Positions 1 through 64,000 of a stretch of 64,000 nt of DNA are shown piece after piece. The translations under genes and the position numbers were made by a program. The notes under the pieces were generated by a model. The model worked only from the letters and a program-made list of their open reading frames with translations. It ran no database searches and had not been told where the DNA came from. Every line of letters begins with the position of its first letter. Position 1 is the first letter of the stretch. The stretch is from Microbacterium pseudoresistens (lineage in GTDB: Bacteria > Actinomycetota > Actinomycetes > Actinomycetales > Microbacteriaceae): the NCBI RefSeq assembly GCF_013409745.1, contig NZ_JACCBH010000001.1, positions 1,736,001 through 1,800,000 on the forward strand, written 5' to 3'.

Positions 1-130
1 CACCGGCGGCGCGATACCGTATCCGATCATCATCGGCGGCGGGGCTCTGCTCGCCGTCGGCACGGTCGTCGTCATCGCCACGGCCGTGCGCCGTCGCCGT
101 GGCGACGAGGATGACGGGGGTGACGCGTGA
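1..130 (+). CDS. C-terminus of a membrane-anchored or secreted protein (5' end cut off)
   Basis: Only the last 42 codons are present, read from base 2 to the TGA at 128-130. The tail is one hydrophobic stretch of about 20 residues (rich in I, G, A, L and V) followed by RRRRG and an acidic end. This is the shape of a C-terminal membrane anchor, as in a cell-wall-anchored protein or a SipW-type signal peptidase. The stop overlaps the possible GTG start of the next gene, so the two are probably cotranscribed. The next protein has a SipW-type signal region, so a signal peptidase is an attractive guess, but no catalytic part is visible. Confidence 0.5.
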   Translation, partial: TGGAIPYPIIIGGGALLAVGTVVVIATAVRRRRGDEDDGGDA

Positions 131-729
131 ATGCCCCCTTCCTCACCCGCGAACGCACGGCTTCTCGCCGAATGCGCGGCGTATCGACGGCAATAACCCG
201 CGCATTCGGCGACATGCCGCACATTCGGCGAGGGATGCGTCGCGCGCTCGCCGCCGCGCTCGGGCTCGGCCTCATCGTAGGAAGCGCGAGCCTCGCCGCC
301 ACCCCGCAGACGGATGCGGTGTTCACGGATGACGAGTACGCCGCGGCGTCGTTCTCGGCAGGCACGGTGCCGACGCCCACGATCACCTCGTGCACGGTGA
401 GCACGGTGCTCAACCTGGGTCTCGTGTTCACAGGCGTGACGATCGTCTGGACTTCGACCTATCCGCCCGCGCAGATGAGACTGACCATCAGCGGGGTGAC
501 GGTCCCCGCGCAGAATATCGTGGTGACGGGATCGGGTCCGTACACCTACACCGCGACGCTCAACGCCACGCTGCTGCAGTCGCTGCTCGGGGGATTGCTG
601 GGATCGGAGAATCCGGTGCGGATCGTCGCGACGTATCCGCAGAACTGGGAGTCGGTGGCCGCGACCCGCACGCTCCGCGTGGGAGGAGTCTTGGGGCTGC
701 TCGGTCCGAACAACTGCACGGCTCCCTGA
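127..729 (+). CDS. Exported protein with SipW/TasA-like signal region
   Basis: The protein is 200 aa from the GTG that overlaps the upstream stop; ATGs at 214 or 235 would give a more usual signal peptide beginning just before RRALAAALG. After the hydrophobic core comes a TDAVFTDDEYAAASFSAGTV stretch. This resembles the segment after the signal core in SipW-dependent exported proteins of the camelysin/TasA type (a phenylalanine-Thr-Asp followed by a FSAGT motif). The rest is Thr/Val-rich, predicted beta-structured, and ends in a Cys-containing tail. A secreted or surface role is inferred; no enzyme domain is recognised. Confidence 0.6.
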   Translation: MNAPFLTRERTASRRMRGVSTAITRAFGDMPHIRRGMRRALAAALGLGLIVGSASLAATPQTDAVFTDDEYAAASFSAGTVPTPTITSCTVSTVLNLGLVFTGVTIVWTSTYPPAQMRLTISGVTVPAQNIVVTGSGPYTYTATLNATLLQSLLGGLLGSENPVRIVATYPQNWESVAATRTLRVGGVLGLLGPNNCTAP

Positions 730-736
730 ACCGCGC

Positions 737-1417
737 CTACTCCGCCAGCGCGAGCGCGCGGAACATGTCGCGCTCGCGGAGCGCATCCCGGCGACTGGCA
801 TCCTCACCGTCGTCGCGGGTGGGAGGCCTCTGTCCCGTCGTCCGGTGATACAGCTCGTCGATGAGGCGGGTCGCCAGGTTCACGAGCTGGGAGATCTCGC
901 GGTCGTCGCGGTCGATCCACACGCAGTGCGGCTCGTCGTGCACGGGCTGGAAGTCGTCGTGCTGCTCCCAGACGAACAGCGTGCGCTCGGCGCCGAGCAC
1001 GTGCTGCTGCCACCACACCTGCCGCAGGTAGGTGCGGGGGATGCCACGCCACGCCTTGTTCGTGGTCTTGATCTCGGCGAGCGAGATTCGACCTTCGGCA
1101 TCCTGCACGATGCCGTCGGGGGTGGCGAGGTGACGGTGCTCGACCTCGGCGCGGAACAGGGCGGAGGAGGGCCGGATGCCGTGGGTCGCGGCGACCCAGG
1201 CGGCGATCTCGGGTTCGCGGCGCCGGCCGTGGTCGGTGTAGGCGTTGCCGGCGAACCGCGGGCCAGCACCGAGTTTCGCATCCGCCGCTCGTGCGATCGA
1301 CCTCTCGCTGGTGAGCCCTGCGACATCGGTGGCGGTGATCCCGCGGGCCCGGGCCCGGAGCCAGGCGACGCGGTCGCGGGAGTCCGCGACGATGCGTGCG
1401 CTCAGTTCCGGGGTCAC
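737..1417 (-). CDS. YqaJ-like (phage recombinase type) nuclease domain protein
   Basis: 226 aa from a GTG start. The order of motifs matches the YqaJ/lambda-exonuclease branch of PD-(D/E)XK nucleases: an N-terminal ITATDVAGL segment (the usual substrate-side motif), GRRREPEIAAWV, then ATPDGIV carrying the acidic residue and AEIKTTN carrying the E-x-K pair, followed by a WWQQ segment. Such proteins digest double-stranded DNA 5' to 3' for recombination in phages, but stand-alone chromosomal copies are common in actinobacteria. No phage genes flank it here, so a domesticated or orphan nuclease is likely. Confidence 0.75.
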   Translation of the reverse strand: MTPELSARIVADSRDRVAWLRARARGITATDVAGLTSERSIARAADAKLGAGPRFAGNAYTDHGRRREPEIAAWVAATHGIRPSSALFRAEVEHRHLATPDGIVQDAEGRISLAEIKTTNKAWRGIPRTYLRQVWWQQHVLGAERTLFVWEQHDDFQPVHDEPHCVWIDRDDREISQLVNLATRLIDELYHRTTGQRPPTRDDGEDASRRDALRERDMFRALALAE

Positions 1418-1535
1418 CCCTTCACGCTACCCCCGGCCGCCGACCCGCCCCGGCCGCGGGTGCCGCGCGTCCCGATCCTCGTGCGTGATTCCGCCGAGTG
1501 CACGGCGAGAAGCCGCTCATTCGGCGAGGGGATGA

Positions 1536-2900
1536 TCACACGCGCGCAGGCCACCCCTGCGGGCCGAGCGAGCCCGCCGGATACTCCTCGAGCGGCACCT
1601 TCCCCGCACGCCACGCCTCCAGCACCGGGGCGACGATGCGCCAGCACTCCTCGGCGGCGTCGCCGCGCACGGCGAGCATCGGATCGTGATCCAGGATGCC
1701 CTCCAGGATCTCGCCGTACGGCGGCAGGTCCCCGGCGCCGAACGCGGTGACGAGGGTCTCGCGCTCCAGGTCGAGCGGATCGGCGGCGCCGTTCATGTTG
1801 ATCTCCCATGACATCCGATCCGGGCCCAGCGTAAACCGGATGATCTCGGGATCGGCCCGGCCGACGAACCCCTCGGGCACGTGCTCGGGCGGGCGGAACA
1901 CCACGGCGATCTCGGCGAAGCGCGCACCCAGCGCCTTACCCGAGCGCAGCCGGAACGGCACGCCCTCCCAACGCGGAGTGCGGATCTCGAACACCACCTC
2001 GGCGAGCGTCTCGGTGTCGTTCGCCGGGTCGACATCGGGCTCGTCGAGGTAGCCCACACGCGCGGTGTCCTCGATCTCGCCGGCCGCATACCGCGCGCGG
2101 CGCGAGGCGGCGACTGGATCATCGCCCCGCACGTGCACAGCGCGCAGCACGGCGGACTTCGTCTCGCGGAAGGGCTCGGCATCCAGGCTCGGCGGGCACT
2201 CCATGCCGAGGATCGCGAGCACCTGCAGCAGATGGCTCTGGATCATGTCGACGAGCGCCCCGGCGCGATCGTAGTAGCCCGCGCGGCCCTCGAGCCCGAG
2301 CTTCTCGTCGTACACCACGCTCACCTCGGCGATGTGCTCGGCCGACCACGTCGCCTCCAGGCGCCGGTTAGCGAAGCGCACGCCCAGTAGATTCAGCACG
2401 CTCGAACGGCCGAGGAAGTGATCGATGCGGAACACCTGCTCTTCGGGCACCAGCTCGGCGAGCCGCTCGTTGAGGGCGCGGGCGCTGGCCTCATCCGTGC
2501 CGAACGGCTTCTCCAGCGCGAGCATCACGCCGGCGGGGAGCATGTCGGCCTCCAGTGCCTCGCACGCCGCCGCCGTGACGGCCGGGGGCACGGCGAAATA
2601 CAGCCCGTCGGCATCGGGCACGTCACTCAGCAGGGCGCGCAGGTCGGCCGCATCCGTGATGTCGGTGCGCCGGTACCGCACCTGCACGCGGTCGGCGGCG
2701 GCGGATGCGTCGGACGACGCGAACGACGCCTCGACCGTGCGCCGCAGGTCGGCATCCGTCCCGTCCTGCCGATCCGCCCCGACGAGCGTCACCCGCCGCT
2801 CCGGCTGCGCGACGAGCAGGCTGCCGAGGGCGGGAAGGAGCAGCCGCGACGACAGGTCGCCGCCGGCGCCGAACAGGACGAGCGTGGTCTCGGAGGTCAT
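1536..2900 (-). CDS. zwf: Glucose-6-phosphate dehydrogenase
   Basis: 454 aa, slightly shorter than the usual 480-510. It oxidises glucose 6-phosphate to 6-phosphogluconolactone with NAD(P). The N-terminal Rossmann segment LVLFGAGGDLSSRLLLPAL is the expected GxxGDLxxR nucleotide site, and RIDHFLGRSSVLNLL (about residues 158-172) is the conserved active-site signature with the catalytic His. The C-terminal catalytic domain has the LRSGKALG motif. It is transcribed divergently from the GH15 gene 55 bp away and has no opca or transaldolase neighbour, so it may be a secondary zwf copy. Confidence 0.93.
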   Translation of the reverse strand: MTSETTLVLFGAGGDLSSRLLLPALGSLLVAQPERRVTLVGADRQDGTDADLRRTVEASFASSDASAAADRVQVRYRRTDITDAADLRALLSDVPDADGLYFAVPPAVTAAACEALEADMLPAGVMLALEKPFGTDEASARALNERLAELVPEEQVFRIDHFLGRSSVLNLLGVRFANRRLEATWSAEHIAEVSVVYDEKLGLEGRAGYYDRAGALVDMIQSHLLQVLAILGMECPPSLDAEPFRETKSAVLRAVHVRGDDPVAASRRARYAAGEIEDTARVGYLDEPDVDPANDTETLAEVVFEIRTPRWEGVPFRLRSGKALGARFAEIAVVFRPPEHVPEGFVGRADPEIIRFTLGPDRMSWEINMNGAADPLDLERETLVTAFGAGDLPPYGEILEGILDHDPMLAVRGDAAEECWRIVAPVLEAWRAGKVPLEEYPAGSLGPQGWPARV

Positions 2901-2955
2901 CCGTCCACGCTATTGCGGCCTTGCGAGTCGGGAAAGAGGGCACTTGAATCGAGGC

Positions 2956-4809
<1,854 letters not shown>

Positions 4810-4971
4810 CCGCGTCGTTCCCCTCCCGCCGACTGAGCGGGTTGCTCGCGGGACAATCCGTGCACTCGCGGAGGGACGGGTCTTCCTACCCAGGCGCTAG
4901 TTCCGGATGCGTTGTACACAGGGCCCGCGAAAACACCTCCGCGTCGAGCACCCCGCGCCCATCATGTGGGG

Positions 4972-5097
4972 ATGGACAGGCACGCAGCACGCGCGGCGGT
5001 GCGATCGCGCGCCGAGATGCAGGCATCCGGATGCACCGATCGCGCGCTCGCCGAGGCCGCGCGCTGCGCCGAGCTGATGCACGTCGCCCTCGGATAG
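4972..5097 (+). CDS. Possible small protein (41 aa), unrecognised
   Basis: A short open frame beginning MDRHAARAAVRSRAEMQA and ending MHVALG lies alone in the 590-bp stretch between the GH15 gene and rplJ. It is Ala/Arg rich and probably helical, with two cysteines. The GGGG before its ATG is too close to be a good ribosome site. Coding is possible but weakly supported. The remainder of 4810-5120 shows only GC-rich inverted-repeat vocabulary. Confidence 0.2.
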   Translation: MDRHAARAAVRSRAEMQASGCTDRALAEAARCAELMHVALG

Positions 5098-5121
5098 CGC
5101 GCCCGCCCCGTTCCGCACGAT

Positions 5122-5150
5122 TTGGCGGGGCGGGGCGGGACGCGTACACT
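5122..5150 (+). promoter_or_regulatory. Promoter of the rplJ-rplL operon
   Basis: TTGGCG at 5122-5127 and TACACT at 5145-5150 are separated by exactly 17 bp. This places the transcript start near 5157, at the 5' edge of the recognisable L10 leader. The match to a housekeeping sigma-70-type promoter is good and the position is right. Confidence 0.6.
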
Positions 5151-5156
5151 GGGATC

Positions 5157-5316
5157 AACCGAAGACCGCCGGTCATCGTCGTGCGCGCAAGCGCGAGGCG
5201 ATCGAAGCACTGCAGCACAGGATCCCGATCCTGTGAACAGCGGGCCTGCGCAGGTGACACGAACGTTCTCCAGATTCTGGATGCCCGCTCCGTGCGCTTG
5301 CGCCGGAGCGTTTTTC
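5157..5316 (+). ncRNA. Ribosomal protein L10 leader RNA with terminal attenuator-like hairpin
   Basis: The segment begins with the ACCGAAGACCGCCGGTC type sequence typical of actinobacterial L10 leaders. It contains a CAGGAT-CCCG-ATCCTG hairpin and ends with a GCTCCG...CGGAGC stem at 5287-5309 followed by GTTTTT, a terminator shape. In the known system, L10(L12)4 binds this leader to repress its own operon. Position and structure agree; exact boundaries are estimated. Confidence 0.75.
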
Positions 5317-5397
5317 TTTGCCGCAGCGTCGAGAGCGACCGAGGTCCAGGCAGATGCCCCACCGCCGTGGGGCGTCTCGTACACACAAGGAGTGGCC

Positions 5398-5913
5398 ATG
5401 GCGCAGAAGGAAGCATCGGTCGCCGAGCTCACGAAGAATTTCGAGGACTCGACCGCCGTTCTGCTCACCGAGTACCGCGGTCTGACGGTCGCCGAGCTCA
5501 AAGAGCTCCGCGACAGCATCCGTCAGGACGCGGAGTACGCCGTGGTGAAGAACACGCTGACCAAGATCGCCGCGAACAACGCGGGGGTCACCGGTCTGGA
5601 CGAGGACCTGCAGGGTCCCTCGGCCATCGCGTTCGTGCACGGCGACCCGGTCGCCGTCGCGAAGGGTCTGCGTGCCTTCGCCAAGGCACACCCGCTTCTC
5701 GTGATCAAGGGCGGTTACTTCGACGGTAACCCGCTCAGCGCCGAGGAAGTCAGCAAGCTGGCCGACCTCGAGAGCCGTGAAGTCCTGCTGGCGAAGCTCG
5801 CCGGTGCGATGAAGGCCTCGATGTCGAAGGCCGCCGCGCTGTTCCAGGCGCCGCTGTCCAAGACCGTCCGCACGGTCGAGGCGCTGCGCGAGAAGCAGGA
5901 CGCCGCCGCCTGA
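5398..5913 (+). CDS. rplJ: 50S ribosomal protein L10
   Basis: 171 aa, starting at the ATG after an AAGGAG site. It begins [12 protein letters not shown], carries the L10 core with [12 protein letters not shown] and [11 protein letters not shown], and ends in the C-terminal helix that anchors L7/L12 dimers. It forms the stalk base on the large subunit and represses its own mRNA through the leader immediately upstream. rplL follows 48 bp later. Confidence 0.98.
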
Positions 5914-5961
5914 TCAGGGCGCGGAAGCATCAACTGAACCACTAACAAGCAGGAGAAAATC

Positions 5962-6351
5962 ATGGCAAAGCTCAGCACTGAGGAGCTGCTCGACCAGTTC
6001 AAGGAGCTCACCCTCATCGAGCTCAGCGAGTTCGTGAAGGCCTTCGAGGAGACCTTCGACGTCACCGCTGCGGCCCCGGTCGCGGTCGCCGCTGCGGGTG
6101 CCCCCGCCGCCGGCGACGGTGGTGCCGCCGCCGAGGAGAAGGACGCGTTCGACGTGGTCCTCGAGGCCGCCGGCGACAAGAAGATCCAGGTCATCAAGGT
6201 CGTGCGCGAGCTCACCTCGCTCGGCCTCGGCGAGGCCAAGGCCGTCGTCGACGGTGCCCCCAAGGCTGTTCTCGAGGGCGCCGCCAAGGACGCCGCCGAG
6301 AAGGCCAAGGCCGCTCTCGAAGAGGCGGGTGCGACGGTTACCCTCAAGTAA
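5962..6351 (+). CDS. rplL: 50S ribosomal protein L7/L12
   Basis: 129 aa with an AGGAG ribosome site. It has the N-terminal dimerisation helices ([17 protein letters not shown]), an Ala/Gly-rich hinge of about 20 residues, and the C-terminal factor-binding domain with [20 protein letters not shown]. Multiple copies form the ribosomal stalk that recruits translation GTPases. It is second in the rplJL operon and is followed by a strong terminator. Confidence 0.98.
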
Positions 6352-6370
6352 TCGCGTCAAACGCAGTCAC

Positions 6371-6400
6371 GAAGACCCCGGGTTTCGATCCGGGGTCTTC
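6371..6400 (+). terminator. Terminator after rplL
   Basis: A perfect 11-bp stem (GAAGACCCCGG, 6371-6381, pairing with 6390-6400) and an 8-nt loop lie 20 bp after the rplL stop. The downstream U tract is weak, as is common in high-GC actinobacteria. Confidence 0.8.
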
Positions 6401-6444
6401 GTGTGTCTTCTGGGGGTGATGCCCCGTCTGCCGCGTGATTCCGC

Positions 6445-6456
6445 GGGAGCGCTCCC
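6445..6456 (+). promoter_or_regulatory. CelR-like LacI-family operator
   Basis: GGGAGCGCTCCC is a perfect 12-bp palindrome, followed by A. It matches the known CelR box TGGGAGCGCTCCCA at 13 of 14 positions (the first base is C here). It lies 162 bp upstream of the solute-binding-protein gene. A cytoplasmic LacI-family sugar sensor is the expected ligand; none is encoded in the window. Confidence 0.55.
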
Positions 6457-6475
6457 ATGCATGCGGCTCTAGGGG

Positions 6476-6490
6476 ACGCAAAGGTTGCGT
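6476..6490 (+). promoter_or_regulatory. Second palindrome before the ABC transporter
   Basis: ACGCAA-AGG-TTGCGT is a perfect 6-3-6 inverted repeat 31 bp after the CelR-like box. A GTGCGC...GCGCAC pair (6511-6531) follows. These may be further regulator or mRNA-structure elements. Function is unknown; no consensus was recognised with certainty. Confidence 0.3.
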
Positions 6491-6617
6491 TGTTGTGATC
6501 CGAGGTCATTGTGCGCGGTCTGGAAGCGCACTAGGTTGGGGCTGAATCGGTTCCCGGAAACACCGTCGCCCTGCGGCGCGCAGCACCGGGGACGTGAACT
6601 CGAAGAGGAGAAATCAC

Positions 6618-7934
6618 ATGGGTCTGTCACAGCGTCATCGGCGAATCGCGCCGCTCGCTCTGCTCGGAGTCGTGGGCATCGCCCTGGCCGGTTGCGGCGC
6701 CCCGGGAGCACCCTCCGGCGGCGACGAATCGGGCGGAGGCGGAGACACCGTCACCATCTACGGCACCATCGTCGACTCCGAGGCCGAACTGCTGCAGGAG
6801 TCGTGGAAGGACTGGGCCGACGAGAACGGCATCACGATCAAGTACGAGGGCAGCCAGGACTTCGAGACACAGCTGGGCACGCGCGCGCAGGGCGGCAACC
6901 CGCCCGACATCGCGATCTTCCCGCAGCCGGGCCTGTTCGCCGACTTCGCGTCGCGCGACTTCCTCAAGCCCGCACCGGAAGAGGTCGAGAAGAACGCCAA
7001 CGAGTACTGGACCGAGGACTGGGTGAACTACGGCACGGTCGACGGCACGTTCTACGGAGCGCCGCTCATGGCCAACGTCAAGGGCTGGATCTGGTACTCG
7101 CCGGCGAAGTTCGCCGAGTGGGGCGTCGAGATTCCCACCACGCTCGACGAGATGAGCACCCTGACCCAGACCATCCAGAGCAAGATCGGCGGACCGGCAT
7201 GGTGCGTCGGCTTCGAGTCGGGCACGGCGACCGGATGGCCGGGCACCGACTGGATCGAGGACTACGTGCTCCGCGAAGCCGGCCCCGATGTGTACGACCA
7301 GTGGGTCGCGCACGAGGTGCCGTTCACGGATCCGCAGATCAAGGCCGCCTTCGACGCGGTCGGCGCGACCATCCTCGACCCGGCCAACGTCAATGCCGGC
7401 TTCGGCGAGGTGCGCTCGATCAACTCCACCGCGTTCGGCGACGTCGCCCCCGCGCTGGCGGAGGGCGCCTGCGCGCTGACCCACCAGGCGTCGTTCCTGT
7501 CGGGCTTCTTCCCCGAGGGCACCACCATCGCCGAGGACGGCGACGTGTGGGCGTTCATGCTCCCTGGCAAGACCGCCGACGACAAGGCCGTCACCGGCGC
7601 GGGTGAGATCGTGGGCGCGTTCAGCGACTCCGAGGCGACCCAGAAGGTGCTCGCGTACCTGTCCAGCCCCGAGTGGGCCAACAGCCGCGTGAGCCTGGGT
7701 GGCGTCACCTCGGCCAACAACGGCCTGGATCCCGACAACGCGCAGGATCCGATCCTTCAGGAGACCATCAAGATCCTGCAGGATGAGGACACCACGTTCC
7801 GCTTCGACGCCTCCGACCTCATGCCGGGGGCCGTGGGTGCGGGCTCGTTCTGGAAGGGCATGGTCGACTGGGTCAACGGCACGGCGACCGACGATGTGCT
7901 GAAGCAGATCGAGACCGGCTGGCCGTCCAGCTGA
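6618..7934 (+). CDS. Sugar ABC transporter substrate-binding lipoprotein
   Basis: 438 aa from the ATG that follows GAGGAG by 7 bp. The signal peptide ends in a lipobox (LAGC), so the mature protein is a lipid-anchored extracellular binding protein. The body is a family-1 solute-binding fold (PDIAIFPQPGLFADF, later WAFMLPG and an EWANSRVSLGG end segment) typical of oligosaccharide or alpha-glucoside importers. The two permease genes follow directly. The CelR-like operator upstream points to a plant-type oligosaccharide, but the actual sugar cannot be read from the sequence. Confidence 0.9.
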   Translation: MGLSQRHRRIAPLALLGVVGIALAGCGAPGAPSGGDESGGGGDTVTIYGTIVDSEAELLQESWKDWADENGITIKYEGSQDFETQLGTRAQGGNPPDIAIFPQPGLFADFASRDFLKPAPEEVEKNANEYWTEDWVNYGTVDGTFYGAPLMANVKGWIWYSPAKFAEWGVEIPTTLDEMSTLTQTIQSKIGGPAWCVGFESGTATGWPGTDWIEDYVLREAGPDVYDQWVAHEVPFTDPQIKAAFDAVGATILDPANVNAGFGEVRSINSTAFGDVAPALAEGACALTHQASFLSGFFPEGTTIAEDGDVWAFMLPGKTADDKAVTGAGEIVGAFSDSEATQKVLAYLSSPEWANSRVSLGGVTSANNGLDPDNAQDPILQETIKILQDEDTTFRFDASDLMPGAVGAGSFWKGMVDWVNGTATDDVLKQIETGWPSS

Positions 7935-8019
7935 TGTCTCCGATGGGCGGGTCGCTTTCGAGCGGCCCGCCCATCGCACTCGCCACACCCTCCTTAATCC
8001 CGATACCGAAGGGGACTCC

Positions 8020-9153
8020 GTGACCGCGTTCTTCCAATGGGTCGGCACGATGCATCCGATCCTGCAGGCCGTGGTGGTGGTCATCGCGTTCGCCGTCGTG
8101 GTGGCCGTCATCCTCCTGCTCGTCGACATCGCGCCGCGCAAGGGCGCCGTATACACCTGGGTGCGCCTGGCGATGTGCCTGCTTATCCCGCTCGCGGTGA
8201 TGTGGGTGTTCAACTCGTACTACTGGGCGATGGGCGTCGCCGTCGTCGTCGGCGCGCTGTTCTTCTTCCTCGACTACCGCTCACGCGACGGGGCCGGATA
8301 CCTCATTCAGCTCGTCGCGTTCATGGCTCCCGCCATGCTCCTCCTGCTCGTCGGGCTGATCCTGCCGTCGATCCAGACGATGTACGCCTCGTTCCTGAAC
8401 TCCTCGGGCAAGGAGTTCGTCGGCCTGAACAACTACATCTGGATCTTCACGCAGTCCTCCGGGGTCTCTTCCGTCATCAACAGCATCATCTGGGTGCTGC
8501 TCGTGCCGACGGTGTCCACCCTGGTCGGCCTTGCCTATGCGGTGTTCATCGACCGCACCCGCGGCGAGAAGATCTACAAGGTGCTCGTGTTCATGCCGAT
8601 GGCGATCTCGTTCGTCGGCGCCGGTATCATCTGGCGCTTCATGTACGAGTACCGCGGCAAGCAGTACGACCAGATCGGTCTGCTCAACCAGATCGTCGTC
8701 TGGCTGGGCGGTGAGCCGCAGCAGTGGCTGCTGAACCAGCCCTGGAACACGCTCTTCCTCATCGTCGTGCTCATCTGGGTGCAGACCGGGTTCGCGATGG
8801 TCGTGCTGTCCGCCTCGATCAAGGGCGTGCCTGTCGAGCTGCTCGAGGCCGCCGAGCTCGACGGCGCGAGTGCCTGGCAGAGGTTCTGGTCGGTCACCGT
8901 TCCGGCCATCCGCCCCGCCCTCATCGTCGTGCTGACCACGATCTCGATCGCCTCGCTGAAGGTGTTCGACATCGTGCGCACCATGACCGCCGGAAACTAC
9001 GGCACCTCGGTGCTCGCGAACGAGATGTACACCCAGTTCTCCAAGTTCGAGGCCGGACGCAGCGCCGCCCTGTCGGTCGTCCTGTTCATCCTCGTGCTGC
9101 CGATCGTCATCTACAACGCACGCCAGATCAAGAAGCAACGGGAGATCCGATGA
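8020..9153 (+). CDS. Sugar ABC transporter permease, AglF/MalF-like
   Basis: 377 aa from a GTG preceded by GAAGGGGA. It has an N-terminal extension with about three extra membrane segments, then the binding-protein-dependent permease domain with the EAA loop EAAELDGASAWQRFWSVTVP (about residues 284-303) that contacts the ATPase. The extra N-terminal helices resemble the MalF/AglF side of such heterodimers. It ends in an ATGA overlap with the second permease gene. No ATPase gene is in the operon, as is usual when a shared MsiK-type ATPase serves several importers. Confidence 0.9.
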   Translation: MTAFFQWVGTMHPILQAVVVVIAFAVVVAVILLLVDIAPRKGAVYTWVRLAMCLLIPLAVMWVFNSYYWAMGVAVVVGALFFFLDYRSRDGAGYLIQLVAFMAPAMLLLLVGLILPSIQTMYASFLNSSGKEFVGLNNYIWIFTQSSGVSSVINSIIWVLLVPTVSTLVGLAYAVFIDRTRGEKIYKVLVFMPMAISFVGAGIIWRFMYEYRGKQYDQIGLLNQIVVWLGGEPQQWLLNQPWNTLFLIVVLIWVQTGFAMVVLSASIKGVPVELLEAAELDGASAWQRFWSVTVPAIRPALIVVLTTISIASLKVFDIVRTMTAGNYGTSVLANEMYTQFSKFEAGRSAALSVVLFILVLPIVIYNARQIKKQREIR

Positions 9154-10112
9154 GCGACGTGAAGGCGGAGACTCCCGAGAACCTCAGCACGCATGCCGTG
9201 CTGACGGGTCGGCTGGACGGTGCGGCCGGGCGCACGCGCAAGAAGCTGAGCCGGCCGTGGGCGAGCATCGCCTCGATCGTCATCGCGTTCCTGTGGACCG
9301 TCCCCACTCTTGGTCTGTTCATCTCGTCGTTCCGCCCGCGCGATCAGATCCAGAGCAGCGGATGGTGGGAGTTCTTCATCCACCCCGAGGTGACGGGGGA
9401 GAACTATGTGACGGTGCTGCAGTCGGGGACGACGCAGCTGACGATCCTGGAATCGTTCGTCAACTCGATCGCGATCACCATCCCCGCCACGATCGTGCCG
9501 TTGATGATCGCGGCGATGGCCGCCTACGCCTTCGCGTGGATCGACTTCAAGGGCCGCAACGCGCTGTTCATCTTCGTGTTCGCCCTGCAGATCGTGCCGA
9601 TCCAGATGGCGCTGGTGCCGCTGCTCAGCTCGTTCTCGCGCGGCATCAACCTGTTCGGTCTGCAGGTCACCCTGCCGTTGGGTGCGTCGGCCGGCTATGC
9701 GCAGGTGTGGATCGCGCACTCGATGTTCGCCCTTCCGCTGGCGATCTACCTGCTGCACAACTTCATGTCGGAGATCCCCGGCGACATCATCGAGGCGGCA
9801 CGCGTGGACGGCGCCTCGCGCGGCCAGATCTTCCTCCGGATCGTGCTGCCGCTGACCATGCCGGCGATCGCGTCCGTGGCGATCTTCCAGTTCCTGTGGG
9901 TGTGGAACGATCTGCTCGTCGCCCTGGTGTTCGCCGACGGGGCGGCGGCGCCCATCACCAAGCTGCTCGCGGAGATCACCGGAACGCGCGGCAACGACTG
10001 GTACCTGCTGACGGCCGGCGCCTTCGTGTCGATCATCATCCCGCTCATCGTGTTCTTCTCGCTGCAGCGCTACTTCGTGCGGGGTCTGCTGGCGGGATCG
10101 ACCAAGGGGTGA
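9150..10112 (+). CDS. Sugar ABC transporter permease, AglG/MalG-like
   Basis: 320 aa with a cytoplasmic N-terminus of about 45 residues, six predicted membrane helices and the EAA loop IEAARVDGASRGQIFLRIVLP near residue 213. It is translationally coupled to the preceding permease by a 4-bp ATGA overlap and forms the other half of the channel. The ending LLAGSTKG is typical of MalG/AglG family members. A strong hairpin terminator follows. Confidence 0.9.
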   Translation: MSDVKAETPENLSTHAVLTGRLDGAAGRTRKKLSRPWASIASIVIAFLWTVPTLGLFISSFRPRDQIQSSGWWEFFIHPEVTGENYVTVLQSGTTQLTILESFVNSIAITIPATIVPLMIAAMAAYAFAWIDFKGRNALFIFVFALQIVPIQMALVPLLSSFSRGINLFGLQVTLPLGASAGYAQVWIAHSMFALPLAIYLLHNFMSEIPGDIIEAARVDGASRGQIFLRIVLPLTMPAIASVAIFQFLWVWNDLLVALVFADGAAAPITKLLAEITGTRGNDWYLLTAGAFVSIIIPLIVFFSLQRYFVRGLLAGSTKG

Positions 10113-10120
10113 CCCGACCA

Positions 10121-10151
10121 CCTCGTGCCCGCGGGCGTTGCGGGCACGAGG
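10121..10151 (+). terminator. Terminator of the sugar ABC operon
   Basis: A perfect 12-bp stem, CCTCGTGCCCGC (10121-10132) with GCGGGCACGAGG (10140-10151), and a 7-nt loop, beginning 9 bp after the stop of the last permease gene. There is no U tract. Confidence 0.8.
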
Positions 10152-10252
10152 GAGCGGCGGAGCGAGGGAGTAGCATGGTGTCTTCTCCGCTCGAATCGTT
10201 TCGACGCCATCGCGCATCGAGCCGGTGACCGCCCACTCCCCGGAAGCACACC

Positions 10253-11611
10253 GTGACCGTCACGCCTCCTGACCAGCCCGAGCGCACCTCGACCGGCTCG
10301 ATCCGCACATCCACCGGCTCTCTCCGCACTGCGACAGGGGCCATCCGCGCGCTCGGATCGAACCCGGCCACGGCGCCGATCATGCTGCACCCGGGAGACG
10401 CGCTCTCAGGTGGGCGGCGGTTCGTCTACATCCTCGTGCTCGGGGCGCTCACGGCGCTGGGGCCGTTCACGATCGACCTGTACCTGCCCGCCTTCCCCGT
10501 GCTGGAGGAGGACTTCCACACCACGGCGGCCGCGGTGCAGCTCACCCTCACCGGCACGATGATCGGATTCGCGATCGGCCAGCTGCTCGTCGGGCCGCTC
10601 AGTGACAAGATCGGCAGGCGCATCCCGCTCATCTCGGTGACCGCCCTGCACGTGCTCGCCAGCATCGCCGCCTCGCTCGCGCCCAGCCTGCTGCTGCTCG
10701 GCGGGGCCCGCGTGCTCATGGGCATCGGCGCGGCCGCCGGGGGCGTGGTGGCGATGGCCATCGTGCGCGACCTGTTCGGCGGGCGACGGCTCGTCGTCAT
10801 GCTCTCGCGGCTCGCGCTGGTCTCGGGCGTCGCGCCCGTCGTCGCGCCGATCATTGGCTCCGCGCTGCTGACCGTGATGCCCTGGCAGGGGATCTTCGTC
10901 GTGCTCGCCGGCTACGGGGCCGTGATGTTCTTCGCTGCCCTGTTGCTCATCCCCGAGACGATGCCGAAGGCGCGCCGGCTCGACCGCGGAGCCACGACGG
11001 TGTGGCAGCGGTATCGCAGCGTGCTCTCGGACCGCGTCTTCCTCGGGGTGCTCGTCATCGGCGGCATGACCTTCTCGGGCCTGTTCTCGTACCTGTCGGC
11101 CTCGCCGTTCCTGTTCCAGCAGACCCACGGACTCGACGCCCAGCAGTACGGGCTGCTGTTCGCCGCGAACTCGATCGGCGTCGTCGTGGGCGTGCAGGTG
11201 TCATCGCGCTTGGCCGCCCGGTTCGGCCCGCAGTGGGTGCTGGCCGTGTCCACGGTCGTGCTGCTGCTCGCCGGCACGGCCATCATCGTCACCGATCAGC
11301 TCGGGCTGGGGCTGTGGGGCACGGTCGTGCCGCTGTGGTTCTTCATGACCGCGTGCGGCTTCAGCATGCCGTGCGTGCAGGTGCTCGCCCTCGATCGGCA
11401 CGGCAAAGCCGCGGGCACGGCGGCCTCGATCCTCGGGGCCTGCAACTTCGGCGTCGCCGCGATCATCTCGCCGGTGGTCGGTTGGATCTCCCACGACGCC
11501 GGCATCACCGCCACGACCATGGCCTCGGTCATGGTCGGCTGCGCGGTCGTCGGCATCCTCTCTCTGTGGATCGTGGTGCGCCCGCGCTCGGTCGCGATGC
11601 TGACGCCCTGA
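10253..11611 (+). CDS. Bcr/CflA-family multidrug efflux MFS transporter
   Basis: 452 aa, GTG start. About 45 cytoplasmic residues precede twelve predicted membrane helices. The first helix segment ALTALGPFTIDLYLPAFP, the loop LVGPLSDKIGRR and the motif-C-like GVAPVVAPIIGS are hallmarks of the Bcr/CflA drug:proton antiporter group. The N-terminus carries three tandem heptads (residues 12-32, TSTGSIR / TSTGSLR / TATGAIR), not a usual part of this family. The substrate is unknown. The gene stands alone after the ABC operon terminator. Confidence 0.88.
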   Translation: MTVTPPDQPERTSTGSIRTSTGSLRTATGAIRALGSNPATAPIMLHPGDALSGGRRFVYILVLGALTALGPFTIDLYLPAFPVLEEDFHTTAAAVQLTLTGTMIGFAIGQLLVGPLSDKIGRRIPLISVTALHVLASIAASLAPSLLLLGGARVLMGIGAAAGGVVAMAIVRDLFGGRRLVVMLSRLALVSGVAPVVAPIIGSALLTVMPWQGIFVVLAGYGAVMFFAALLLIPETMPKARRLDRGATTVWQRYRSVLSDRVFLGVLVIGGMTFSGLFSYLSASPFLFQQTHGLDAQQYGLLFAANSIGVVVGVQVSSRLAARFGPQWVLAVSTVVLLLAGTAIIVTDQLGLGLWGTVVPLWFFMTACGFSMPCVQVLALDRHGKAAGTAASILGACNFGVAAIISPVVGWISHDAGITATTMASVMVGCAVVGILSLWIVVRPRSVAMLTP

Positions 11612-11624
11612 GCCGGGACGCCGC

Positions 11625-11963
11625 CTAACGGCCGGCGAGCACGAGCAGCACGTGCGACGGCTCGACGGCCTCGAGCTCGTGCGGAACGGATGCGGCGACC
11701 TGGATCGTGCCGCCCGGGGCGAGGTCGTGCTCGATGCCGTCGACGCGGAACAGGATGCGCCCGGTGAGCACCTGCACGAGGATCGGCACCGGTGCGCGAT
11801 GCTCGCGCATCACGACACCGGCATCGAAGGCGAGGGTGCGGACCTTCACGCCCTCGGCATCCAGCGTGCGGTGCGGACGCACCCGCCCCTCTTCGGTCGG
11901 GACCGCGTCGATGAGCTCCTGCAGCGAGGAGGCGACGAGAACGGCGGGCTGTGCGGCATCCAT
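11625..11963 (-). CDS. Small cupin-domain protein
   Basis: 112 aa. A single conserved beta-barrel is visible: REHRAPVPILVQVLTGRILFRVDG followed by PGGTIQVAASVPHELEA, with histidines placed like the metal ligands of small cupins. Its role is probably a metal-dependent sensor or anti-sigma-like accessory; nothing more specific can be read. GGAG lies six bases before the ATG, but that sequence is also the edge of the IS110 element, so native upstream signals have been displaced. Confidence 0.8.
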   Translation of the reverse strand: MDAAQPAVLVASSLQELIDAVPTEEGRVRPHRTLDAEGVKVRTLAFDAGVVMREHRAPVPILVQVLTGRILFRVDGIEHDLAPGGTIQVAASVPHELEAVEPSHVLLVLAGR

Positions 11964-11977
11964 GATTATCTCCTATG

Positions 11978-13033
11978 TCAAGCGGCCTGCGGGATGCAGG
12001 TCGCTGATGCTTGTTCGTGTCGTGTGAGGATGTTGAAGACGACGCGGGCGAGGCGTCGTTTCAGTGCTCGGTATGCCTCGGTGGAGGTGTCGCCGTTCGC
12101 ACGTCGGTGGTCGTAGTAGGCGCGTCCGAGTCCGCCCAGACGGACTTGGGTGATCGCGATGCGGTGCATCGCGGCGTTGAGTTGCCGGTTGCCGCCTCGG
12201 TTCAAGCGCACTCGACCTGCGGTGTTGCCGGACCAGACAGGGATGGGTGCGACTCCGGCGTTCATCGCGAAGCAGGCCTCGGATCGGAACCTGGTCGCTC
12301 CCGCGGTCTCGGCGAGGATCTTCGCCGCTGTCAGGACGCCGCAACCGGGCAGCGCAAGCAGTTCCGGCGGCGCCTGCTCGAGCGTGAGGCGTTCGATCCG
12401 GCTGGTGAGTTCGCGGATCAGGTCGCAGAGCCGGTCGATGTGGTTCAGGACCATGCGGGCCAGGTCTGCGTCGATGCCTTCGCGCATGTCCAGCCAGTGG
12501 TGTAGCCGGGCGCGCGTGGTAGCGGTGTTGAACGCGGAGGATGCGGGGTCTTGGGCCGGGTCGAGGGCGTGCAGGTGCCAGCGGATCCGGTTCACTTCTC
12601 GGGTGCGTTCGGCGACGAGCTGCTCGCGACGCTCGATCAGCAGCTTCAGCTCGCGGGTCGGCTCATCCAGGCGTGCTGCGGGAAGGTCGGGTTCGGTCAG
12701 GGAGGCCCGTGCAACGGAGAGCGCGTCGATCGGGTCGGATTTCCCCGGAGACCGAACCGACCTGCGGGCTCCTGCCATGAGTTTCGGAGGAACCCGCACC
12801 ACGACCTGCCCTGCGCTCAGCAGCGCGCGTTCGAGCCGACCGGTCAGATGCCGGCAGTCTTCGACTGCCCACCGGTCCGGGAGCCGCCCGAACCGCCTGC
12901 GCGCCCAACCGAGCAACTGCCGGTGACCGGAATCCGTCGCCGCAACGACGACCTCACCGACCTTCTTGCCGACACCGTCGACCGCGACTGCCGTGTGGGA
13001 CTTCTTGTGCACATCGATACCGACCACCAACAT
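11978..13033 (-). CDS. IS110-family transposase (DEDD recombinase), intact
   Basis: 351 aa. The N-terminal RuvC-like DEDD domain starts MLVVGIDVHKKSHTAV (first Asp), with WAVEDCRHL (Glu) and KSDPIDALSVA (Asp pair). The C-terminal Transposase_20 domain has LLALPGCGVLTAAKIL and the AGVAPIPVWSGN segment carrying the conserved serine region. The length is full for the family and no frameshift is visible, so it may be active. It reads toward the cupin gene, whose start codon is 15 bp after the transposase stop. Confidence 0.95.
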   Translation of the reverse strand: MLVVGIDVHKKSHTAVAVDGVGKKVGEVVVAATDSGHRQLLGWARRRFGRLPDRWAVEDCRHLTGRLERALLSAGQVVVRVPPKLMAGARRSVRSPGKSDPIDALSVARASLTEPDLPAARLDEPTRELKLLIERREQLVAERTREVNRIRWHLHALDPAQDPASSAFNTATTRARLHHWLDMREGIDADLARMVLNHIDRLCDLIRELTSRIERLTLEQAPPELLALPGCGVLTAAKILAETAGATRFRSEACFAMNAGVAPIPVWSGNTAGRVRLNRGGNRQLNAAMHRIAITQVRLGGLGRAYYDHRRANGDTSTEAYRALKRRLARVVFNILTRHEQASATCIPQAA

Positions 13034-13290
13034 GGGAGTTGGCTCCTTTCATGCCCGAGAGGAACAAGGTCGGGCCGGTCGGCGGACACCTATCAGTCGA
13101 GGCGAGAGCCACGCTCCTATCAAGTCACGCCGGCCGGTCCTTCACACCGGTCGTCGGCAGTAAGCATGACCGCCAACCCGCGAACGAGCGGCAACGAGAC
13201 TAAGAGCCAGACAACCAGTGCTCAGGACCCAACCACCGCAACAGCGGCACGTCCACCCTCACACTGACACGAGACTATCGGCGTTGATCG
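13034..13290 (-). ncRNA. Candidate IS110 bridge-RNA region
   Basis: This is the non-coding flank 5' of the transposase, where IS110-group elements encode the bridge RNA that pairs with donor and target DNA. On the minus strand it contains TTGATAGGAG (complement of 13114-13124), closely related to TTGACATAGGAG at the other end of the element, plus GC-rich inverted segments (ACCGG repeats near 13130-13150). The assignment is by family analogy and the ends are unknown. Confidence 0.4.
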
Positions 13291-13335
13291 TCCGGGATCC
13301 GTCATGGTCGGGTGTGGGCAGGACACAATGGACGG

Positions 13336-13992
13336 ATGACCCGTCGCCGCACGCTGTTCGCCGGACTCCTGTCGCTGGTCGTCTTCGCCGTGCTCGCGAT
13401 CGTGGTGGGTGTCGCCCCGGGAGCCGTCGACCCGCTCGATCATGCCTGGAACGGCATGATGGCCTCGATCCGCTCCGAGTTCGCGGTGCAGGCGGCGCTG
13501 GTGATGAACGCGCTGGGCGGCGGATGGATCGCGACCTTCGCCATACCGCTCCTGCTCGCCGCCGTCGCGGCACTCGTGCGCGGATGGCGGGTGGGCGTCG
13601 TGGCGTTGCTCGCGTTCATCGCGAGCGCCCTGGCCGTGCAGGTGCTCAAGCATCTCCTCGGTAGGGAGCGTCCGATCGACCTGCTCGTCGCCTCGGACTT
13701 CGGGTCCTTCCCGTCTGGCCACACGGCCAACGCGGCCACCATCGGCGTGGTGCTCTGCCTCATCCTTCCGCGGGTGCTCGGCGTCGCCGTCGCCCTCGCA
13801 TGGACCGTGCTCATGGCCCTGTCGCGCACGGTGCTCAGCGTGCACTGGCTCAGCGACACCGTCGGCGGCGCGCTGCTCGGCGCCGGCGTCGGCCTCATCG
13901 TGGTGGCGCTGTGCCTCGGATGGGTTCGTCCGCGGGTCGAAGGATCGGAGCGAGAAGGTGCGGAGAGAGAAGAGTCGGAGCGAGATGCATAG
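13336..13992 (+). CDS. PAP2-family membrane phosphatase
   Basis: 218 aa from the ATG at 13336 (a GTG 24 bp upstream is possible). Multi-pass membrane protein with the three phosphatase motifs in order: KHLLGRERP, PSGH, and SRTVLSVHWLSDTVGG. Family members dephosphorylate undecaprenyl diphosphate, phosphatidic acid or similar lipids at the outer membrane face. The C-terminal tail is a charged Glu/Arg/Ser run outside the domain. The GNAT gene follows after 9 bp. Confidence 0.9.
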   Translation: MTRRRTLFAGLLSLVVFAVLAIVVGVAPGAVDPLDHAWNGMMASIRSEFAVQAALVMNALGGGWIATFAIPLLLAAVAALVRGWRVGVVALLAFIASALAVQVLKHLLGRERPIDLLVASDFGSFPSGHTANAATIGVVLCLILPRVLGVAVALAWTVLMALSRTVLSVHWLSDTVGGALLGAGVGLIVVALCLGWVRPRVEGSEREGAEREESERDA

Positions 13993-14001
13993 GCTGGACC
14001 C

Positions 14002-14634
14002 GTGCCGCTGATCCGACCGTACCGCGCCGAGGATGCGCCCGCGCTCGCCGAGATCTGCACGCGCACGGCGCTGTCGGGAAAGGATGCGACAGGCGTGCTC
14101 GACGACGACGCCCTGTGGGGCGACCTCTTCGCCCTGCCGTACGCCGAACGCGACCCGGCTCTGTGCTGGGTCGTCGAATCCGACGACGGCCGCACGATCG
14201 GCTACATCGTCGCCACCGACGACACGGATGCCTTCGAGACGTGGTTCCGTGACGTGTGGTGGCCGTCACGATCCCGGCGCTACGCCCGCTTGGGGCGCGC
14301 CGAGAAGACACGGCAGGACGAACTGCTCGCCTACGCCGACGCGCGCGGTCCTGCCAGGGAGCCGAATGCGGCGACGCATCCTGCGCACCTGCACATCGAC
14401 CTGCTGCCCGAGACCCAGGGGATGGGCCTGGGCCGGCGCCTCGTGGAGACGCTGCTCGGCGAGCTCGCTCGCCGAGGCGTGCCCGCGCTGCACCTGGGGA
14501 TGAATCCCGAGAACACACCGGCGGCGGCGTTCTACGCGCGGCTCGGGTTCGAGCCGCTCCCCTCCGCCGAGGGCACGACCGTGCTCGGCCTCTCCACGGG
14601 CGCGGATCGGCGCCCGCCAGCCGTGCGAGGATGA
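14002..14634 (+). CDS. GNAT-family N-acetyltransferase
   Basis: 210 aa from a GTG. The acetyl-CoA-binding core is clear: HLHIDLLPETQGMGLGRRLVETLL, then GVPALHLGMNPENTPAAAFYARLGF. The central insertion and overall shape resemble the acetyltransferase-like domain found in bacterial homologues of the O-GlcNAcase C-terminus. The substrate is unknown. It is packed between the PAP2 gene and a small membrane protein gene and may be cotranscribed with them. Confidence 0.85.
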   Translation: MPLIRPYRAEDAPALAEICTRTALSGKDATGVLDDDALWGDLFALPYAERDPALCWVVESDDGRTIGYIVATDDTDAFETWFRDVWWPSRSRRYARLGRAEKTRQDELLAYADARGPAREPNAATHPAHLHIDLLPETQGMGLGRRLVETLLGELARRGVPALHLGMNPENTPAAAFYARLGFEPLPSAEGTTVLGLSTGADRRPPAVRG

Positions 14635-14638
14635 CGGA

Positions 14639-14881
14639 ATGCTCGTCGTCGCAATCATCGGTGCGGTGCTGCTGCTCCTGGCCATCTGGCAGGTGTTCGT
14701 GCACCCGATCAACACGCTCCGCGTGCTCACCCGACTTCTGTGCGGGATCGGAGGCATCCTTCTTCTGATCGGCGGGGTTGGTGTTGTGATCGGCGGGCAG
14801 TGGCTCGGCGCCGTTCTTCTGATCATCGCCGTGGGACTGCTCGTGTGCGCTAATCGGCTGAGACCGCGGCAGATTCGCTGA
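14639..14881 (+). CDS. Small membrane protein, unrecognised
   Basis: 80 aa with three hydrophobic stretches (residues about 2-20, 29-52 and 54-70) separated by short basic turns and ending RLRPRQIR. It starts 5 bp after the GNAT stop. No family is recognised. The close spacing suggests an operon with PAP2 and GNAT genes. Confidence 0.65.
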   Translation: MLVVAIIGAVLLLLAIWQVFVHPINTLRVLTRLLCGIGGILLLIGGVGVVIGGQWLGAVLLIIAVGLLVCANRLRPRQIR

Positions 14882-14909
14882 CGGCCGCTCTTGGCGAGGT
14901 CGCCGCGGG

Positions 14910-15779
14910 CTATCGGCGAGCGAGCAGCTCCCGCAGTCTCTCGGCTTCGCCGGCGGGCATGCCATAGCCGTGTTCCGGGGCCGGGTATGCGCGGGTGCGC
15001 ACCTCGTCGGCATAGGCGGCGACGCCCTCGATCGCGGCGGTGCGCAGGTCGGCGTAGCGCTTGACGAAGCGTGCCGCGCCGCCCTCGTACATGCCCAGCA
15101 GGTCGTGGAAGACGAGCACCTGGCCGTCGGCGGCGGGCCCTGCGCCGATACCGATGACGGGAACGTCGAGCAGCGGCATGAGCTGCGCCGTCACCTCGCC
15201 GGGCACCGCCTCGACGACGATGAGCGAGCATCCGGCCGCCTGCAGCGCCACGGCGCTCTCGCACAGGGCCAGCGCCGCCTCGGCCGTGCGGCCCTGCGCG
15301 CGGTAGCCGCCCAGGGCGGTCGCCGTCTGCGGGGTGAGACCTACGTGCCCCACGACGGGGATGCCCGCCGCGACGATCGCGCGGGCGCGGGCGACGGACG
15401 TACCGCCGCGCTCGATCTTGACGGCATCGCATCCGGTCTCTTTGACGAAGCGCTGCGCCGTGGCGACGGCCTGCTCATCCGAGACCTCGTACGAGCCGAA
15501 GGGGAGGTCGGCGACGAGCACGGGCGTGCGCAGGCCCCGGCGCACAGCCCGGGTGAGCATGATCATCTCATCGACCGACACCGGCACCGTGCTGTCGTAC
15601 CCGAGCACCGTCATCGCGCCCGAGTCGCCCACGAGCACCATGTCGACACCGGCGGCCTCGGCCACCTGCGCGCCGGGGAAGTCGTACGCGGTGACCATGA
15701 CGATCGGCTCGCCCAGTGCCTTCTTCTCGGCGAGCGCGGCGAGGGTGACGCGCGGCCGCTCGGCGACGTGCACGCTCAT
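14910..15779 (-). CDS. panB: 3-methyl-2-oxobutanoate hydroxymethyltransferase
   Basis: 289 aa. It transfers a hydroxymethyl group from methylene-THF to alpha-ketoisovalerate, giving ketopantoate. The signature [26 protein letters not shown] carries the Mg-binding Asp; GHVGLTPQ and the [22 protein letters not shown] segment complete the TIM-barrel active site. It is the last gene of the pantothenate operon, with a 4-bp overlap with panD. Confidence 0.96.
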
Positions 15780-16168
15780 CCCACCGCCTCCGTCAGCAGC
15801 TGATCGACGGCGTCGTCGACACGGATGATGTCGTTGCGCCGGTCGACGTGCACGACGGTCGGCTCATAGGACTCGAGATCCTCTCGGTCGTACTCGGCGT
15901 AGGAGATCACGATGATCGTGTCACCCGAGTGCACCAGCCGCGCCGCGGCGCCGTTGACCTGGATCACGCCCGAGCCACGCTCGCCGGCGATCGTGTACGT
16001 CTCGAAGCGCGAGCCGTTGTCGACGTCGACGACGTGCACCTGCTCGTGCGGGAGGATGTCGGCCGCCTCGAGCAGGTCGGGGTCGATCGTGATCGAGCCG
16101 ACATAGTTGAGGTCGCTGCCGGTGATGGTGGCGCGGTGGATCTTCGACTTCAGCATGGTGCGTCGCAT
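15776..16168 (-). CDS. panD: Aspartate 1-decarboxylase proenzyme
   Basis: 130 aa. It makes beta-alanine from aspartate and needs a self-made pyruvoyl group. The cleavage site GS in [10 protein letters not shown] (Gly-Ser at about residues 24-25) and [13 protein letters not shown] segment [13 protein letters not shown] are present, as is [12 protein letters not shown]. The length is normal for the proenzyme. It overlaps panC by one base and panB by four. Confidence 0.96.
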
Positions 16169-17019
16169 CAGGCGCTCGCTTTCAGGACGTGGTTGTCGAT
16201 CAGCCGGGCCGTACCCACGCGGGCGGCGACGGCGAGAAGGGCGTCGGCGTCGAGGCGGTCGACGGTGCGGAGGTCGTCGGCGTCGCGCAGCTCCAGGTAC
16301 TCGGGTGCGATCCCCGCATCATCGAGCACGCGCTGAGCCGCGGTGAGAAGGCGCGAGGCGTCGCGCTCGCCGGCCTCGGCTGCGGCGGAGGCGGCGTCCA
16401 GCGCGCGGTTCAGCGCCGTCGCCTGCGTGCGCGCATCCGCGTCGAGGTAGACGTTGCGCGAGCTCATCGCGAGCCCGTCGGGTTCGCGGACGATGGGGCA
16501 CGCCTCGATCCGCACATCCAGATTCAGATCGCGCACGACGCGACGCACGACCATCACCTGCTGCGCATCCTTCTGCCCGAAGTAGGCCGTGTCGGGGCAG
16601 GCGATGCCGAAGAGCTTGGCGACCACAGTGGCCACGCCGTCGAAATGGTGCGGGCCGCGTTGCGCGCCGCACAGCACCTCGGTGAGCCCCGCGACGTGGA
16701 TCGTCGTGGCGAAGCCGTCGGGGTAGACCTCGTCTGCTGTCGGGGCGAAGAGGATGTCGACGCCCTCGGCCTCGGCCAGCGCGGCGTCGCGCTGCTCGTC
16801 GCGCGGATAGGCCCCGAGGTCTTCGTTCGCGCCGAACTGGGTGGGGTTCACGAACAGCGACACCACGACGAGGCCGTCGCGCTCGCGCGCCCGGCGCATG
16901 AGCGAGAGGTGCCCCTCGTGAAAGGCGCCCATCGTCGGCACCAGGCCGATGCTCTTCCCGGCGCCGCGGGCGTCGGCGACGGCGCCGCGCACCTCGGCGA
17001 TCGTGCGGAGGATCCTCAT
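16168..17019 (-). CDS. panC: Pantothenate synthetase (pantoate-beta-alanine ligase)
   Basis: 283 aa. It joins pantoate and beta-alanine using [23 protein letters not shown] carries the ATP-binding HxGH-type motif, [20 protein letters not shown] the KMSKS-like and catalytic region, and MSSRNVYL the downstream binding motif. It overlaps the upstream oxidoreductase gene by ATGA and panD by a single base. Confidence 0.96.
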
Positions 17020-17822
17020 GCCGGCACGCCTTCTCGGGGAGGAACGGGCTCTCGGGGAGGAACGGATGCCGCGGATGCCCCCGCCGCCGCGATCGTGCGT
17101 GTGCGGTCGCAGAGCTCGTCGAACAGGGGGAGCAGCGCGGGCATGCTGGCGGCGACGGCGTCGCGCTGCCGCCTGACGGTCTGCTCATCGCCGCGCGCGA
17201 TCGGCCCGGTGAGAGCGGCCGCAGCGCCCTGCGCCGTCCAGTTATCCAGCGTTCGGCTGGCGAGCGGGGTGAGCAGTGTGCGCGCCTCGGCCGCCGGGAT
17301 GCCCGCAGCGCCGGCGAGGCGTTCGGCGGCATCCAGCACGGTGAGCGTGAAGTTCGAGGCGAGCGAGGCCGCGGCGTGGTAGGCGGCGCGGTGCGCATCG
17401 TCGATGCGGAAGGGTCTGGCGCCGAGGAGGCGGGCAAGGCCTTCGGCGAGGCCGAGCGCCTGCGGTGTGCGGCCGGCGACCGCGCATCCGATCCCGTGGA
17501 AGACCTCTGGCGGCTCGGCGCCGGTGAAGGTCTGCAGCGGATGGATGCCGAAGTCGGCGTCGCCGAGCGTCGTCGCGCCCGAGACGTGGCCGATCAGTCG
17601 CACGCGCTCGCGCACGGCCCGGGCGGCGGCGGGGATCTGCGCATCCGGCACACACAGGATCGCGACATCGGCCACGGGGGCCTCGTCGGCATCGTCGCGG
17701 CCGAAGGGGCCGTCGACGCGGACACCCGCGGTGCGGAGAGCACGCGTGAGGACGGTGCCGAGTCGACCGGCGCCGATCACGATGACGTGCGCCTCGGAGG
17801 CGCGGAGCGGTGTGCTGTTCAT
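17016..17822 (-). CDS. Rossmann/DUF2520 oxidoreductase, first gene of the pan operon
   Basis: 268 aa from the ATG at 17822; the open frame runs a little further upstream without a better start. An N-terminal NAD(P)-binding fold (AHVIVIGAGRLGTVLTRAL) is followed by the DUF2520 domain, with GIHPLQTFTG and the HRAAYHAAASLASNF helix. This two-domain form resembles ketopantoate reductase and pyrroline-5-carboxylate reductase folds. Being translationally coupled to panC, with no panE in the operon, it is a plausible ketopantoate reductase; that role is inferred. Confidence 0.85.
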   Translation of the reverse strand: MNSTPLRASEAHVIVIGAGRLGTVLTRALRTAGVRVDGPFGRDDADEAPVADVAILCVPDAQIPAAARAVRERVRLIGHVSGATTLGDADFGIHPLQTFTGAEPPEVFHGIGCAVAGRTPQALGLAEGLARLLGARPFRIDDAHRAAYHAAASLASNFTLTVLDAAERLAGAAGIPAAEARTLLTPLASRTLDNWTAQGAAAALTGPIARGDEQTVRRQRDAVAASMPALLPLFDELCDRTRTIAAAGASAASVPPREPVPPREGVPA

Positions 17823-17910
17823 GGGGATGATCCGCCTGATCGCGGCGACCTCGCGGATGCTATGAGTATCCGACCGGGAGCGCGAATGGGCCAAATCAGA
17901 GGGCAAAGTG

Positions 17911-17939
17911 CCTAAACAGGGCTCGATTTACGTTGTCAA
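17911..17939 (-). promoter_or_regulatory. Possible promoter of the pan operon
   Basis: On the minus strand TTGACA (17939-17934) is followed after 17 bp by TTTAGG (17916-17911). The -35 is perfect and the -10 weak. It sits about 90 bp before the first pan gene. Confidence 0.35.
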
Positions 17940-18102
17940 AATGACACTGATAGGAACAGACGATGGTCGATATGCACTTCACGATTCCATGGGACGCGGT
18001 GCGATCGGGAAACCGGAGCGGATGAGATGCGGGTGCCCGCTCGTCCAGTCCTGGCGATCGATGCTTGTCGGCCTCGGATGCGGCGCACCGTAGTGAACGA
18101 AA

Positions 18103-18129
18103 GAAGCGCCGCCCGACGGGCAGCGCTTC
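18103..18129. terminator. Strong hairpin, likely original terminator of tRNA-Ser
   Basis: GAAGCGCCGCCCG (18103-18115) pairs with CGGGCAGCGCTTC (18117-18129), with one mismatch. On the minus strand it is followed by TTTCGTTC. It lies just beyond a displaced copy of the tRNA-Ser 3' end and probably served that tRNA before the intervening insertion. Confidence 0.6.
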
Positions 18130-18135
18130 GTTCGT

Positions 18136-18151
18136 TCGGCGGAGGATGGGG
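18136..18151 (-). repeat. Displaced copy of the tRNA-Ser 3' end (att-like)
   Basis: TCGGCGGAGGATGGGG is identical to 19560-19575, which is the 3' end of tRNA-Ser(GGA) plus four flanking bases. The 16-bp direct repeat brackets about 1.4 kb. This is the pattern left by site-specific integration into a tRNA gene. Confidence 0.6.
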
Positions 18152-18203
18152 TGTCTGGTTTCAGGACATCGTTGACAGATGATCGCGCGGATCGTGCTCG
18201 TGA

Positions 18204-19496
18204 TCGTTGACACCTGAGTCGGGTCATCGTCGACGCTCTGCCGGTGATGATCGTTGACCGGTGAGTCGGGTCATCGTTGACGGGTGAAACCAAAGAATCT
18301 CGTCATCGTCCGCGCCGTCACCGATCAAGGCCTGACCCATGCTGAAGCCGCTGCGCGCTTCGGGGTGACCCGCCAATGGGTACACACCCTCGTGCACCGT
18401 TACGAAGCCGAAGGCCCGGACGGACTCGCGCCACGCTCTCGGGCCCCGAAGAACCGGCCCGGCACCACCCCGCCCGCAATCCGCGACCGGATCGTCCAAC
18501 TACGCAGCGACCTGACCCACTCCGGAGCCGACGCCGGGCCGGTCACGATCGCCTGGTACCTCGAGCAGGAAGGCCACCGATCACCATCCACGTCCACGAT
18601 CCGCAGGATCCTGCACGACGCCGGCCTCATCGTCCCCGCACCCCACAAACGCCCCCGCAGCTCTTACATCCGATTCCAAGCCGATCTGCCCAACGAATGC
18701 TGGCAAGCCGACATCACACACTGGTTCCTCGCCAACGGCACCCGCGTCGAGATCCTCGACTTCCTCGACGACCACGCCCGCTACCTGCTCGACATCCGGC
18801 CCGCGGCGGCGTTCACAGGCCCGATGGTCGTCACCGCGATGACCGAGCTGATCGCCCGCTACGGGCCGCCGTATTCGACTCTCACCGACAACGGCCTCGT
18901 GTTCACCACCCGCCTGGCCCGCTTCAAAGGCGCCCGTGGCGGATTCGAGAAACTCCTCACCGCGCACCGCATCACTCAGAAAAACGGCCGCCCCGGTCAC
19001 CCGCAAACCCAGGGGAAGATCGAACGCTTCCACCGGACACTCAAACGCTGGCTCACCGCACGCCCACTGCCCGACACGATCGAAGACCTCGCCGCCCGGC
19101 TCGCACAGTTCCAGACCTGGTACAACACCGCCCGCCCCCACAGAGCGCTCGCAGGCCGCACCCCCGAGCAGGCCTACACCGCGCTCCCGAAAGCCACCCC
19201 GACCACGACCACCGACACGACCGAATGGCGCTCCCGCACCGACACCGTCGACCAGCACGGGAAAGTCACCCTCCGCTACGCCGGCCAGATCCGCCACCTC
19301 GGCATCGGCCGCGCTCACTCAGGCACCCCGGTGCTCCTACTCACCCACAACCGCGACGTCACCGTCAGCAGCATGAACACCGGAGAAATCATCGCCGAGT
19401 TCACCATCGACCCCGACAAGAACTACCAGGCCAAGAACCCGTGACCCCCACCGTCAACGATGACCCGACTCACCAACCCCGCGTCACACGTCAACA
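18204..19496 (+). mobile_element. IS481-like insertion sequence
   Basis: An intact DDE transposase gene is bracketed by related sequences. GTGAGTCGGGTCATCGTTGACG at 18261-18282 is perfectly inverted at 19452-19473, and a second, degenerate direct copy lies at 18204-18234. The far end reaches TCAACA at 19496. The doubled left copy suggests either subterminal repeats or a nested remnant. Exact termini and target duplication were not resolved. Confidence 0.7.
18284..19444 (+). CDS. IS481-family transposase, intact
   Basis: 386 aa from a GTG. An N-terminal helix-turn-helix (LTHAEAAARFGVTRQWVHTLV) is followed by an integrase core with the DDE residues in ECWQADITHWF, TLTDNGLVF and GKIERFHRTL. The C-terminal extension with RYAGQIRHLGIGRAHSG is typical of longer IS481 members. 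No frameshift is seen. It lies between the two copies of the tRNA-Ser 3' end. Confidence 0.93.
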   Translation: MKPKNLVIVRAVTDQGLTHAEAAARFGVTRQWVHTLVHRYEAEGPDGLAPRSRAPKNRPGTTPPAIRDRIVQLRSDLTHSGADAGPVTIAWYLEQEGHRSPSTSTIRRILHDAGLIVPAPHKRPRSSYIRFQADLPNECWQADITHWFLANGTRVEILDFLDDHARYLLDIRPAAAFTGPMVVTAMTELIARYGPPYSTLTDNGLVFTTRLARFKGARGGFEKLLTAHRITQKNGRPGHPQTQGKIERFHRTLKRWLTARPLPDTIEDLAARLAQFQTWYNTARPHRALAGRTPEQAYTALPKATPTTTTDTTEWRSRTDTVDQHGKVTLRYAGQIRHLGIGRAHSGTPVLLLTHNRDVTVSSMNTGEIIAEFTIDPDKNYQAKNP

Positions 19497-19507
19497 CCCC
19501 ACACAAC

Positions 19508-19556
19508 AAAAAAGCCCTGAGCCGCGACCAGTTCGTAAACTATGTCGCGACTCAGG
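19508..19556 (-). terminator. Rho-independent terminator of tRNA-Ser
   Basis: On the minus strand CCTGAGTCGCGAC (19556-19544) pairs with GTCGCGGCTCAGG (19528-19516), followed by GC and a run of six T at 19513-19508. It follows the tRNA by 7 bp. Confidence 0.85.
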
Positions 19557-19563
19557 ACATCGG

Positions 19564-19650
19564 CGGAGGATGGGGGATTCGAACCCCCGAGGGGTTTCAT
19601 CCCCAACACGCTTTCCAAGCGTGCGCCATAGGCCACTAGGCGAATCCTCC
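19564..19650 (-). tRNA. tRNA-Ser (anticodon GGA)
   Basis: Reading the minus strand, the acceptor 5' strand GGAGGAT pairs with ATCCTCC. The anticodon stem CACGC/GCGTG encloses TTGGAAA, giving anticodon GGA. A long variable arm (class II) precedes the TPsiC arm GGGGGTTCGAATCCCCC. The discriminator base is G and CCA is not encoded. A TAGGAT -10-like box lies at 19681-19676. This gene is the likely integration site for the adjacent insertion. Confidence 0.95.
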
Positions 19651-19742
19651 TGGGGGCCCCGGAGGGCCGCAGACCATCCTACCCGACGCAATACCGCGCG
19701 CCGATCCACCCGCGGGCGCTACGCTCGCAGCGGAGGGGAGCC

Positions 19743-20522
19743 ATGACGACGCTGATCGACGGAACCTACAACTCGCGCGACACCGGCGGCACGCCGCTGG
19801 TCGGCGGTGGGGCAACCCGAACCGGCGTTCTATACCGCTCGGATGCGCTGATCGACGTCACCGTTGCCGGCGAGCGGACCCTCGCCGACAGCACCATCGG
19901 CACGGTCGTCGACCTCCGCACCGAGGCCGAGCGGGTCTCTGCGCCCAACCGACTGCCGAACGGGCGCCCGTTCCGCACCGAGGCGCTGTCGATCATCGAG
20001 GGCGCGATGGCGATCCCGGCCGGCCTGGACCTGCGCGCGTTCGATCCCGACGCGATGGCCCAGATGCTCACCGAGATCCCCACCCTCGCCGACCTCTATC
20101 TCGGGATGCTCGCCCATGCTGCGTCGTCGTTCGCGCAGGTCGCGCGTCTCGTGGCCGCTCCCGAGGACTCGCAGCACGGCGGTGTGCTCATCCACTGCAC
20201 CGCCGGCAAGGACCGCACGGGGGTCGCCACGGCCCTGTTGCTGGATGCCGTGGGCGCGGACCGCGATGCGGTGATCGCGGACTATGCCGCGAGCGAAGTG
20301 AACCTCGCGGGCACCTGGGCGCAAGGGATGCTGGTCAAGTTCGGCGCTATGGGAGTGCCGCCGTTGCCGCCCGTGGTCGCGCTCATGACGAGCACTCCGC
20401 CCGATGCGATCGCCACGGCGCTGCGCTGGCTCGATGACCAGGGCGGGTCAGCAGCCTATCTGCGCGGCGGCGGGCTCGGCGACGAGGAGCTCGTCGCGCT
20501 GCGCACACGGCTCGCGGGGTGA
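19743..20522 (+). CDS. Tyrosine-protein phosphatase (Y_phosphatase3 type)
   Basis: 259 aa. An N-terminal NSRDTGGTPLVGGGATRTGVLYRSD segment is followed by the DLRTEAER motif and the P-loop HCTAGKDRTG (Cys at about residue 157) that forms the phosphocysteine intermediate. This is the bacterial atypical dual-specificity/PtpB-like group, acting on protein or phosphoinositide phosphates. It is a single gene; the following 155 bp carry repeat and regulatory sequences of the next gene. Confidence 0.9.
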   Translation: MTTLIDGTYNSRDTGGTPLVGGGATRTGVLYRSDALIDVTVAGERTLADSTIGTVVDLRTEAERVSAPNRLPNGRPFRTEALSIIEGAMAIPAGLDLRAFDPDAMAQMLTEIPTLADLYLGMLAHAASSFAQVARLVAAPEDSQHGGVLIHCTAGKDRTGVATALLLDAVGADRDAVIADYAASEVNLAGTWAQGMLVKFGAMGVPPLPPVVALMTSTPPDAIATALRWLDDQGGSAAYLRGGGLGDEELVALRTRLAG

Positions 20523-20567
20523 GAGCGGGGCACGAATGCGCTTCCTTCCCCTTGCTCCTTTCTGGTT

Positions 20568-20602
20568 GTTGAGCGAGCCGTAGGCGAAGCGAAAACGCGG
20601 TG
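20568..20602 (+). repeat. Left copy of an inverted repeat flanking the DUF222/HNH gene
   Basis: GTTGAGCGAG at 20568-20577 and CGAAAACGCGGTG at 20590-20602 are separated by 12 bp. Both blocks recur, inverted and closer together, after the HNH gene at 22049-22071. Similar GAGCGAG...CGAAACGCG sequences are, from memory, common intergenic repeats in Microbacterium. Confidence 0.6.
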
Positions 20603-20641
20603 GGATTTTTCGAGATTTGTCCACCGGTCAGGCCGACTGAT

Positions 20642-20657
20642 TCGATTATTTGTTCGA
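20642..20657 (+). promoter_or_regulatory. SOS-box-like (LexA) site
   Basis: TCGATT-ATTT-GTTCGA matches the actinobacterial LexA consensus TCGAAC-N4-GTTCGA at 10 of 12 defined positions, with one perfect half site. It ends 19 bp before the DUF222/HNH start codon. Mycobacterial 13E12/DUF222 genes are known LexA targets, which supports the reading. Confidence 0.5.
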
Positions 20658-20676
20658 TAATTGGTAGGCTTATGCC

Positions 20677-22032
20677 ATGAACTCACTCGGTGATCTGGAC
20701 GAAGCGCTCGTAGCGGTTCATGCCGTGTGGGAAGCCGCGGAGACGGCGCGGGATGTGCCCCGTGAGCGGTTGGTTGCGGTGAATGAGGCGTTGGGTTCGA
20801 TGCGTCGCCGGGTGGATGCGGTGCTCGCGGATGTTGCCGCTCGGATCGCGGTTGAGTCTCGGAAAGAGCTGGGGCCCGGGGGTTTGGCGAAGCAGCACGG
20901 GTTTCGGACTCCGGCGATGCTGATCGCGTCCGCCACGGGAGCATCCACCGGGGAGGCGAACAAGTTCGTCGCCGTCGGTACCGCCACCGCCCCGCGGATG
21001 AGCTTGTTCGGGGCACAGCTCCCGGCGAAGTACCCAGCCGTACGCGACGCGGTGAGTTCTGGTGGCTTGTCGGTGCCGGCGTCGTCGGCGATCATCTCTC
21101 TCCTGGACCGGATGCGGTTGAAGACCTCCGCGGAGAGGATTGCGGAGGCGGAGAAGGTCCTTGCCGTACAGGCGTCGGGATTGATGATGGATGAGGTCCG
21201 TAAGCTCCTCACCCGCGCCGAAGCATGGCTGGACCCGGACGGTGTGGAACCTCGGGAAGAGCGCGCCCGTGAGAATCGTTCCTTGCAGATGTTCGAGCGG
21301 GACGGGATGCTCCACCTCACCCTGCAAACCGATGTCGCCTCGGGTGCGCCGGTGAAGGCGGCGATCGAGGGGTATGTGTCGGCACAGTTCGCCGCCCGCA
21401 AGAACGCTGCCGGAGTGACGGATGCGGAAGGCGCCGCCGAGGGCGACACCCGCACCGTCACGCAGATGCGCGCCGACGCGCTCACTCTTTTCGCGGAGCA
21501 TGTCCTCGGCTGCCGGAACGACACCCTGCCCCTGGCCGGGGCGACCGTGATCGTCCGCGTGAACCTCGAAGACCTCCAGAACGGCACCGGCACCGCCCGG
21601 ATCGACGGGGTCACCGCACCGGTGAGTATCACCACCGCCCGCCGCCTCGCTGCGGACGGTGGTGTCATCCCCTGGGTGTGCGGGCCGGGCGGGGACATTC
21701 TCGACTGGGGACGGAGACGCAGGCTTTTCACCCCGGCGCAGAAACTCGCTCTCACTGAACGCGACGCCGGGTGCGCGATGTGCGGGTTGCCACCGGGGAT
21801 GACGCAGGTGCACCACATCCAGTGGTGGGAGAGAGATACCGGGCCGACGGATCTGGGCAACGGGATCCTGCTGTGCATGACCTGTCATCATCTGATCCAT
21901 GACAACGGGTGGGACATCCGTATCGACGGCACCGGCGTCACGGCACAGGTCTGGTTCCTGCCACCCACTGCTGCCGACCCGGAACGGACACCGCGGCCGG
22001 CGGTGAACCGGCGACTCACCCCCGCCGCGTAG
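20677..22032 (+). CDS. DUF222 and HNH endonuclease-domain protein (13E12-like)
   Basis: 451 aa. A long helical DUF222 region (about residues 10-300) is followed by an HNH nuclease with CAMCGLPPGMTQVHHIQWWERDTGPTDLGNGILLCMTCHHLIHDNGW. The paired CxxC zinc ligands and catalytic HH are intact. These multicopy genes behave like selfish or homing elements; their cellular role is undefined. The SOS-like box upstream and the inverted repeats on both sides fit that picture. Confidence 0.9.
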   Translation: MNSLGDLDEALVAVHAVWEAAETARDVPRERLVAVNEALGSMRRRVDAVLADVAARIAVESRKELGPGGLAKQHGFRTPAMLIASATGASTGEANKFVAVGTATAPRMSLFGAQLPAKYPAVRDAVSSGGLSVPASSAIISLLDRMRLKTSAERIAEAEKVLAVQASGLMMDEVRKLLTRAEAWLDPDGVEPREERARENRSLQMFERDGMLHLTLQTDVASGAPVKAAIEGYVSAQFAARKNAAGVTDAEGAAEGDTRTVTQMRADALTLFAEHVLGCRNDTLPLAGATVIVRVNLEDLQNGTGTARIDGVTAPVSITTARRLAADGGVIPWVCGPGGDILDWGRRRRLFTPAQKLALTERDAGCAMCGLPPGMTQVHHIQWWERDTGPTDLGNGILLCMTCHHLIHDNGWDIRIDGTGVTAQVWFLPPTAADPERTPRPAVNRRLTPAA

Positions 22033-22048
22033 GAGACGAGTGTCTCCT
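22031..22048. terminator. Hairpin between convergent HNH and aidB-like genes
   Basis: AGGAGAC (22031-22037) pairs with GTCTCCT (22042-22048) across a GAGT loop. It begins at the last base of the HNH stop codon and probably acts in both directions. Confidence 0.5.
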
Positions 22049-22071
22049 CACCGCGTTTCGACTCGCTCAGC
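22049..22071 (-). repeat. Right copy of the inverted repeat flanking the DUF222/HNH gene
   Basis: CACCGCGTTTCG (22049-22060), one base, then CTCGCTCAGC (22062-22071). This is the inverse of the blocks at 20590-20602 and 20568-20577 with one mismatch in the second block and one base fewer in the A run of the first. It overlaps the last codons of the aidB-like gene. Confidence 0.6.
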
Positions 22072-23725
22072 GCCCCGGAACGGCGGGCGAAGCGGCCGAC
22101 TCGTGACGCGCGACGATCGCCGCGGCATCCCCGACGGGCTCAGCGCCGTAGAGGAACCCTCGTCCGGTCAGCCGTGTCGCGCAGAAGGCGTCGGCCACGG
22201 CATCCGGCGCGTGGCGCACGAGCAACGATGCCTGCAGGGCCACGGCGAGCCGTTCGGTGAGGGCTCGGGCGCGCGCCTGCGCGTCCGTCGACGACGGATC
22301 GGCCAGCACGATGCGAGCGAGCGTCTCGGTCTCGGCGACGAAGGCGTCCAGTGTGCCGGATGCGCCTTGGGCCGTGCGCACCTCGTCGAGGTACGCATCC
22401 AGCGACTCCGGCTCACGGGCCAGGGCACGCAGCACATCCAGCGCGATGACGTTTCCCGAGCCCTCCCACACCGCCATGACGGGCTGCTCGCGGTAGCGGC
22501 GCGCCAGCGGAAAGCCCTCGGTGTATCCGTTGCCGCCCAGGCACTCCAGCGCCTCGTAGGCGTGGCCGGGGCCGCGCTTGCAGATCCAGTACTTCTGCAC
22601 GGCGGTCGCCAGTCGTGCGAACGCCGCCTCGCCCTCGGGCGCGTCCGCCTCGTAGGCGGCGGCGACCCGCAGCGCCGTCGCCGTGGCCGCCTCGGTCTCC
22701 ACAGCGAGGTCGGCGAGCACCTGGGTCATGGCGGGCTGCTCCGACAGCAGGGCGCCGAACGCTGCGCGGTGCTGTGCGTGCCAGATCGCTTCGGCCGTCG
22801 ACTGCCGCATGCCCGCCGTCGTGCCGAGCAGGCAGTCGAGCCGCGTCTGGTTGACCATCTCGATGATGGTGCGCACCCCGCGGCCCTCGTCTCCGACGAG
22901 CCAGCCGCGCGTGCCGTCGAACTCCACCTCGGAAGAGGCGTTCGCCCTGTTGCCGAGCTTGTCCTTGAGGCGCTGGATGAAGAACGGGTTGCGCTCGCCG
23001 TCGGGCAGCACGCGCGGCACGAGGAAGCAGCTGAGCCCGCCCGGCGCCTGGGCGAGCACGAGGAACGCGTCGGACATCGGCGCCGAGCAGAACCACTTGT
23101 GCCCCGTGAGCACGTATCCGCCGTCGGACGACGGCACCGCCTCGGTGCGGTTGGCCCGCACGTCCGACCCGCCCTGCTTCTCGGTCATCGCCATCCCGAA
23201 CACCGCCGACGCCTTGTCGCCCGACAGCCGCGGGGCGTAGCTGCGGGAGAACAGCCGAGGCAGCCACTGCTCGCGCAGCTCGGCAGGAGCGAAGGCGGCC
23301 AGCGCCGGCACCACCGCATGCGTCATCGACACGGGGCAGGCGTGGCCGGGCTCGACCTGCGCGAACAGCATGAACTGCGCGGCCCTGGCCACCTGCGCGC
23401 CGGGGCGAGGATCCGCCCATGCCGAGGTGTGCGCCCCCGCGGAGAGGGCGGCACCGATGATCGCGTGGTAGGCGGGGTGATACTCGACCTCGTCGATGCG
23501 CGCGCCGTAACGATCGAAGGCGTGCAGCACCGGCTCGTTGATGTTCGCGAGCTCGGCGTCGTGCTGGAACCCGGCCGTGCCCACGAGGGCGCCCGTCGCG
23601 CTCAGCTCGGTCTCGGCCCACGCCGCCCCGTGGCGTTGCACACCCTCGACGAGCGGCAGGTTCGCGGCGTACTCGTCGATCCCCTCGCGCGGCGCTGCCT
23701 GATTCGTGACGGTGTGCGTCGGCAT
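22067..23725 (-). CDS. AidB-like acyl-CoA dehydrogenase family protein
   Basis: 552 aa. The start HTVTNQAAPREG and the VEYHPAYH segment are typical of AidB rather than of fatty-acid enzymes. The central SDKASAVFGMAMTEKQGGSDVRAN is the flavin-binding acyl-CoA dehydrogenase signature. AidB protects DNA during the adaptive response to alkylation in E. coli; its catalytic substrate is uncertain. The gene converges on the HNH gene and shares its 3' flank with the repeat. Confidence 0.85.
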   Translation of the reverse strand: MPTHTVTNQAAPREGIDEYAANLPLVEGVQRHGAAWAETELSATGALVGTAGFQHDAELANINEPVLHAFDRYGARIDEVEYHPAYHAIIGAALSAGAHTSAWADPRPGAQVARAAQFMLFAQVEPGHACPVSMTHAVVPALAAFAPAELREQWLPRLFSRSYAPRLSGDKASAVFGMAMTEKQGGSDVRANRTEAVPSSDGGYVLTGHKWFCSAPMSDAFLVLAQAPGGLSCFLVPRVLPDGERNPFFIQRLKDKLGNRANASSEVEFDGTRGWLVGDEGRGVRTIIEMVNQTRLDCLLGTTAGMRQSTAEAIWHAQHRAAFGALLSEQPAMTQVLADLAVETEAATATALRVAAAYEADAPEGEAAFARLATAVQKYWICKRGPGHAYEALECLGGNGYTEGFPLARRYREQPVMAVWEGSGNVIALDVLRALAREPESLDAYLDEVRTAQGASGTLDAFVAETETLARIVLADPSSTDAQARARALTERLAVALQASLLVRHAPDAVADAFCATRLTGRGFLYGAEPVGDAAAIVARHESAASPAVPGR

Positions 23726-23844
23726 CGGATGCTCCTCTCGCGGGCACCGATGCCCTCGGTCGGATCATCGCACACCGCCCGCTGCGATGCCAGGATGAAG
23801 GCGGGGGCGTGACACCGATCGCACCCACGATGCGAGGAGGGGCG

Positions 23845-25155
23845 ATGCACGCGCAGAAGACGCCCACGCACGCCTCGCGCCGGTTGTGGGGCGCGCAGCT
23901 GCAGCAGCCGATGCCGGCGGCCACGCGCTTCGATCGCATCGCCTTCATCATCGGCACGGCGTCGGCGGTGTGGCTGGCCGTGATCATCGGCATCCAGGGC
24001 GTGCGCTCCCCGTGGGCGTGGCTGCTGTTCATCCCCGTCTGGGCGATCGTCGCGTACCTCGCCCTGCCGCGCCTGCATCGGATGCTGTCGGACCTGTACG
24101 TGCCCGACTACTTCTTCGGCCGCACCCGCACCGGCGACGGCCTGCTCGGCGACCCGGTCAACCTCGGCGTCGACGGCACCGCCGCCCAGCTCGACACCGT
24201 GATGACGGATGCGGGATGGCACCGCGCCGACGAGATCACCGCCGCCGCGACCTGGGGCATCATCGTCTCCACCCTCACCCGCCGCAGCTACCCGACGGCG
24301 CCCGTCTCGCCGCTGATGCTCTTCGGGCGTCGCCACGACGTCGCCTACCAGCAGGAGGTCGCGGGAAACCCCAAGCAGCGCCACCATGTGCGCTTCTGGC
24401 ACACCCCTGAGGGCTGGTTGCTGCCCGGCGGCGCCCGCACCGACTGGCTGGGCGCCGGCACGTACGACACGGATGTGGGGTTGTCGTTCTTCACCCTGCA
24501 GGTCACCCACCGCATCGACGAGAACACGGATGTGGAGCGCGACTTCGTCGTCGACTCGGTCCGCACCGCCGCCCCCGAGGCCGGCGTGCGGGTGCTGAAG
24601 GACTTCACCACCGGCTACCACTCGCGCAACGGCGGCGGCGACCGCTTCGTCACCGATGGCGACCTGCCCATCCTCGACCTCACGCGCGTGTCCGCCGGAC
24701 ACCATCCGTCGCTCGCCCCGCTCGCCCCGGGCGAGACGCCCACCGCCTCCGACGTCATGCGGCGGATGCCGCTGTCGATCGTCGCCGGAGCGCTGCTGGT
24801 GATTCTCCTGGGCGCCCTGCAGATCGCCAGCGTCCTGTTCGATCCGGACACGTGGAGCGCGGTCTCCGGGGTGAACGAAGCGGAACGGATCGTCGTGATC
24901 GGCGTCGTCGGGGTGTTCACGGCGCTGACGGGCGTGCAGATCGTGCTCGCCGTGCTCGTCCTGAGGCGCGGGCGGCGATCGCGGGCCGTGCTCATCGTGC
25001 TGGTGGCGCTCGGCATCGTCTTCGTCGCCACCGACTACCTCGACGGCTCCGCCACCCTCGGCCTCAACGCCACCCTTTTCACCGCCTCGGCGCAGTGCAT
25101 CGCGCTGCTCGCCCTCTCCAGCGACTCCGCCGGGGCATGGGTGCGGCGCGCGTAG
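23845..25155 (+). CDS. LssY C-terminal domain membrane protein
   Basis: 436 aa from the ATG preceded by GAGGAGG; earlier GTG and ATG codons lack such a site. Two N-terminal membrane helices are followed by a soluble LssY_C domain (GDPVNLGVDGTAAQLDTVM, PLMLFGRRHDVAYQQ, VRFWHTPEG, DRFVTDGDLP) and four C-terminal helices. The domain is found in PAP2-linked and stand-alone membrane proteins; its function is not established. The gene is not obviously part of an operon. Confidence 0.75.
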   Translation: MHAQKTPTHASRRLWGAQLQQPMPAATRFDRIAFIIGTASAVWLAVIIGIQGVRSPWAWLLFIPVWAIVAYLALPRLHRMLSDLYVPDYFFGRTRTGDGLLGDPVNLGVDGTAAQLDTVMTDAGWHRADEITAAATWGIIVSTLTRRSYPTAPVSPLMLFGRRHDVAYQQEVAGNPKQRHHVRFWHTPEGWLLPGGARTDWLGAGTYDTDVGLSFFTLQVTHRIDENTDVERDFVVDSVRTAAPEAGVRVLKDFTTGYHSRNGGGDRFVTDGDLPILDLTRVSAGHHPSLAPLAPGETPTASDVMRRMPLSIVAGALLVILLGALQIASVLFDPDTWSAVSGVNEAERIVVIGVVGVFTALTGVQIVLAVLVLRRGRRSRAVLIVLVALGIVFVATDYLDGSATLGLNATLFTASAQCIALLALSSDSAGAWVRRA

Positions 25156-25182
25156 CGCTCTGGTGCAGCCGAGCAGCCGGCG

Positions 25183-25665
25183 TCAGGACGTCGGCGCCTC
25201 GCGCGTCCAGTCGCCGCTCTTGCCGCCGGATTTCGCCAGCACGCACACATCCGTGATGACGGCGCGGTTGTCGACGGCCTTGATCATGTCGTAGAGGGTC
25301 AGCGCGGCGATGCTCGCGCCCGTGAGCGCCTCCATCTCCACGCCCGTCACGCCGGTGGTGACGGCCGTCGCCACGATGCGCACGCGGTCGCCCTGCGGCT
25401 CGAGATCGACGGCGAGCTTCGTCAGCGGCAGCGGGTGGCAGAGCGGGATGAGCGACGAGGTCTGCTTGGCGCCCATGATGCCTGCCAGGCGCGCCGTGCC
25501 CAGGGCCTCGCCCTTGGGCAGCGTGCCGTCGGCGATCTTGGCGACGACCTCCTCGGTCGTGATGAGCACAGCCTGGGCTCGTGCCTCGCGCCGGGTCCGG
25601 GCCTTGTCGGTCACGTCGACCATGTGCGCCGAGCCGTCGTCGCGCAGGTGCGTCAGGTCACTCAT
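25183..25665 (-). CDS. moaC: Cyclic pyranopterin monophosphate synthase
   Basis: 160 aa from the ATG at 25665; the frame is open further upstream but that part lies inside moeA. With MoaA it turns GTP into cyclic pyranopterin monophosphate. MVDVTDKARTRREARA, SLIPLCHPL (active site) and TGVEMEALTGASIAALTLYDM are all present. It overlaps moeA by 8 bp and is the last gene of moaD-moeA-moaC. Confidence 0.95.
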   Translation of the reverse strand: MSDLTHLRDDGSAHMVDVTDKARTRREARAQAVLITTEEVVAKIADGTLPKGEALGTARLAGIMGAKQTSSLIPLCHPLPLTKLAVDLEPQGDRVRIVATAVTTGVTGVEMEALTGASIAALTLYDMIKAVDNRAVITDVCVLAKSGGKSGDWTREAPTS

Positions 25666-26950
25666 CAATCCTCCAGATCTCCACCTCGGCGCCCGCGGGC
25701 AGCGCATCCACGCCGATCGGCACGTGGGCGAGCACCGTCGCCCTGGCGTAGTCGTGCAGCAGGTGCGAACTGGGCCCGCCCACCTCGACGCTACCGTCTT
25801 CGCGCAATGCGCCGCGGCGCACCTGGTGCTTGCCGGCCGGCGAGGTGATCGCGTGCGCGAGCCGGGCCTGCACCGCCGGGCGCAGGGCGGGCCGCTCCGA
25901 CAGCGCGCACAGGATCGGCCGCAGGAACATCTCGAACGACACGAGCACCGAGACGGGGTTGCCGGGGAAGGCGACGACGGGGAGCTCGCGCTCGCCGATG
26001 CGCGCCAGCCCCAGCCCCTGCGGCCCGCCCGGCTGCATCGCGACGTGACCGAAGCGCACGCCGGCAGGCTCGAGCGCATCCCGCACGACCTCGAAGGCGC
26101 CGGCGCTCACTCCGCCCATGGTCACGACGAGGTCGGCATCCGGATGCGCGGCGATCAGCGTGAGCAGGGCCTCGGCGTCATCGGGCGAGGTGGCTGTGGT
26201 CACATCGACGCCGGTCTCGGCGAGCGCGGCCGACATCGACGAGCTGTTGGCGTCGTAGATCTGGCCGGAGCCCAGCGGCGCGCCCGGCGCGCGCAGCTCG
26301 TGGCCGGTGGAGAGCAGCAGCACGTGCGCGCGGGGGCGCACGGCGACCTCTGCGAGACCGGCGGCGGCGATCGAGCCGAGCGCGGCGGGGGTGAGCCGTG
26401 TCCCGGCGGGCAGGATGATCGCCCCCGGGGCGAGATCGGTGCCCGTTCCGCGCACGAACGTGCCCGGCTCGACGGGGGCGGCGAAGCCCACGGTCGCGCC
26501 GGGGGGCACGTCGTCGGCGTGCGCGGCGGATCCGAGGCCGATGAAGTGCGCCGGGTCGCACTGCTCGATCGGGATCACCGCATCGGCGCCGTCGGGAACC
26601 GGTGCGCCGGTCATCACGGGGGATGCCGTGCCCACGACGTGCACGCCGATCGGGTCGCCGGCGGCGCTGGCCGCACCGATCGGCAGGCGCACGGGGGCAC
26701 CGGCGGATGCCGAGGCGACATCGGATGCGCGCACCGCGTAGCCGTCCATCTGCGAGTTCGCGAACGGCGGCACGGCGACCGGGCTGGTGAGGTCGGCGGC
26801 GAGCACGTGACCGGCGGCCCGCGCGATCGGAACGGTCTCCGCGGCGCCGGGCTCGATGAGCCTCGCGCGCAGCGGGGCGAGCAGCTCCGCCACGGCGACG
26901 GCGTGCTCCTGCGGGGTGACGGGTGCGCTCACGGTGCCTCCAGATGTCAT
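25658..26950 (-). CDS. moeA: Molybdopterin molybdenumtransferase
   Basis: 430 aa. It inserts molybdate into adenylated molybdopterin. FANSQMDGYAVRASDV, the PVPDGADAVIPIE segment, MGGVSAGAFEVVRDALE and the FPGNPVSVLVSFEMFL motif cover domains I to III, and the C-terminal domain IV is complete. It is coupled to moaD by an ATGA overlap and to moaC by 8 bp. Confidence 0.95.
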   Translation of the reverse strand: MTSGGTVSAPVTPQEHAVAVAELLAPLRARLIEPGAAETVPIARAAGHVLAADLTSPVAVPPFANSQMDGYAVRASDVASASAGAPVRLPIGAASAAGDPIGVHVVGTASPVMTGAPVPDGADAVIPIEQCDPAHFIGLGSAAHADDVPPGATVGFAAPVEPGTFVRGTGTDLAPGAIILPAGTRLTPAALGSIAAAGLAEVAVRPRAHVLLLSTGHELRAPGAPLGSGQIYDANSSSMSAALAETGVDVTTATSPDDAEALLTLIAAHPDADLVVTMGGVSAGAFEVVRDALEPAGVRFGHVAMQPGGPQGLGLARIGERELPVVAFPGNPVSVLVSFEMFLRPILCALSERPALRPAVQARLAHAITSPAGKHQVRRGALREDGSVEVGGPSSHLLHDYARATVLAHVPIGVDALPAGAEVEIWRIDE

Positions 26951-27195
26951 CCCCCGGCGAACGGGGGGAGGATGTCGACGGTTGCGCCGACGGGATGCGC
27001 GCCCGTGCGGCGCACGACGCCGTCGACGAGGTACGAGCCCGAGCGCAGTACGCGATCCATGGCGGCGCCGTAACGGCGGCGCAGCTCGTCGCCGAGAGTC
27101 TGCAGGGTGGGGTCGGCGTCGAAGGAGATGTCCTCCTGCTCGCGCCCGGCGGCCTCGGCGGCCGCCGCGAAGTAGCGCACCGTCACGATCGCCAT
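26947..27195 (-). CDS. moaD: Molybdopterin synthase sulfur carrier subunit
   Basis: 82 aa, ubiquitin-like beta-grasp protein ending in ILPPFAGG. The C-terminal Gly-Gly is adenylated and thiocarboxylated by MoeB, and sulfur is then delivered to precursor Z by the MoaE-MoaD complex. No moaE is present in the window. It is the first gene of moaD-moeA-moaC and lies 109 bp from the divergent moeB. Confidence 0.92.
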   Translation of the reverse strand: MAIVTVRYFAAAAEAAGREQEDISFDADPTLQTLGDELRRRYGAAMDRVLRSGSYLVDGVVRRTGAHPVGATVDILPPFAGG

Positions 27196-27304
27196 GCGAT
27201 CAGTCTACGCCACGCGGCCGAGCCTCACCACGATGCGGAAGACAGCATCCGCATGACGGAAGCATTTGAGCCTGGGGCGGCGTGCGCCGCGTAGAATCCG
27301 GGGC

Positions 27305-28456
27305 ATGGAACCGCTCGTCGACCCGGGCCCCGCGCTGAGCCCCGAGCGCATCACGCGCTACAGCCGTCAGCTCATGCTGCCCGGCTTCGGCGAAGAGGCC
27401 CAGCGCCGCCTGCGCAACGCGCGCGTGCTCGTGATCGGCGCCGGGGGACTGGGCAGTGCAACCGTGCCGGTGCTCGCAGGCGCGGGCGTCGGCACGATCG
27501 GCATCGTCGATGACGACGCCGTCGAGCTGTCCAACCTGCACCGTCAACTCAGCCACGGCGTGGCCGACATCGGCCGGGCGAAGGTCGACTCGCTCGCCGA
27601 CACCGTGCGTGCGCTCGATCCGGAGTGCCGGGTCATCACCCACCCCGAGCGGCTGACCTCGCAGAACCTGCCCGGCATCCTCGCCGACTACGACCTCCTC
27701 GTCGACGGCAGCGACAACTTCCCCACCCGCTACCTCGCCAACGACGCCGCCGAGCTCGCCGGCATCCCGCTCGTGTGGGGTGCGATCCTGCGCTTTCACG
27801 GGCAGGCCGGCATCGCGTGGCGGGCGCACGGCCCCACCTACCGCGACCTGTTCCCCAGCCCGCCGCCGCCCGACGAGGCGCTCTCGTGCGAGCTGGGCGG
27901 TGTGCTACCGAGCCTGTGCACGGCGGTCGGATCGTTTCTCGCGACCGAGGTGATCAAGCTCGTCACCGGCATCGGCGACCCGCTGATCGGGCGCGTGCTC
28001 GTGTACGACGCGCTCACCGCCCGCACCCGGGAGATCGCCTACGCGCCCGATGAGGATGCGGATCCGATCACCGGGCTCATCGACTACGACCTGTTCTGCG
28101 GGGTCACCCCCGACGAGCCCGCCGAGGATGCGCTCTCGGCCGCGGAGCTGCTGCAGCGGATGCGCGCCGGAGAAGAGGTCGTGCTGCTCGACGTGCGCGA
28201 GCCGCACGAGGCCCGTGCACGCCGCATCGAGGGCAGCGCGCTGCTGCCCGTGGGACGGATCGACGCGGGCGAGATGCCCGATGTCGAGGGGAGCATGGTC
28301 GTGTACTGCGAGCAGGACCCGCGCTCGCGGCGCGCCGTTCGGGCCCTGCGGGAGCGAGGCATCGACGCCGTGTATCTCACCGGTGGCATCCGCGCCTTCG
28401 CCGAGGTCGGCGGCCCGGTCGTCGAGGGCGACCGGTCGCCTCACCCGCCGATGTAG
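27305..28456 (+). CDS. moeB: Molybdopterin synthase adenylyltransferase with rhodanese domain
   Basis: 383 aa. The N-terminal ThiF/MoeB domain has the ATP loop [23 protein letters not shown] and the adenylation residues NLHRQLSH; the C-terminal rhodanese domain has the loop [17 protein letters not shown] with the expected cysteine. It activates MoaD. The zinc CxxC pair of E. coli MoeB is only partly kept: the first pair reads TYRD here, as I recall for other actinobacteria. It converges on moaA with a 16-bp overlap of the 3' ends. Confidence 0.88.
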
Positions 28457-29565
28457 CTCATCTCGATGCGCTTGCGCGCCGCACGCAGCTCGGGGGTGAG
28501 GTTCGTGCGGATCTCGGAGTAGCGGTCGTCGCGCGCGGCCCAGATGCCCGCCAGGGCGTCGGCGATGGTCTCGTCGTCGGCACCGCTGCGCAGCAGGGCG
28601 CGCAGGTCGTGGCCCTCGTCGGCGAACAGGCAGGTGAACAGCTTGCCGTCGGTGGAGATGCGCGCGCGATTGCAGGTCGAGCAGAATGCCCTGGTCACCG
28701 AGGAGATCACGCCGATCTCGCCGCCGCCGTCGGCATAGCGCCAGCGCTGCGCGGTCTCGCCGAGCGTCGCCGGCTCCAGCGGTTCGAGCGGGTGCACGGC
28801 CGAGATGCGCTCGACGACCTCGGCCGAGGGCACGACGTCTTCCATGCGCCAGCCGTTGGAGGTGCCCACATCCATGAACTCGATGAACCGCAGGGTGTGC
28901 GGGGTGTCCTTGAAGTGCGAGGCCATAGGCAGGATCTCGTGATCGTTGAGACCGCGTTTGACGACCATGTTGAGCTTGACGCCGTCGAAGCCGGCCGCCA
29001 TCGCGGCATCGATCCCCGCGAGCACGCGCGAGACGGGGAAGCGCACGTCGTTCATCCGCTGGAACAGTGCGTCGTCGAGCGAGTCGAGTGAGACGGTCAG
29101 CCGGTCCAGGCCCGCATCGCGCAGGGCCTGCGCCTTGACGTTCAGCGCCGAGCCGTTGGTCGTCAACGCGATCTCGGGGCGTGTGCCGTCGGGGGCGCGC
29201 AGGGCCGAGAGCCGGGCGACGAGCTCTTCGATGCCGCGGCGCAGCAGGGGCTCGCCGCCGGTGAGGCGCAGCTTGTGCACGCCGCTGTCGACGGCGATGC
29301 GCGCGATGCGTTCGATCTCGTCGAAGCTGAGCAACTGGTCGTGCTCGAGGAAGGCGTAATCGCGACCGAAGATCGCCTTGGGCATGCAGTACGAGCAGCG
29401 GAAGTTGCAGCGGTCGGTGACCGAGATGCGCAGGTCGCGCAGGGGGCGTTCGCGGCGATCCAGAAGCAGGCCGGTGGACGGGAGCCGCCGGGCGCCGTCG
29501 CCGCGGATGCGCTGATCCCGGCGCGGTGTGCGCGGCGGCGCGTGCACGGGCGAGATCGTCATCAT
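28441..29565 (-). CDS. moaA: GTP 3',8-cyclase (radical SAM)
   Basis: 374 aa. CNFRCSYC (Cys at about 53, 57, 60) binds the SAM-cleaving cluster, and [18 protein letters not shown] binds the second 4Fe-4S cluster. [12 protein letters not shown] is the SAM-binding GGE motif and the C-terminus ends in the required Gly-Gly. A 40-residue N-terminal extension is Arg-rich and unlike E. coli. It follows modC by 78 bp, apparently at the end of the molybdate transport operon. Confidence 0.95.
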
Positions 29566-29643
29566 CCGCCTCCCTTCGGATCGTCACGGTATCACCGGCG
29601 GCTGGGTGACCGGCCCGAAGGGTGTGCAGAACCGTGGGCGAGC

Positions 29644-30717
29644 TCAGGCATCGAAGGAGCGCGCCGAGACGTCTTCGACCGCCACCTCGAACGCCATCCG
29701 GGCACCGGCGCGCAGGTCGGCCGTCGCGGCGGTCGCCGAGGGGCAGTCGACGAGGATGGGGTATTCCTCCAGGTGCAGCCGCACGGCGCCGGGCACCGGC
29801 TCCAGATACGAGATCGTGCCGTGCCAGCGATTCTCCGCCGTGGGGGCCGTGTCGTCGGCCGCACCGCGGATGCGCACCGCGCCCGGGGCGAACACCGCGC
29901 TCGCACGGGCGGCGTCGGTAACGGGGGCCGGACCCCGCAGCCGCAGCGTGGCGCCGTTCGCATCGGACACGACGACGGTGCCGTCCACGGGCGCGCCTTC
30001 GACGAGGTTGACCCCCGACATCGCGGCCAGGAAGGCCGAGCGCGGATGTCCGAGCACCTCGCCGGTCGATCCCTGCTGCACGATGCCGCCGTCCTGCAGC
30101 ACGATCATGCGATCGGCGAGGACCACCGCATCCAGCGGGTCGTGCGTGACGAGGACGAGCGGGATGCCTGCACGGTCGCGCTGCTCGGCGATGAGCCGGC
30201 GCGCCTGGGCCGCCGTCTGCGCATCCAGCGCGGCGAACGGTTCGTCCAGCAGCAGTGCCTGGGGATCGGCGGCGAGAGCGCGGGCGAGCGCCACGCGCTG
30301 CTGCTGTCCGCCGGAGAGCTGCGCGGGGCGTCGCGCATCGTGCTCGGTCAGGCCCACTTCGGCGAGCAGGCGCTGTGCGCGTTCGCGGGCCGCGCCCCGG
30401 GGCACGCCCTGTGCACGAGGTCCGAAGGCCACGTTCTCCAGGGTCGACAGGTGCGGGAAGAGCAGGGCGCGCTGACCGAGCAGGCCGATGCGGCGCCGTT
30501 GCGGGGTCAGGCGCACCCCGTCGCCGTGCAGCACCCGGCCGTCGAGCGAGATCGTTCCCTCCACGTCGCGCAGGTGACCGGCGATGGCGCCGAGAAGCGT
30601 GGACTTGCCCGCGCCGTTCGGCCCGATGATGGCGAGGATCTCTCCTGGCCTGGCACTCAGGGCGGCGGTGAGCGTGAATCCGCCGTTGCGCGCGCGGATA
30701 TCGACGTCGAGGCTCAT
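29644..30717 (-). CDS. modC: Molybdate ABC transporter ATP-binding protein
   Basis: 357 aa. Walker A GPNGAGKST, the ABC signature LSGGQQQRVALARAL, Walker B ALLLDEP and H-loop VLVTHD are in order. The C-terminal region (about residue 230 on) is a TOBE/Mop-type molybdate-sensing domain. It powers uptake with ModB and ModA and overlaps modB by 4 bp. Confidence 0.93.
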   Translation of the reverse strand: MSLDVDIRARNGGFTLTAALSARPGEILAIIGPNGAGKSTLLGAIAGHLRDVEGTISLDGRVLHGDGVRLTPQRRRIGLLGQRALLFPHLSTLENVAFGPRAQGVPRGAARERAQRLLAEVGLTEHDARRPAQLSGGQQQRVALARALAADPQALLLDEPFAALDAQTAAQARRLIAEQRDRAGIPLVLVTHDPLDAVVLADRMIVLQDGGIVQQGSTGEVLGHPRSAFLAAMSGVNLVEGAPVDGTVVVSDANGATLRLRGPAPVTDAARASAVFAPGAVRIRGAADDTAPTAENRWHGTISYLEPVPGAVRLHLEEYPILVDCPSATAATADLRAGARMAFEVAVEDVSARSFDA

Positions 30718-31505
30718 CGCATCGAATCCGCTCGCCAGCCGCGCATGAGCACGAGCACGGCCACCGCGACGACGATGAGCATGAGCGAGAGGGCGATCGC
30801 CGTGTCCTGCCGCACGCCGGCGCCGTTGAAGGCGGTGTAGATGGCCAGCGGCATGGTGCGGGTGACACCGGCGGCGTTTCCGGCGAACAGGGCCGTGGCG
30901 CCGAACTCGCCGAGCGCGCGCGCGAAGCACAGCACGGTTCCCGCCACCAGGCCGGAACCGGCGAGCGGCAGGGTCACGCGCCGGAAGGTCGTGAAGCGGC
31001 TGGCGCCCAGGCTCGCGGCCACTTGCTCGTGGCCCGTGCCGATCGTGCGCATCGTGCCCTCGACGGAGATCACGAGGAAGGGCAGGGCGACGAACGCCTG
31101 GGCGATCACGACGGCGGTGGTCGTGAACGGGATGCGGATGCCCATCACCTCCAGCACGTCGCCGAACATGCCGTTGCGGCCCAGCAGCGCCAGCAGGGCG
31201 ATGCCGCCCACGAGAGGAGGGAGCACGAGCGGGAGGGTGGCCAGGGTGCGCAGGATCGCCGCGAGCCATGCGGGGCTGCGCGCGATCACCAGGGCCAGCG
31301 GAACGCCGAGCAGGATGCACAGGCCGGTGGCGATGGCGGCGGTGACCAGCGACAGCCCGAGAGCCTGCAGAGCCTCGGGAGCCATGATGGCCGCGGGCAC
31401 CCCCGCCCAGTCCAGTCGTGCGAGAAGCGCGGCGAACGGCAGCACGAGAAGCAGTGCGCCGATGCCGGCGGGCACGGCCAGCCAGGCGGGGATGCGAGCG
31501 GTCAT
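30714..31505 (-). CDS. modB: Molybdate ABC transporter permease
   Basis: 263 aa with about six membrane helices. The EAA-type loop is GHEQVAASLGASRFTTFRRVTLP near residue 165, and the ARALGEFGATALFAGN segment is highly typical of ModB/CysW permeases. It lies 24 bp after modA and overlaps modC by ATGA. Confidence 0.94.
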   Translation of the reverse strand: MTARIPAWLAVPAGIGALLLVLPFAALLARLDWAGVPAAIMAPEALQALGLSLVTAAIATGLCILLGVPLALVIARSPAWLAAILRTLATLPLVLPPLVGGIALLALLGRNGMFGDVLEVMGIRIPFTTTAVVIAQAFVALPFLVISVEGTMRTIGTGHEQVAASLGASRFTTFRRVTLPLAGSGLVAGTVLCFARALGEFGATALFAGNAAGVTRTMPLAIYTAFNGAGVRQDTAIALSLMLIVVAVAVLVLMRGWRADSMR

Positions 31506-31529
31506 CGTCGTTTCAGGTATCCGCGTCGA

Positions 31530-32345
31530 TCAGGGAGCGCCGAAGCCGAAGTCGGCGAGCACCGACTGCCCCTTGTCGGACAGGACGAACTCGACGAACG
31601 CCTTGGCGGCATCCGGGTTCTTCGACGCCTTCAGCACGGTGAGCGGATACACGTTGGTCGCGCGCTCGGCGCCGTCGATCTCCACACCCTCGACCTCGTC
31701 GCCGCCGGCGGTCACATCGGTGCGGTACACGAGACCGGCATCGGCCTCGCCCGACTTGACCTTGGCGAGCACGGCGGTGACGTTCTGCTCCTCGCTGACG
31801 GGGGTCAGCGCCACGCCGTCGGCATCGAGCAGCGTGTGCGAGGCGTTGCCGCAGGGCACCTCGGGGGCGCAGACGACGACGAGCCTGGCCGGGTCGGCCA
31901 GGTCGGCGAGGCCGGTGACGTCCGTCGGGTTGCCGGGGGCGACCGCGATCTCCAGCACGTTGGTGGCGAACGCCTGCGGGTCGGCGGCAAGGCCATCGAC
32001 CTTGTCCATGTTCTTCTCGTCGGCCGAGGCGAAGACATCCGCCTCCGCGCCCTCGAGCAATTGGGTGGCCAGCGTCGAGGAGCCGTCGTAGGTGATCGGC
32101 TTGATCACGACATCGGGGTGCTCCGCGGTGAACGCGGCCGACAGCTCGTCGAATGCGCCGCCCAGCGAGGCGGCGGCGAAGATGGTCAGCTCGCCCGTAA
32201 GGGTGTCCGCGGCGGTTTCCGTGGGGGCGGAAGTGCTCCCGGGCGCGGGCTCGGCGCCCGCGCATCCGGTGAGGGCGATGCCGGCCGCGGCGGCCGCGGC
32301 GAGCAGGATCGAAGCCGCGGTGCGGCGGCGAAGGGGCGTGGTCAC
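31530..32345 (-). CDS. modA: Molybdate-binding lipoprotein
   Basis: 271 aa from a GTG that overlaps the stop of the upstream regulator gene (GTGA). The signal peptide ends in the lipobox LTGC. The mature part has LTIFAAASLGGAFDELSAAF and ITYDGSSTLATQL, where the serines bind the oxyanion, and the late VYRTDV segment. It captures molybdate for ModBC, supplying the metal for xanthine dehydrogenase. Confidence 0.94.
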   Translation of the reverse strand: MTTPLRRRTAASILLAAAAAAGIALTGCAGAEPAPGSTSAPTETAADTLTGELTIFAAASLGGAFDELSAAFTAEHPDVVIKPITYDGSSTLATQLLEGAEADVFASADEKNMDKVDGLAADPQAFATNVLEIAVAPGNPTDVTGLADLADPARLVVVCAPEVPCGNASHTLLDADGVALTPVSEEQNVTAVLAKVKSGEADAGLVYRTDVTAGGDEVEGVEIDGAERATNVYPLTVLKASKNPDAAKAFVEFVLSDKGQSVLADFGFGAP

Positions 32346-32749
32346 GAGTGCTGTTCTCTTTCGGTTTCCAGGATGACCATGGTCGCTTTGACCACGGCGA
32401 CGCCCTTCGAGCCGACATCGAGTCTGAGCTCGCGGGCGGCTTCGGCCGACATCAGCGACACGACCCGGTGCGGGCCGCACTGCAGCTCGACCTGGGCCAT
32501 GATGCCGTCGATCTCGACCCGGGTGACGAGTCCGACGAAGCGATTGCGTGCGCTTCGGCGCACGTCGCCGAGATCGGAGGTCTCGGAAGCGAGGGTCTTC
32601 GCGTGGGCGGCGAGTTCTGCGCCGTCCACGACCTGGCGTCCTGAGGCGTCCTGCGAGACGGTGAGGATGTCGTCGTGTACCCATCGTCGGACGGTGTCAT
32701 CGCTCACGCCGAGCAGGTTCGCCGCCTCGCTGATCCGAAAGTGCGTCAT
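32342..32749 (-). CDS. HTH-Mop (TOBE) molybdate-responsive regulator
   Basis: 135 aa from the ATG at 32749 (a second ATG two codons earlier is possible). The N-terminal half is a MerR/excisionase-like DNA-binding helix-turn-helix (FRISEAANLLGVSDDTVRRWV). The C-terminal half is a single Mop domain (NRFVGLVTRVEIDGIMAQVELQCG, then VVSLMSAEAARELRLDVGSKGVAVVKATMV) that binds molybdate. It is the first gene of the mod operon and a natural molybdate sensor for it. It is divergent from guanine deaminase. Confidence 0.85.
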   Translation of the reverse strand: MTHFRISEAANLLGVSDDTVRRWVHDDILTVSQDASGRQVVDGAELAAHAKTLASETSDLGDVRRSARNRFVGLVTRVEIDGIMAQVELQCGPHRVVSLMSAEAARELRLDVGSKGVAVVKATMVILETEREQHS

Positions 32750-32791
32750 AAGCATGACGATACAGACGCAGATGCGGAACTGCAATTCAGA

Positions 32792-32829
32792 ATCTCGCAT
32801 TGCGGAAGTCAATTTCCAAAATGAGTGGA
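32792..32829 (+). promoter_or_regulatory. Tandem 17-bp operators before guanine deaminase
   Basis: ATCTC-GCATTGC-GGAAG (32792-32808) and TTTCC-AAAATGA-GTGGA (32813-32829) are centred exactly 21 bp apart. CAGAAT (32788-32793) overlaps the first site by two bases as a -10-like box. The same architecture recurs at the other purine promoters. The interval is shared with the divergent mod operon. Confidence 0.6.
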
Positions 32830-32853
32830 CGGGGCGCCGTTTCCTTGTTACTC

Positions 32854-32901
32854 TCGATCGCGCCCCTGGGAGCCTCGCATGGCTCCGCGACAGGGGATCG
32901 A
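32854..32901 (+). promoter_or_regulatory. Structured 5' leader of guanine deaminase mRNA
   Basis: Three stacked helices are perfectly paired: TCGAT/ATCGA (32854-32858 with 32897-32901), CCCCTG/CAGGGG (32863-32868 with 32891-32896) and GGAGCC/GGCTCC (32869-32874 with 32881-32886). A CGCG bulge lies on one side, a GCGA bulge on the other, and the apical loop is TCGCAT. It ends 85 bp before the start codon. A cis-regulatory RNA is possible; it was not matched to a known class. Confidence 0.5.
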
Positions 32902-32986
32902 AGAATCGCACACCGTGGATCGACGAGGATCCGAGCCCGCCAGGGCTCCTCGCCAGGTCGCGAAACACAGCAAGGAAGCTTTCGAG

Positions 32987-33523
32987 ATGAACACCATCGG
33001 CCTCACCTCCACCGACAGCCCCGCTGACGGTTCGCAGACCGCCGGGCAGACGCCGGCCGAGTACCTCGCCCGCGCCGTCGCCCTCGCGACCGACAACGTC
33101 CGCAACGCGGGCGGCCCGTTCGGCGCCGTCGTCGTGGCCGCCGACGGCCGCGTCTTCGAGGGCGTCAACCGCGTCACCGCGAACCTCGACCCCTCCGCTC
33201 ACGCCGAGGTCAGCGCGATCCGCAACGCCTGCCAGGGTCTGGGGACGTTCGACCTCAGCGGTGCTGTGCTCTATACGAGCTGCGAGCCCTGCCCGATGTG
33301 CCTGGCGACCTCGCTCTGGGCCCGCATCGACAAGGTGTACTTCGCCGCCGACCGCAACGATGCCGCTGCCGCCGGATTCGATGACGCCGTCTTCTACCGC
33401 TACTTCGAGGGCGACGCCTCCGACCGCGAGATCATGCCGGTCGCGCGCGAGGAGCTCCCCCCGGTGCAGCGCGTCGAGCCGTTCACCGAGTGGAACGACA
33501 CCGTCGGTCGCACCGACTACTGA
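32987..33523 (+). CDS. guaD: Guanine deaminase (cytidine-deaminase-like fold)
   Basis: 178 aa from the ATG at 32987 with AAGGAAG upstream; longer starts would run into the leader structure and operators. It contains the zinc deaminase motifs HAEVSAIRNA (His and catalytic Glu) and SCEPCPMCL (two Cys), plus the EGVNRVTANLDPSAHAEV context typical of bacterial guanine deaminases. The expected reaction is guanine to xanthine, feeding xanthine dehydrogenase. The purine permease is downstream. Confidence 0.88.
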   Translation: MNTIGLTSTDSPADGSQTAGQTPAEYLARAVALATDNVRNAGGPFGAVVVAADGRVFEGVNRVTANLDPSAHAEVSAIRNACQGLGTFDLSGAVLYTSCEPCPMCLATSLWARIDKVYFAADRNDAAAAGFDDAVFYRYFEGDASDREIMPVAREELPPVQRVEPFTEWNDTVGRTDY

Positions 33524-33530
33524 CCAGCCT

Positions 33531-33560
33531 GAAGGGGTGCGGCGACCACCGCACCCCTTC
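33531..33560 (+). terminator. Terminator after guaD
   Basis: GAAGGGGTGCGG (33531-33542) pairs perfectly with CCGCACCCCTTC (33549-33560) across a 6-nt loop, 7 bp after the stop. The permease gene downstream therefore either depends on read-through or has its own promoter. The 160 bp before it contain two further small hairpins (near 33655 and 33680) but no operator pair. Confidence 0.8.
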
Positions 33561-33719
33561 GTTCGGCCCGCTGACCGGCACAACGGGTTCAGCGCACCGA
33601 TCACACCAAGACCTCCCGGGACGCGCACCTCCACCGTCGCCCCCGGAACACCGCCGGACGCCGTCCGGCATGACCCACGGAGCGACGACGCTCCGCGACC
33701 CGAGCAGGAGAGCACTTCT

Positions 33720-35192
33720 ATGTCTCAGACCGCCGAGATCCGCGAGGACGCGGAAATCCCCGATAACGCGCCGCAGACGCGCGGAATCGATCGATTCTTC
33801 GAGATCACGAAGCGGGGATCCACGATCCCGCAGGAGATCCGCGGAGGACTGGTCACCTTCTTCGCGATGGCGTACATCGTCATCCTCAACCCCATCATCC
33901 TCTCCGGGGGAACCGACGTCGCAGGCAACGCCCTCGACTTCGCGCAGGTCGGCGCCGTCACCGGTCTGACCGCCGGTGTCATGACCGTGCTCATGGGCCT
34001 CGTCGCCCGCGTGCCGTTCGCTCTGGCCGCCGGCCTCGGCATCAACTCGTTCCTCGCCGTCTCCGTGGTGGGCGACGTGACCTGGCCCGAAGCCATGGGC
34101 CTGGTGATGATCAACGGCGTCCTGATCGTGCTGCTCGGTGCCACCGGCATCCGCACCGCGATCTTCCACGCCGTGCCGCAGGCGCTGAAGGCGGCCATCA
34201 CGGTCGGCATCGGCCTGTTCATCGCCTTCATCGGAATGGTCGACGCCGGCTTCGTCAACCGCACCCCGGCCGGTCCGCCGGTGCAGCTGGGCGACGGCGG
34301 ATCGCTGAACTCGGTCCCGACCCTCATCTTCGTCGGCACGCTCGTGCTGATGGGCGTGCTGCTGGCCCGCAAGGTTCCCGGCGCCATCCTCATCGGCATC
34401 ATCGCCGGCACCGTGGTCTCGGTCATCGTCGAGGCCGTCATGAAGCTCGGCGCGCTCGACCCCGAGGGCAGCAACCCCGGCGGATGGCACATGACCGTGC
34501 CGGAGCTGCCCACGCAGTGGCTGAGCATCCCCGACTTCTCGCTGGTGGGTCAGTTCGACCTGTTCGGCTCGTTCGGCCGCATCGGCGCGCTGGCCGCCGT
34601 GATGCTCGTCTTCACCCTGCTGTTCACGAACTTCTTCGACGCCATGGGCGCCATGACCGGGCTCGCCCGAGAGGCCGGCATCGCCCGCAAGGACGCGACC
34701 TTCCCGCGTCTGCGCAGCGCCTTCGTCGTCGAAGGCGCCGGCGCCGTCATGGGCGGTGGCACGTCGAGCTCGTCTGCGACGGTCTTCATCGACAGTGCCG
34801 CCGGAATCGCGGAGGGCGCCCGCACGGGCCTCGCCTCGCTGGTCACCGGTGCTCTCTTCCTGCTGTCGATGTTCCTCACGCCGCTGACGGCCATCGTTCC
34901 GATCGAGGTCGCCGCCGCCGCGCTGGTCGTGGTGGGTGCGCTGATGATGTCGCAGATCCGCGAGATCAAGTTCAACAAGTTCGCCGTCGCCATGCCCGCG
35001 TTCCTCACGATCGTGACCATGCCGCTGACGTATTCGATCGCCAACGGCATCGGCGCGGGCTTCATCGCCTGGGCCCTCGTCAACGCCCTCGCCGGCCGTG
35101 CCAAGAAGGTGCACTGGCTGCTGTGGGTCGTCGCCCTCGGCTTCGCGGTGTACTTCGCGCGCGGCCCGATCGAGACGCTGCTGGCCGGCTGA
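33720..35192 (+). CDS. NCS2-family purine permease (AzgA/PbuG type)
   Basis: 490 aa, ATG after CAGGAGAG. Starts with FFEITKRGSTIPQEIRGGLVTFFAMAYIVILNP, which is characteristic of the hypoxanthine/guanine/adenine branch of NCS2. LAAGLGINSFLAV and GTSSSSATVFIDSAAGIAEGAR carry the substrate-site motifs. Fourteen membrane segments are predicted. Next to guanine deaminase, guanine or hypoxanthine uptake by proton symport is the likely role. Confidence 0.9.
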   Translation: MSQTAEIREDAEIPDNAPQTRGIDRFFEITKRGSTIPQEIRGGLVTFFAMAYIVILNPIILSGGTDVAGNALDFAQVGAVTGLTAGVMTVLMGLVARVPFALAAGLGINSFLAVSVVGDVTWPEAMGLVMINGVLIVLLGATGIRTAIFHAVPQALKAAITVGIGLFIAFIGMVDAGFVNRTPAGPPVQLGDGGSLNSVPTLIFVGTLVLMGVLLARKVPGAILIGIIAGTVVSVIVEAVMKLGALDPEGSNPGGWHMTVPELPTQWLSIPDFSLVGQFDLFGSFGRIGALAAVMLVFTLLFTNFFDAMGAMTGLAREAGIARKDATFPRLRSAFVVEGAGAVMGGGTSSSSATVFIDSAAGIAEGARTGLASLVTGALFLLSMFLTPLTAIVPIEVAAAALVVVGALMMSQIREIKFNKFAVAMPAFLTIVTMPLTYSIANGIGAGFIAWALVNALAGRAKKVHWLLWVVALGFAVYFARGPIETLLAG

Positions 35193-35209
35193 TCGAGGCC
35201 GACACCCCT

Positions 35210-35246
35210 CTGTGCCCGGTGTCCGCTTCGGCGGCACCGGGCACAG
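35210..35246 (+). terminator. Terminator after the purine permease
   Basis: CTGTGCCCGGTG (35210-35221) pairs with CACCGGGCACAG (35235-35246). The interior adds CCGC/GCGG around a stable TTCG tetraloop, with one bulged T. Confidence 0.85.
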
Positions 35247-35275
35247 GCGTCTTCGGACGATGAAAGGATGGCCGG

Positions 35276-36493
35276 ATGGCTTCCCGCACGACCCCCTCTT
35301 CGAACGACCGCTCGGGCGGTGACCCGGTACCGGGATCGGTGTGGCGCGCGCCCGGGATACCGGCCCTCGTCGGCATGGTCGTGGCCGGATTCGCCGGCTA
35401 TTCGCTGCTGATGCCCGTCGCGCCGTTGTGGGCGGTACGCGGCGGCGCCGACGAGGCCGGTGCCGGGTTCGTCACCGGGGTCTTCATGCTGTTCACGGTG
35501 CTGGTGCAGCTGTGCGTGCCCGCCGTGCTTCGCCGCTTCGGCTGGACGCCGGTGCTCATCACCGGTCTCGCCCTGCTGGGGCTGCCGTCGCCGCTGCACC
35601 TCGTCTCGGGCGAGCTGTGGTGGATCCTGCTCATCTCGGCCGTCCGCGGAGCGGGCTTCGCCGTGCTCACGGTGTGCGGAGCGAGTGCGGTCGCCGAGCT
35701 CGTCGAGCCCGCCCGCCGGGGGCGTGCGATCGGCGTCTTCGGGCTCGGGATCGCCGCGCCGCAGGTGCTGCTGCTGCCGGCGGCGCCATGGCTGGCAGAA
35801 CACCTCGGCTTCTGGTTCGTCTTCGCGCTGGGGGCCGTGCCCGTTCTGGGCATCGCCGCCGCGGTGCCGCTGGGTCGTCGGCTGGATGGGCTGCCGCCGC
35901 ATCCGGACCCCGCCCAGGAGGCGCATCACGGCGTGCGCCGATACCTGGGGCTGATCCCGCCCATGTTCGTGCTGCTGGGGGTGACGCTGGCCGGGGGCGC
36001 GCTCATCACCTTCGTGCCGCAGCTGTCCGTACCCGCCGTCGTCGTCACGGTGGGCCTGCTGCTGCTCACGGGTCTCGCCGCCCTCACGCGGTGGGGCATC
36101 GGCCACCTCGCCGATCGCTGGGGTGCTCAGCGGCTGCTGTGGCCGTTCGTCATCGTGACGGCCGGGGGGATGGCGTTGACGGCATCCGCCGTGCTCGATC
36201 AACCGGATACATGGCGACTGCTCGGCGGTATGGCTCTGGTAGGCATCGGATACGGCGCGCTGCAGAACCTCACGCTCGCGGCGTCGTTCTCGGCCGTCGC
36301 GCGGCGCGATCAGGTTGTCGCGAGCGCGGTGTGGAACATCGGCTTCGACACCGGCACCGGCGTCGGCGCCGTCGTGGTGGGGATGATCGCCTCGGCGCTG
36401 TCGCTCTCGCCGGCGCTGCTGATCGCGGCGGGCCTGTCGCTGCTCACCCTGCCGCTCGCCTTCATCCGCACCGATCGCCCCGGCGCGCACTGA
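35276..36493 (+). CDS. MFS transporter, unknown substrate
   Basis: 405 aa with twelve predicted helices. The central cytoplasmic loop and the GFVTGVFMLFTVLVQL and RGAGFAVLTVCGASAVAEL segments mark the YfcJ/YhhS-like efflux group. Ends with a short polar tail. It starts after the NCS2 terminator and converges with the xdh-associated genes. No link to purines is proven. Confidence 0.82.
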   Translation: MASRTTPSSNDRSGGDPVPGSVWRAPGIPALVGMVVAGFAGYSLLMPVAPLWAVRGGADEAGAGFVTGVFMLFTVLVQLCVPAVLRRFGWTPVLITGLALLGLPSPLHLVSGELWWILLISAVRGAGFAVLTVCGASAVAELVEPARRGRAIGVFGLGIAAPQVLLLPAAPWLAEHLGFWFVFALGAVPVLGIAAAVPLGRRLDGLPPHPDPAQEAHHGVRRYLGLIPPMFVLLGVTLAGGALITFVPQLSVPAVVVTVGLLLLTGLAALTRWGIGHLADRWGAQRLLWPFVIVTAGGMALTASAVLDQPDTWRLLGGMALVGIGYGALQNLTLAASFSAVARRDQVVASAVWNIGFDTGTGVGAVVVGMIASALSLSPALLIAAGLSLLTLPLAFIRTDRPGAH

Positions 36494-36511
36494 CCCGGCG
36501 AGGCCGGGTTC

Positions 36512-37315
36512 TCAGCCGCGGCCGAGGAAGGGCATGGCCGCGGCGGTGACAGTGAGGTGGGGCACGCTGACATCGAGGGGGAGACGGGCCAGACGCACGA
36601 CGAGACCGGCGACGTGCGCGACGTCCATCGTCGGCTCCGGGCGCACCGAGCCGTCGGCCTGCAGGGCGCCGCCGGCGACCAGGCCGTCGAGCAGCTCGGT
36701 GCGGGCGTTGCCGATGTCGAGCTGCGTGGCCGTGATGCCGTGGGGCCTGCCGTCGAGCTCGATCGATTTGGTGAGACCGGCGATCGCGTGCTTCGTGGTC
36801 GCGTACGCCACCGAGCGCGGACGCGGGGTCTGCGCCGCGATCGAGCCGTTGTCGATGATGCGCCCGCCCTGCGGATCCTGTGCGCGCATCTGCCGGAACG
36901 CAGCGCCGGCGCACAGCACCGAGCCGGTGACGTTGACGGCGAGCACCTGCAGCCACTCGGCGGGGTCGAGATCGCCGACGTCGACGCCAGGGCCCGACAT
37001 CCCCGCATTGTTGAACAGCACGTCGAGACGTCCGAAGCGGGCGACGTGCTGCGCCATCAGCCGTTCGACGGCATCCGGATCGGTGACATCGGTGGGAACG
37101 ACGAGGGCGTTCGGATGCAGCGCATCGTCGTTCGCGCCCGCATCGGGGGAGGCGGCCTCCTGCAGTGGCTCTGGGCGGCGGCCCGCGAAGGTCACGCCGA
37201 AGCCGTCGGCGAGCAGGGCGCGGGCGACCGCGCGGCCGATGCCGGTGCCGGCGCCGGTCACGATCGCGCTCGGGCGGGCGGTCTCAGGGGCCTCGGGGTC
37301 GGAATCCCCGCTCAC
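36512..37315 (-). CDS. SDR-family oxidoreductase at the end of the xdh operon
   Basis: 267 aa from a GTG that overlaps the xdhC stop (GTGA). The NAD(P) site is [15 protein letters not shown] and the NAG motif is NNAGMSG, but the catalytic motif reads YATTKHA with an upstream Ser in NGSIAAQ, a valid Ser-Tyr-Lys triad. Its coupling to xdhC ties it to purine oxidation; the substrate is unknown. Confidence 0.8.
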
Positions 37316-38133
37316 GAGACGGGGACCTCGACGGCCGCGTGCTCCTCGATGAGCTGGAGGATGCGCGCCGCGACGCTCACCGCGATCGCGGCGGGCTGCT
37401 TGCCGCTCACCTCGGGAACGCCGATCGGGGTGGTCACCCGCGTCAGCGCCTCGTCGTCGTGGCCGAGCTCGTGCAGCTTCTTGCGGAACCGCGCCCACTT
37501 CGAGGCCGAGCCGATGAGGCCGATCGATGCGAGACCCGGCGTGCGCAGGGCCTGATCGACCACGGCGAGGTCTTCGACATGGTCATGGGTCATCACGAGC
37601 ACGTGCGCACCCTCGGCGAGATCGGCCAGGGCCGACTCGGGCACGGGGGCGTGGATCGGGCGCACCCGGGCGACGGCGTCGTCGAGCACGCCGATGCGCG
37701 CCGGGTCGAGCATCTCGGCGCGCGAGTCGATGAGGTGCAGGTCGAGATCCTGACGGGAAAGGATGCGCGCGAGCTCGAGACCCACATGCCCCAGTCCGAA
37801 CACGGCGACGGTCGGGGTGACCCGCATCGGCTCCAACAGCATCGTGACCTCTCCTCCGCAACACTGCACACCGTACTCGGTCGTGGCCTTGTCGCTCAGG
37901 GTGAGCGTGAGCAGCTCGGGCTCGCCGGTGCCCCGGGCGAGCATCGTCCTGGCCTGATCGATCGCGGTCGCCTCGAGGTTCCCGCCGCCCACCGTGCCGA
38001 ACACGGCATCCGCGGACACGACCATCTTCGCCCCGCCGTTGCGCGGCGAATGCCCGCGCACCATCGCCAGGGTGACGATCACTGAGGGGCTGCGCTGCGC
38101 GCGCAGCCCCTGCAGTGCGTCGATCCAGTCCAT
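37312..38133 (-). CDS. xdhC: Xanthine dehydrogenase accessory protein XdhC
   Basis: 273 aa. N-terminal XdhC/CoxI domain with [15 protein letters not shown] and the GGGNLEA motif; CCGGE carries the conserved Cys pair used in cofactor sulfuration and delivery; the C-terminal Rossmann-like domain has [15 protein letters not shown] and MTHDHVEDL. It binds molybdenum cofactor and hands it to the XdhB subunit. It sits between xdhB (27 bp) and the SDR gene. Confidence 0.93.
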
Positions 38134-38160
38134 CAGTGCCTCATGCGGGGTGCGTGCGAC

Positions 38161-40545
38161 TCAGACGCCGGCGAGAACGCGGTCGGCGTCCTCGCTCGCG
38201 CCGGGGGCGTCGCCAGTCGTGCCCGCCTGCTGCGCCGCCTGCACGGCCCAGAACACGGCCTCCGGGGTCGCGGGGGATCCGAGGATCACCTCGTGGCCCT
38301 TCGGACCGAACTCGCCGACCGCCTGGCGGATGGCCTCGCGGGCGCTGAACGGGAGCATGAACGGCGGCTCGCCGACGGCCTTGGAGCCATACACCGCGCC
38401 GTCTTCACGGGCGTTCTCGAAGAGGCGCACGTGGAACTGCTCGGGCATCTCCGAGAAGCTGGGCAGCTTGTACGTGGACGCCGACTGGGTCTGCAGGCGG
38501 CCGCGATGCGGTCCGTCCGACTCGTCCCAGCGCAGCTCCTCCAGCGTCAGCCAGCCGAGGCCCTGCACGTACGCGCCCTCGATCTGTCCGATGTCGAGCA
38601 TCGGCGAGAGAGAGTCGCCCACGTCGTGCACGATGTCCACGCGGCGCACGCGGTATGCGCCGGTGAACTCGTCGACCTCGACCTCGCTGGCCGCGGCCCC
38701 GTAAGCGAAGTACTTGAAGGGCGAGCCCTGCATGATCTCCGGGTTCCAGTGCAGACCCTCGGTGCGGTAGTACCCGGCGGCGAACAGCTGCACGCGTTGC
38801 AGGTACGCCGCCTCGGCGACCTCGGCGAAGGGCAGCCGGGTGTCCTTGCCCAGGGCTGCGACGAAGCCGCCCGAGAAGCGCACGTCGCGCTCGTCGACGC
38901 CCAGCAGACGTCCGGCGACCTTGGCCATGCGCTCGCGGATCTGCTCGCACGCGTTCTTGACGGCGCCGCCGTTGAGGTCGGCGCCGGACGAGGCCGCCGT
39001 CGCCGACGTGTTGGGCACCTTGTCGGTGCGCGTCGGAGCCAGGCGCACCTGGTCCAGTCGCAGGCCGAGCGCGGTCGCGGCCACCTGCAGCATCTTCGTG
39101 TGCAGACCCTGGCCCATCTCGGTGCCGCCGTGGTTGATGAGCACCGAGCCGTCCTTGTAGACGTGCACGAGCGCACCGGCCTGGTTGAAGGCGGCGAAGT
39201 TGAACGAGATGCCGAACTTGATCGGCGTCATCGCCAGGCCGCGCTTGATGTGCGGGCTGGTGCGGTTGAACTCGGCGATCTCGGCCTTGCGGCGCTCGAT
39301 GTCGGCCTCGTCGGAGAGCTGGCCCCAGATCGTCTCCAGGCGGTCGGCGTCCTTCACGAGCTGGCCGTAAGGGGTGGACTGACCGGGCTGGTAGAAGTTC
39401 TTGCGGCGGAGCTCGATCGCGTCGATCCCCAGCTGCGGGGCGATGCGGCCCAGGATGTCTTCGATGAGGAAGATGCCCTGCGGGCCGCCGAAGCCGCGGA
39501 AGGCGGTGTTCGACGTCTTGTTCGTCTTGGCGATCCGGCCGTGCGCGTGCACGTTGGGAATCCAGTACGAGTTGTCGAGGTGGCAGAGAGCGCGGCCGAG
39601 CACGGGCTCGGACAGGTCGAGGCTCCATCCGCCGTCGCAGGTCAGCACCGTCTCCAGCGCCTGCAGGTAGCCGTTCTCGTCGACGCCGACCTTCCACGAG
39701 ATGTGGAAGGGGTGGCGCTTGCCGGTCATCGTGATGTCCTGCGTGCGGTTCAGGCGCACGCGCACAGGGCGGCCGGTGACCTTGGCGCCCAGCGCGGCGA
39801 TCGCGGCGAAGCCGTGCGACTGCATCTCCTTGCCGCCGAAGGCGCCGCCCATGCGCAGCGACTGCACGGTCACCTCGCTGGAGGTGATGCCGAGCACGTG
39901 CGCGGTGATCTCCTGCGCCTCGGAGGGGTGCTGCGTGGAACTCTGGACGAAGTACTGCCCCTCCGAGTCGCGGATCGCGAAGGCCGCGTGCGTCTCGAGG
40001 TAGAAGTGCTCCTGGCCGCCGAACTCGCTCACGCCCTCGAAGACGTGCGCGGCCTCGACCATCGCGGCCGCCGCGTCGCCGCGGGCGACCGTGCGGGCGA
40101 TGCCCTGGAAGGACTCCGCGTCGACGGCATCCTGCACCGTGATCAGCGAGGGCAGCGGCTCGTACTCGACCGTGACCTTCTCGGCGCCCTTGCGAGCCGC
40201 CTCCTGCGTCTCCCCGAGCACCCAGACCAGGGCGTGGCCGTAGAACATCGCCTCGGACGGGAACAGCGGCTCGTCGTGCTTGATGCCCGCGTCGTTCACG
40301 CCCGGCACGTCGTCGGCGGTGAGCACGTGCACGACGCCTGGTACCTCGTAGGCGCCGGAGACGTCCACGCGCACCTTGGCGTGCGCGTTGGTGGACTGCA
40401 CGGGCCACGCCGTCAGCGTGCCCGGATGCTGGGTCGCGAGGTCGTCGGTGTACATCGCGGCGCCGGTGACGTGCAACCGAGCGCTCTCGTGCGCGGCGGG
40501 GTCTCCGACGATCGGGTTGGCGGGGCGGTCAGCGAGAGCGCTCAT
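38161..40545 (-). CDS. xdhB: Xanthine dehydrogenase, molybdopterin-binding subunit
   Basis: 794 aa from the ATG at 40545, which overlaps the xdhA stop. The frame extends upstream inside xdhA and is not used. The large subunit has GAAMYTDDL, GGAFGGKE (Moco loop), FRGFGGPQGIFLIED and HGGTEMGQGLHTKM with the active-site region, and a late KAVGEPPFML carrying the catalytic Glu (GEPP). It oxidises hypoxanthine and xanthine to urate. Confidence 0.95.
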   Translation of the reverse strand: MSALADRPANPIVGDPAAHESARLHVTGAAMYTDDLATQHPGTLTAWPVQSTNAHAKVRVDVSGAYEVPGVVHVLTADDVPGVNDAGIKHDEPLFPSEAMFYGHALVWVLGETQEAARKGAEKVTVEYEPLPSLITVQDAVDAESFQGIARTVARGDAAAAMVEAAHVFEGVSEFGGQEHFYLETHAAFAIRDSEGQYFVQSSTQHPSEAQEITAHVLGITSSEVTVQSLRMGGAFGGKEMQSHGFAAIAALGAKVTGRPVRVRLNRTQDITMTGKRHPFHISWKVGVDENGYLQALETVLTCDGGWSLDLSEPVLGRALCHLDNSYWIPNVHAHGRIAKTNKTSNTAFRGFGGPQGIFLIEDILGRIAPQLGIDAIELRRKNFYQPGQSTPYGQLVKDADRLETIWGQLSDEADIERRKAEIAEFNRTSPHIKRGLAMTPIKFGISFNFAAFNQAGALVHVYKDGSVLINHGGTEMGQGLHTKMLQVAATALGLRLDQVRLAPTRTDKVPNTSATAASSGADLNGGAVKNACEQIRERMAKVAGRLLGVDERDVRFSGGFVAALGKDTRLPFAEVAEAAYLQRVQLFAAGYYRTEGLHWNPEIMQGSPFKYFAYGAAASEVEVDEFTGAYRVRRVDIVHDVGDSLSPMLDIGQIEGAYVQGLGWLTLEELRWDESDGPHRGRLQTQSASTYKLPSFSEMPEQFHVRLFENAREDGAVYGSKAVGEPPFMLPFSAREAIRQAVGEFGPKGHEVILGSPATPEAVFWAVQAAQQAGTTGDAPGASEDADRVLAGV

Positions 40546-42023
40546 GCCGTGGCCTCCTTCGAGTCCGAGTGCTTGGTGGTGCTGTAGAGCTTGAGCAGGG
40601 CCGAGCCGAGCATGAGCGAGCGGTAGTCGGCGCTCGCGCGGTGATCGGACATCGGGGTGCCCTCGCCCTTGAGGATGGCCGATGCGGACTGGACCGTGGC
40701 GATGTTCCACGGCTTGCCGATCAGCGCCTCTTCGGTGGCGCGGGCGCGCAGCGGGGTGGCGGCGACGCCGCCGAGCCCGATGCGGGCGGCGGTGACGATG
40801 TTCTCGTCGTCGATGTCGAGCGCAAACGCGACGGCGACACTGGAGATGTCGTCGAAGCGGCGCTTGGCGATCTTGTGGAACGCGGTGACCTCGGCCAGCG
40901 GCAGCGGGATGCGGATGGCGCGGATGAGCTCGTCGGCCGCGCGCACCGTCTGGCGGTAGCTGGTGAAGTACTCCGACAGCTCGACCTCGCGCTCGCCGAG
41001 CACCGAGGCCAGCACGACTCGCGTGCCGAGGGCCAGCAGCGCCGGCGGGGTGTCGCCGATGGGGGAGCCGGTGCCGAGGTTGCCCCCGAAGGTGCCGCGG
41101 TTGCGGATGAGGCGAGAGGCGAACTGCGGGAACAGCTGCGCGAGCAGGGGCACGCGGCCGGCGAGGCGGCGCTCGACCTCGGACAGCGGCAGGGCCGCGC
41201 CGATCTCGATCATGTCGTCGCCGATCTCCAGCGTGCGCAGCTCCTCGAGCTGCTCGATGGCGACGACGAGCGGCGCGCGGCGGCCGCGGATGTTGACCTC
41301 GACGCCGAAGTCGGTCGAGCCGGCGACGAGTACGGCATCCGGCTCGTCGTGGATCAGCTGCAGGGTGTCGGTGAGCGTGGCGGGGCGGATGAAGCGCGCC
41401 CCGTCGATCTCGGCGTCGGTGGCCACGGCGACCGGGGCCGGCTTGTCGAGGCGCTGGCGCAGTGGGTCATCGGCCTCGGGGGCACCCAGCGAGTACGCCG
41501 CATCGCGGATCGGACGGTAGCCCGTGCACCGGCACAGGTTGCCGCTGAGCGCGTGCAGATCGAACCCGTTCGGGCCATGCTCGGGGTCGTCGTGCGCGTC
41601 GTCGTCATGCACGGGGCAGGCGTCGTCATCGGCGGCGACGCGGTCTTCGCGGTAGTACTCGCCCGCCATGCTGCAGGCGAACCCGGGGGTGCAGTAGCCG
41701 CACTGCGATCCGCCCGCCTCGGCGAGCTTCTCCTGCACGGGATGCAGATCGTCGATGGTGCCCAGGCCCTCGGCGGTGACGACCTCCTGGCCGTTGAGCG
41801 CGTAGACGGGCACGAGGCACGCGTTCACGGGCGTCCAGCTTGTCCCGCCGTCGACGGCGGGGGTGGCCAGCAGCATCGCGCAGGCGCCGCACTCGCCTTC
41901 GGCGCAGCCCTCCTTGCTGCCGGACAGGCCGGTGTCGCGCAACCAGTCGAGCGCGGTGGCGTGCGCGGGAACGCCCGCGAGGCCGCGGCGTTCTCCGTTG
42001 ACAGTGACGGCGATGTCGTTCAT
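40542..42023 (-). CDS. xdhA: Xanthine dehydrogenase small subunit (2Fe-2S and FAD)
   Basis: 493 aa. The N-terminal plant-type ferredoxin domain has GCAEGECGACAML; the second 2Fe-2S domain has GSQCGYCTPGF and LCRCTGYRPI. The FAD domain follows from about residue 205, with LVAGSTDFGVEV and the GNLGTGSPIGD motif. An unusual Asp/His-rich insert (about residues 131-150) separates the two cluster motifs. Electrons pass from XdhB to FAD and NAD. The operon reads xdhA-xdhB-xdhC-SDR. Confidence 0.95.
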   Translation of the reverse strand: MNDIAVTVNGERRGLAGVPAHATALDWLRDTGLSGSKEGCAEGECGACAMLLATPAVDGGTSWTPVNACLVPVYALNGQEVVTAEGLGTIDDLHPVQEKLAEAGGSQCGYCTPGFACSMAGEYYREDRVAADDDACPVHDDDAHDDPEHGPNGFDLHALSGNLCRCTGYRPIRDAAYSLGAPEADDPLRQRLDKPAPVAVATDAEIDGARFIRPATLTDTLQLIHDEPDAVLVAGSTDFGVEVNIRGRRAPLVVAIEQLEELRTLEIGDDMIEIGAALPLSEVERRLAGRVPLLAQLFPQFASRLIRNRGTFGGNLGTGSPIGDTPPALLALGTRVVLASVLGEREVELSEYFTSYRQTVRAADELIRAIRIPLPLAEVTAFHKIAKRRFDDISSVAVAFALDIDDENIVTAARIGLGGVAATPLRARATEEALIGKPWNIATVQSASAILKGEGTPMSDHRASADYRSLMLGSALLKLYSTTKHSDSKEATA

Positions 42024-42134
42024 GAAACGGGTCTCCTCAGATCCGGCGGTGGTGCTGGCGACGGGTCGTGTGCCGGGCCTGACTCGGTCGCTGTGATTCT
42101 ACGCTCGCGCACGGGCACGCGGGCAGGGGGAACG

Positions 42135-42299
42135 TCAAGGGGTTTGCGGGAACAGATTGCGCAGGGCGCGCAGATAGCGACCCGCTCCGCTCTCCCGACC
42201 GAGCGGGACGTGGAGGTCCGGATCGATGTGGATGAGCGGGTGGAGTTCGTTCAGGTCGGCCTGGGTCTCTGCGACGACGGCGTTGTCATGATTGCGCAT
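42135..42299 (-). CDS. Small conserved-looking protein (54 aa) before xdhA
   Basis: MRNHDNAVVAETQADLNE... ending YLRALRNLFPQTP. The start is supported by a strong GGAGGG five bases before the ATG, and the gene lies directly downstream of the xdh promoter and operators, 111 bp before xdhA. It has no membrane segment, is amphipathic at its C-terminus, and is not recognised. It could be a real small protein or a translated leader. Confidence 0.5.
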   Translation of the reverse strand: MRNHDNAVVAETQADLNELHPLIHIDPDLHVPLGRESGAGRYLRALRNLFPQTP

Positions 42300-42354
42300 G
42301 ATCACCCTCCAAAATCTGAGCCGGGTCTTCATCGAACCGACTCTGCTCAGGGAA

Positions 42355-42420
42355 CTTTCGCATTATGAAAGCTAGCTTCTGAGATATGGAAAGAATACGA
42401 CGCCGAGAGCGTCTCGTCAA
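42355..42420 (-). promoter_or_regulatory. Promoter and tandem operators of the xdh operon
   Basis: On the minus strand, TTGACG (42420-42415), 17 bp, TATTCT (42397-42392). Operators in plus orientation: CTTTC-GCATTAT-GAAAG (42355-42371, perfect arms) and CTTCT-GAGATAT-GGAAA (42376-42392), centred 21 bp apart. The near site starts at the last base of the -10, so a bound protein would block transcription start. Confidence 0.7.
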
Positions 42421-42604
42421 GACCTCTCGACCTCGCTGCGCACAGCGATGCACGCGGGTGGCCACGAGTTCTCGGTCGATCCTGTGCTGATCCACAGGTC
42501 GAGCACGCGCCGGCGGCCGCACAGGGAGCCGAGGGGCGGCCCTGGTCAGCGGACGCCCTCCGACGGGAGGGAATGAGGAGTGGATGCGCGGGTGATCGCC
42601 GACG

Positions 42605-43360
42605 TCAGGCGCTCATCGCGAGGGCGGAGATCTCGTCGGCCACCTCGCGCAGCACCGGCACCGCGCGGGCGGCGAAGGCCTCGTCGACGCGGGCTACCGG
42701 ACCCGAGACCGAGACGGCCGTGAGCACCGGCATGTCGGGCACGGCCATGGCGTAGCAGCGCACGCCGAGCTCCTGCTCGTTGTCGTCGATCGCGTAGCCG
42801 CGCTCGCGGGTGACCGCGAGGTCGGCGAGCAGTGCGTCGAGGGTGTCGATCGAGCGTTCCGTGTCTCGGGGGAGCCCCGTGCGCGCGATGATCTCGCGCA
42901 CCTGGTCGTCGTCGAGCTGGGCGAGGATCGCCTTGCCCACGCTCGTGGAGTGCAGGTGCGAGCGCCGACCCACCTCGGTGAACATGCGCATGGCGTGCGG
43001 CGACGGCGCTTGAGAGATGTAGACGACCCGGTCGCCGTCGATCGTGGCGAGGTTGGCCGTCTCGCCGAGGCGCTCCACGAGCTGCTTGAGCTGCGGCATC
43101 GCGACCTGCCCGAACTTGCGGTTGGCGACCTCGCCGAGGCGTACGAGCCGCGGTCCCAGCGCGTAGCGGCGGTTGGCGAGCTGGCGTGCGTAGCCGCGGG
43201 CGACCAGGGTGCGCAGCAGGCGGTGGATCGTCGGCAGCGGCAGATCGGCGGCCGCGGACAGCTCGCTGAGGGTGACGTCGCCGCCGGCATCGGCGATGAG
43301 CTCCAGAAGGTCGAAGACGCGGGCGACGGACTTCACTCCATCGGAGGCGGCGGACGCCAT
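42605..43360 (-). CDS. IclR-family regulator of the purine cluster
   Basis: 251 aa from the ATG at 43360, which has AAAGGA seven bases upstream; an ATG five codons earlier is less likely. N-terminal winged helix (VTLSELSAAADLPLPTIHRLLRTLVARGYARQ) and C-terminal effector domain (SVGKAILAQL, GYAIDDNEQELGVRCYAMAV, VSVSGP). It is about 60% identical by eye to the second IclR at 54987. A glyoxylate- or ureide-type ligand would be typical. An operator-like site precedes its own gene. Confidence 0.92.
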   Translation of the reverse strand: MASAASDGVKSVARVFDLLELIADAGGDVTLSELSAAADLPLPTIHRLLRTLVARGYARQLANRRYALGPRLVRLGEVANRKFGQVAMPQLKQLVERLGETANLATIDGDRVVYISQAPSPHAMRMFTEVGRRSHLHSTSVGKAILAQLDDDQVREIIARTGLPRDTERSIDTLDALLADLAVTRERGYAIDDNEQELGVRCYAMAVPDMPVLTAVSVSGPVARVDEAFAARAVPVLREVADEISALAMSA

Positions 43361-43398
43361 GGGCGGTCCTTTCATCGGCGGGCACGACGCGGCGAAGT

Positions 43399-43420
43399 TA
43401 TCCGCATCGCGGAAATCATA
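43399..43420 (-). promoter_or_regulatory. Single operator and -10 of the first iclR gene
   Basis: TATCC-GCATCGC-GGAAA (43399-43415) overlaps a minus-strand -10, TATGAT (43420-43415), by one base, the same geometry as at the xdh promoter. No clear partner 21 bp away and no good -35 are seen. Autoregulation is the simple reading. Confidence 0.5.
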
Positions 43421-43486
43421 TGCCGGAAAGCGTAGCCGATGGCGCTGTCGCGGCGGTTATCCACGGATTCATAGAGAAGGTTGAAG

Positions 43487-43524
43487 TTTCCGCATAGTGG
43501 AGGTTAGTATCCATAGTGCGTACA
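43487..43524 (+). promoter_or_regulatory. Tandem operators before the malic enzyme operon
   Basis: TTTCC-GCATAGT-GGAGG (43487-43503) and the half-conserved TATCC-ATAGTGC-GTACA (43508-43524), centred 21 bp apart, about 72 bp before the start codon. A matching -10/-35 could not be assigned. Confidence 0.55.
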
Positions 43525-43595
43525 TATCGTCGACACACTTCCGTGCGACCCCCGTGTCGACCGCACGGATCCCACGCCTCCGAGAGGACAGATCA

Positions 43596-45035
43596 ATGGC
43601 GAATCCGAGTCCGGGATACTCCATCCAGCTGCGTGCCGAGGTCTCGGCGCACGTCACCGCGACCGGCGAGCTCGTCGCCGCCGTCACCGAGGCCGGGGCC
43701 GTCGTCACGGCCGTCGACGTGAGCGAATCGCGCCACGACCGCATCATGGTCGACATCACCTGCAACACCGCGAGCGCCTCGCACGCCACCGAGATCGCCG
43801 AGGCGCTCTCGCGTCGCGAGGGCGTCGTGGTGCACGAGGTCGACGACCGCACCTTCCGCATGCACGTGGGCGGCAAGCTCTCCGTCAACCCGAAGTCTCC
43901 GCTGCGCAACCGCGACGACCTCTCGCGCGCTTACACCCCCGGCGTCGCCCGGGTGTGCCAGGCCATCGCCGCCGATCCGCGTGACGCCCGCCGGTACACG
44001 GTCAAGGGCAACACGATCGCCGTCGTCACCGACGGCTCGGCCGTGCTGGGCCTGGGAAACATCGGCGCCGCCGCCTCCATCCCCGTCATGGAGGGCAAGG
44101 CCGCCCTGTTCAAGCAGTTCGCCGACGTCGACGCATGGCCGGTGGCCCTGGACACGCAGGACACCGAGGAGATCATCCGCACGGTCAAGGCCCTCGCGCC
44201 GGTGTACGGCGGGATCAACCTCGAAGACATCGCCGCGCCGCGCTGCTTCGAGATCGAGCGGCGCCTGCGCGAAGAGCTCGACATCCCCGTCTTCCACGAC
44301 GACCAGCACGGCACGGCCATCGTGACCCTGGCCGCGCTCATGAACGCGCTGAAGATCACCGGACCCAGCCTCGCCGACGCGCGCATCGTGCTCTCCGGCG
44401 TGGGCGCGGCGGGCAGCGCCATCATCCAGCTGCTGCAGGCCGAGGGCGCGCGCCACATCGTCGCCGCGGGCCGTTCGGGCATCATCCACCGCGGCCAGGC
44501 CCACACCGACGAGCACCGTCGGTGGATCGCCCAGAACACCAACCCCGAACAGCGCACCGGCTCCCTCGCCGACGCCCTCGTCGGTGCCGACGTGTTCATC
44601 GGCGTGAGCGCCCCCGACCTCATCGGCGAGGCCGAGCTCGCCTCGATGGCCGAGAACGCGATCGTGTTCGCGATGGCCAACCCCGACCCCGAGGTCGACC
44701 CGCTGCTGGCCGCGCGCTACGCCGCCGTCGTCGCCACCGGACGCAGCGACTTCCCGAACCAGATCAACAACGTGCTGGCCTTCCCCGGCTTCTTCCGCGG
44801 CCTGCTCGACGCCCACGCGTCGGACATCGTGCCGGAGATGCTCGTGGCCGCGGCCCGCGCGATCGCCTCGGCGGTGCGCGACGACGAGCTCAACGCCAGT
44901 TACATCATCCCCAGCGTGTTCGACCCGACCGTCGCCCGCGGCGTCGCCGACGCCGTCGCGCTGGCGGCGGAGCGCGCGCGTCTGGACGCGACCGAGCAGG
45001 ATGTCCTGGACATCGAGGGAGCCGTGGTCGCTTGA
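43596..45035 (+). CDS. NAD-dependent malic enzyme with N-terminal ACT domain
   Basis: 479 aa from the ATG at 43596, with GAGAGGA seven bases upstream; the frame is open back to 43497, which overlaps the operators. An ACT-like regulatory domain (residues about 5-92) precedes the malic enzyme core: YTPGVARVCQAI, VTDGSAVLGLGNIG, HDDQHGTAIVTLAAL (metal site) and the GAAGSA nucleotide loop. It decarboxylates malate to pyruvate. Placed with malate-synthase-like genes it would channel glyoxylate carbon to pyruvate. Confidence 0.92.
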   Translation: MANPSPGYSIQLRAEVSAHVTATGELVAAVTEAGAVVTAVDVSESRHDRIMVDITCNTASASHATEIAEALSRREGVVVHEVDDRTFRMHVGGKLSVNPKSPLRNRDDLSRAYTPGVARVCQAIAADPRDARRYTVKGNTIAVVTDGSAVLGLGNIGAAASIPVMEGKAALFKQFADVDAWPVALDTQDTEEIIRTVKALAPVYGGINLEDIAAPRCFEIERRLREELDIPVFHDDQHGTAIVTLAALMNALKITGPSLADARIVLSGVGAAGSAIIQLLQAEGARHIVAAGRSGIIHRGQAHTDEHRRWIAQNTNPEQRTGSLADALVGADVFIGVSAPDLIGEAELASMAENAIVFAMANPDPEVDPLLAARYAAVVATGRSDFPNQINNVLAFPGFFRGLLDAHASDIVPEMLVAAARAIASAVRDDELNASYIIPSVFDPTVARGVADAVALAAERARLDATEQDVLDIEGAVVA

Positions 45036-45313
45036 GCATCCGCGTCACCCGGCCCGCGCGCACCGACGGTGCCGAGGCCATCCTGACGCCGGAGGCGCTG
45101 GCGTTCGTCGAGGAGCTGCATCAGCGTTTCGACGGGCGCCGGCGCGAGTTGCTCGCTGAAGAGGTCGCGGGCCCGGCCGCGCGCCTGGTCCCGAGCATCT
45201 GCCTCGACGACGACGTCGACTTCCTCACCCTTCCGGCCTACGATCTGCTCGAAGAGCCCGGAGCACGAACCCCCGATGAGACCGAAGACGAGATGCAGGA
45301 GGTGGCGGCATGA
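45032..45313 (+). CDS. Small protein resembling the N-terminus of malate synthase A
   Basis: 93 aa, from a TTG in a TTGA overlap with the malic enzyme stop. AILTPEALAFVEELHQRF followed by DGRRRELLAEE parallels the start of malate synthase A (E. coli AceB has an ILTAEAVEFLTEL stretch followed by PQRNKLL). The match then ends, after an acidic DDDVDF segment, and the protein stops. The next gene starts in its stop codon (ATGA) and encodes the catalytic-type barrel. A stand-alone N-terminal half of a split enzyme is the inferred reading. Confidence 0.65.
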   Translation: MSIRVTRPARTDGAEAILTPEALAFVEELHQRFDGRRRELLAEEVAGPAARLVPSICLDDDVDFLTLPAYDLLEEPGARTPDETEDEMQEVAA

Positions 45314-46569
45314 GCGGTGTGCTCGACGACGCCGATCTGGCACGTGTGGACGCGCAGCTGGCCGACACGGATGAACTGCTGCGCACGGCCTACCCGGGCG
45401 ATGACGGCAGCAGGCAGCCTGTGCACACCGTGTACGTGCCCGCCGACGTGTTCACGACCGACCTCGCAGCCCGCTGGGGCGAGCAGGCACTGAGCGCCGT
45501 CGCCGATGCAGGCGGCATGGACGCGCTGGCGGAGTCCGTGGGCATCCCGGATGAGCTCGTCCCGGCCGTCGCCGCGCGCGTCTCGGCCAAGCTCGCTGCG
45601 GAGCCGATCGAAGACCTCCGCCTCGACTTCGAAGACGGATACGGCGATCGCGGCGATGCCGAAGACGAGGATGCGCGCCGTGCGGCCTCTCTCGTGGCCG
45701 AGGCCGTTGCCGCAGGAACGGCACCGCCGTTCATCGGCATCCGCTTCAAGTGCTTCGAGGAGCCCACTCGCGCCCGCGGATTGCGCACGCTCGACCTCTT
45801 CCTCGGCGGTCTCATCGAGGCGGGCGGACTGCCCGACGGGCTCGTGCTGACGCTGCCGAAGGTGTCGACCGTCGCCCAGGTCGAGGCGATGGCCGACGTC
45901 GCGGCTGCGATCGAGCGCGGGCACGGCCTCGAAGAGGGGCGCATCCGCTTCGAGGTGCAGGTGGAGACGCCGCCCCTGGTACTGGGCGCCGACGGCCGCT
46001 CGCCGCTGGCGCAGCTGCCGCTGGCCGCTCTGGGCCGCATCTCGGCGCTGCACTACGGCACCTACGACTACAGCGCGTCGCTGGGGATCGCCGCCCGCTA
46101 CCAGTCGATGGAGCACCCGGCGGCCGACCTCGCCAAGGAGATCATGCAGCTCGCCGTGGCCGCCACCGGCATCCGCCTGTCGGACGGCTCGACGAACATC
46201 CTGCCGATCGGCGACCGCACGCAGGAGGCATGGTCGCTGCACGCCCGGCTCGTGCGCCGCTCCCTCGAGCGCGGCTACTTCCAGGGCTGGGACCTGCACG
46301 CGCACCAGCTGCCCACGCGCTACCTGGCCACCTACGCCTTCTACCGCGAGGGCTATCCTGAAGCGGCCGCGCGTCTGCGCGCGTACCTGGAGAAGACCCC
46401 CGGAGCCGTGCTCGACGAGCCGGCCACCGCGCGGGCGCTCGCCTGGTTCGTCCTGCGCGGGGTGCAGTGCGGCGCCATCGGGGCCGAGGAGGTGTCGGCC
46501 GACGCCGGCATCGACGAGACCGCGCTCGCGTGTCTCGCACACCCACGGCTCGCGCTCGTCGACGCCTGA
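45310..46569 (+). CDS. DUF6986-like HpcH/HpaI-CitE-fold protein, candidate malate synthase catalytic part
   Basis: 419 aa TIM-barrel protein. LRLDFEDGYGDRGDAEDEDARRA, IGIRFKCFE, LTLPKVSTVAQVEAM, RFEVQVETP and LHYGTYDYSASLGI correspond in order to the beta-strand motifs of the citrate lyase/malate synthase superfamily. The Mg-binding Glu (VETP) and Asp (TYDYSA) positions are kept. It is translationally coupled to the malate-synthase-like N-terminal protein. Condensation of glyoxylate with acetyl-CoA would fit the pathway, but activity is not established. Confidence 0.7.
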   Translation: MSGVLDDADLARVDAQLADTDELLRTAYPGDDGSRQPVHTVYVPADVFTTDLAARWGEQALSAVADAGGMDALAESVGIPDELVPAVAARVSAKLAAEPIEDLRLDFEDGYGDRGDAEDEDARRAASLVAEAVAAGTAPPFIGIRFKCFEEPTRARGLRTLDLFLGGLIEAGGLPDGLVLTLPKVSTVAQVEAMADVAAAIERGHGLEEGRIRFEVQVETPPLVLGADGRSPLAQLPLAALGRISALHYGTYDYSASLGIAARYQSMEHPAADLAKEIMQLAVAATGIRLSDGSTNILPIGDRTQEAWSLHARLVRRSLERGYFQGWDLHAHQLPTRYLATYAFYREGYPEAAARLRAYLEKTPGAVLDEPATARALAWFVLRGVQCGAIGAEEVSADAGIDETALACLAHPRLALVDA

Positions 46570-46625
46570 GCATCGACGCCGCTCCGCTTCTTCATCCACC
46601 ACATCACGACACCCACGAGGACACC

Positions 46626-47465
46626 ATGGGCTACTACACCCCCGCCGGCGGGCTGCCGGGTCAGAGCGAGCTGCTCACCGACCGCGCCATCGTCACCGAG
46701 GCGTACACCGTCATCCCGAAGGGCGTGCTGCGCGACATCGTCACGAGCAACCTGCCCGGCTTCACCGGCACCCGCTCGTGGATCATCGCGCGGCCGATCG
46801 CCGGATTCGCCACCACCTTCTCGCAGCTGATCGTCGAGATCCAGCCGGGCGGCGGCGCCGCGCGCCCCGAGCCCGAGGCGGGCGTCGAAGGCGTCGTCTT
46901 CGTCACCACGGGCGAGCTGACGCTGACCATCGCGGGCGAGGAGCACGTGCTGGGCGAGGGCGGCTACGCCTACCTCGCCGCGGGCGAGGAGTGGTCGCTC
47001 GCCAACAAGGGCTCCGAGCTCACCAGCTTCCACTGGGTGCGCAAGGCGTACGAAACGGCCGAGGGGATCGACGCGCCCGCGTCGTTCGTCACCCGCGACC
47101 AGGACGTGGCGCCGCGTCCAATGCCCGACACCGACGACGCCTGGGCCACGACGCGTTTCGTCGACCCCGACGACCTCGCGCACGACATGCACGTGAACAT
47201 CGTCACGTTCCAGCCGGGCGGGTCCATCCCGTTCGCCGAGACGCATGTCATGGAGCACGGTCTGTTCGTGCTCGAGGGCAAGGCCGTCTACCGCCTCAAC
47301 GGTGACTGGGTCGAGGTCGAGGCGGGCGACTACATGCACCTGCGCGCGTTCTGCCCACAGGCCTGCTACGCCGGTGGTCCCGGCCCCTTCCGCTACCTGC
47401 TGTACAAGGACGTGAACCGCCAAGTGATGCTGACGCGCGGCGGAGACCCCCGCCCCTGGGGCTGA
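46626..47465 (+). CDS. allE: (S)-ureidoglycine aminohydrolase (bicupin)
   Basis: 279 aa with two cupin barrels: PGGGAARPEPEAGVEGVVFVTTGELTL (N) and FQPGGSIPFAETHVMEHGLFVLEGKAVYRLNGDW (C, with the Glu/His metal ligands). The C-terminal YKDVNRQVML tail is typical. It releases ammonia from ureidoglycine, forming ureidoglycolate in allantoin degradation. It is the last gene of the malic-enzyme operon, 56 bp after the barrel protein. Confidence 0.92.
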   Translation: MGYYTPAGGLPGQSELLTDRAIVTEAYTVIPKGVLRDIVTSNLPGFTGTRSWIIARPIAGFATTFSQLIVEIQPGGGAARPEPEAGVEGVVFVTTGELTLTIAGEEHVLGEGGYAYLAAGEEWSLANKGSELTSFHWVRKAYETAEGIDAPASFVTRDQDVAPRPMPDTDDAWATTRFVDPDDLAHDMHVNIVTFQPGGSIPFAETHVMEHGLFVLEGKAVYRLNGDWVEVEAGDYMHLRAFCPQACYAGGPGPFRYLLYKDVNRQVMLTRGGDPRPWG

Positions 47466-47550
47466 TCCTCGGAGTTTGGATCGCCCCCGCAGCGATAGAG
47501 GGTTCTAACGGTGGTCGCAACACGCTGACTTTCAGGAGGTTGCGACTACC

Positions 47551-47793
47551 GTGTCGTTTACGAAGGAAAAGTGGGCAGCGCTGAGAATTCGGTTCCTCGA
47601 CCGGAGGGCTGTTGTCGGCTCCGTGACAGTGGTCGCTCGCGAGATGGGTCTGAACTGCAACTCGGTATATGTGTGGGGGCGGCAGGCGGGGCTGACGTCG
47701 AAGAGGCCTCCGCATGCGAAGAAAGCTGAGCCTCTCGCGCTCCGCAAGGCCGGCGAGGTCGTCGCACAGCGAATGAATGGTCGGCCTCGCTAA
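47551..47793 (+). pseudogene. IS30-like transposase N-terminal fragment
   Basis: 80 aa from a GTG. VVGSVTVVAREMGLNCNSVYVWGRQAGL is a helix-turn-helix like those that open IS30-type transposases, followed by a few basic residues and a stop. No DDE domain follows. With the broken IS5 gene next to it, this is read as debris of mobile elements. Confidence 0.55.
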
Positions 47794-47860
47794 GCTCGTC
47801 CTTACGGACTAGGCCGTGTTGATCAAGAGGTTTCGGTGTTCGGTGGGCGAGTCTTGAACC

Positions 47861-48434
47861 GTGACGCGACAGGAGATCTCTGACGAGGTGTGGGCCGTGC
47901 TCGAGCCGTTGATGCCGACGGTGTCCGGGAGGTCTCGGCCGTGGACGGATCACCGTTCGGCGGTGGAGGGTATGGCGTGGAAGTACCGCACAGGTGCGCC
48001 GTGGCGCGACGTTCCCGAGCGGTTCGGGAAATGGAACTCGATTTACAAGCGGTTCAACCGGTGGGCCGAGGACGGCACTTGGGAGAAGTTACTCGCCGAG
48101 GTGCAGAAGCAGGCCGACGTGGCGGGAAAGATCGACTGGGTGGTCTCGATCGATTCCACGATCGCGCGCGTGCATCAGCACGGCGCGACCCTCGCCCGCG
48201 ACACAGGGGGCTCCACCGAATCACACGAATCCGCAGATCGAGCCGCCTGATCACGCGATCGGCCGGTCCCGTGGCGGGTTGACAACGAAGCTGCACCTGG
48301 TTGCCGATGGGCGCGGCAGACCGTTGGGGATGGTGCTCACCGGCGGCAACGTCGCCGACACCACGATGCTCGCCGCGACGCTCGAAGACATCCACGTGCC
48401 TCGCGCGTCACGAGGGCGTTGCGACGACCCCTGA
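47861..48434 (+). pseudogene. Truncated IS5-family transposase
   Basis: The first frame (47861-48250) has MTRQEISDEVWAVLEPLMP, WKYRTGAPWRDVPERFGKW and the first catalytic Asp in VSIDSTIARVHQHGA. A second frame overlapping its end continues with GRSRGGLTTKLHLVADGRGRPL, as in two-frame IS5 members, then stops at 48434 before the catalytic Glu. About the last third is missing. It abuts the 3' end of the MFS gene. Confidence 0.8.
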
Positions 48435-48489
48435 ATCCGTCCGATGCGGGAGCGTTCGGTGTTTCGGGATCGGATGCTGCGGAGCACCG

Positions 48490-49710
48490 TTAGGAACCCG
48501 TGCGCGAAGCAGAATAGGGTGAGCGCGGGGACCTGTCGCGTCGGTGATAGAGGCGGCTCGCGAACGGAGTCATCGCTAGCGTCAGTAGGCAGATGCTCGC
48601 GACCGCCGCGGAGGGCACGAGGAACACTTCGGCCAGGCGCGTGATCATGACGCCAAGGGGCAGTGTGCCGACAGCCACACTCAGCAGCCCCATGGCCGCG
48701 GGACGATCCGGCGCGTCCGCGCTGGCGAGTGCGAGGACGGGCTGCTCGACGGTGAAGCCGGACTGACCGATTCCGGCGATGAGTAGCAGGATGAACGACA
48801 ATGCCCAGTTGTCTGTGAGCACGAAGGCCGCCAGACCTCCGAGCCCGACGATGGTGCCGATCGTATAGACGAGGTCGGGGCGCCGCGTCGGGCGCAGCGC
48901 GAGGTGGATGGAACCGATCAGGCAGCCGAAGCCGAGCGCGGCTGTGAGCCATCCAGCGACGATGGAATCCATCCCGCGATCCTGCGCGAAGTGCGGAATC
49001 GCAGGGTTCGCGGCGAAGAAGCCGACGTTCATGAGGACGGTGACGAGCAGCACACCGCGCAGCGGGATGTTGGTGCGCAGGACCCGCGCGTCGTCGGCGA
49101 TAGAGTGCGCCGGGTGTCGCTCGGAGCACGATCCGACGATGCGGGCCGCGCGCAGCAGGATTGCGGCCGCCATCATCACGATCGCGCAGAGGAACACCGC
49201 GCCGGCGGTGCCGGTGAGGGCGATCATGACCCCGCCCAGGATCGGACCGACGAGCGCGCCAGCTGAGGAGGAGATGGCTTCGATCGCCATGTAACGATGG
49301 CCCTTCGCATCGCCGACCATGTCTTGTAGGTGCGGCAGGCGGATGGAGATGTTGATGAGGTTGCCAAAGCCGATGAACAGCATGAACGCCATGACGAGGA
49401 TCGGCGAAGGTCCCAGGAGAACGATGCCGAGGGTAGTGAGGGTGACTAGCGTCGCGACCATTGCGCTGCCCCGTGCGGAGGCGATTTCTGGGGGCTGGTG
49501 GCGGGTGAGAAAAGGGATGCGGCGAAAAGCGCTGCCACAGAGCATGGGGAGGAAGTAGAGCGCGCCGCCGATCTCGGTGATCAGCAGCGACGACGTCTCG
49601 GCGCTGAGGGCGTACGCGCCGGCGAAGAGACCGATGCCTCGGGCAAGGTTCAGAGCGACCCCGGAGAGCAGCATGGGCAGATAGTTGCCGGGGAGCGCGA
49701 TGCGAGACAT
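48490..49710 (-). CDS. MFS transporter, last gene of the NCS1 operon
   Basis: 406 aa with about twelve helices; begins MSRIALPGNYLPMLLSGVALNLARGIGLF. It lacks motifs that would name a substrate. The C-terminal tail is Arg/Ser-rich and lies close to the IS5 remnant, so the last residues may have been altered by that insertion. It is 63 bp after the deacetylase gene and presumably exports or imports a related compound. Confidence 0.78.
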   Translation of the reverse strand: MSRIALPGNYLPMLLSGVALNLARGIGLFAGAYALSAETSSLLITEIGGALYFLPMLCGSAFRRIPFLTRHQPPEIASARGSAMVATLVTLTTLGIVLLGPSPILVMAFMLFIGFGNLINISIRLPHLQDMVGDAKGHRYMAIEAISSSAGALVGPILGGVMIALTGTAGAVFLCAIVMMAAAILLRAARIVGSCSERHPAHSIADDARVLRTNIPLRGVLLVTVLMNVGFFAANPAIPHFAQDRGMDSIVAGWLTAALGFGCLIGSIHLALRPTRRPDLVYTIGTIVGLGGLAAFVLTDNWALSFILLLIAGIGQSGFTVEQPVLALASADAPDRPAAMGLLSVAVGTLPLGVMITRLAEVFLVPSAAVASICLLTLAMTPFASRLYHRRDRSPRSPYSASRTGS

Positions 49711-49773
49711 GGAGAGGGCCTTTCCGATGGGAGAGGCGCCCGAATCGCTTCGGACGCCCCTCCCATCCGGGAC

Positions 49774-50727
49774 TCAGTTGGTGGCAAACGAGTCGGAGTT
49801 CTCGATCCACCACTTCGCGATCTCGGACCGGGGGGCGAACCAGACGTCTCCGGTGCCGAGGGCGTACTCGATGAACATCTTCAGCGCCGAGGCGCGCGAT
49901 GCCTGACCGATCCAGTGCGCGTGCACACCGATCGTCATCATCTTGCCGTGGGTTTCGCCCTCGCTGCGCAGGTAGTCGAAGCCGTGCTTGAGGGTCTTGA
50001 AGTAGTCCTCCGGCTCCGAGTAACCCTGGCCGATGACGAACCGGTGGTCGTTATACACCGGGCTGTAGGGGATCACGAGGTGCTTCTTGTCGGACACTGT
50101 GACGAAGTAGGGCACGTCGTCGTTGATCGCGTCCGAGTCGTAGAGGAAGCCACCCTCCTCCACAACGAGCTCACGGGTGTTCATCGAGGCCGTCCGCGAC
50201 TGCCAGCCGACCGGGCGCGAGCCGCAGGTCTCCTCGATGATCTGGATGGCCGCCTGCATGCGCTCCTGCTCTTCGCGACGGTCGAGCAGGTGGGCGTACT
50301 CCCACCGCCAGCCGTGGCAGCCGGGCTCGTGGCCGGCCTCCTGCACGTAGGCGCCGACCTCGGGGTTGCGCGCGAAGGCGACTGCGCAGCCTGAGATTGT
50401 CGTCTTGATGTCGTACTCGTCGAACAGGCGGGCCATGCGCCAGATTCCGGCGCGGCTGCCGTACTCCGAGACGGATTCGCCGGGGAGGTCGCGGTAGCGG
50501 TCGTCGATGCCGTACGGGAACTCGAAGATCTTGTCGTTTTGGCGGTCGCCGGACGGCCACGAGGCCTCGGCACCGGTCTCGAAGTTCACGACGATGGGGA
50601 CGGCGACCTTCTTACCCCCCGGCCATCGGGCCTGGATGCCGTTGCGGCCGTGACCGTAGAGGTCGCGGACCGGGCCGGGGCCGGGCTCGTCCTCGAATCC
50701 GCTGACTCGGTCGTTGGAGATTGCCAT
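49774..50727 (-). CDS. PuuE-like polysaccharide-deacetylase-fold amidohydrolase
   Basis: 317 aa. DLYGHGRNGIQARWPGGKKVAVPIVVNFETGAE and SVSEYGSRAGIWRMARLFDEYDIKTTISGCAVA match the NodB-fold group that includes the cofactor-independent allantoinase PuuE and HpPgdA-type enzymes. GHEPGCHGWRWEY carries a His that would bind metal, and VHAHWIG the C-terminal His. Its substrate is probably a cyclic or linear amide related to allantoin or hydantoin. Confidence 0.8.
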   Translation of the reverse strand: MAISNDRVSGFEDEPGPGPVRDLYGHGRNGIQARWPGGKKVAVPIVVNFETGAEASWPSGDRQNDKIFEFPYGIDDRYRDLPGESVSEYGSRAGIWRMARLFDEYDIKTTISGCAVAFARNPEVGAYVQEAGHEPGCHGWRWEYAHLLDRREEQERMQAAIQIIEETCGSRPVGWQSRTASMNTRELVVEEGGFLYDSDAINDDVPYFVTVSDKKHLVIPYSPVYNDHRFVIGQGYSEPEDYFKTLKHGFDYLRSEGETHGKMMTIGVHAHWIGQASRASALKMFIEYALGTGDVWFAPRSEIAKWWIENSDSFATN

Positions 50728-50730
50728 TTC

Positions 50731-51462
50731 TTACCCTTCGTTGGTGTTGGAAGCAGTGGACTCGGGCTCCATGTAGGACGCGAACATGCCCGTGGCTCGG
50801 CCGGCGACCTCGCGAGCGACGAGGACCGGCACGCCAACAGCGCGGTGCAGCTGCTGACTGTCCGCGGCGCCGAAGCCGAAGCAGTCGAGGACGATTGCCT
50901 GAGCGCCGGCGTCGATGAGGGCGCTGCAGCGCTCCAACAGCATGGTCGAGCGGGCTTCGGACGTGGAGTACGGCGGAACCGCGACCACATCGACCGTGAA
51001 GCCGTCGGCCTCCCACTTCGCCTGAGCGAACGGGACCTGGCCGACGTTCGGCGTGACGACGGCGATCGGCTGATCGGTGCCGATAGTCGCCTTCACGATG
51101 TGGGGGATGAGTTGTCCCGCGATGAGCAGCGGGACGCTGCACGTGAACGCACCGAGGTCGCCCGCGCACAGCACGGCCACGGCATCGGCGCCGTCGGTAA
51201 CGAGCGCGTCGATCGATCGCTGCACATAGGGGCGGATACGGTCGCGCGGGACGTCGATCCCACCCTCCTGTCCGGCCGGGATGTGGATGGGGTAATCGCC
51301 GTTCGGGTCGTGGAGGCTGACAGCCTCCTCATCGCTCACCCCGTCGAGGGCGCCGGTCATCCGAGCGGGGGTGCGGCCCAGATGTGGGGCGAATGCTGCC
51401 TCGAAGTCGGGCCGAGGGGTGCGTCCGAGCGTGGCGAGCCCGATGAATCCGGTGTCGGTCAT
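50731..51462 (-). CDS. AroM-family protein (Asp/Glu racemase-like fold)
   Basis: 243 aa. FIGLATLGRTPRPDFEAAFAPHLG and the GALDGVSDEEAVSL segment match AroM-type proteins. The two conserved cysteines of the racemase superfamily appear in VAVLCAGDLGAF and IVLDCFGFGA. The superfamily includes hydantoin racemase, maleate isomerase and arylmalonate decarboxylase. It is separated from the PuuE-like gene by 3 bp, so the two may act in sequence. Confidence 0.78.
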   Translation of the reverse strand: MTDTGFIGLATLGRTPRPDFEAAFAPHLGRTPARMTGALDGVSDEEAVSLHDPNGDYPIHIPAGQEGGIDVPRDRIRPYVQRSIDALVTDGADAVAVLCAGDLGAFTCSVPLLIAGQLIPHIVKATIGTDQPIAVVTPNVGQVPFAQAKWEADGFTVDVVAVPPYSTSEARSTMLLERCSALIDAGAQAIVLDCFGFGAADSQQLHRAVGVPVLVAREVAGRATGMFASYMEPESTASNTNEG

Positions 51463-51532
51463 ATCGATTCCTTATCTCTTCTGCCTGCCGTTATCTCTTG
51501 CCCGTCCTTATCTCTTCTGCGTGAGCGGATGC

Positions 51533-52297
51533 TCACAGCATCACGTCGCCGCTGTTGGGACCGAGAGTCTGGCCGACGTAGAGCGCGCCGCTGACGTCGC
51601 CGGCCAGCAGTAGCACGGTCGGTGCGACTTCGGCAGGGACGCCTGAGCGCCCCAGCGGAAGTGCCTTGGCGGTTTCGCGCAGGGTCTCCTCGCTGAGCGT
51701 CGCTTCGAACGGGGTCGAGATCGGACCGGGGGCGACGGAATTTACGAGGATGCGCTCGCCCGCGAGCTCGCGGGCGAGCGCTTTGGTGAGGCCGATGACG
51801 CCGGCCTTCGAGGCCGCATAGTGGGTGAGCCGCTCGCGCCCGCGCTGGCCGACCTGGCTGGCGATGTTGATGATGCGCCCGCCGCCGGCCTGGCGCAGGT
51901 AGGGGATGGCCTCGCGGCAGGCGAGGAACACACCGGTCAGGTTGAGATCGATGACCCGCTGCCACCGGGCGAACGGCATGTCGGAGAGGGGGACCTCGTC
52001 GATCACTCCGGCGCAGTTGACCAGGATGTCGAGGCCACCGAGCAGGCGGGTCGACTCGGCGAACGCCGCCGCGACGGACTCCTCACTGGTGATGTCGATC
52101 TGCGCGACGTACACGGTGCCGCCGGTGGACAGACGCTGCGCCAGCTGAGCGGCAGTGTCCACATTGTGGTCGGCGATGACGACGGCCGCGCCCTCGACAA
52201 CGAGCAGCTCGACGATCGCCTCGCCGATCGCGCCGGCGCCGCCGATGACGATGACTCTCTTGTTCTTCACAAGATCGCTCTGCGGTGACGATGCCAT
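51533..52297 (-). CDS. SDR-family dehydrogenase (FabG-like)
   Basis: 254 aa from the ATG at 52297. RVIVIGGAGAIGEAIVELL binds NAD(P), LVNCAGVI replaces the usual NNAG, and the triad is Ser (NIASQVG), Tyr and Lys (HYAASKAGVIGLTKAL). It ends SGDVML. It belongs to the NCS1-AroM-PuuE operon, suggesting oxidation of a hydroxyl in the imported compound or its product. Confidence 0.85.
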   Translation of the reverse strand: MASSPQSDLVKNKRVIVIGGAGAIGEAIVELLVVEGAAVVIADHNVDTAAQLAQRLSTGGTVYVAQIDITSEESVAAAFAESTRLLGGLDILVNCAGVIDEVPLSDMPFARWQRVIDLNLTGVFLACREAIPYLRQAGGGRIINIASQVGQRGRERLTHYAASKAGVIGLTKALARELAGERILVNSVAPGPISTPFEATLSEETLRETAKALPLGRSGVPAEVAPTVLLLAGDVSGALYVGQTLGPNSGDVML

Positions 52298-52329
52298 TTC
52301 GATGGACCTTTCGTTGATGTTGCCTGTGC

Positions 52330-53157
52330 CTAGACGAGTCCGGCAATGTGGGGGATCGCGTCGGTCACGAGGAGGGGCTCCGGGACGAGCCCGTGCTTCG
52401 CCGACCGCAGCTCGTCGAATCCTTGCGGGTACCACCAGTGCGCACCCGTGTGCGACGTAATCGACGCGCCGAACCGACTGCCGATGAGCTCCGCCATCTC
52501 ACGGTGAGTCAGCAGCTCGGTGACCGCGTCGTATGTCGGTGCCACCGAGGGGAGCTTGCCGATGGCGACGAGCATGTCCACGCAGTCTCGAATCCAAATC
52601 ATCGGCTCGCGCTGTTCGGTGTTATATGAGATCTCACCTTCGCGCACCGCGCTGCGGACCATCTCGTGCACCGGGTTGAACGTCTCACGGCCTTCGCCGT
52701 AGACCGATCCGATGCGCACCGACGTGAACTCCGTGCTCGTGGCTGAACTGTAGTGCAGCGCGAGCAGCTCGCCGAAGTGCTTGGTGACACCGTAGATCGA
52801 GTCCGCGCAAGCGCGGCCGTCGACCGCGGACGCGTACGAGCTGACGGATGCGCCGTAGACGACGCGACGGACCCCGGCGTTCACGGCAGCACGGAAAACC
52901 GCGAGCGTGCCGGCGCAGTTGATGTCGATGACTTTCTCGGGCTCATCGGTGAAGAGCATCGGTCCGGAGACCCCGGCGAGGTGGTGGACGACGTCGGGCC
53001 GGGCGGCATCGATGGCGCGCTGCACCGCGGGCTCATCGCGGATGTCGATGCGTGTCTCGTCGTCGGAGAGCCCGACGACGTCATGGCCCTCATCGGCCAG
53101 GCGCTGCAGGAGTGCCTGGCCGATGAAGCCGGTGTGACCCGTGATGAGGATCCTCAT
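52330..53157 (-). CDS. NAD-dependent epimerase/dehydratase family protein
   Basis: 275 aa from the ATG at 53157, overlapping the NCS1 stop (ATGA). MRILITGHTGFIGQALLQRL is the NAD-binding loop, HHLAGVSGPML the second strand, and YGVTKHFGE the YxxxK active site. Such extended SDRs act on nucleotide sugars or, in some catabolic operons, on small hydroxy acids. The operon context favours a catabolic role. Confidence 0.85.
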   Translation of the reverse strand: MRILITGHTGFIGQALLQRLADEGHDVVGLSDDETRIDIRDEPAVQRAIDAARPDVVHHLAGVSGPMLFTDEPEKVIDINCAGTLAVFRAAVNAGVRRVVYGASVSSYASAVDGRACADSIYGVTKHFGELLALHYSSATSTEFTSVRIGSVYGEGRETFNPVHEMVRSAVREGEISYNTEQREPMIWIRDCVDMLVAIGKLPSVAPTYDAVTELLTHREMAELIGSRFGASITSHTGAHWWYPQGFDELRSAKHGLVPEPLLVTDAIPHIAGLV

Positions 53158-54713
53158 CACGGGTTCTCCGCGCCCGTGACGGCTTCGGTCGAGTCGGCGG
53201 CTTCGTTCTGCGGGAGGACGATGACCTTGCCGTTCGAGATGATCAGGTGGAGGATGACTGCGAGTCCGGCGCCGATGAACCAGGAGAAGTCCTTCAGTGG
53301 GCCGAAGCCGGGGCCGACGGCGATCACGAGGGCGATGAGACCGGACGGGATGAAGGCCCACAGCGTCTTCAGGCTCACACCGCGGTTGTAGTAGTAGATC
53401 GACTCCGGCGTCGGGAGGAACATGTGCCGCAGCACGAAGCGCTGACGACGGACGATGAAGAAGTCCGCGACCATGATGCCGAAGAGCGGTCCTATCAGGG
53501 CGCCCAGGCTGCCGAGGAAGTAGCCAACGACGATCGGGCTGTTGAAGTAGTTCCAGGGCGTGACGACCACCGCGATGATCGCGGTGGCGATGCCGGCGCG
53601 GCGAAACGAGATGCGGCCAGGGGCGAGGTTGGTCACGTCAAAGGCGGCCGAGACGAAGTTCGAGATGACGTTCACGCCGACTGTGGCTAAGGTGAAGCCG
53701 CCGGCGAAGATATAGAACAGCAGGTCGTTCTCGACGTGGGTCATCAGGATGCCTGGGTCCTTGAGCGTCTCGTGGTCGACGACGAGCACCTGCACGGCGG
53801 CACCGGTGGTGAGCACCGAGGTGACGGCGAACAGCGTCCAGTTCAGCGGGGCGCCGAGGATGGTGCCGATCTTGACCGTGCGCGAGTCGCGGGTGAAGCG
53901 GGCGAAGTCGGAGTAGTTCAGCATGACCGGGGCCAGCTGCGAAACGACCTGCGCGGCGACGAGCGCGATGAGGCCGATCTTGGCGCCGGTGGCGAGTGGG
54001 GTGTCACCGGTTCCGCTGAACCAATCGAACTTCCAGTCGGCCTCGTTCAGGAAGTAGACCATGGCGCCGAGCATCGTGATCCAGATGATCGGGCCGGCGA
54101 AGCCCTGGACGTGTCGGATAGCCTCCATTCCCCTCTGCACGATGATCAGCTGCAGGAGCGAGAGGAGGAGGAAACAGATCCAGCCGCCCAGGTGGAGCCC
54201 GAGGAAGTGGATCGACTCCGGAGCGCTGAGGTCCCCGAACGGCGACCAGATGCGGGTGATCACCGCGTTGAGCGCGATCGAGGCCAGGTAGGTCTGCACA
54301 CCGTACCAGGCGATGGCGACGACGCCGCGGATGACGGCGGCGATGTTGGCGCCCCAGATGCCCCAGGTGATGCGGCTGATCACCGGGTACGGGCTACCCG
54401 TCTTCTGGCCGATGAGGCCCGACAGCACGCAGCCGAGGCTGAGGATGATGCAGCCGACGAAGATGCCGATCGTCATGTCGAAGGCGCTGATGCCCATGGT
54501 GAGGAAGATGCCCGCCGCCCAGGTGTAACTCGCCGCGTTGTGAGCGACGTTCATCCAGAGGGATATCAGGTGGTAGGTGTTCCAGGTCCGCTTCTGGGGA
54601 GGAACTGGTGCGAGATCCTCGTTGTATAAGCGTCCCTCTGGGTCCGCGGCCTGGAGCGTTTTGAAAGGTTCTTCGTTCCATCGAACCTGGGTGTCGCTGG
54701 GGACGTTGTCCAT
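53157..54713 (-). CDS. NCS1-family nucleobase/hydantoin/allantoin transporter
   Basis: 518 aa, twelve predicted helices. NEDLAPVPPQKRTWNTYHLISLWMNVAHNAASY marks the NCS1 family; VMLNYSDFARFTRDSRTVKIGT and the PWNYFNSPIVVGYFLGS segment are also conserved. The family imports uracil, thiamine precursors, hydantoins, allantoin and purines by Na or H symport. First gene of the six-gene minus-strand operon and divergent from an IclR gene, so the imported compound is likely the pathway's starting substrate. Confidence 0.88.
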   Translation of the reverse strand: MDNVPSDTQVRWNEEPFKTLQAADPEGRLYNEDLAPVPPQKRTWNTYHLISLWMNVAHNAASYTWAAGIFLTMGISAFDMTIGIFVGCIILSLGCVLSGLIGQKTGSPYPVISRITWGIWGANIAAVIRGVVAIAWYGVQTYLASIALNAVITRIWSPFGDLSAPESIHFLGLHLGGWICFLLLSLLQLIIVQRGMEAIRHVQGFAGPIIWITMLGAMVYFLNEADWKFDWFSGTGDTPLATGAKIGLIALVAAQVVSQLAPVMLNYSDFARFTRDSRTVKIGTILGAPLNWTLFAVTSVLTTGAAVQVLVVDHETLKDPGILMTHVENDLLFYIFAGGFTLATVGVNVISNFVSAAFDVTNLAPGRISFRRAGIATAIIAVVVTPWNYFNSPIVVGYFLGSLGALIGPLFGIMVADFFIVRRQRFVLRHMFLPTPESIYYYNRGVSLKTLWAFIPSGLIALVIAVGPGFGPLKDFSWFIGAGLAVILHLIISNGKVIVLPQNEAADSTEAVTGAENP

Positions 54714-54827
54714 CGTTTACCTCCATTGGTAATGGCTCGCCCCGATTGTCGGGGCGGCGGACAGATGTGTGACGGCTGCGTTGGGTATGGCTGGGACGAG
54801 TGAATACGGGCGATTGAGGTGTTTAGA

Positions 54828-54902
54828 AGTCCGTATCGCGGACTATGATAGTCACGATGTGGACTGCTCGCCATCATGACACCGTCTCGGATCGCTGTCA
54901 AG
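54828..54902 (-). promoter_or_regulatory. Tandem operators and promoter of the NCS1 operon
   Basis: Operators AGTCC-GTATCGC-GGACT (54828-54844, perfect arms) and TAGTC-ACGATGT-GGACT (54849-54865) are centred 21 bp apart. On the minus strand, TTGACA (54902-54897), 18 bp, CATGAT (54878-54873) would start transcription inside the operators. TATCAT (54850-54845) is an alternative -10. The divergent iclR gene shares the region. Confidence 0.6.
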
Positions 54903-54986
54903 CAGGCTCGAACAGTGGTTCACTCGAGCGCTCGCATGTTGTGGAAGTAGGGTGTGGACGACACTGGATCGATCGAAGGAGCGCGC

Positions 54987-55787
54987 ATGACTGGGACGTC
55001 GAACTCGCCCAAGTCGGGTGGGAGTGTTCAGTCGATCGAGCGCATGTTCGAAGTGCTCGAGCTCATTACGGACGCGGGGGGTGACGTCTCTCTGGTGGAA
55101 CTGACCGGCGCGACGGAGCTTCCTCGGCCGACGATTCATCGAATCCTCCGAACCCTGATCAAGCTGGGGTACGCGCGTCAGCTGCCGAGTCGGCGGTATG
55201 CGCTTGGCCCACGGCTCATCCGCATAGGAGCGGGAGCCAACCGGCAGTTTGGTGCCCTTGCTCGCCCACAGCTTGAGCAGCTGGTTGAGGATCTCGGAGA
55301 AAGCGTCAACATGGCCATCCTGGACGTCGACCTCATCGTGTATGTTGCGCACGTGTCGTCGCAGCACTCCATGCGCATGTTCACAGAGGTCGGGCGCCGT
55401 GCCAGCCTGCACAACACTGGTGCGGGCAAGGCGATCCTCGCTCAGTTGCCGGACGACACGGTGCGCAGCATCATCGGCAGGACCGGTATGGCCGCGCTGA
55501 CCGAGCACAGCATCACCGATCTCGACGACCTCCTTGCCGAGCTCGAACGCATCCGCGCACGAGGCTATGCGATCGATGAGCAGGAGCAGGAGATCGGCGT
55601 TCGCTGCTATGCGATGGCCGTGCCCAATGCCCCGACGCCGACCGCGGTGTCCGTCTCGGGACCGGTCTCCCGAGTCGATGGGGAGTTCGGTGAGCGCGCG
55701 GTCCCATTCCTGCGTCGAGCGACGCGTTCCATCGCGGACGAGTCCGGTGCGGGCGCGGTCGCCGACTCCGGAGCCGGTATCCGCTGA
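54987..55787 (+). CDS. Second IclR-family regulator
   Basis: 266 aa from the ATG with GAAGGA six bases upstream; a GTG eleven codons earlier is possible. The winged helix (VSLVELTGATELPRPTIHRILRTLIKLGYARQ) differs little from that of the first IclR (43360), while the effector domain (GAGKAILAQL, GYAIDEQEQEIGVRCYAMAV) diverges more. The two proteins probably share or compete for operators. It is divergent from the NCS1 operon and upstream of the hyi operon. Confidence 0.92.
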   Translation: MTGTSNSPKSGGSVQSIERMFEVLELITDAGGDVSLVELTGATELPRPTIHRILRTLIKLGYARQLPSRRYALGPRLIRIGAGANRQFGALARPQLEQLVEDLGESVNMAILDVDLIVYVAHVSSQHSMRMFTEVGRRASLHNTGAGKAILAQLPDDTVRSIIGRTGMAALTEHSITDLDDLLAELERIRARGYAIDEQEQEIGVRCYAMAVPNAPTPTAVSVSGPVSRVDGEFGERAVPFLRRATRSIADESGAGAVADSGAGIR

Positions 55788-55842
55788 CCCGGCGGTTGTG
55801 CAGTGCCCGAATACCGGGTCTCTTCGTCGACCCGTCGTGGTC

Positions 55843-55907
55843 TTGACGTCCTCGTGGCTATCGCATAGACTTTCGCTGTACAAAAGTTTTAGTTCATAAT
55901 GTGGACT
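55843..55907 (+). promoter_or_regulatory. Promoter and tandem operators of the hyi operon
   Basis: TTGACG (55843-55848), 17 bp, TAGACT (55866-55871). Operators CTTTC-GCTGTAC-AAAAG (55870-55886) and AGTTC-ATAATGT-GGACT (55891-55907) are centred 21 bp apart and overlap the -10 end and the expected start point near 55878. The start codon lies 32 bp downstream. Confidence 0.72.
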
Positions 55908-55938
55908 TACGGACAGGTAGAAAGAATGTGAGTGAACG

Positions 55939-56745
55939 ATGACGTACACGGTGAACTGCTCCATCCTCCTCACCGAGCTGCCCCTGCTCGAGCGCCCTGC
56001 GGCCGCCAAGGCCGCCGGCTTCGACGCCGTCGAGTTCTGGTGGCCTTTCGCCGAGGCCGTGCCCTCGGATGCGGATGTCGACGCCTTCATCGGCGCGATC
56101 CGCGACGCCGGCGTCAGCCTGACCGGCCTGAACTTCTTCGCCGGCGACATGCCCGGCGGCGACCGCGGCCTGGTGTCGTGGCCGGCGCGTTCGGGCGAGT
56201 TCCGCGACAGCATCGCGGTGCTCACCGCCATCGGCGAGAAGCTCGGCACCAAGGGCTTCAACGCCCTCTACGGCAACCGCGTCGACGAGTCGACGGCCGC
56301 AGAGCAGGATGCGATCGCCGTCGAGAACCTGGCGATCGCCGGACGCGCCGTCGCGGCCCTCGGCGGCACCGTGCTGCTCGAGCCCGTCAGCGGCGCCGAC
56401 CGCTACCCGCTGCTGACCGCGGCCGACGCCGTGGGGGTCATCGAGCGCGTGCGCACCGAGACGGGCGTCGACAACGTCGCCCTGCTCGCCGACTTCTACC
56501 ATCTCGCCGTCAACGGCGACGATGTCCCGGCTGTCATCGAGGCGCATGCCGCCTCCTTCGGCCACATCCAGATCGCCGACGCCCCCGGCCGCGGTGCTCC
56601 CGGCACGGGCGAGCTTGCGCTGGAGGCATGGATCGCCCGCAGCCGCGAGCTCGGCTACGCCGGCCCGATCGGCCTGGAGTACAAGACTCCCGCGGACGAA
56701 GCCTTCACCTGGCTGTCTGCTCAGACCACCGACGCCGCGCGCTGA
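55939..56745 (+). CDS. hyi: Hydroxypyruvate isomerase family protein
   Basis: 268 aa xylose-isomerase-like TIM barrel. TVNCSILLTELPLLERPAAAKAAGFDAVEFWWPF is the family start; LLEPVS, LLADFYHLAVNGDD and FGHIQIADAPGRGAPGTGEL carry the Glu, Asp and His metal and base residues. It interconverts hydroxypyruvate and tartronate semialdehyde beside the glycerate pathway. First gene of hyi-glxR-gcl-(glxK-allB)-bcp. Confidence 0.92.
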   Translation: MTYTVNCSILLTELPLLERPAAAKAAGFDAVEFWWPFAEAVPSDADVDAFIGAIRDAGVSLTGLNFFAGDMPGGDRGLVSWPARSGEFRDSIAVLTAIGEKLGTKGFNALYGNRVDESTAAEQDAIAVENLAIAGRAVAALGGTVLLEPVSGADRYPLLTAADAVGVIERVRTETGVDNVALLADFYHLAVNGDDVPAVIEAHAASFGHIQIADAPGRGAPGTGELALEAWIARSRELGYAGPIGLEYKTPADEAFTWLSAQTTDAAR

Positions 56746-56776
56746 CCCGCCGCACCAACGTAAGGGAATCGAAATC

Positions 56777-57655
56777 ATGACGAACATCGCCGTCATCGGA
56801 CTCGGCATCATGGGCTTGCCCATGGCCACCAACCTCGTCAACGCCGGGCACACCGTCGTCGGCTACAACCGTTCGCAGGAGGCGATCGACAAGCTCGCCG
56901 CCGCCGGCGGCGTCGCGGCCTCGAGCATCGCCGACGCCGTCAAGGACGCCGACGTCATCATCACCATGGTCCCCGACTCCCCGGATGTCGCCGCCGTCGT
57001 GCAGGGCCCGGAGGGCGTGTTCGCGAACGCCAAGGCCGGCGCCCTGTGGATCGACAACTCCTCGATCCGTCCCGACGTGGCCAAGGAGCTCGCCGAGGAG
57101 GCCGTGGCCGCCGGTTTCGGCGCCGTCGACGCCCCCGTCTCGGGGGGCGAGCAGGGTGCCATCGACGGCGTCCTGTCGATCATGGTTGGCGGTTCGGACG
57201 AGGACTTCGCCAAGGCCGAGCCCGTGCTGAACGTCATCGGCAAGACCATCGTCCACGTGGGCCCGGCCGGCTCCGGCCAGACGGTCAAGGCCGCCAACCA
57301 GCTCATCGTCGCCGTGAACATTCAGGCGCTGAGCGAGGCCGTCGTCTTCCTCGAGGCCTTCGGCGTCGACACCGACGCGGCACTGAAGGTGCTCGGCGGC
57401 GGTCTGGCCGGCTCCAAGGTCCTCGACCAGAAGGGGCAGAAGATGCTTGATCGCGACTTCGCCCCCGGGTTCCGCCTTGCCCTCCACAACAAGGATCTGG
57501 GCATCGTCACCTCGGCGGCGCGCTCGGCCGGGGTCACCGTCCCGCTCGGCGCTGCGGTCGCGCAGCTCGTGAACGCCCTCGTCGCCCGCGGTGACGGCGG
57601 CCTGGACCACTCCGGTCTGTTCAAGCTCACCACGGAGCTCTCCGGCCGCGACTGA
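56777..57655 (+). CDS. glxR: 2-hydroxy-3-oxopropionate (tartronate semialdehyde) reductase
   Basis: 292 aa from the ATG at 56777. Beta-hydroxyacid dehydrogenase: [20 protein letters not shown] (NAD site), [14 protein letters not shown] (substrate site), [13 protein letters not shown] with the catalytic Lys, and a [16 protein letters not shown] end segment. It reduces tartronate semialdehyde from Gcl to D-glycerate. Confidence 0.95.
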
Positions 57656-57740
57656 TCGTCGGCCACCCCACATCTCCACACCTCGGTCGCTGCATTCGAC
57701 GCGCGTCGCCGGCAGCAGCCGAGAGAACAAAGGACACATC

Positions 57741-59528
<1,788 letters not shown>

Positions 59529-59546
59529 CCAAACGGAGCATCACCC

Positions 59547-62090
59547 ATGCGTGTCCTCATCGCCCCTGACAAGTTCAAAGGTTCGCTGTCTGCGGCAGAG
59601 GCCGCGGAGCGGATCGCCGAGGGCATTCATCGCGTCGATCCGTCGACCCAGGTCGTGGTTCTCCCCGTCGCCGACGGCGGGGAGGGCACGGTGGAGGCCG
59701 CGCTGGCGGCCGGTTTCGCACGGCACACCGCCGTCGTGGCCGGTCCCGGCGCGGTTCCGGTGGAGGCCTCCTTCGCCCTGCGCGGAACGGATGCCGTGGT
59801 CGAGATGGCCCAGGCATCCGGCCTCGACCTCGTGGCCGAGGACGAGCGCGACGCCCGCGCCGCGACGAGCCTCGGCACGGGTCAGCTGCTGCGCGCGGCG
59901 CTGGATGCCGGCGCTCGGCGCATCGTGCTCGGGGTGGGCGGCAGCGCCTCCACCGACGGCGGCGCCGGCGTGCTGCAGGGTCTCGGCGCGCGGCTGCTCG
60001 ATGCCGCAGGCGTCGAGATCGCCCTCGGCGGCGGTGCGCTCGCCGACCTCGACCGCATCGATCTCTCCGAGCTCGACCCCCGCGTGGCCGACGTCGAACT
60101 GATCCTCGCCGCCGACGTCGACAACCCGCTGCGCGGAGAGAACGGCGCCCCTGCGGTCTTCGGCCCGCAGAAGGGCGCATCCGAGCGCGATGTCGCGACG
60201 CTGGACGACGCGCTCGGACGCTTCGTCGAGGTGCTCGACGCCGTCGGCGACGACCTCGCCATCATCCCCTCCATCGCCGCGGAGATGCCCGGTGCCGGAG
60301 CCGCCGGAGGCGTCGGCTACGCCGCGCTCCTCCTCGGCGCCGTGCGCCGACCGGGCGTGGACGTCGTGCTCGAGCTCACCGGTGTCGCCGAGGCGCTGCA
60401 GGGTGTCGACGCCGTCATCACCGGCGAGGGAAGCCTGGACGGGCAGAGCCTGGGCGGCAAGACGCCCGTGGGCGTCGCCCGCGCCGCGGCACGCGCCGCC
60501 ATTCCCACCTATGCCGTCTGCGGCCGCTCCACGCTGAGCGCCGAGGAGAGCGAGAAGGCGGGCTTCGCCGGCGTGCGCGCCCTGGCCGACATCGAGCCGG
60601 ACGCGAAGCGCAGCATGGCTGAAGCCGGCCCCCTGCTCGCCGACATCAGCGAGGCGCTGGCCGCGCAGATCCGTCCGCTCGGCTTCGACCTCGTGCTGCG
60701 CGGTCGCGCGCTGATCGACGGTGCCATCACGTCGGTGGAGATCGGCGTGCGGCAGGGGCGCATCGCCCGCGTCGCCCCCGCAGGAGCCGACCTGGAAGCG
60801 CCCGAGATCGTCGATGCCGCCGCCGACGAGCTGATCCTTCCCGGGCTCGTCGACACCCACGTGCACGTGAACGACCCCGGTCGCACCGAGTGGGAGGGCT
60901 TCGAGTCCGCCACCCGCGCCGCGGCCGCCGGCGGCGTGACGACCATCGTCGACATGCCGCTGAACAGCATCCCGCCGACCGTCACCGTCGAGGCGCTCGA
61001 GATCAAACGCGCCACCGCCGAGGGCAACGTCTTCGTCGACGTCGGCTTCTGGGGCGGCGTGATCCCCGGAAACCTCGAAGACCTCTCCCCACTGCACGAG
61101 GCCGGCGTCTACGGGTTCAAGTGCTTCCTGCTCCCGTCGGGGGTCGACGAGTTCCCGGAGGTCTCGGTCGACGAGATGCGCGATGCCATGGGGGTGCTCG
61201 CGGGGCTCGGCTCGATGATCATCGTGCACGCCGAAGACGCGCACATCATCGATGAGTCGGGCAAGACCGCGCTGACCGGTCCGGCCTACGCCGACTTCCT
61301 CGCCTCGCGCCCGCGCTCCGCCGAGGATGCGGCGATCGCCGAGGTCATCGCCGCCGCTGCCGAGACAGGGGCGCGTGCGCACATCCTGCACCTGTCCAAC
61401 GGCGACTCCATCGACCGTATCGCGGCCGCGCGGGCGGAGGGCATCGACCTCTCGGTCGAGACCTGCCCGCACTACCTGACGCTGTCGGCCGAAGACATCC
61501 CCTCCGGCGCCACGGCGTTCAAATGCTGCCCGCCGATCCGCGAGGACGACAACCGCGGCGCGCTGTGGAAGGGGCTCGAGGACGGCGTCATCGACTACAT
61601 CGTCTCCGATCACTCGCCCTCCACGCCGGAGATGAAGTACGCCGGAGACGGCGACTTCTCGATCGCGTGGGGCGGCATCGCCTCGCTGCAGTTGGGGCTT
61701 CCCGTGGTGTGGACGGAGGCGCGTCGTCGTGGAATCCCGCTCGAGCGCGTGGTCGCCCTCATGTCGCAGGCGCCCGCCGACCGCGTGGGCCTGCGAGACA
61801 AGGGCCGCATCGTTCAGGGCGCGGCGGCGGACTTCGCCGTCTTCGCCCCGGAGGAGACGTTCACGGTGGACGCGCGCGTGCTCTCGCACCGGCATCCGAT
61901 CACGCCGTACGACGGGCGTGAGCTCACCGGCGTCGTGCGCGCCTCGTACCTGGCCGGTGAGCGGATCGATCCGCAGGTTCCGCGCGGCCGTCTGCTGCGC
62001 AACGACGGAGGCGTGACGCCGCGCCTGCGCCGACCCCTCCGAAACCGACTGACCACGCCCCACGGGGCGGAGAAGGAGAAGACCGCATGA
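59547..62090 (+). CDS. Fused glycerate kinase-allantoinase
   Basis: 847 aa in one uninterrupted frame. Residues about 1-375 are a GlxK-type glycerate kinase (MRVLIAPDKFKGSLSAAEAA, PVADGGEGTVEAAL, GVGGSASTDGGAGVLQGLG). From about residue 380 (FDLVLRGRALIDGAITSVEIG) an allantoinase/dihydroorotase-type amidohydrolase follows with LPGLVDTHVHVNDPGRTEWEGF, GVYGFKCFLLPSG (carbamylated Lys), HAED, HILHLSNGD, ETCPHYLTL and SDHSPSTPEMK. There is no stop and no ribosome site at the junction. It joins the ring-opening and final steps of the pathway. Confidence 0.92.
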   Translation: MRVLIAPDKFKGSLSAAEAAERIAEGIHRVDPSTQVVVLPVADGGEGTVEAALAAGFARHTAVVAGPGAVPVEASFALRGTDAVVEMAQASGLDLVAEDERDARAATSLGTGQLLRAALDAGARRIVLGVGGSASTDGGAGVLQGLGARLLDAAGVEIALGGGALADLDRIDLSELDPRVADVELILAADVDNPLRGENGAPAVFGPQKGASERDVATLDDALGRFVEVLDAVGDDLAIIPSIAAEMPGAGAAGGVGYAALLLGAVRRPGVDVVLELTGVAEALQGVDAVITGEGSLDGQSLGGKTPVGVARAAARAAIPTYAVCGRSTLSAEESEKAGFAGVRALADIEPDAKRSMAEAGPLLADISEALAAQIRPLGFDLVLRGRALIDGAITSVEIGVRQGRIARVAPAGADLEAPEIVDAAADELILPGLVDTHVHVNDPGRTEWEGFESATRAAAAGGVTTIVDMPLNSIPPTVTVEALEIKRATAEGNVFVDVGFWGGVIPGNLEDLSPLHEAGVYGFKCFLLPSGVDEFPEVSVDEMRDAMGVLAGLGSMIIVHAEDAHIIDESGKTALTGPAYADFLASRPRSAEDAAIAEVIAAAAETGARAHILHLSNGDSIDRIAAARAEGIDLSVETCPHYLTLSAEDIPSGATAFKCCPPIREDDNRGALWKGLEDGVIDYIVSDHSPSTPEMKYAGDGDFSIAWGGIASLQLGLPVVWTEARRRGIPLERVVALMSQAPADRVGLRDKGRIVQGAAADFAVFAPEETFTVDARVLSHRHPITPYDGRELTGVVRASYLAGERIDPQVPRGRLLRNDGGVTPRLRRPLRNRLTTPHGAEKEKTA

Positions 62091-62563
62091 GCGAGACCGC
62101 AACCAGGCTCGAGGTCGGCCAGGACGCGCCGGACTTCACGCTGAACGACGCGCAGGGAACGCCGCAGTCGCTGGCCGATCATCGCGGCACTCCGGTGATC
62201 GTGTACTTCTACCCCGGCGCGTTCACACCCGGCTGCACCACGGAGGCGTGCGACTTCCGCGACAACCTCGCCTCCTTCCAGGGCGCCGGCTACACGGTTC
62301 TGGGCATCTCGCCCGACCCGGTCGCCAAGCTCGCCGAGTTCGCCGAGGCAGAGCAGCTGGCCTTCCCGCTGCTGTCCGACGAGGACTCGGCAGTGGCCAA
62401 GGCCTGGGGCGCGTGGGGCGAGAAGACCGTGCAGGGTCGTACCTTCGACGGTCTGATCCGCTCGACGTTCGTGATCGACGCCACCGGGCGCATCCAGATC
62501 GCCGAGTACGCGGTCGACGCGCAGGGCCACGTCGCGCGACTGCGCGAGGCGCTCGGCCTGTAG
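62087..62563 (+). CDS. bcp: Peroxiredoxin (Bcp/PrxQ type)
   Basis: 158 aa. APDFTLNDAQGTPQSLADHRG and PGAFTPGCTTEACDFRD with peroxidatic Cys and resolving Cys five residues on, as in PrxQ; SDEDSAVAKAWGAWGEK and RSTFVIDATGRI complete the fold. Its start overlaps the allantoinase stop by 4 bp, so it is translated with the purine operon. Urate oxidase, encoded downstream, makes hydrogen peroxide. Confidence 0.94.
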   Translation: MSETATRLEVGQDAPDFTLNDAQGTPQSLADHRGTPVIVYFYPGAFTPGCTTEACDFRDNLASFQGAGYTVLGISPDPVAKLAEFAEAEQLAFPLLSDEDSAVAKAWGAWGEKTVQGRTFDGLIRSTFVIDATGRIQIAEYAVDAQGHVARLREALGL

Positions 62564-62570
62564 TCCGGAC

Positions 62571-62655
62571 AACCCCGCTCGAGACCCCGCTCTCTCGTCG
62601 ATACCCCTGATTGTGCGCATGCACAGGCAGGCGTCTCGACGACAGGGCGGGGTTT
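62571..62655. terminator. Long multi-tier hairpin after the hyi operon
   Basis: Nested pairings: AACCCCGC/GCGGGGTT (62571-62578 with 62647-62654), TCGTCGA/TCGACGA (62595-62601 with 62636-62642), CCTG/CAGG (62606-62609 with 62628-62631) and TGTGC/GCACA around GCAT (62612-62625). It separates bcp from the uraD promoter and probably terminates the operon. From memory, similar long hairpins recur in Microbacterium intergenic regions. Confidence 0.55.
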
Positions 62656-62669
62656 CGGCGTCGATGGGG

Positions 62670-62735
62670 TTGCCATGCGCGAAGAGGGTTGATAGAGTTA
62701 CCGCATGCTGAAATAACAGTTCCACGATACGAAAG
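62670..62735 (+). promoter_or_regulatory. Promoter and tandem operators of the uraD operon
   Basis: TTGCCA (62670-62675), 17 bp, TAGAGT (62693-62698). Operators TTACC-GCATGCT-GAAAT (62698-62714) and GTTCC-ACGATAC-GAAAG (62719-62735) are centred 21 bp apart; the first begins at the last -10 base, as at the xdh promoter. Confidence 0.72.
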
Positions 62736-62791
62736 CAGCGAGTGACTCGGTGAAACGGGAAGCTCGATGAGTTCGTATTTGTACGCCGTGG

Positions 62792-63316
62792 ATGCCAGCA
62801 GAGACAGAAATGGATCAAGCAATGCTGCTTGAGGAGTTCAATGGAGCCGATCGCCTCGAGGCGATCGCCGCGCTCCGACCGTGCGTCGATGTGACGCGCT
62901 GGTGCGAGCACCTCGTCGACCATCGCCCGTACGACTCGATCGAAGCCCTCGAGGCGGAGGCGGCCGAGGCCGCTGCACCGTTCACGCAGGCCGAGGTCGA
63001 GGCGGCACTGGCGCACCATCCCCGTATCGGGGAGCGTGCCCAGGGCGAGAGCCGTGAAGCGTCGCTGTCCCGCTCCGAGCAGGCCGGGCTCGCCCCGGAT
63101 GCGTCGGTGCAGGATGCGCTGCGAGACGGCAATCGGGCCTACGAGGATCGCTTCGGCCGGGTCTTCCTGATCCGCGCCGCCGGCCGCACGAGCGAGGAGA
63201 TCCTCGCCGCGCTGCAGGAGCGCCTGCGCAACGACGACGACACCGAGGAGCGCATCGTCGCGGAGCAGCTGAGGCAGATCGCCCTGCTGCGCCTGAAGGG
63301 AGCCGTGGTCGCATGA
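62792..63316 (+). CDS. uraD: 2-oxo-4-hydroxy-4-carboxy-5-ureidoimidazoline (OHCU) decarboxylase
   Basis: 174 aa from the first ATG; ATGs at 62810 and 62822 are alternatives, as none has a clear ribosome site. ALAHHPRIGE is the family signature with the catalytic His, and the all-helical C-terminus with FLIRAAGRTSEEILAALQERL and the NDDDTEERIVAEQLRQIALLRL end is typical. It converts OHCU to S-allantoin. It overlaps uraH by 4 bp. Confidence 0.93.
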   Translation: MPAETEMDQAMLLEEFNGADRLEAIAALRPCVDVTRWCEHLVDHRPYDSIEALEAEAAEAAAPFTQAEVEAALAHHPRIGERAQGESREASLSRSEQAGLAPDASVQDALRDGNRAYEDRFGRVFLIRAAGRTSEEILAALQERLRNDDDTEERIVAEQLRQIALLRLKGAVVA

Positions 63317-63654
63317 CCGTGTCGCACATCACCACTCACGTGCTCGACGCTGCTCAGGGGCTGCCTGCCCCTGGCATCGCCGTGCAGCTGTTCGCGAAGA
63401 ACGCAGGCGAGTGGACGCTCGTCGCCGAGGCGGTGACGGATGCGGATGGGCGCGCCAAGCAGCTCGGACCCGAACGGGTTCCCGGCGGCACGTACCGTCT
63501 CCACTTCGACACCGGCTCCTACTTCGCCTCTCGCAACACCCCCACCTTCTACCCGGAAGCGGTGCTCACGTTCGTCACCGACGATGAGGCGGCGCACTAC
63601 CACGTGCCGCTGCTGCTGAGCCCGTTCGCCTATTCCACTTACCGAGGAAGCTGA
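63313..63654 (+). CDS. uraH: 5-hydroxyisourate hydrolase
   Basis: 113 aa transthyretin-like protein. ITTHVLDAAQGLPAPGIAV carries the first catalytic His, and the C-terminal YRGS tetrapeptide that closes the active site is present. It hydrolyses 5-hydroxyisourate, the unstable product of urate oxidase, to OHCU. The order uraD-uraH-uox places the three steps in one operon. Confidence 0.96.
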   Translation: MTVSHITTHVLDAAQGLPAPGIAVQLFAKNAGEWTLVAEAVTDADGRAKQLGPERVPGGTYRLHFDTGSYFASRNTPTFYPEAVLTFVTDDEAAHYHVPLLLSPFAYSTYRGS

Positions 63655-63659
63655 AAGAC

Positions 63660-64000
63660 ATGACCGACATCCTGACCAACCCCGTCGAGACCACCGCCAC
63701 CGATTCGGGCATCGTCCTGGGCGCGAACCAGTACGGCAAGGCCGAGGTGCGCGTGGTGAAGATCACCCGCGACTCCGAGCGCCACGAGATCGATGACCTC
63801 AACGTCACCTCGCAGCTGCACGGCGATTTCGAGGCAGCCCATCTCGAGGGCGACAACGGCCACGTCGTGGCCACCGACACGCAGAAGAACACCATCTTCT
63901 CGTTCTCGCGCGACGGCATCGGCACCCCCGAGGCCTTCCTCCTGCGTCTCTCGGACCACTTCACCAGCTCGTTCGACTGGGTCTCGGGCGGCCGCTGGGA
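63660..64000 (+). CDS. Urate oxidase, N-terminal part (cut by window edge)
   Basis: 113 codons are present from the ATG that follows uraH by 5 bp. LGANQYGKAEVRVVKI contains the catalytic Lys (NQYGK) and VVATDTQKNTIFSFS the conserved Thr-Asp pair of cofactor-free uricases. It oxidises urate to 5-hydroxyisourate with release of hydrogen peroxide. The remaining two thirds lie beyond the window. Confidence 0.95.
   Translation, partial: MTDILTNPVETTATDSGIVLGANQYGKAEVRVVKITRDSERHEIDDLNVTSQLHGDFEAAHLEGDNGHVVATDTQKNTIFSFSRDGIGTPEAFLLRLSDHFTSSFDWVSGGRW

Follow-up and report, generated by a model that had tools for sequence, protein, structure and literature searches.

Six intergenic regions in a 64-kb stretch of the Microbacterium pseudoresistens genome (the whole stretch analyzed, here called the window) each contain two copies of a 17-bp imperfect palindrome (about WTTYCRYATNRYGRAAW), arranged head to head. 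Similar pairs precede orthologous genes in related actinobacteria, where a subset of them overlaps predicted promoters at a recurrent position. We consider it very probable that these pairs are the operators of two AllR-like IclR-family repressors encoded in the window, IclR1 and IclR2, which would act as tetramers on the paired sites to control a regulon for the oxidation of purines to glyoxylate and the subsequent disposal of glyoxylate. Each palindrome would take one dimer, and a tetramer would occupy the two head-to-head sites, with centers 21 bp apart, both its dimers lying on the same side of the helix. The bound pair would cover the start point at hyi, uraD and xdhA, where it begins at the end of the -10 element, and would straddle the promoter at maeB; a small acid of the pathway, most likely glyoxylate, would release the repressor.

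Predicted operator pairs and genes in the window

The six pairs listed in the initial annotation were confirmed upon re-reading the sequence, with a center-to-center distance of exactly 21 bp in 6/6. The pair at 32792..32829 (centers 32800/32821; sites 32792-32808 and 32813-32829) is found between modA on the minus strand and the guaD-like deaminase gene on the plus strand, while that at 42355..42392 (minus strand, 42363/42384) is located upstream of xdhABC. A third pair (43487..43524, 43495/43516) separates iclR1 (minus) from maeB (plus), and a fourth (54828..54865, 54836/54857) separates the gene of an NCS1 permease (minus) from iclR2 (plus). The remaining two, both on the plus strand, are positioned upstream of hyi-glxR-gcl-glxK/allB (55870..55907, 55878/55899) and of uraD-uraH-uricase (62698..62735, 62706/62727). 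An asymmetric motif, TTTCCGCATnnTGGAAA, is common to the left sites and to the right sites taken as reverse complement, i.e., the two sites of each pair are oriented head to head and the outer half of each contains the GCAT part. This orientation scores better in 12 of 13 sites in a leave-one-out comparison, the exception being 55878; the polarity of the paired copies was absent from the initial description. A copy upstream of iclR1 (43399..43415, center 43407), previously described as single, is present, but has a weak partner (43420-43436) 21 bp away (15.6 + 4.3 bits). A candidate seventh pair (27225..27262, first center 27233) is found in the molybdenum cofactor cluster, between moaD/moeA-like genes (minus) and a moeB-like gene (plus); it scores 9.7 bits with the matrix built from the window and 18.8 bits with that built from relatives.

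The genes that surround these pairs were assigned mainly from profiles. The cytidine/guanine-deaminase-fold gene (32825..33523, plus) is a mechanical open reading frame, the true start of which is probably further 3'; its best NCBIfam match is TadA, below the cut-off, and the label guaD is plausible. It is followed by an NCS2 (Xan_ur_permease) transporter (33261..35192, plus), the N-terminal part of which does not align to relatives, and by the xanthine dehydrogenase genes xdhC, xdhB and xdhA (37312..42023, minus). IclR1 (42605..43375, minus) precedes malic enzyme, maeB (43497..45035, plus), also a mechanical open reading frame, to which most relatives align from near residue 34. Next are a DUF6986 protein that resembles HpcH/HpaI aldolases (45310..46569, plus), possibly a glyoxylate-condensing enzyme, and allE, encoding ureidoglycine aminohydrolase (46467..47465, plus). 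We discarded the idea that the DUF6986 protein stands in for a missing malate synthase; the genome harbors both classical malate synthases elsewhere, without a 21-bp pair at either locus. The second part of the cluster comprises the NCS1 allantoin/purine permease (53157..54713, minus), IclR2 (54954..55787, plus), the genes hyi, glxR, gcl and a fused glxK-allB (55939..62090, plus; the fusion is 847 residues long, without internal stop), and uraD with uraH (62792..63654, plus). A uricase match begins near 63726, less than 300 bases before the end of the window, and continues past it. Further profile-assigned genes are modA, modB and an AhpC-like gene, and the molybdenum cofactor cluster (moeA-, moaD-, moeB- and moaA-like) adjoins modA and modB.

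A weight-matrix scan for pairs at 21 bp, as proposed in the initial annotation, showed that pairs are not equally frequent in unrelated DNA, both in a sample of 400 kb taken evenly from the same genome and in a Markov control of relatives. When each pair was left out in turn and scored with the matrix from the other five, scores of 21.1-38.5 bits were obtained, and the left-out pair ranked first within the window for 42363 and sixth for each of the other five. In the 400-kb sample the best background position reached 21.6 bits, compared to 21.1 bits for the pair at 54836; the five other pairs scored above every background position, and the next-best position never exceeded 14.4 bits. This best position (L204 9434, near 1,989,434) is probably itself a further operator because it lies directly upstream of another IclR-family gene. 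The motif is thus not exclusive to the purine regulon, since a similar 21-bp pair accompanies at least one further IclR gene of this genome. A matrix from relatives only recovers all six pairs of the window (16.7-42.5 bits), with 54836 (16.7) ranking below 27233 (18.8), 43474 (18.0; a shifted register of the 43495 pair) and 43407 (17.1).

In this genome, pairs were searched for in the window and 20 kb on either side of it, in 20-kb stretches at 1.27 Mb and 1.65 Mb, in the 400-kb sample, and around selected genes (loci of 3-4 kb). A genome-wide search with the single-site pattern, allowing up to three mismatches, found 22 places, compared to 7 for a reversed control; it was abandoned as too unspecific, and it caught only 3 of the 13 window sites (the pattern was also run on 59 other genomes). 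Beyond the window, only one of these matches forms a pair above 14 bits; it is a strong site of 22.8 bits that directly precedes the gene of a pbuX-type xanthine permease and has weak partners 21 bp away to either side (1.8 and 6.0 bits). At the locus of the third NCS2 permease no 21-bp pair was found. Around 35 other IclR genes, the relatives' matrix identified one 21-bp pair (at locus L255, the same place as L204) and two strong pairs at 20 bp, without a clear spacing peak. A motif-agnostic search for double palindromes upstream of the same 35 genes gave five at a spacing of 21 where 0.45 were expected; these resemble GC-rich noise and were set aside.

Recurrence in relatives and promoter geometry

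Comparison with other genomes was based on 80 named actinobacterial loci with an orthologous IclR gene, the top-ranking ones among 586 confirmed candidates; they come from Microbacterium, Arthrobacter, Pseudarthrobacter, Cryobacterium, Kocuria, Cellulosimicrobium, Georgenia, Streptomyces and other genera. Among these best 80, at least one pair above 18 bits is found in 76, and in total the loci contain 190 pairs (169 distinct), compared to 0 in a Markov control of equal size. The four loci without such a pair by the window matrix are L135, L155, L182 and L185; by the relatives' matrix L135, L155 and L185 have a pair of at least 20 bits, while the Streptomyces locus L182 does not. The consensus of the 169 distinct pairs is WTTYCRYATWRYGRAAW, followed by a 4-base AT-rich spacer and then a near mirror image.

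The assignment of the pairs to a purine regulon extends to these relatives, in which they precede maeB/iclR, hyi, uraD, guaD, xdhA, allB and uricase; 182 of the 190 adjoin iclR or a gene of the purine/glyoxylate cluster. For 153 pairs, a script identified a reference gene with its start no more than 450 bases away. Of these pairs, 78 are beside iclR, in 71 of the 80 loci (nine beside iclR only), and the gap between iclR and maeB alone holds 60 of the 190. Reading the neighbors of the other 37 pairs added 29 at cluster genes: uricase (18, two of which overlap the 5' end of the gene), HpcH/HpaI (4), 8-oxoguanine deaminase (2), malate synthase G (glcB)/lactate-glycolate permease (LctP) (2), and one each at an aceE-like gene, a uraD fusion and guaD. 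The remaining 8 of the 190 have no called cluster gene downstream, and three of them lie between convergent 3' ends in Microbacterium. A glycerate kinase (L107) and a xanthine permease (L110) were rejected as targets, the pairs being located at the 3' side of both genes. Since the 80 loci were chosen by their IclR gene, the operator next to iclR amounts to repeated sightings of a single orthologous site; the other contexts are more independent. Outside this set, 21-bp pairs above 17 bits were found in 11 of 11 further relatives with an orthologous or homologous IclR (the best pair score in 3 Mb of Markov sequence is 18.2 bits). In addition, all 25 further ortholog loci from the same genus, obtained from a search of 295 genomes in which 42 harbor an AllR-clade protein at E 1e-85, have a pair upstream of iclR (29-44 bits).

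The promoters previously described at three pairs were found as such: TTGACG-17-TATTCT at xdhA (on the minus strand), TTGACG-17-TAGACT at hyi and TTGCCA-17-TAGAGT at uraD. Here, the -10 element starts 5, 4 and 5 bases, respectively, before the pair and ends within the first bases of the pair. Promoters of this start-point kind were not found at guaD, maeB/iclR1, iclR2/NCS1 or 43407. At maeB there is a TTGAAG-18-TAGTAT match, the -10 of which lies within the spacer between the two sites. The earlier proposal of repression at the start point is therefore matched by the geometry at hyi, uraD and xdhA, but not at maeB, where the predicted -10 is in the spacer. Among 226 upstream regions of relatives, a -35/-10 match is found in 62, the other 164 being without a recognizable promoter. 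In 43 of the 62 the -10 begins 2-5 bases before the pair (hyi 32, uraD 4, xdhA 3, maeB 3, glxR 1), compared to a mean of at most 0.5 per position in shuffled sequences, i.e., the start-point geometry recurs in relatives. In 14 upstream regions the -10 starts at +18, in the spacer (3.6 in the shuffled control); 12 of these belong to maeB, for which 62 upstream regions of relatives were available. Either arrangement of the pair, over the start point or across the promoter, fits repression.

These data also bear on other explanations of the pairs. It could be argued that a reader in search of patterns had picked up chance or compositional matches, because the sites were chosen by eye and single sites with up to three mismatches are common (see the 22 places and 7 for the reversed control above), but the leave-one-pair-out scores, the 400-kb background of the same genome and the 80 loci of other genomes leave this explanation with a negligible probability. 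A less extreme alternative is that each site is an independent dimer operator, with 21 bp as a mild preference and no cooperative tetramer. Consistent with this alternative, 81 of 266 strong single sites have no partner above 5 bits at 21 bp, and the two pairs at 20 bp beside other IclR genes are similar. On the other hand, the spacing peak is sharp: at a higher threshold the 80 loci contain 155 convergent pairs at 21 bp, compared to 18 at 20 bp and 5 at 22 bp, with at most 25 at any other spacing of 10-60 bp (25 at 26 bp, 24 at 14 bp and 24 at 19 bp). Tandem or divergent reading of the near-palindromic sites also peaks at 21, and 185 of the 266 strong single sites have a partner at exactly 21 bp, where every other distance accounts for 14 at most. 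Furthermore, IclR proteins are reported to be dimers or tetramers (Suvorova and Gelfand 2021, PMC8222616). On balance, independent dimers appear unlikely.

Bacterial purine genes have other known regulators, and another regulator of the pathway (e.g., of the TetR or PucR type) might bind the pairs, with the IclR genes as bystanders. This alternative is very unlikely, given that the pair adjoins iclR in 25/25 same-genus and 71/80 named loci and that the motif is of the published IclR group-1 class, WTT-11-AAW (PMC8222616). Moreover, in two genomes with a more distant homolog, 51-56% identical, and no reference purine genes in the stretch analyzed around it (G024 and G030), a pair is still found before iclR.

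As for the ligand, the Asp, Cys, Ser and Ser of Escherichia coli AllR (207, 217, 234 and 236; 212, 222, 239 and 241 in E. coli IclR) are conserved in both IclR1 and IclR2. We take these residues to line a small-acid pocket, which would make glyoxylate the first candidate. This choice agrees with the regulon, in which gcl-glxR-glxK could dispose of glyoxylate. Malate synthase, malic enzyme and the aceE-like gene could have the same role in some relatives.

IclR1, IclR2 and a possible division of the operators

Both proteins belong to the IclR family, with HTH_IclR and IclR_C domains above the Pfam cut-offs (63.6 + 139.2 bits for IclR1, 52.2 + 137.8 bits for IclR2), and they are 60-62% identical to each other. 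In a phylogenetic tree IclR1 groups with Leucobacter and Agromyces (100/100), while IclR2 is found in a Microbacterium clade (99/90) on a long branch (0.81); Microbacterium resistens likewise harbors one protein of each kind. Because the gene content of the block from guaD to allE is shared with Agromyces, IclR1 may have been acquired together with this block.

The two paralogues differ in the recognition helix. That of IclR1, LPLPTIHRLLRTL, is the consensus, found in 74 of 91 sequences from relatives and in 25/25 further sequences from the same genus. The helix of IclR2, LPRPTIHRILRTL, carries an Arg that occurs at this position in 0/91 and 0/25 of these sequences, respectively, and an IclR2 ortholog closer than about 75% was not found in 366 genomes of the genus. 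By our own mapping, based on the spacing of conserved residues and with operator positions numbered likewise, this Arg would correspond to position 28 of Suvorova and Gelfand, i.e., TtgV Arg47 in their Table 5; in that study, Arg28 correlates with G/C at site positions 8/24 and, for the GTT-11-AAC subgroup, also at 9/23 (PMC8222616).

A difference at the latter position is seen in the operators. The NCS1/iclR2 pair has GGACT in three of its four half-sites, and the hyi pair has one GGACT and one GAACT half-site. C at position 9/23 is present in 5/8 half-sites of these two iclR2-adjacent pairs, compared to 1/16 in the other four pairs (one-sided Fisher 0.007, with the lone site and the 27233 candidate left out), a comparison that has two pairs as its operator sample and was chosen after the sites had been seen. 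The exact GGACT accounts for 4/8 half-sites beside iclR2, but 3/760 in all 190 pairs of relatives, or 2/676 among distinct pairs. In the outer half-sites C at 9/23 is found in 3/4 beside iclR2, compared to 8/388 in relatives. Inner half-sites with C at 9/23 occur together with Leu28 in the same genus (19/50), and the change in the operators is therefore only partly new.

From these observations it is conceivable, but in our judgment somewhat doubtful, that one purine regulon has been divided between two AllR paralogues through one helix residue and one base pair. In such a scheme IclR1 would have kept the helix of the clade together with GGAAA-type operators (guaD, xdh, maeB and uraD), while IclR2 would have gained Arg28 and the NCS1/iclR2 and hyi-gcl pairs would have changed to G/C at 9/23 (GGACT). 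Mixed pairs, e.g., that of hyi, in which the outer left half-site is of the old and the outer right of the new type, could be recognized by IclR1 as well as IclR2. IclR1 and IclR2 may thus not share all six pairs. If true, the division would be a compact natural example in which a repressor was duplicated and changed in step with its operators, at a contact predicted earlier from statistics.

Comparison with known IclR systems

The analysis provides a named, testable operator set for a purine-to-glyoxylate regulon of Microbacterium, Arthrobacter and related genera. It also connects uncharacterized genes with this regulon: those encoding the DUF6986 protein (aldolase-like, next to malic enzyme), a protein of the HpcH/HpaI type and an AhpC-like protein. 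The architecture itself is already known: for 94 IclR orthologous groups, Suvorova and Gelfand 2021 describe both the motif class WTTYCRYW3RYGRAAW (group 1) and tandem sites with centers 18-22 nt apart, and they explain this spacing by a tetramer whose two dimers lie on the same face (PMC8222616). The consensus of the 169 pairs fits group 1, the center spacing falls within 18-22 nt, and the proposed placement of two dimers on one face of the DNA fits the published picture. In contrast to the group-1 description, the spacing here is fixed at 21 bp, the asymmetric motif is arranged head to head and there are two paralogous repressors; the word "purine" is absent from the main text of that study (PMC8222616). 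A literature search that covered few subscription papers returned no paper on IclR proteins with purine catabolism and allantoin, nor, for the years from 2005, on the IclR family with glyoxylate carboligase and purine. This comparison suggests that the putative specificity split between two repressors is the novel part.

Three known regulators are of particular relevance. The best NCBIfam model for IclR1 and IclR2 is BhcR (NF045644), with 199.9 and 178.7 bits, respectively, but these scores fall below the cut-off of 350. BhcR is the glyoxylate-responsive regulator of the beta-hydroxyaspartate cycle. AllR of Streptomyces coelicolor is reported to be an IclR repressor of allantoin pathway genes (Navone et al. 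2015). The Streptomyces protein in our set (L182) is 58% identical to IclR2 and is found in the same tree; its locus has a strong single site of 20.9 bits and no pair above 15 bits.

The E. coli AllR is likewise an IclR-family protein in which the four pocket residues are those kept in IclR1 and IclR2, but the corresponding model (NF007548) gives 120.5 and 105 bits with our proteins, below its cut-off of 406. Its published site is KTTGGAAWAWTWTTCCAAC (PMC8222616). A strong 21-bp pair was found neither in the E. coli allantoin cluster (best 9.5 bits) nor in the aceBAK region (best 12.4 bits); at any spacing, the highest score in the allantoin cluster is 19.1 bits at 20 bp, inside allW. The E. 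coli allR gene adjoins gcl, hyi, glxR and allantoin genes, and the pairs of the window and of the relatives precede allantoin and glyoxylate genes.

Predicted operator pairs in relatives and in the genome background

In one Arthrobacter locus (L141), an aceE-like pyruvate dehydrogenase gene is directly preceded by a predicted operator pair (L141:17327), as would fit the conversion of glyoxylate by way of malate, pyruvate and acetyl-CoA. Three Microbacterium loci (L110:14684, L108:14593 and L114:17067) also carry strong predicted operator pairs in gaps where two convergent genes meet at their 3' ends, these being an SDR gene and either a permease gene or a uraD-uraH cluster gene. None of these three pairs precedes a called gene. 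In one stretch (L204) of the background sample of the M. pseudoresistens genome, a 21-bp pair at L204:9434 (near 1,989,434), which scores 24.9 bits by the weight matrix built from pairs of other genomes only, is located directly before another IclR-family gene, with an rRNA methyltransferase-like gene on the opposite side.

Gene neighborhood of the two IclR blocks

The xanthine dehydrogenase block is adjoined by a cluster of molybdenum cofactor and molybdate transport genes (window 25658-32684), and the predicted guaD operator pair resides in an upstream region that is common to modA. Further along, a gene encoding DUF6986, an HpcH/HpaI-aldolase-like protein (45310-46569), is flanked by those for malic enzyme and allE; in stretches from six relatives (G013, G004, G039, G057, G040 and G047) it adjoins the malic enzyme gene or is found at most 2 kb away. 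The protein possibly functions in glyoxylate condensation. A short IS4/5-type transposase domain (DUF4096; 47861-48250) lies between the IclR1 and IclR2 blocks, in a stretch with a GC content of 66%, flanked by regions of 70% and 68%.

A glycerate kinase-allantoinase fusion

Glycerate kinase and allantoinase (glxK-allB) are fused in a single 847-residue frame at window 59547-62090, without any internal stop, unlike in the relatives G013, G004, G040 and G051, where the matches to the two enzymes are found apart, i.e., as separate genes.
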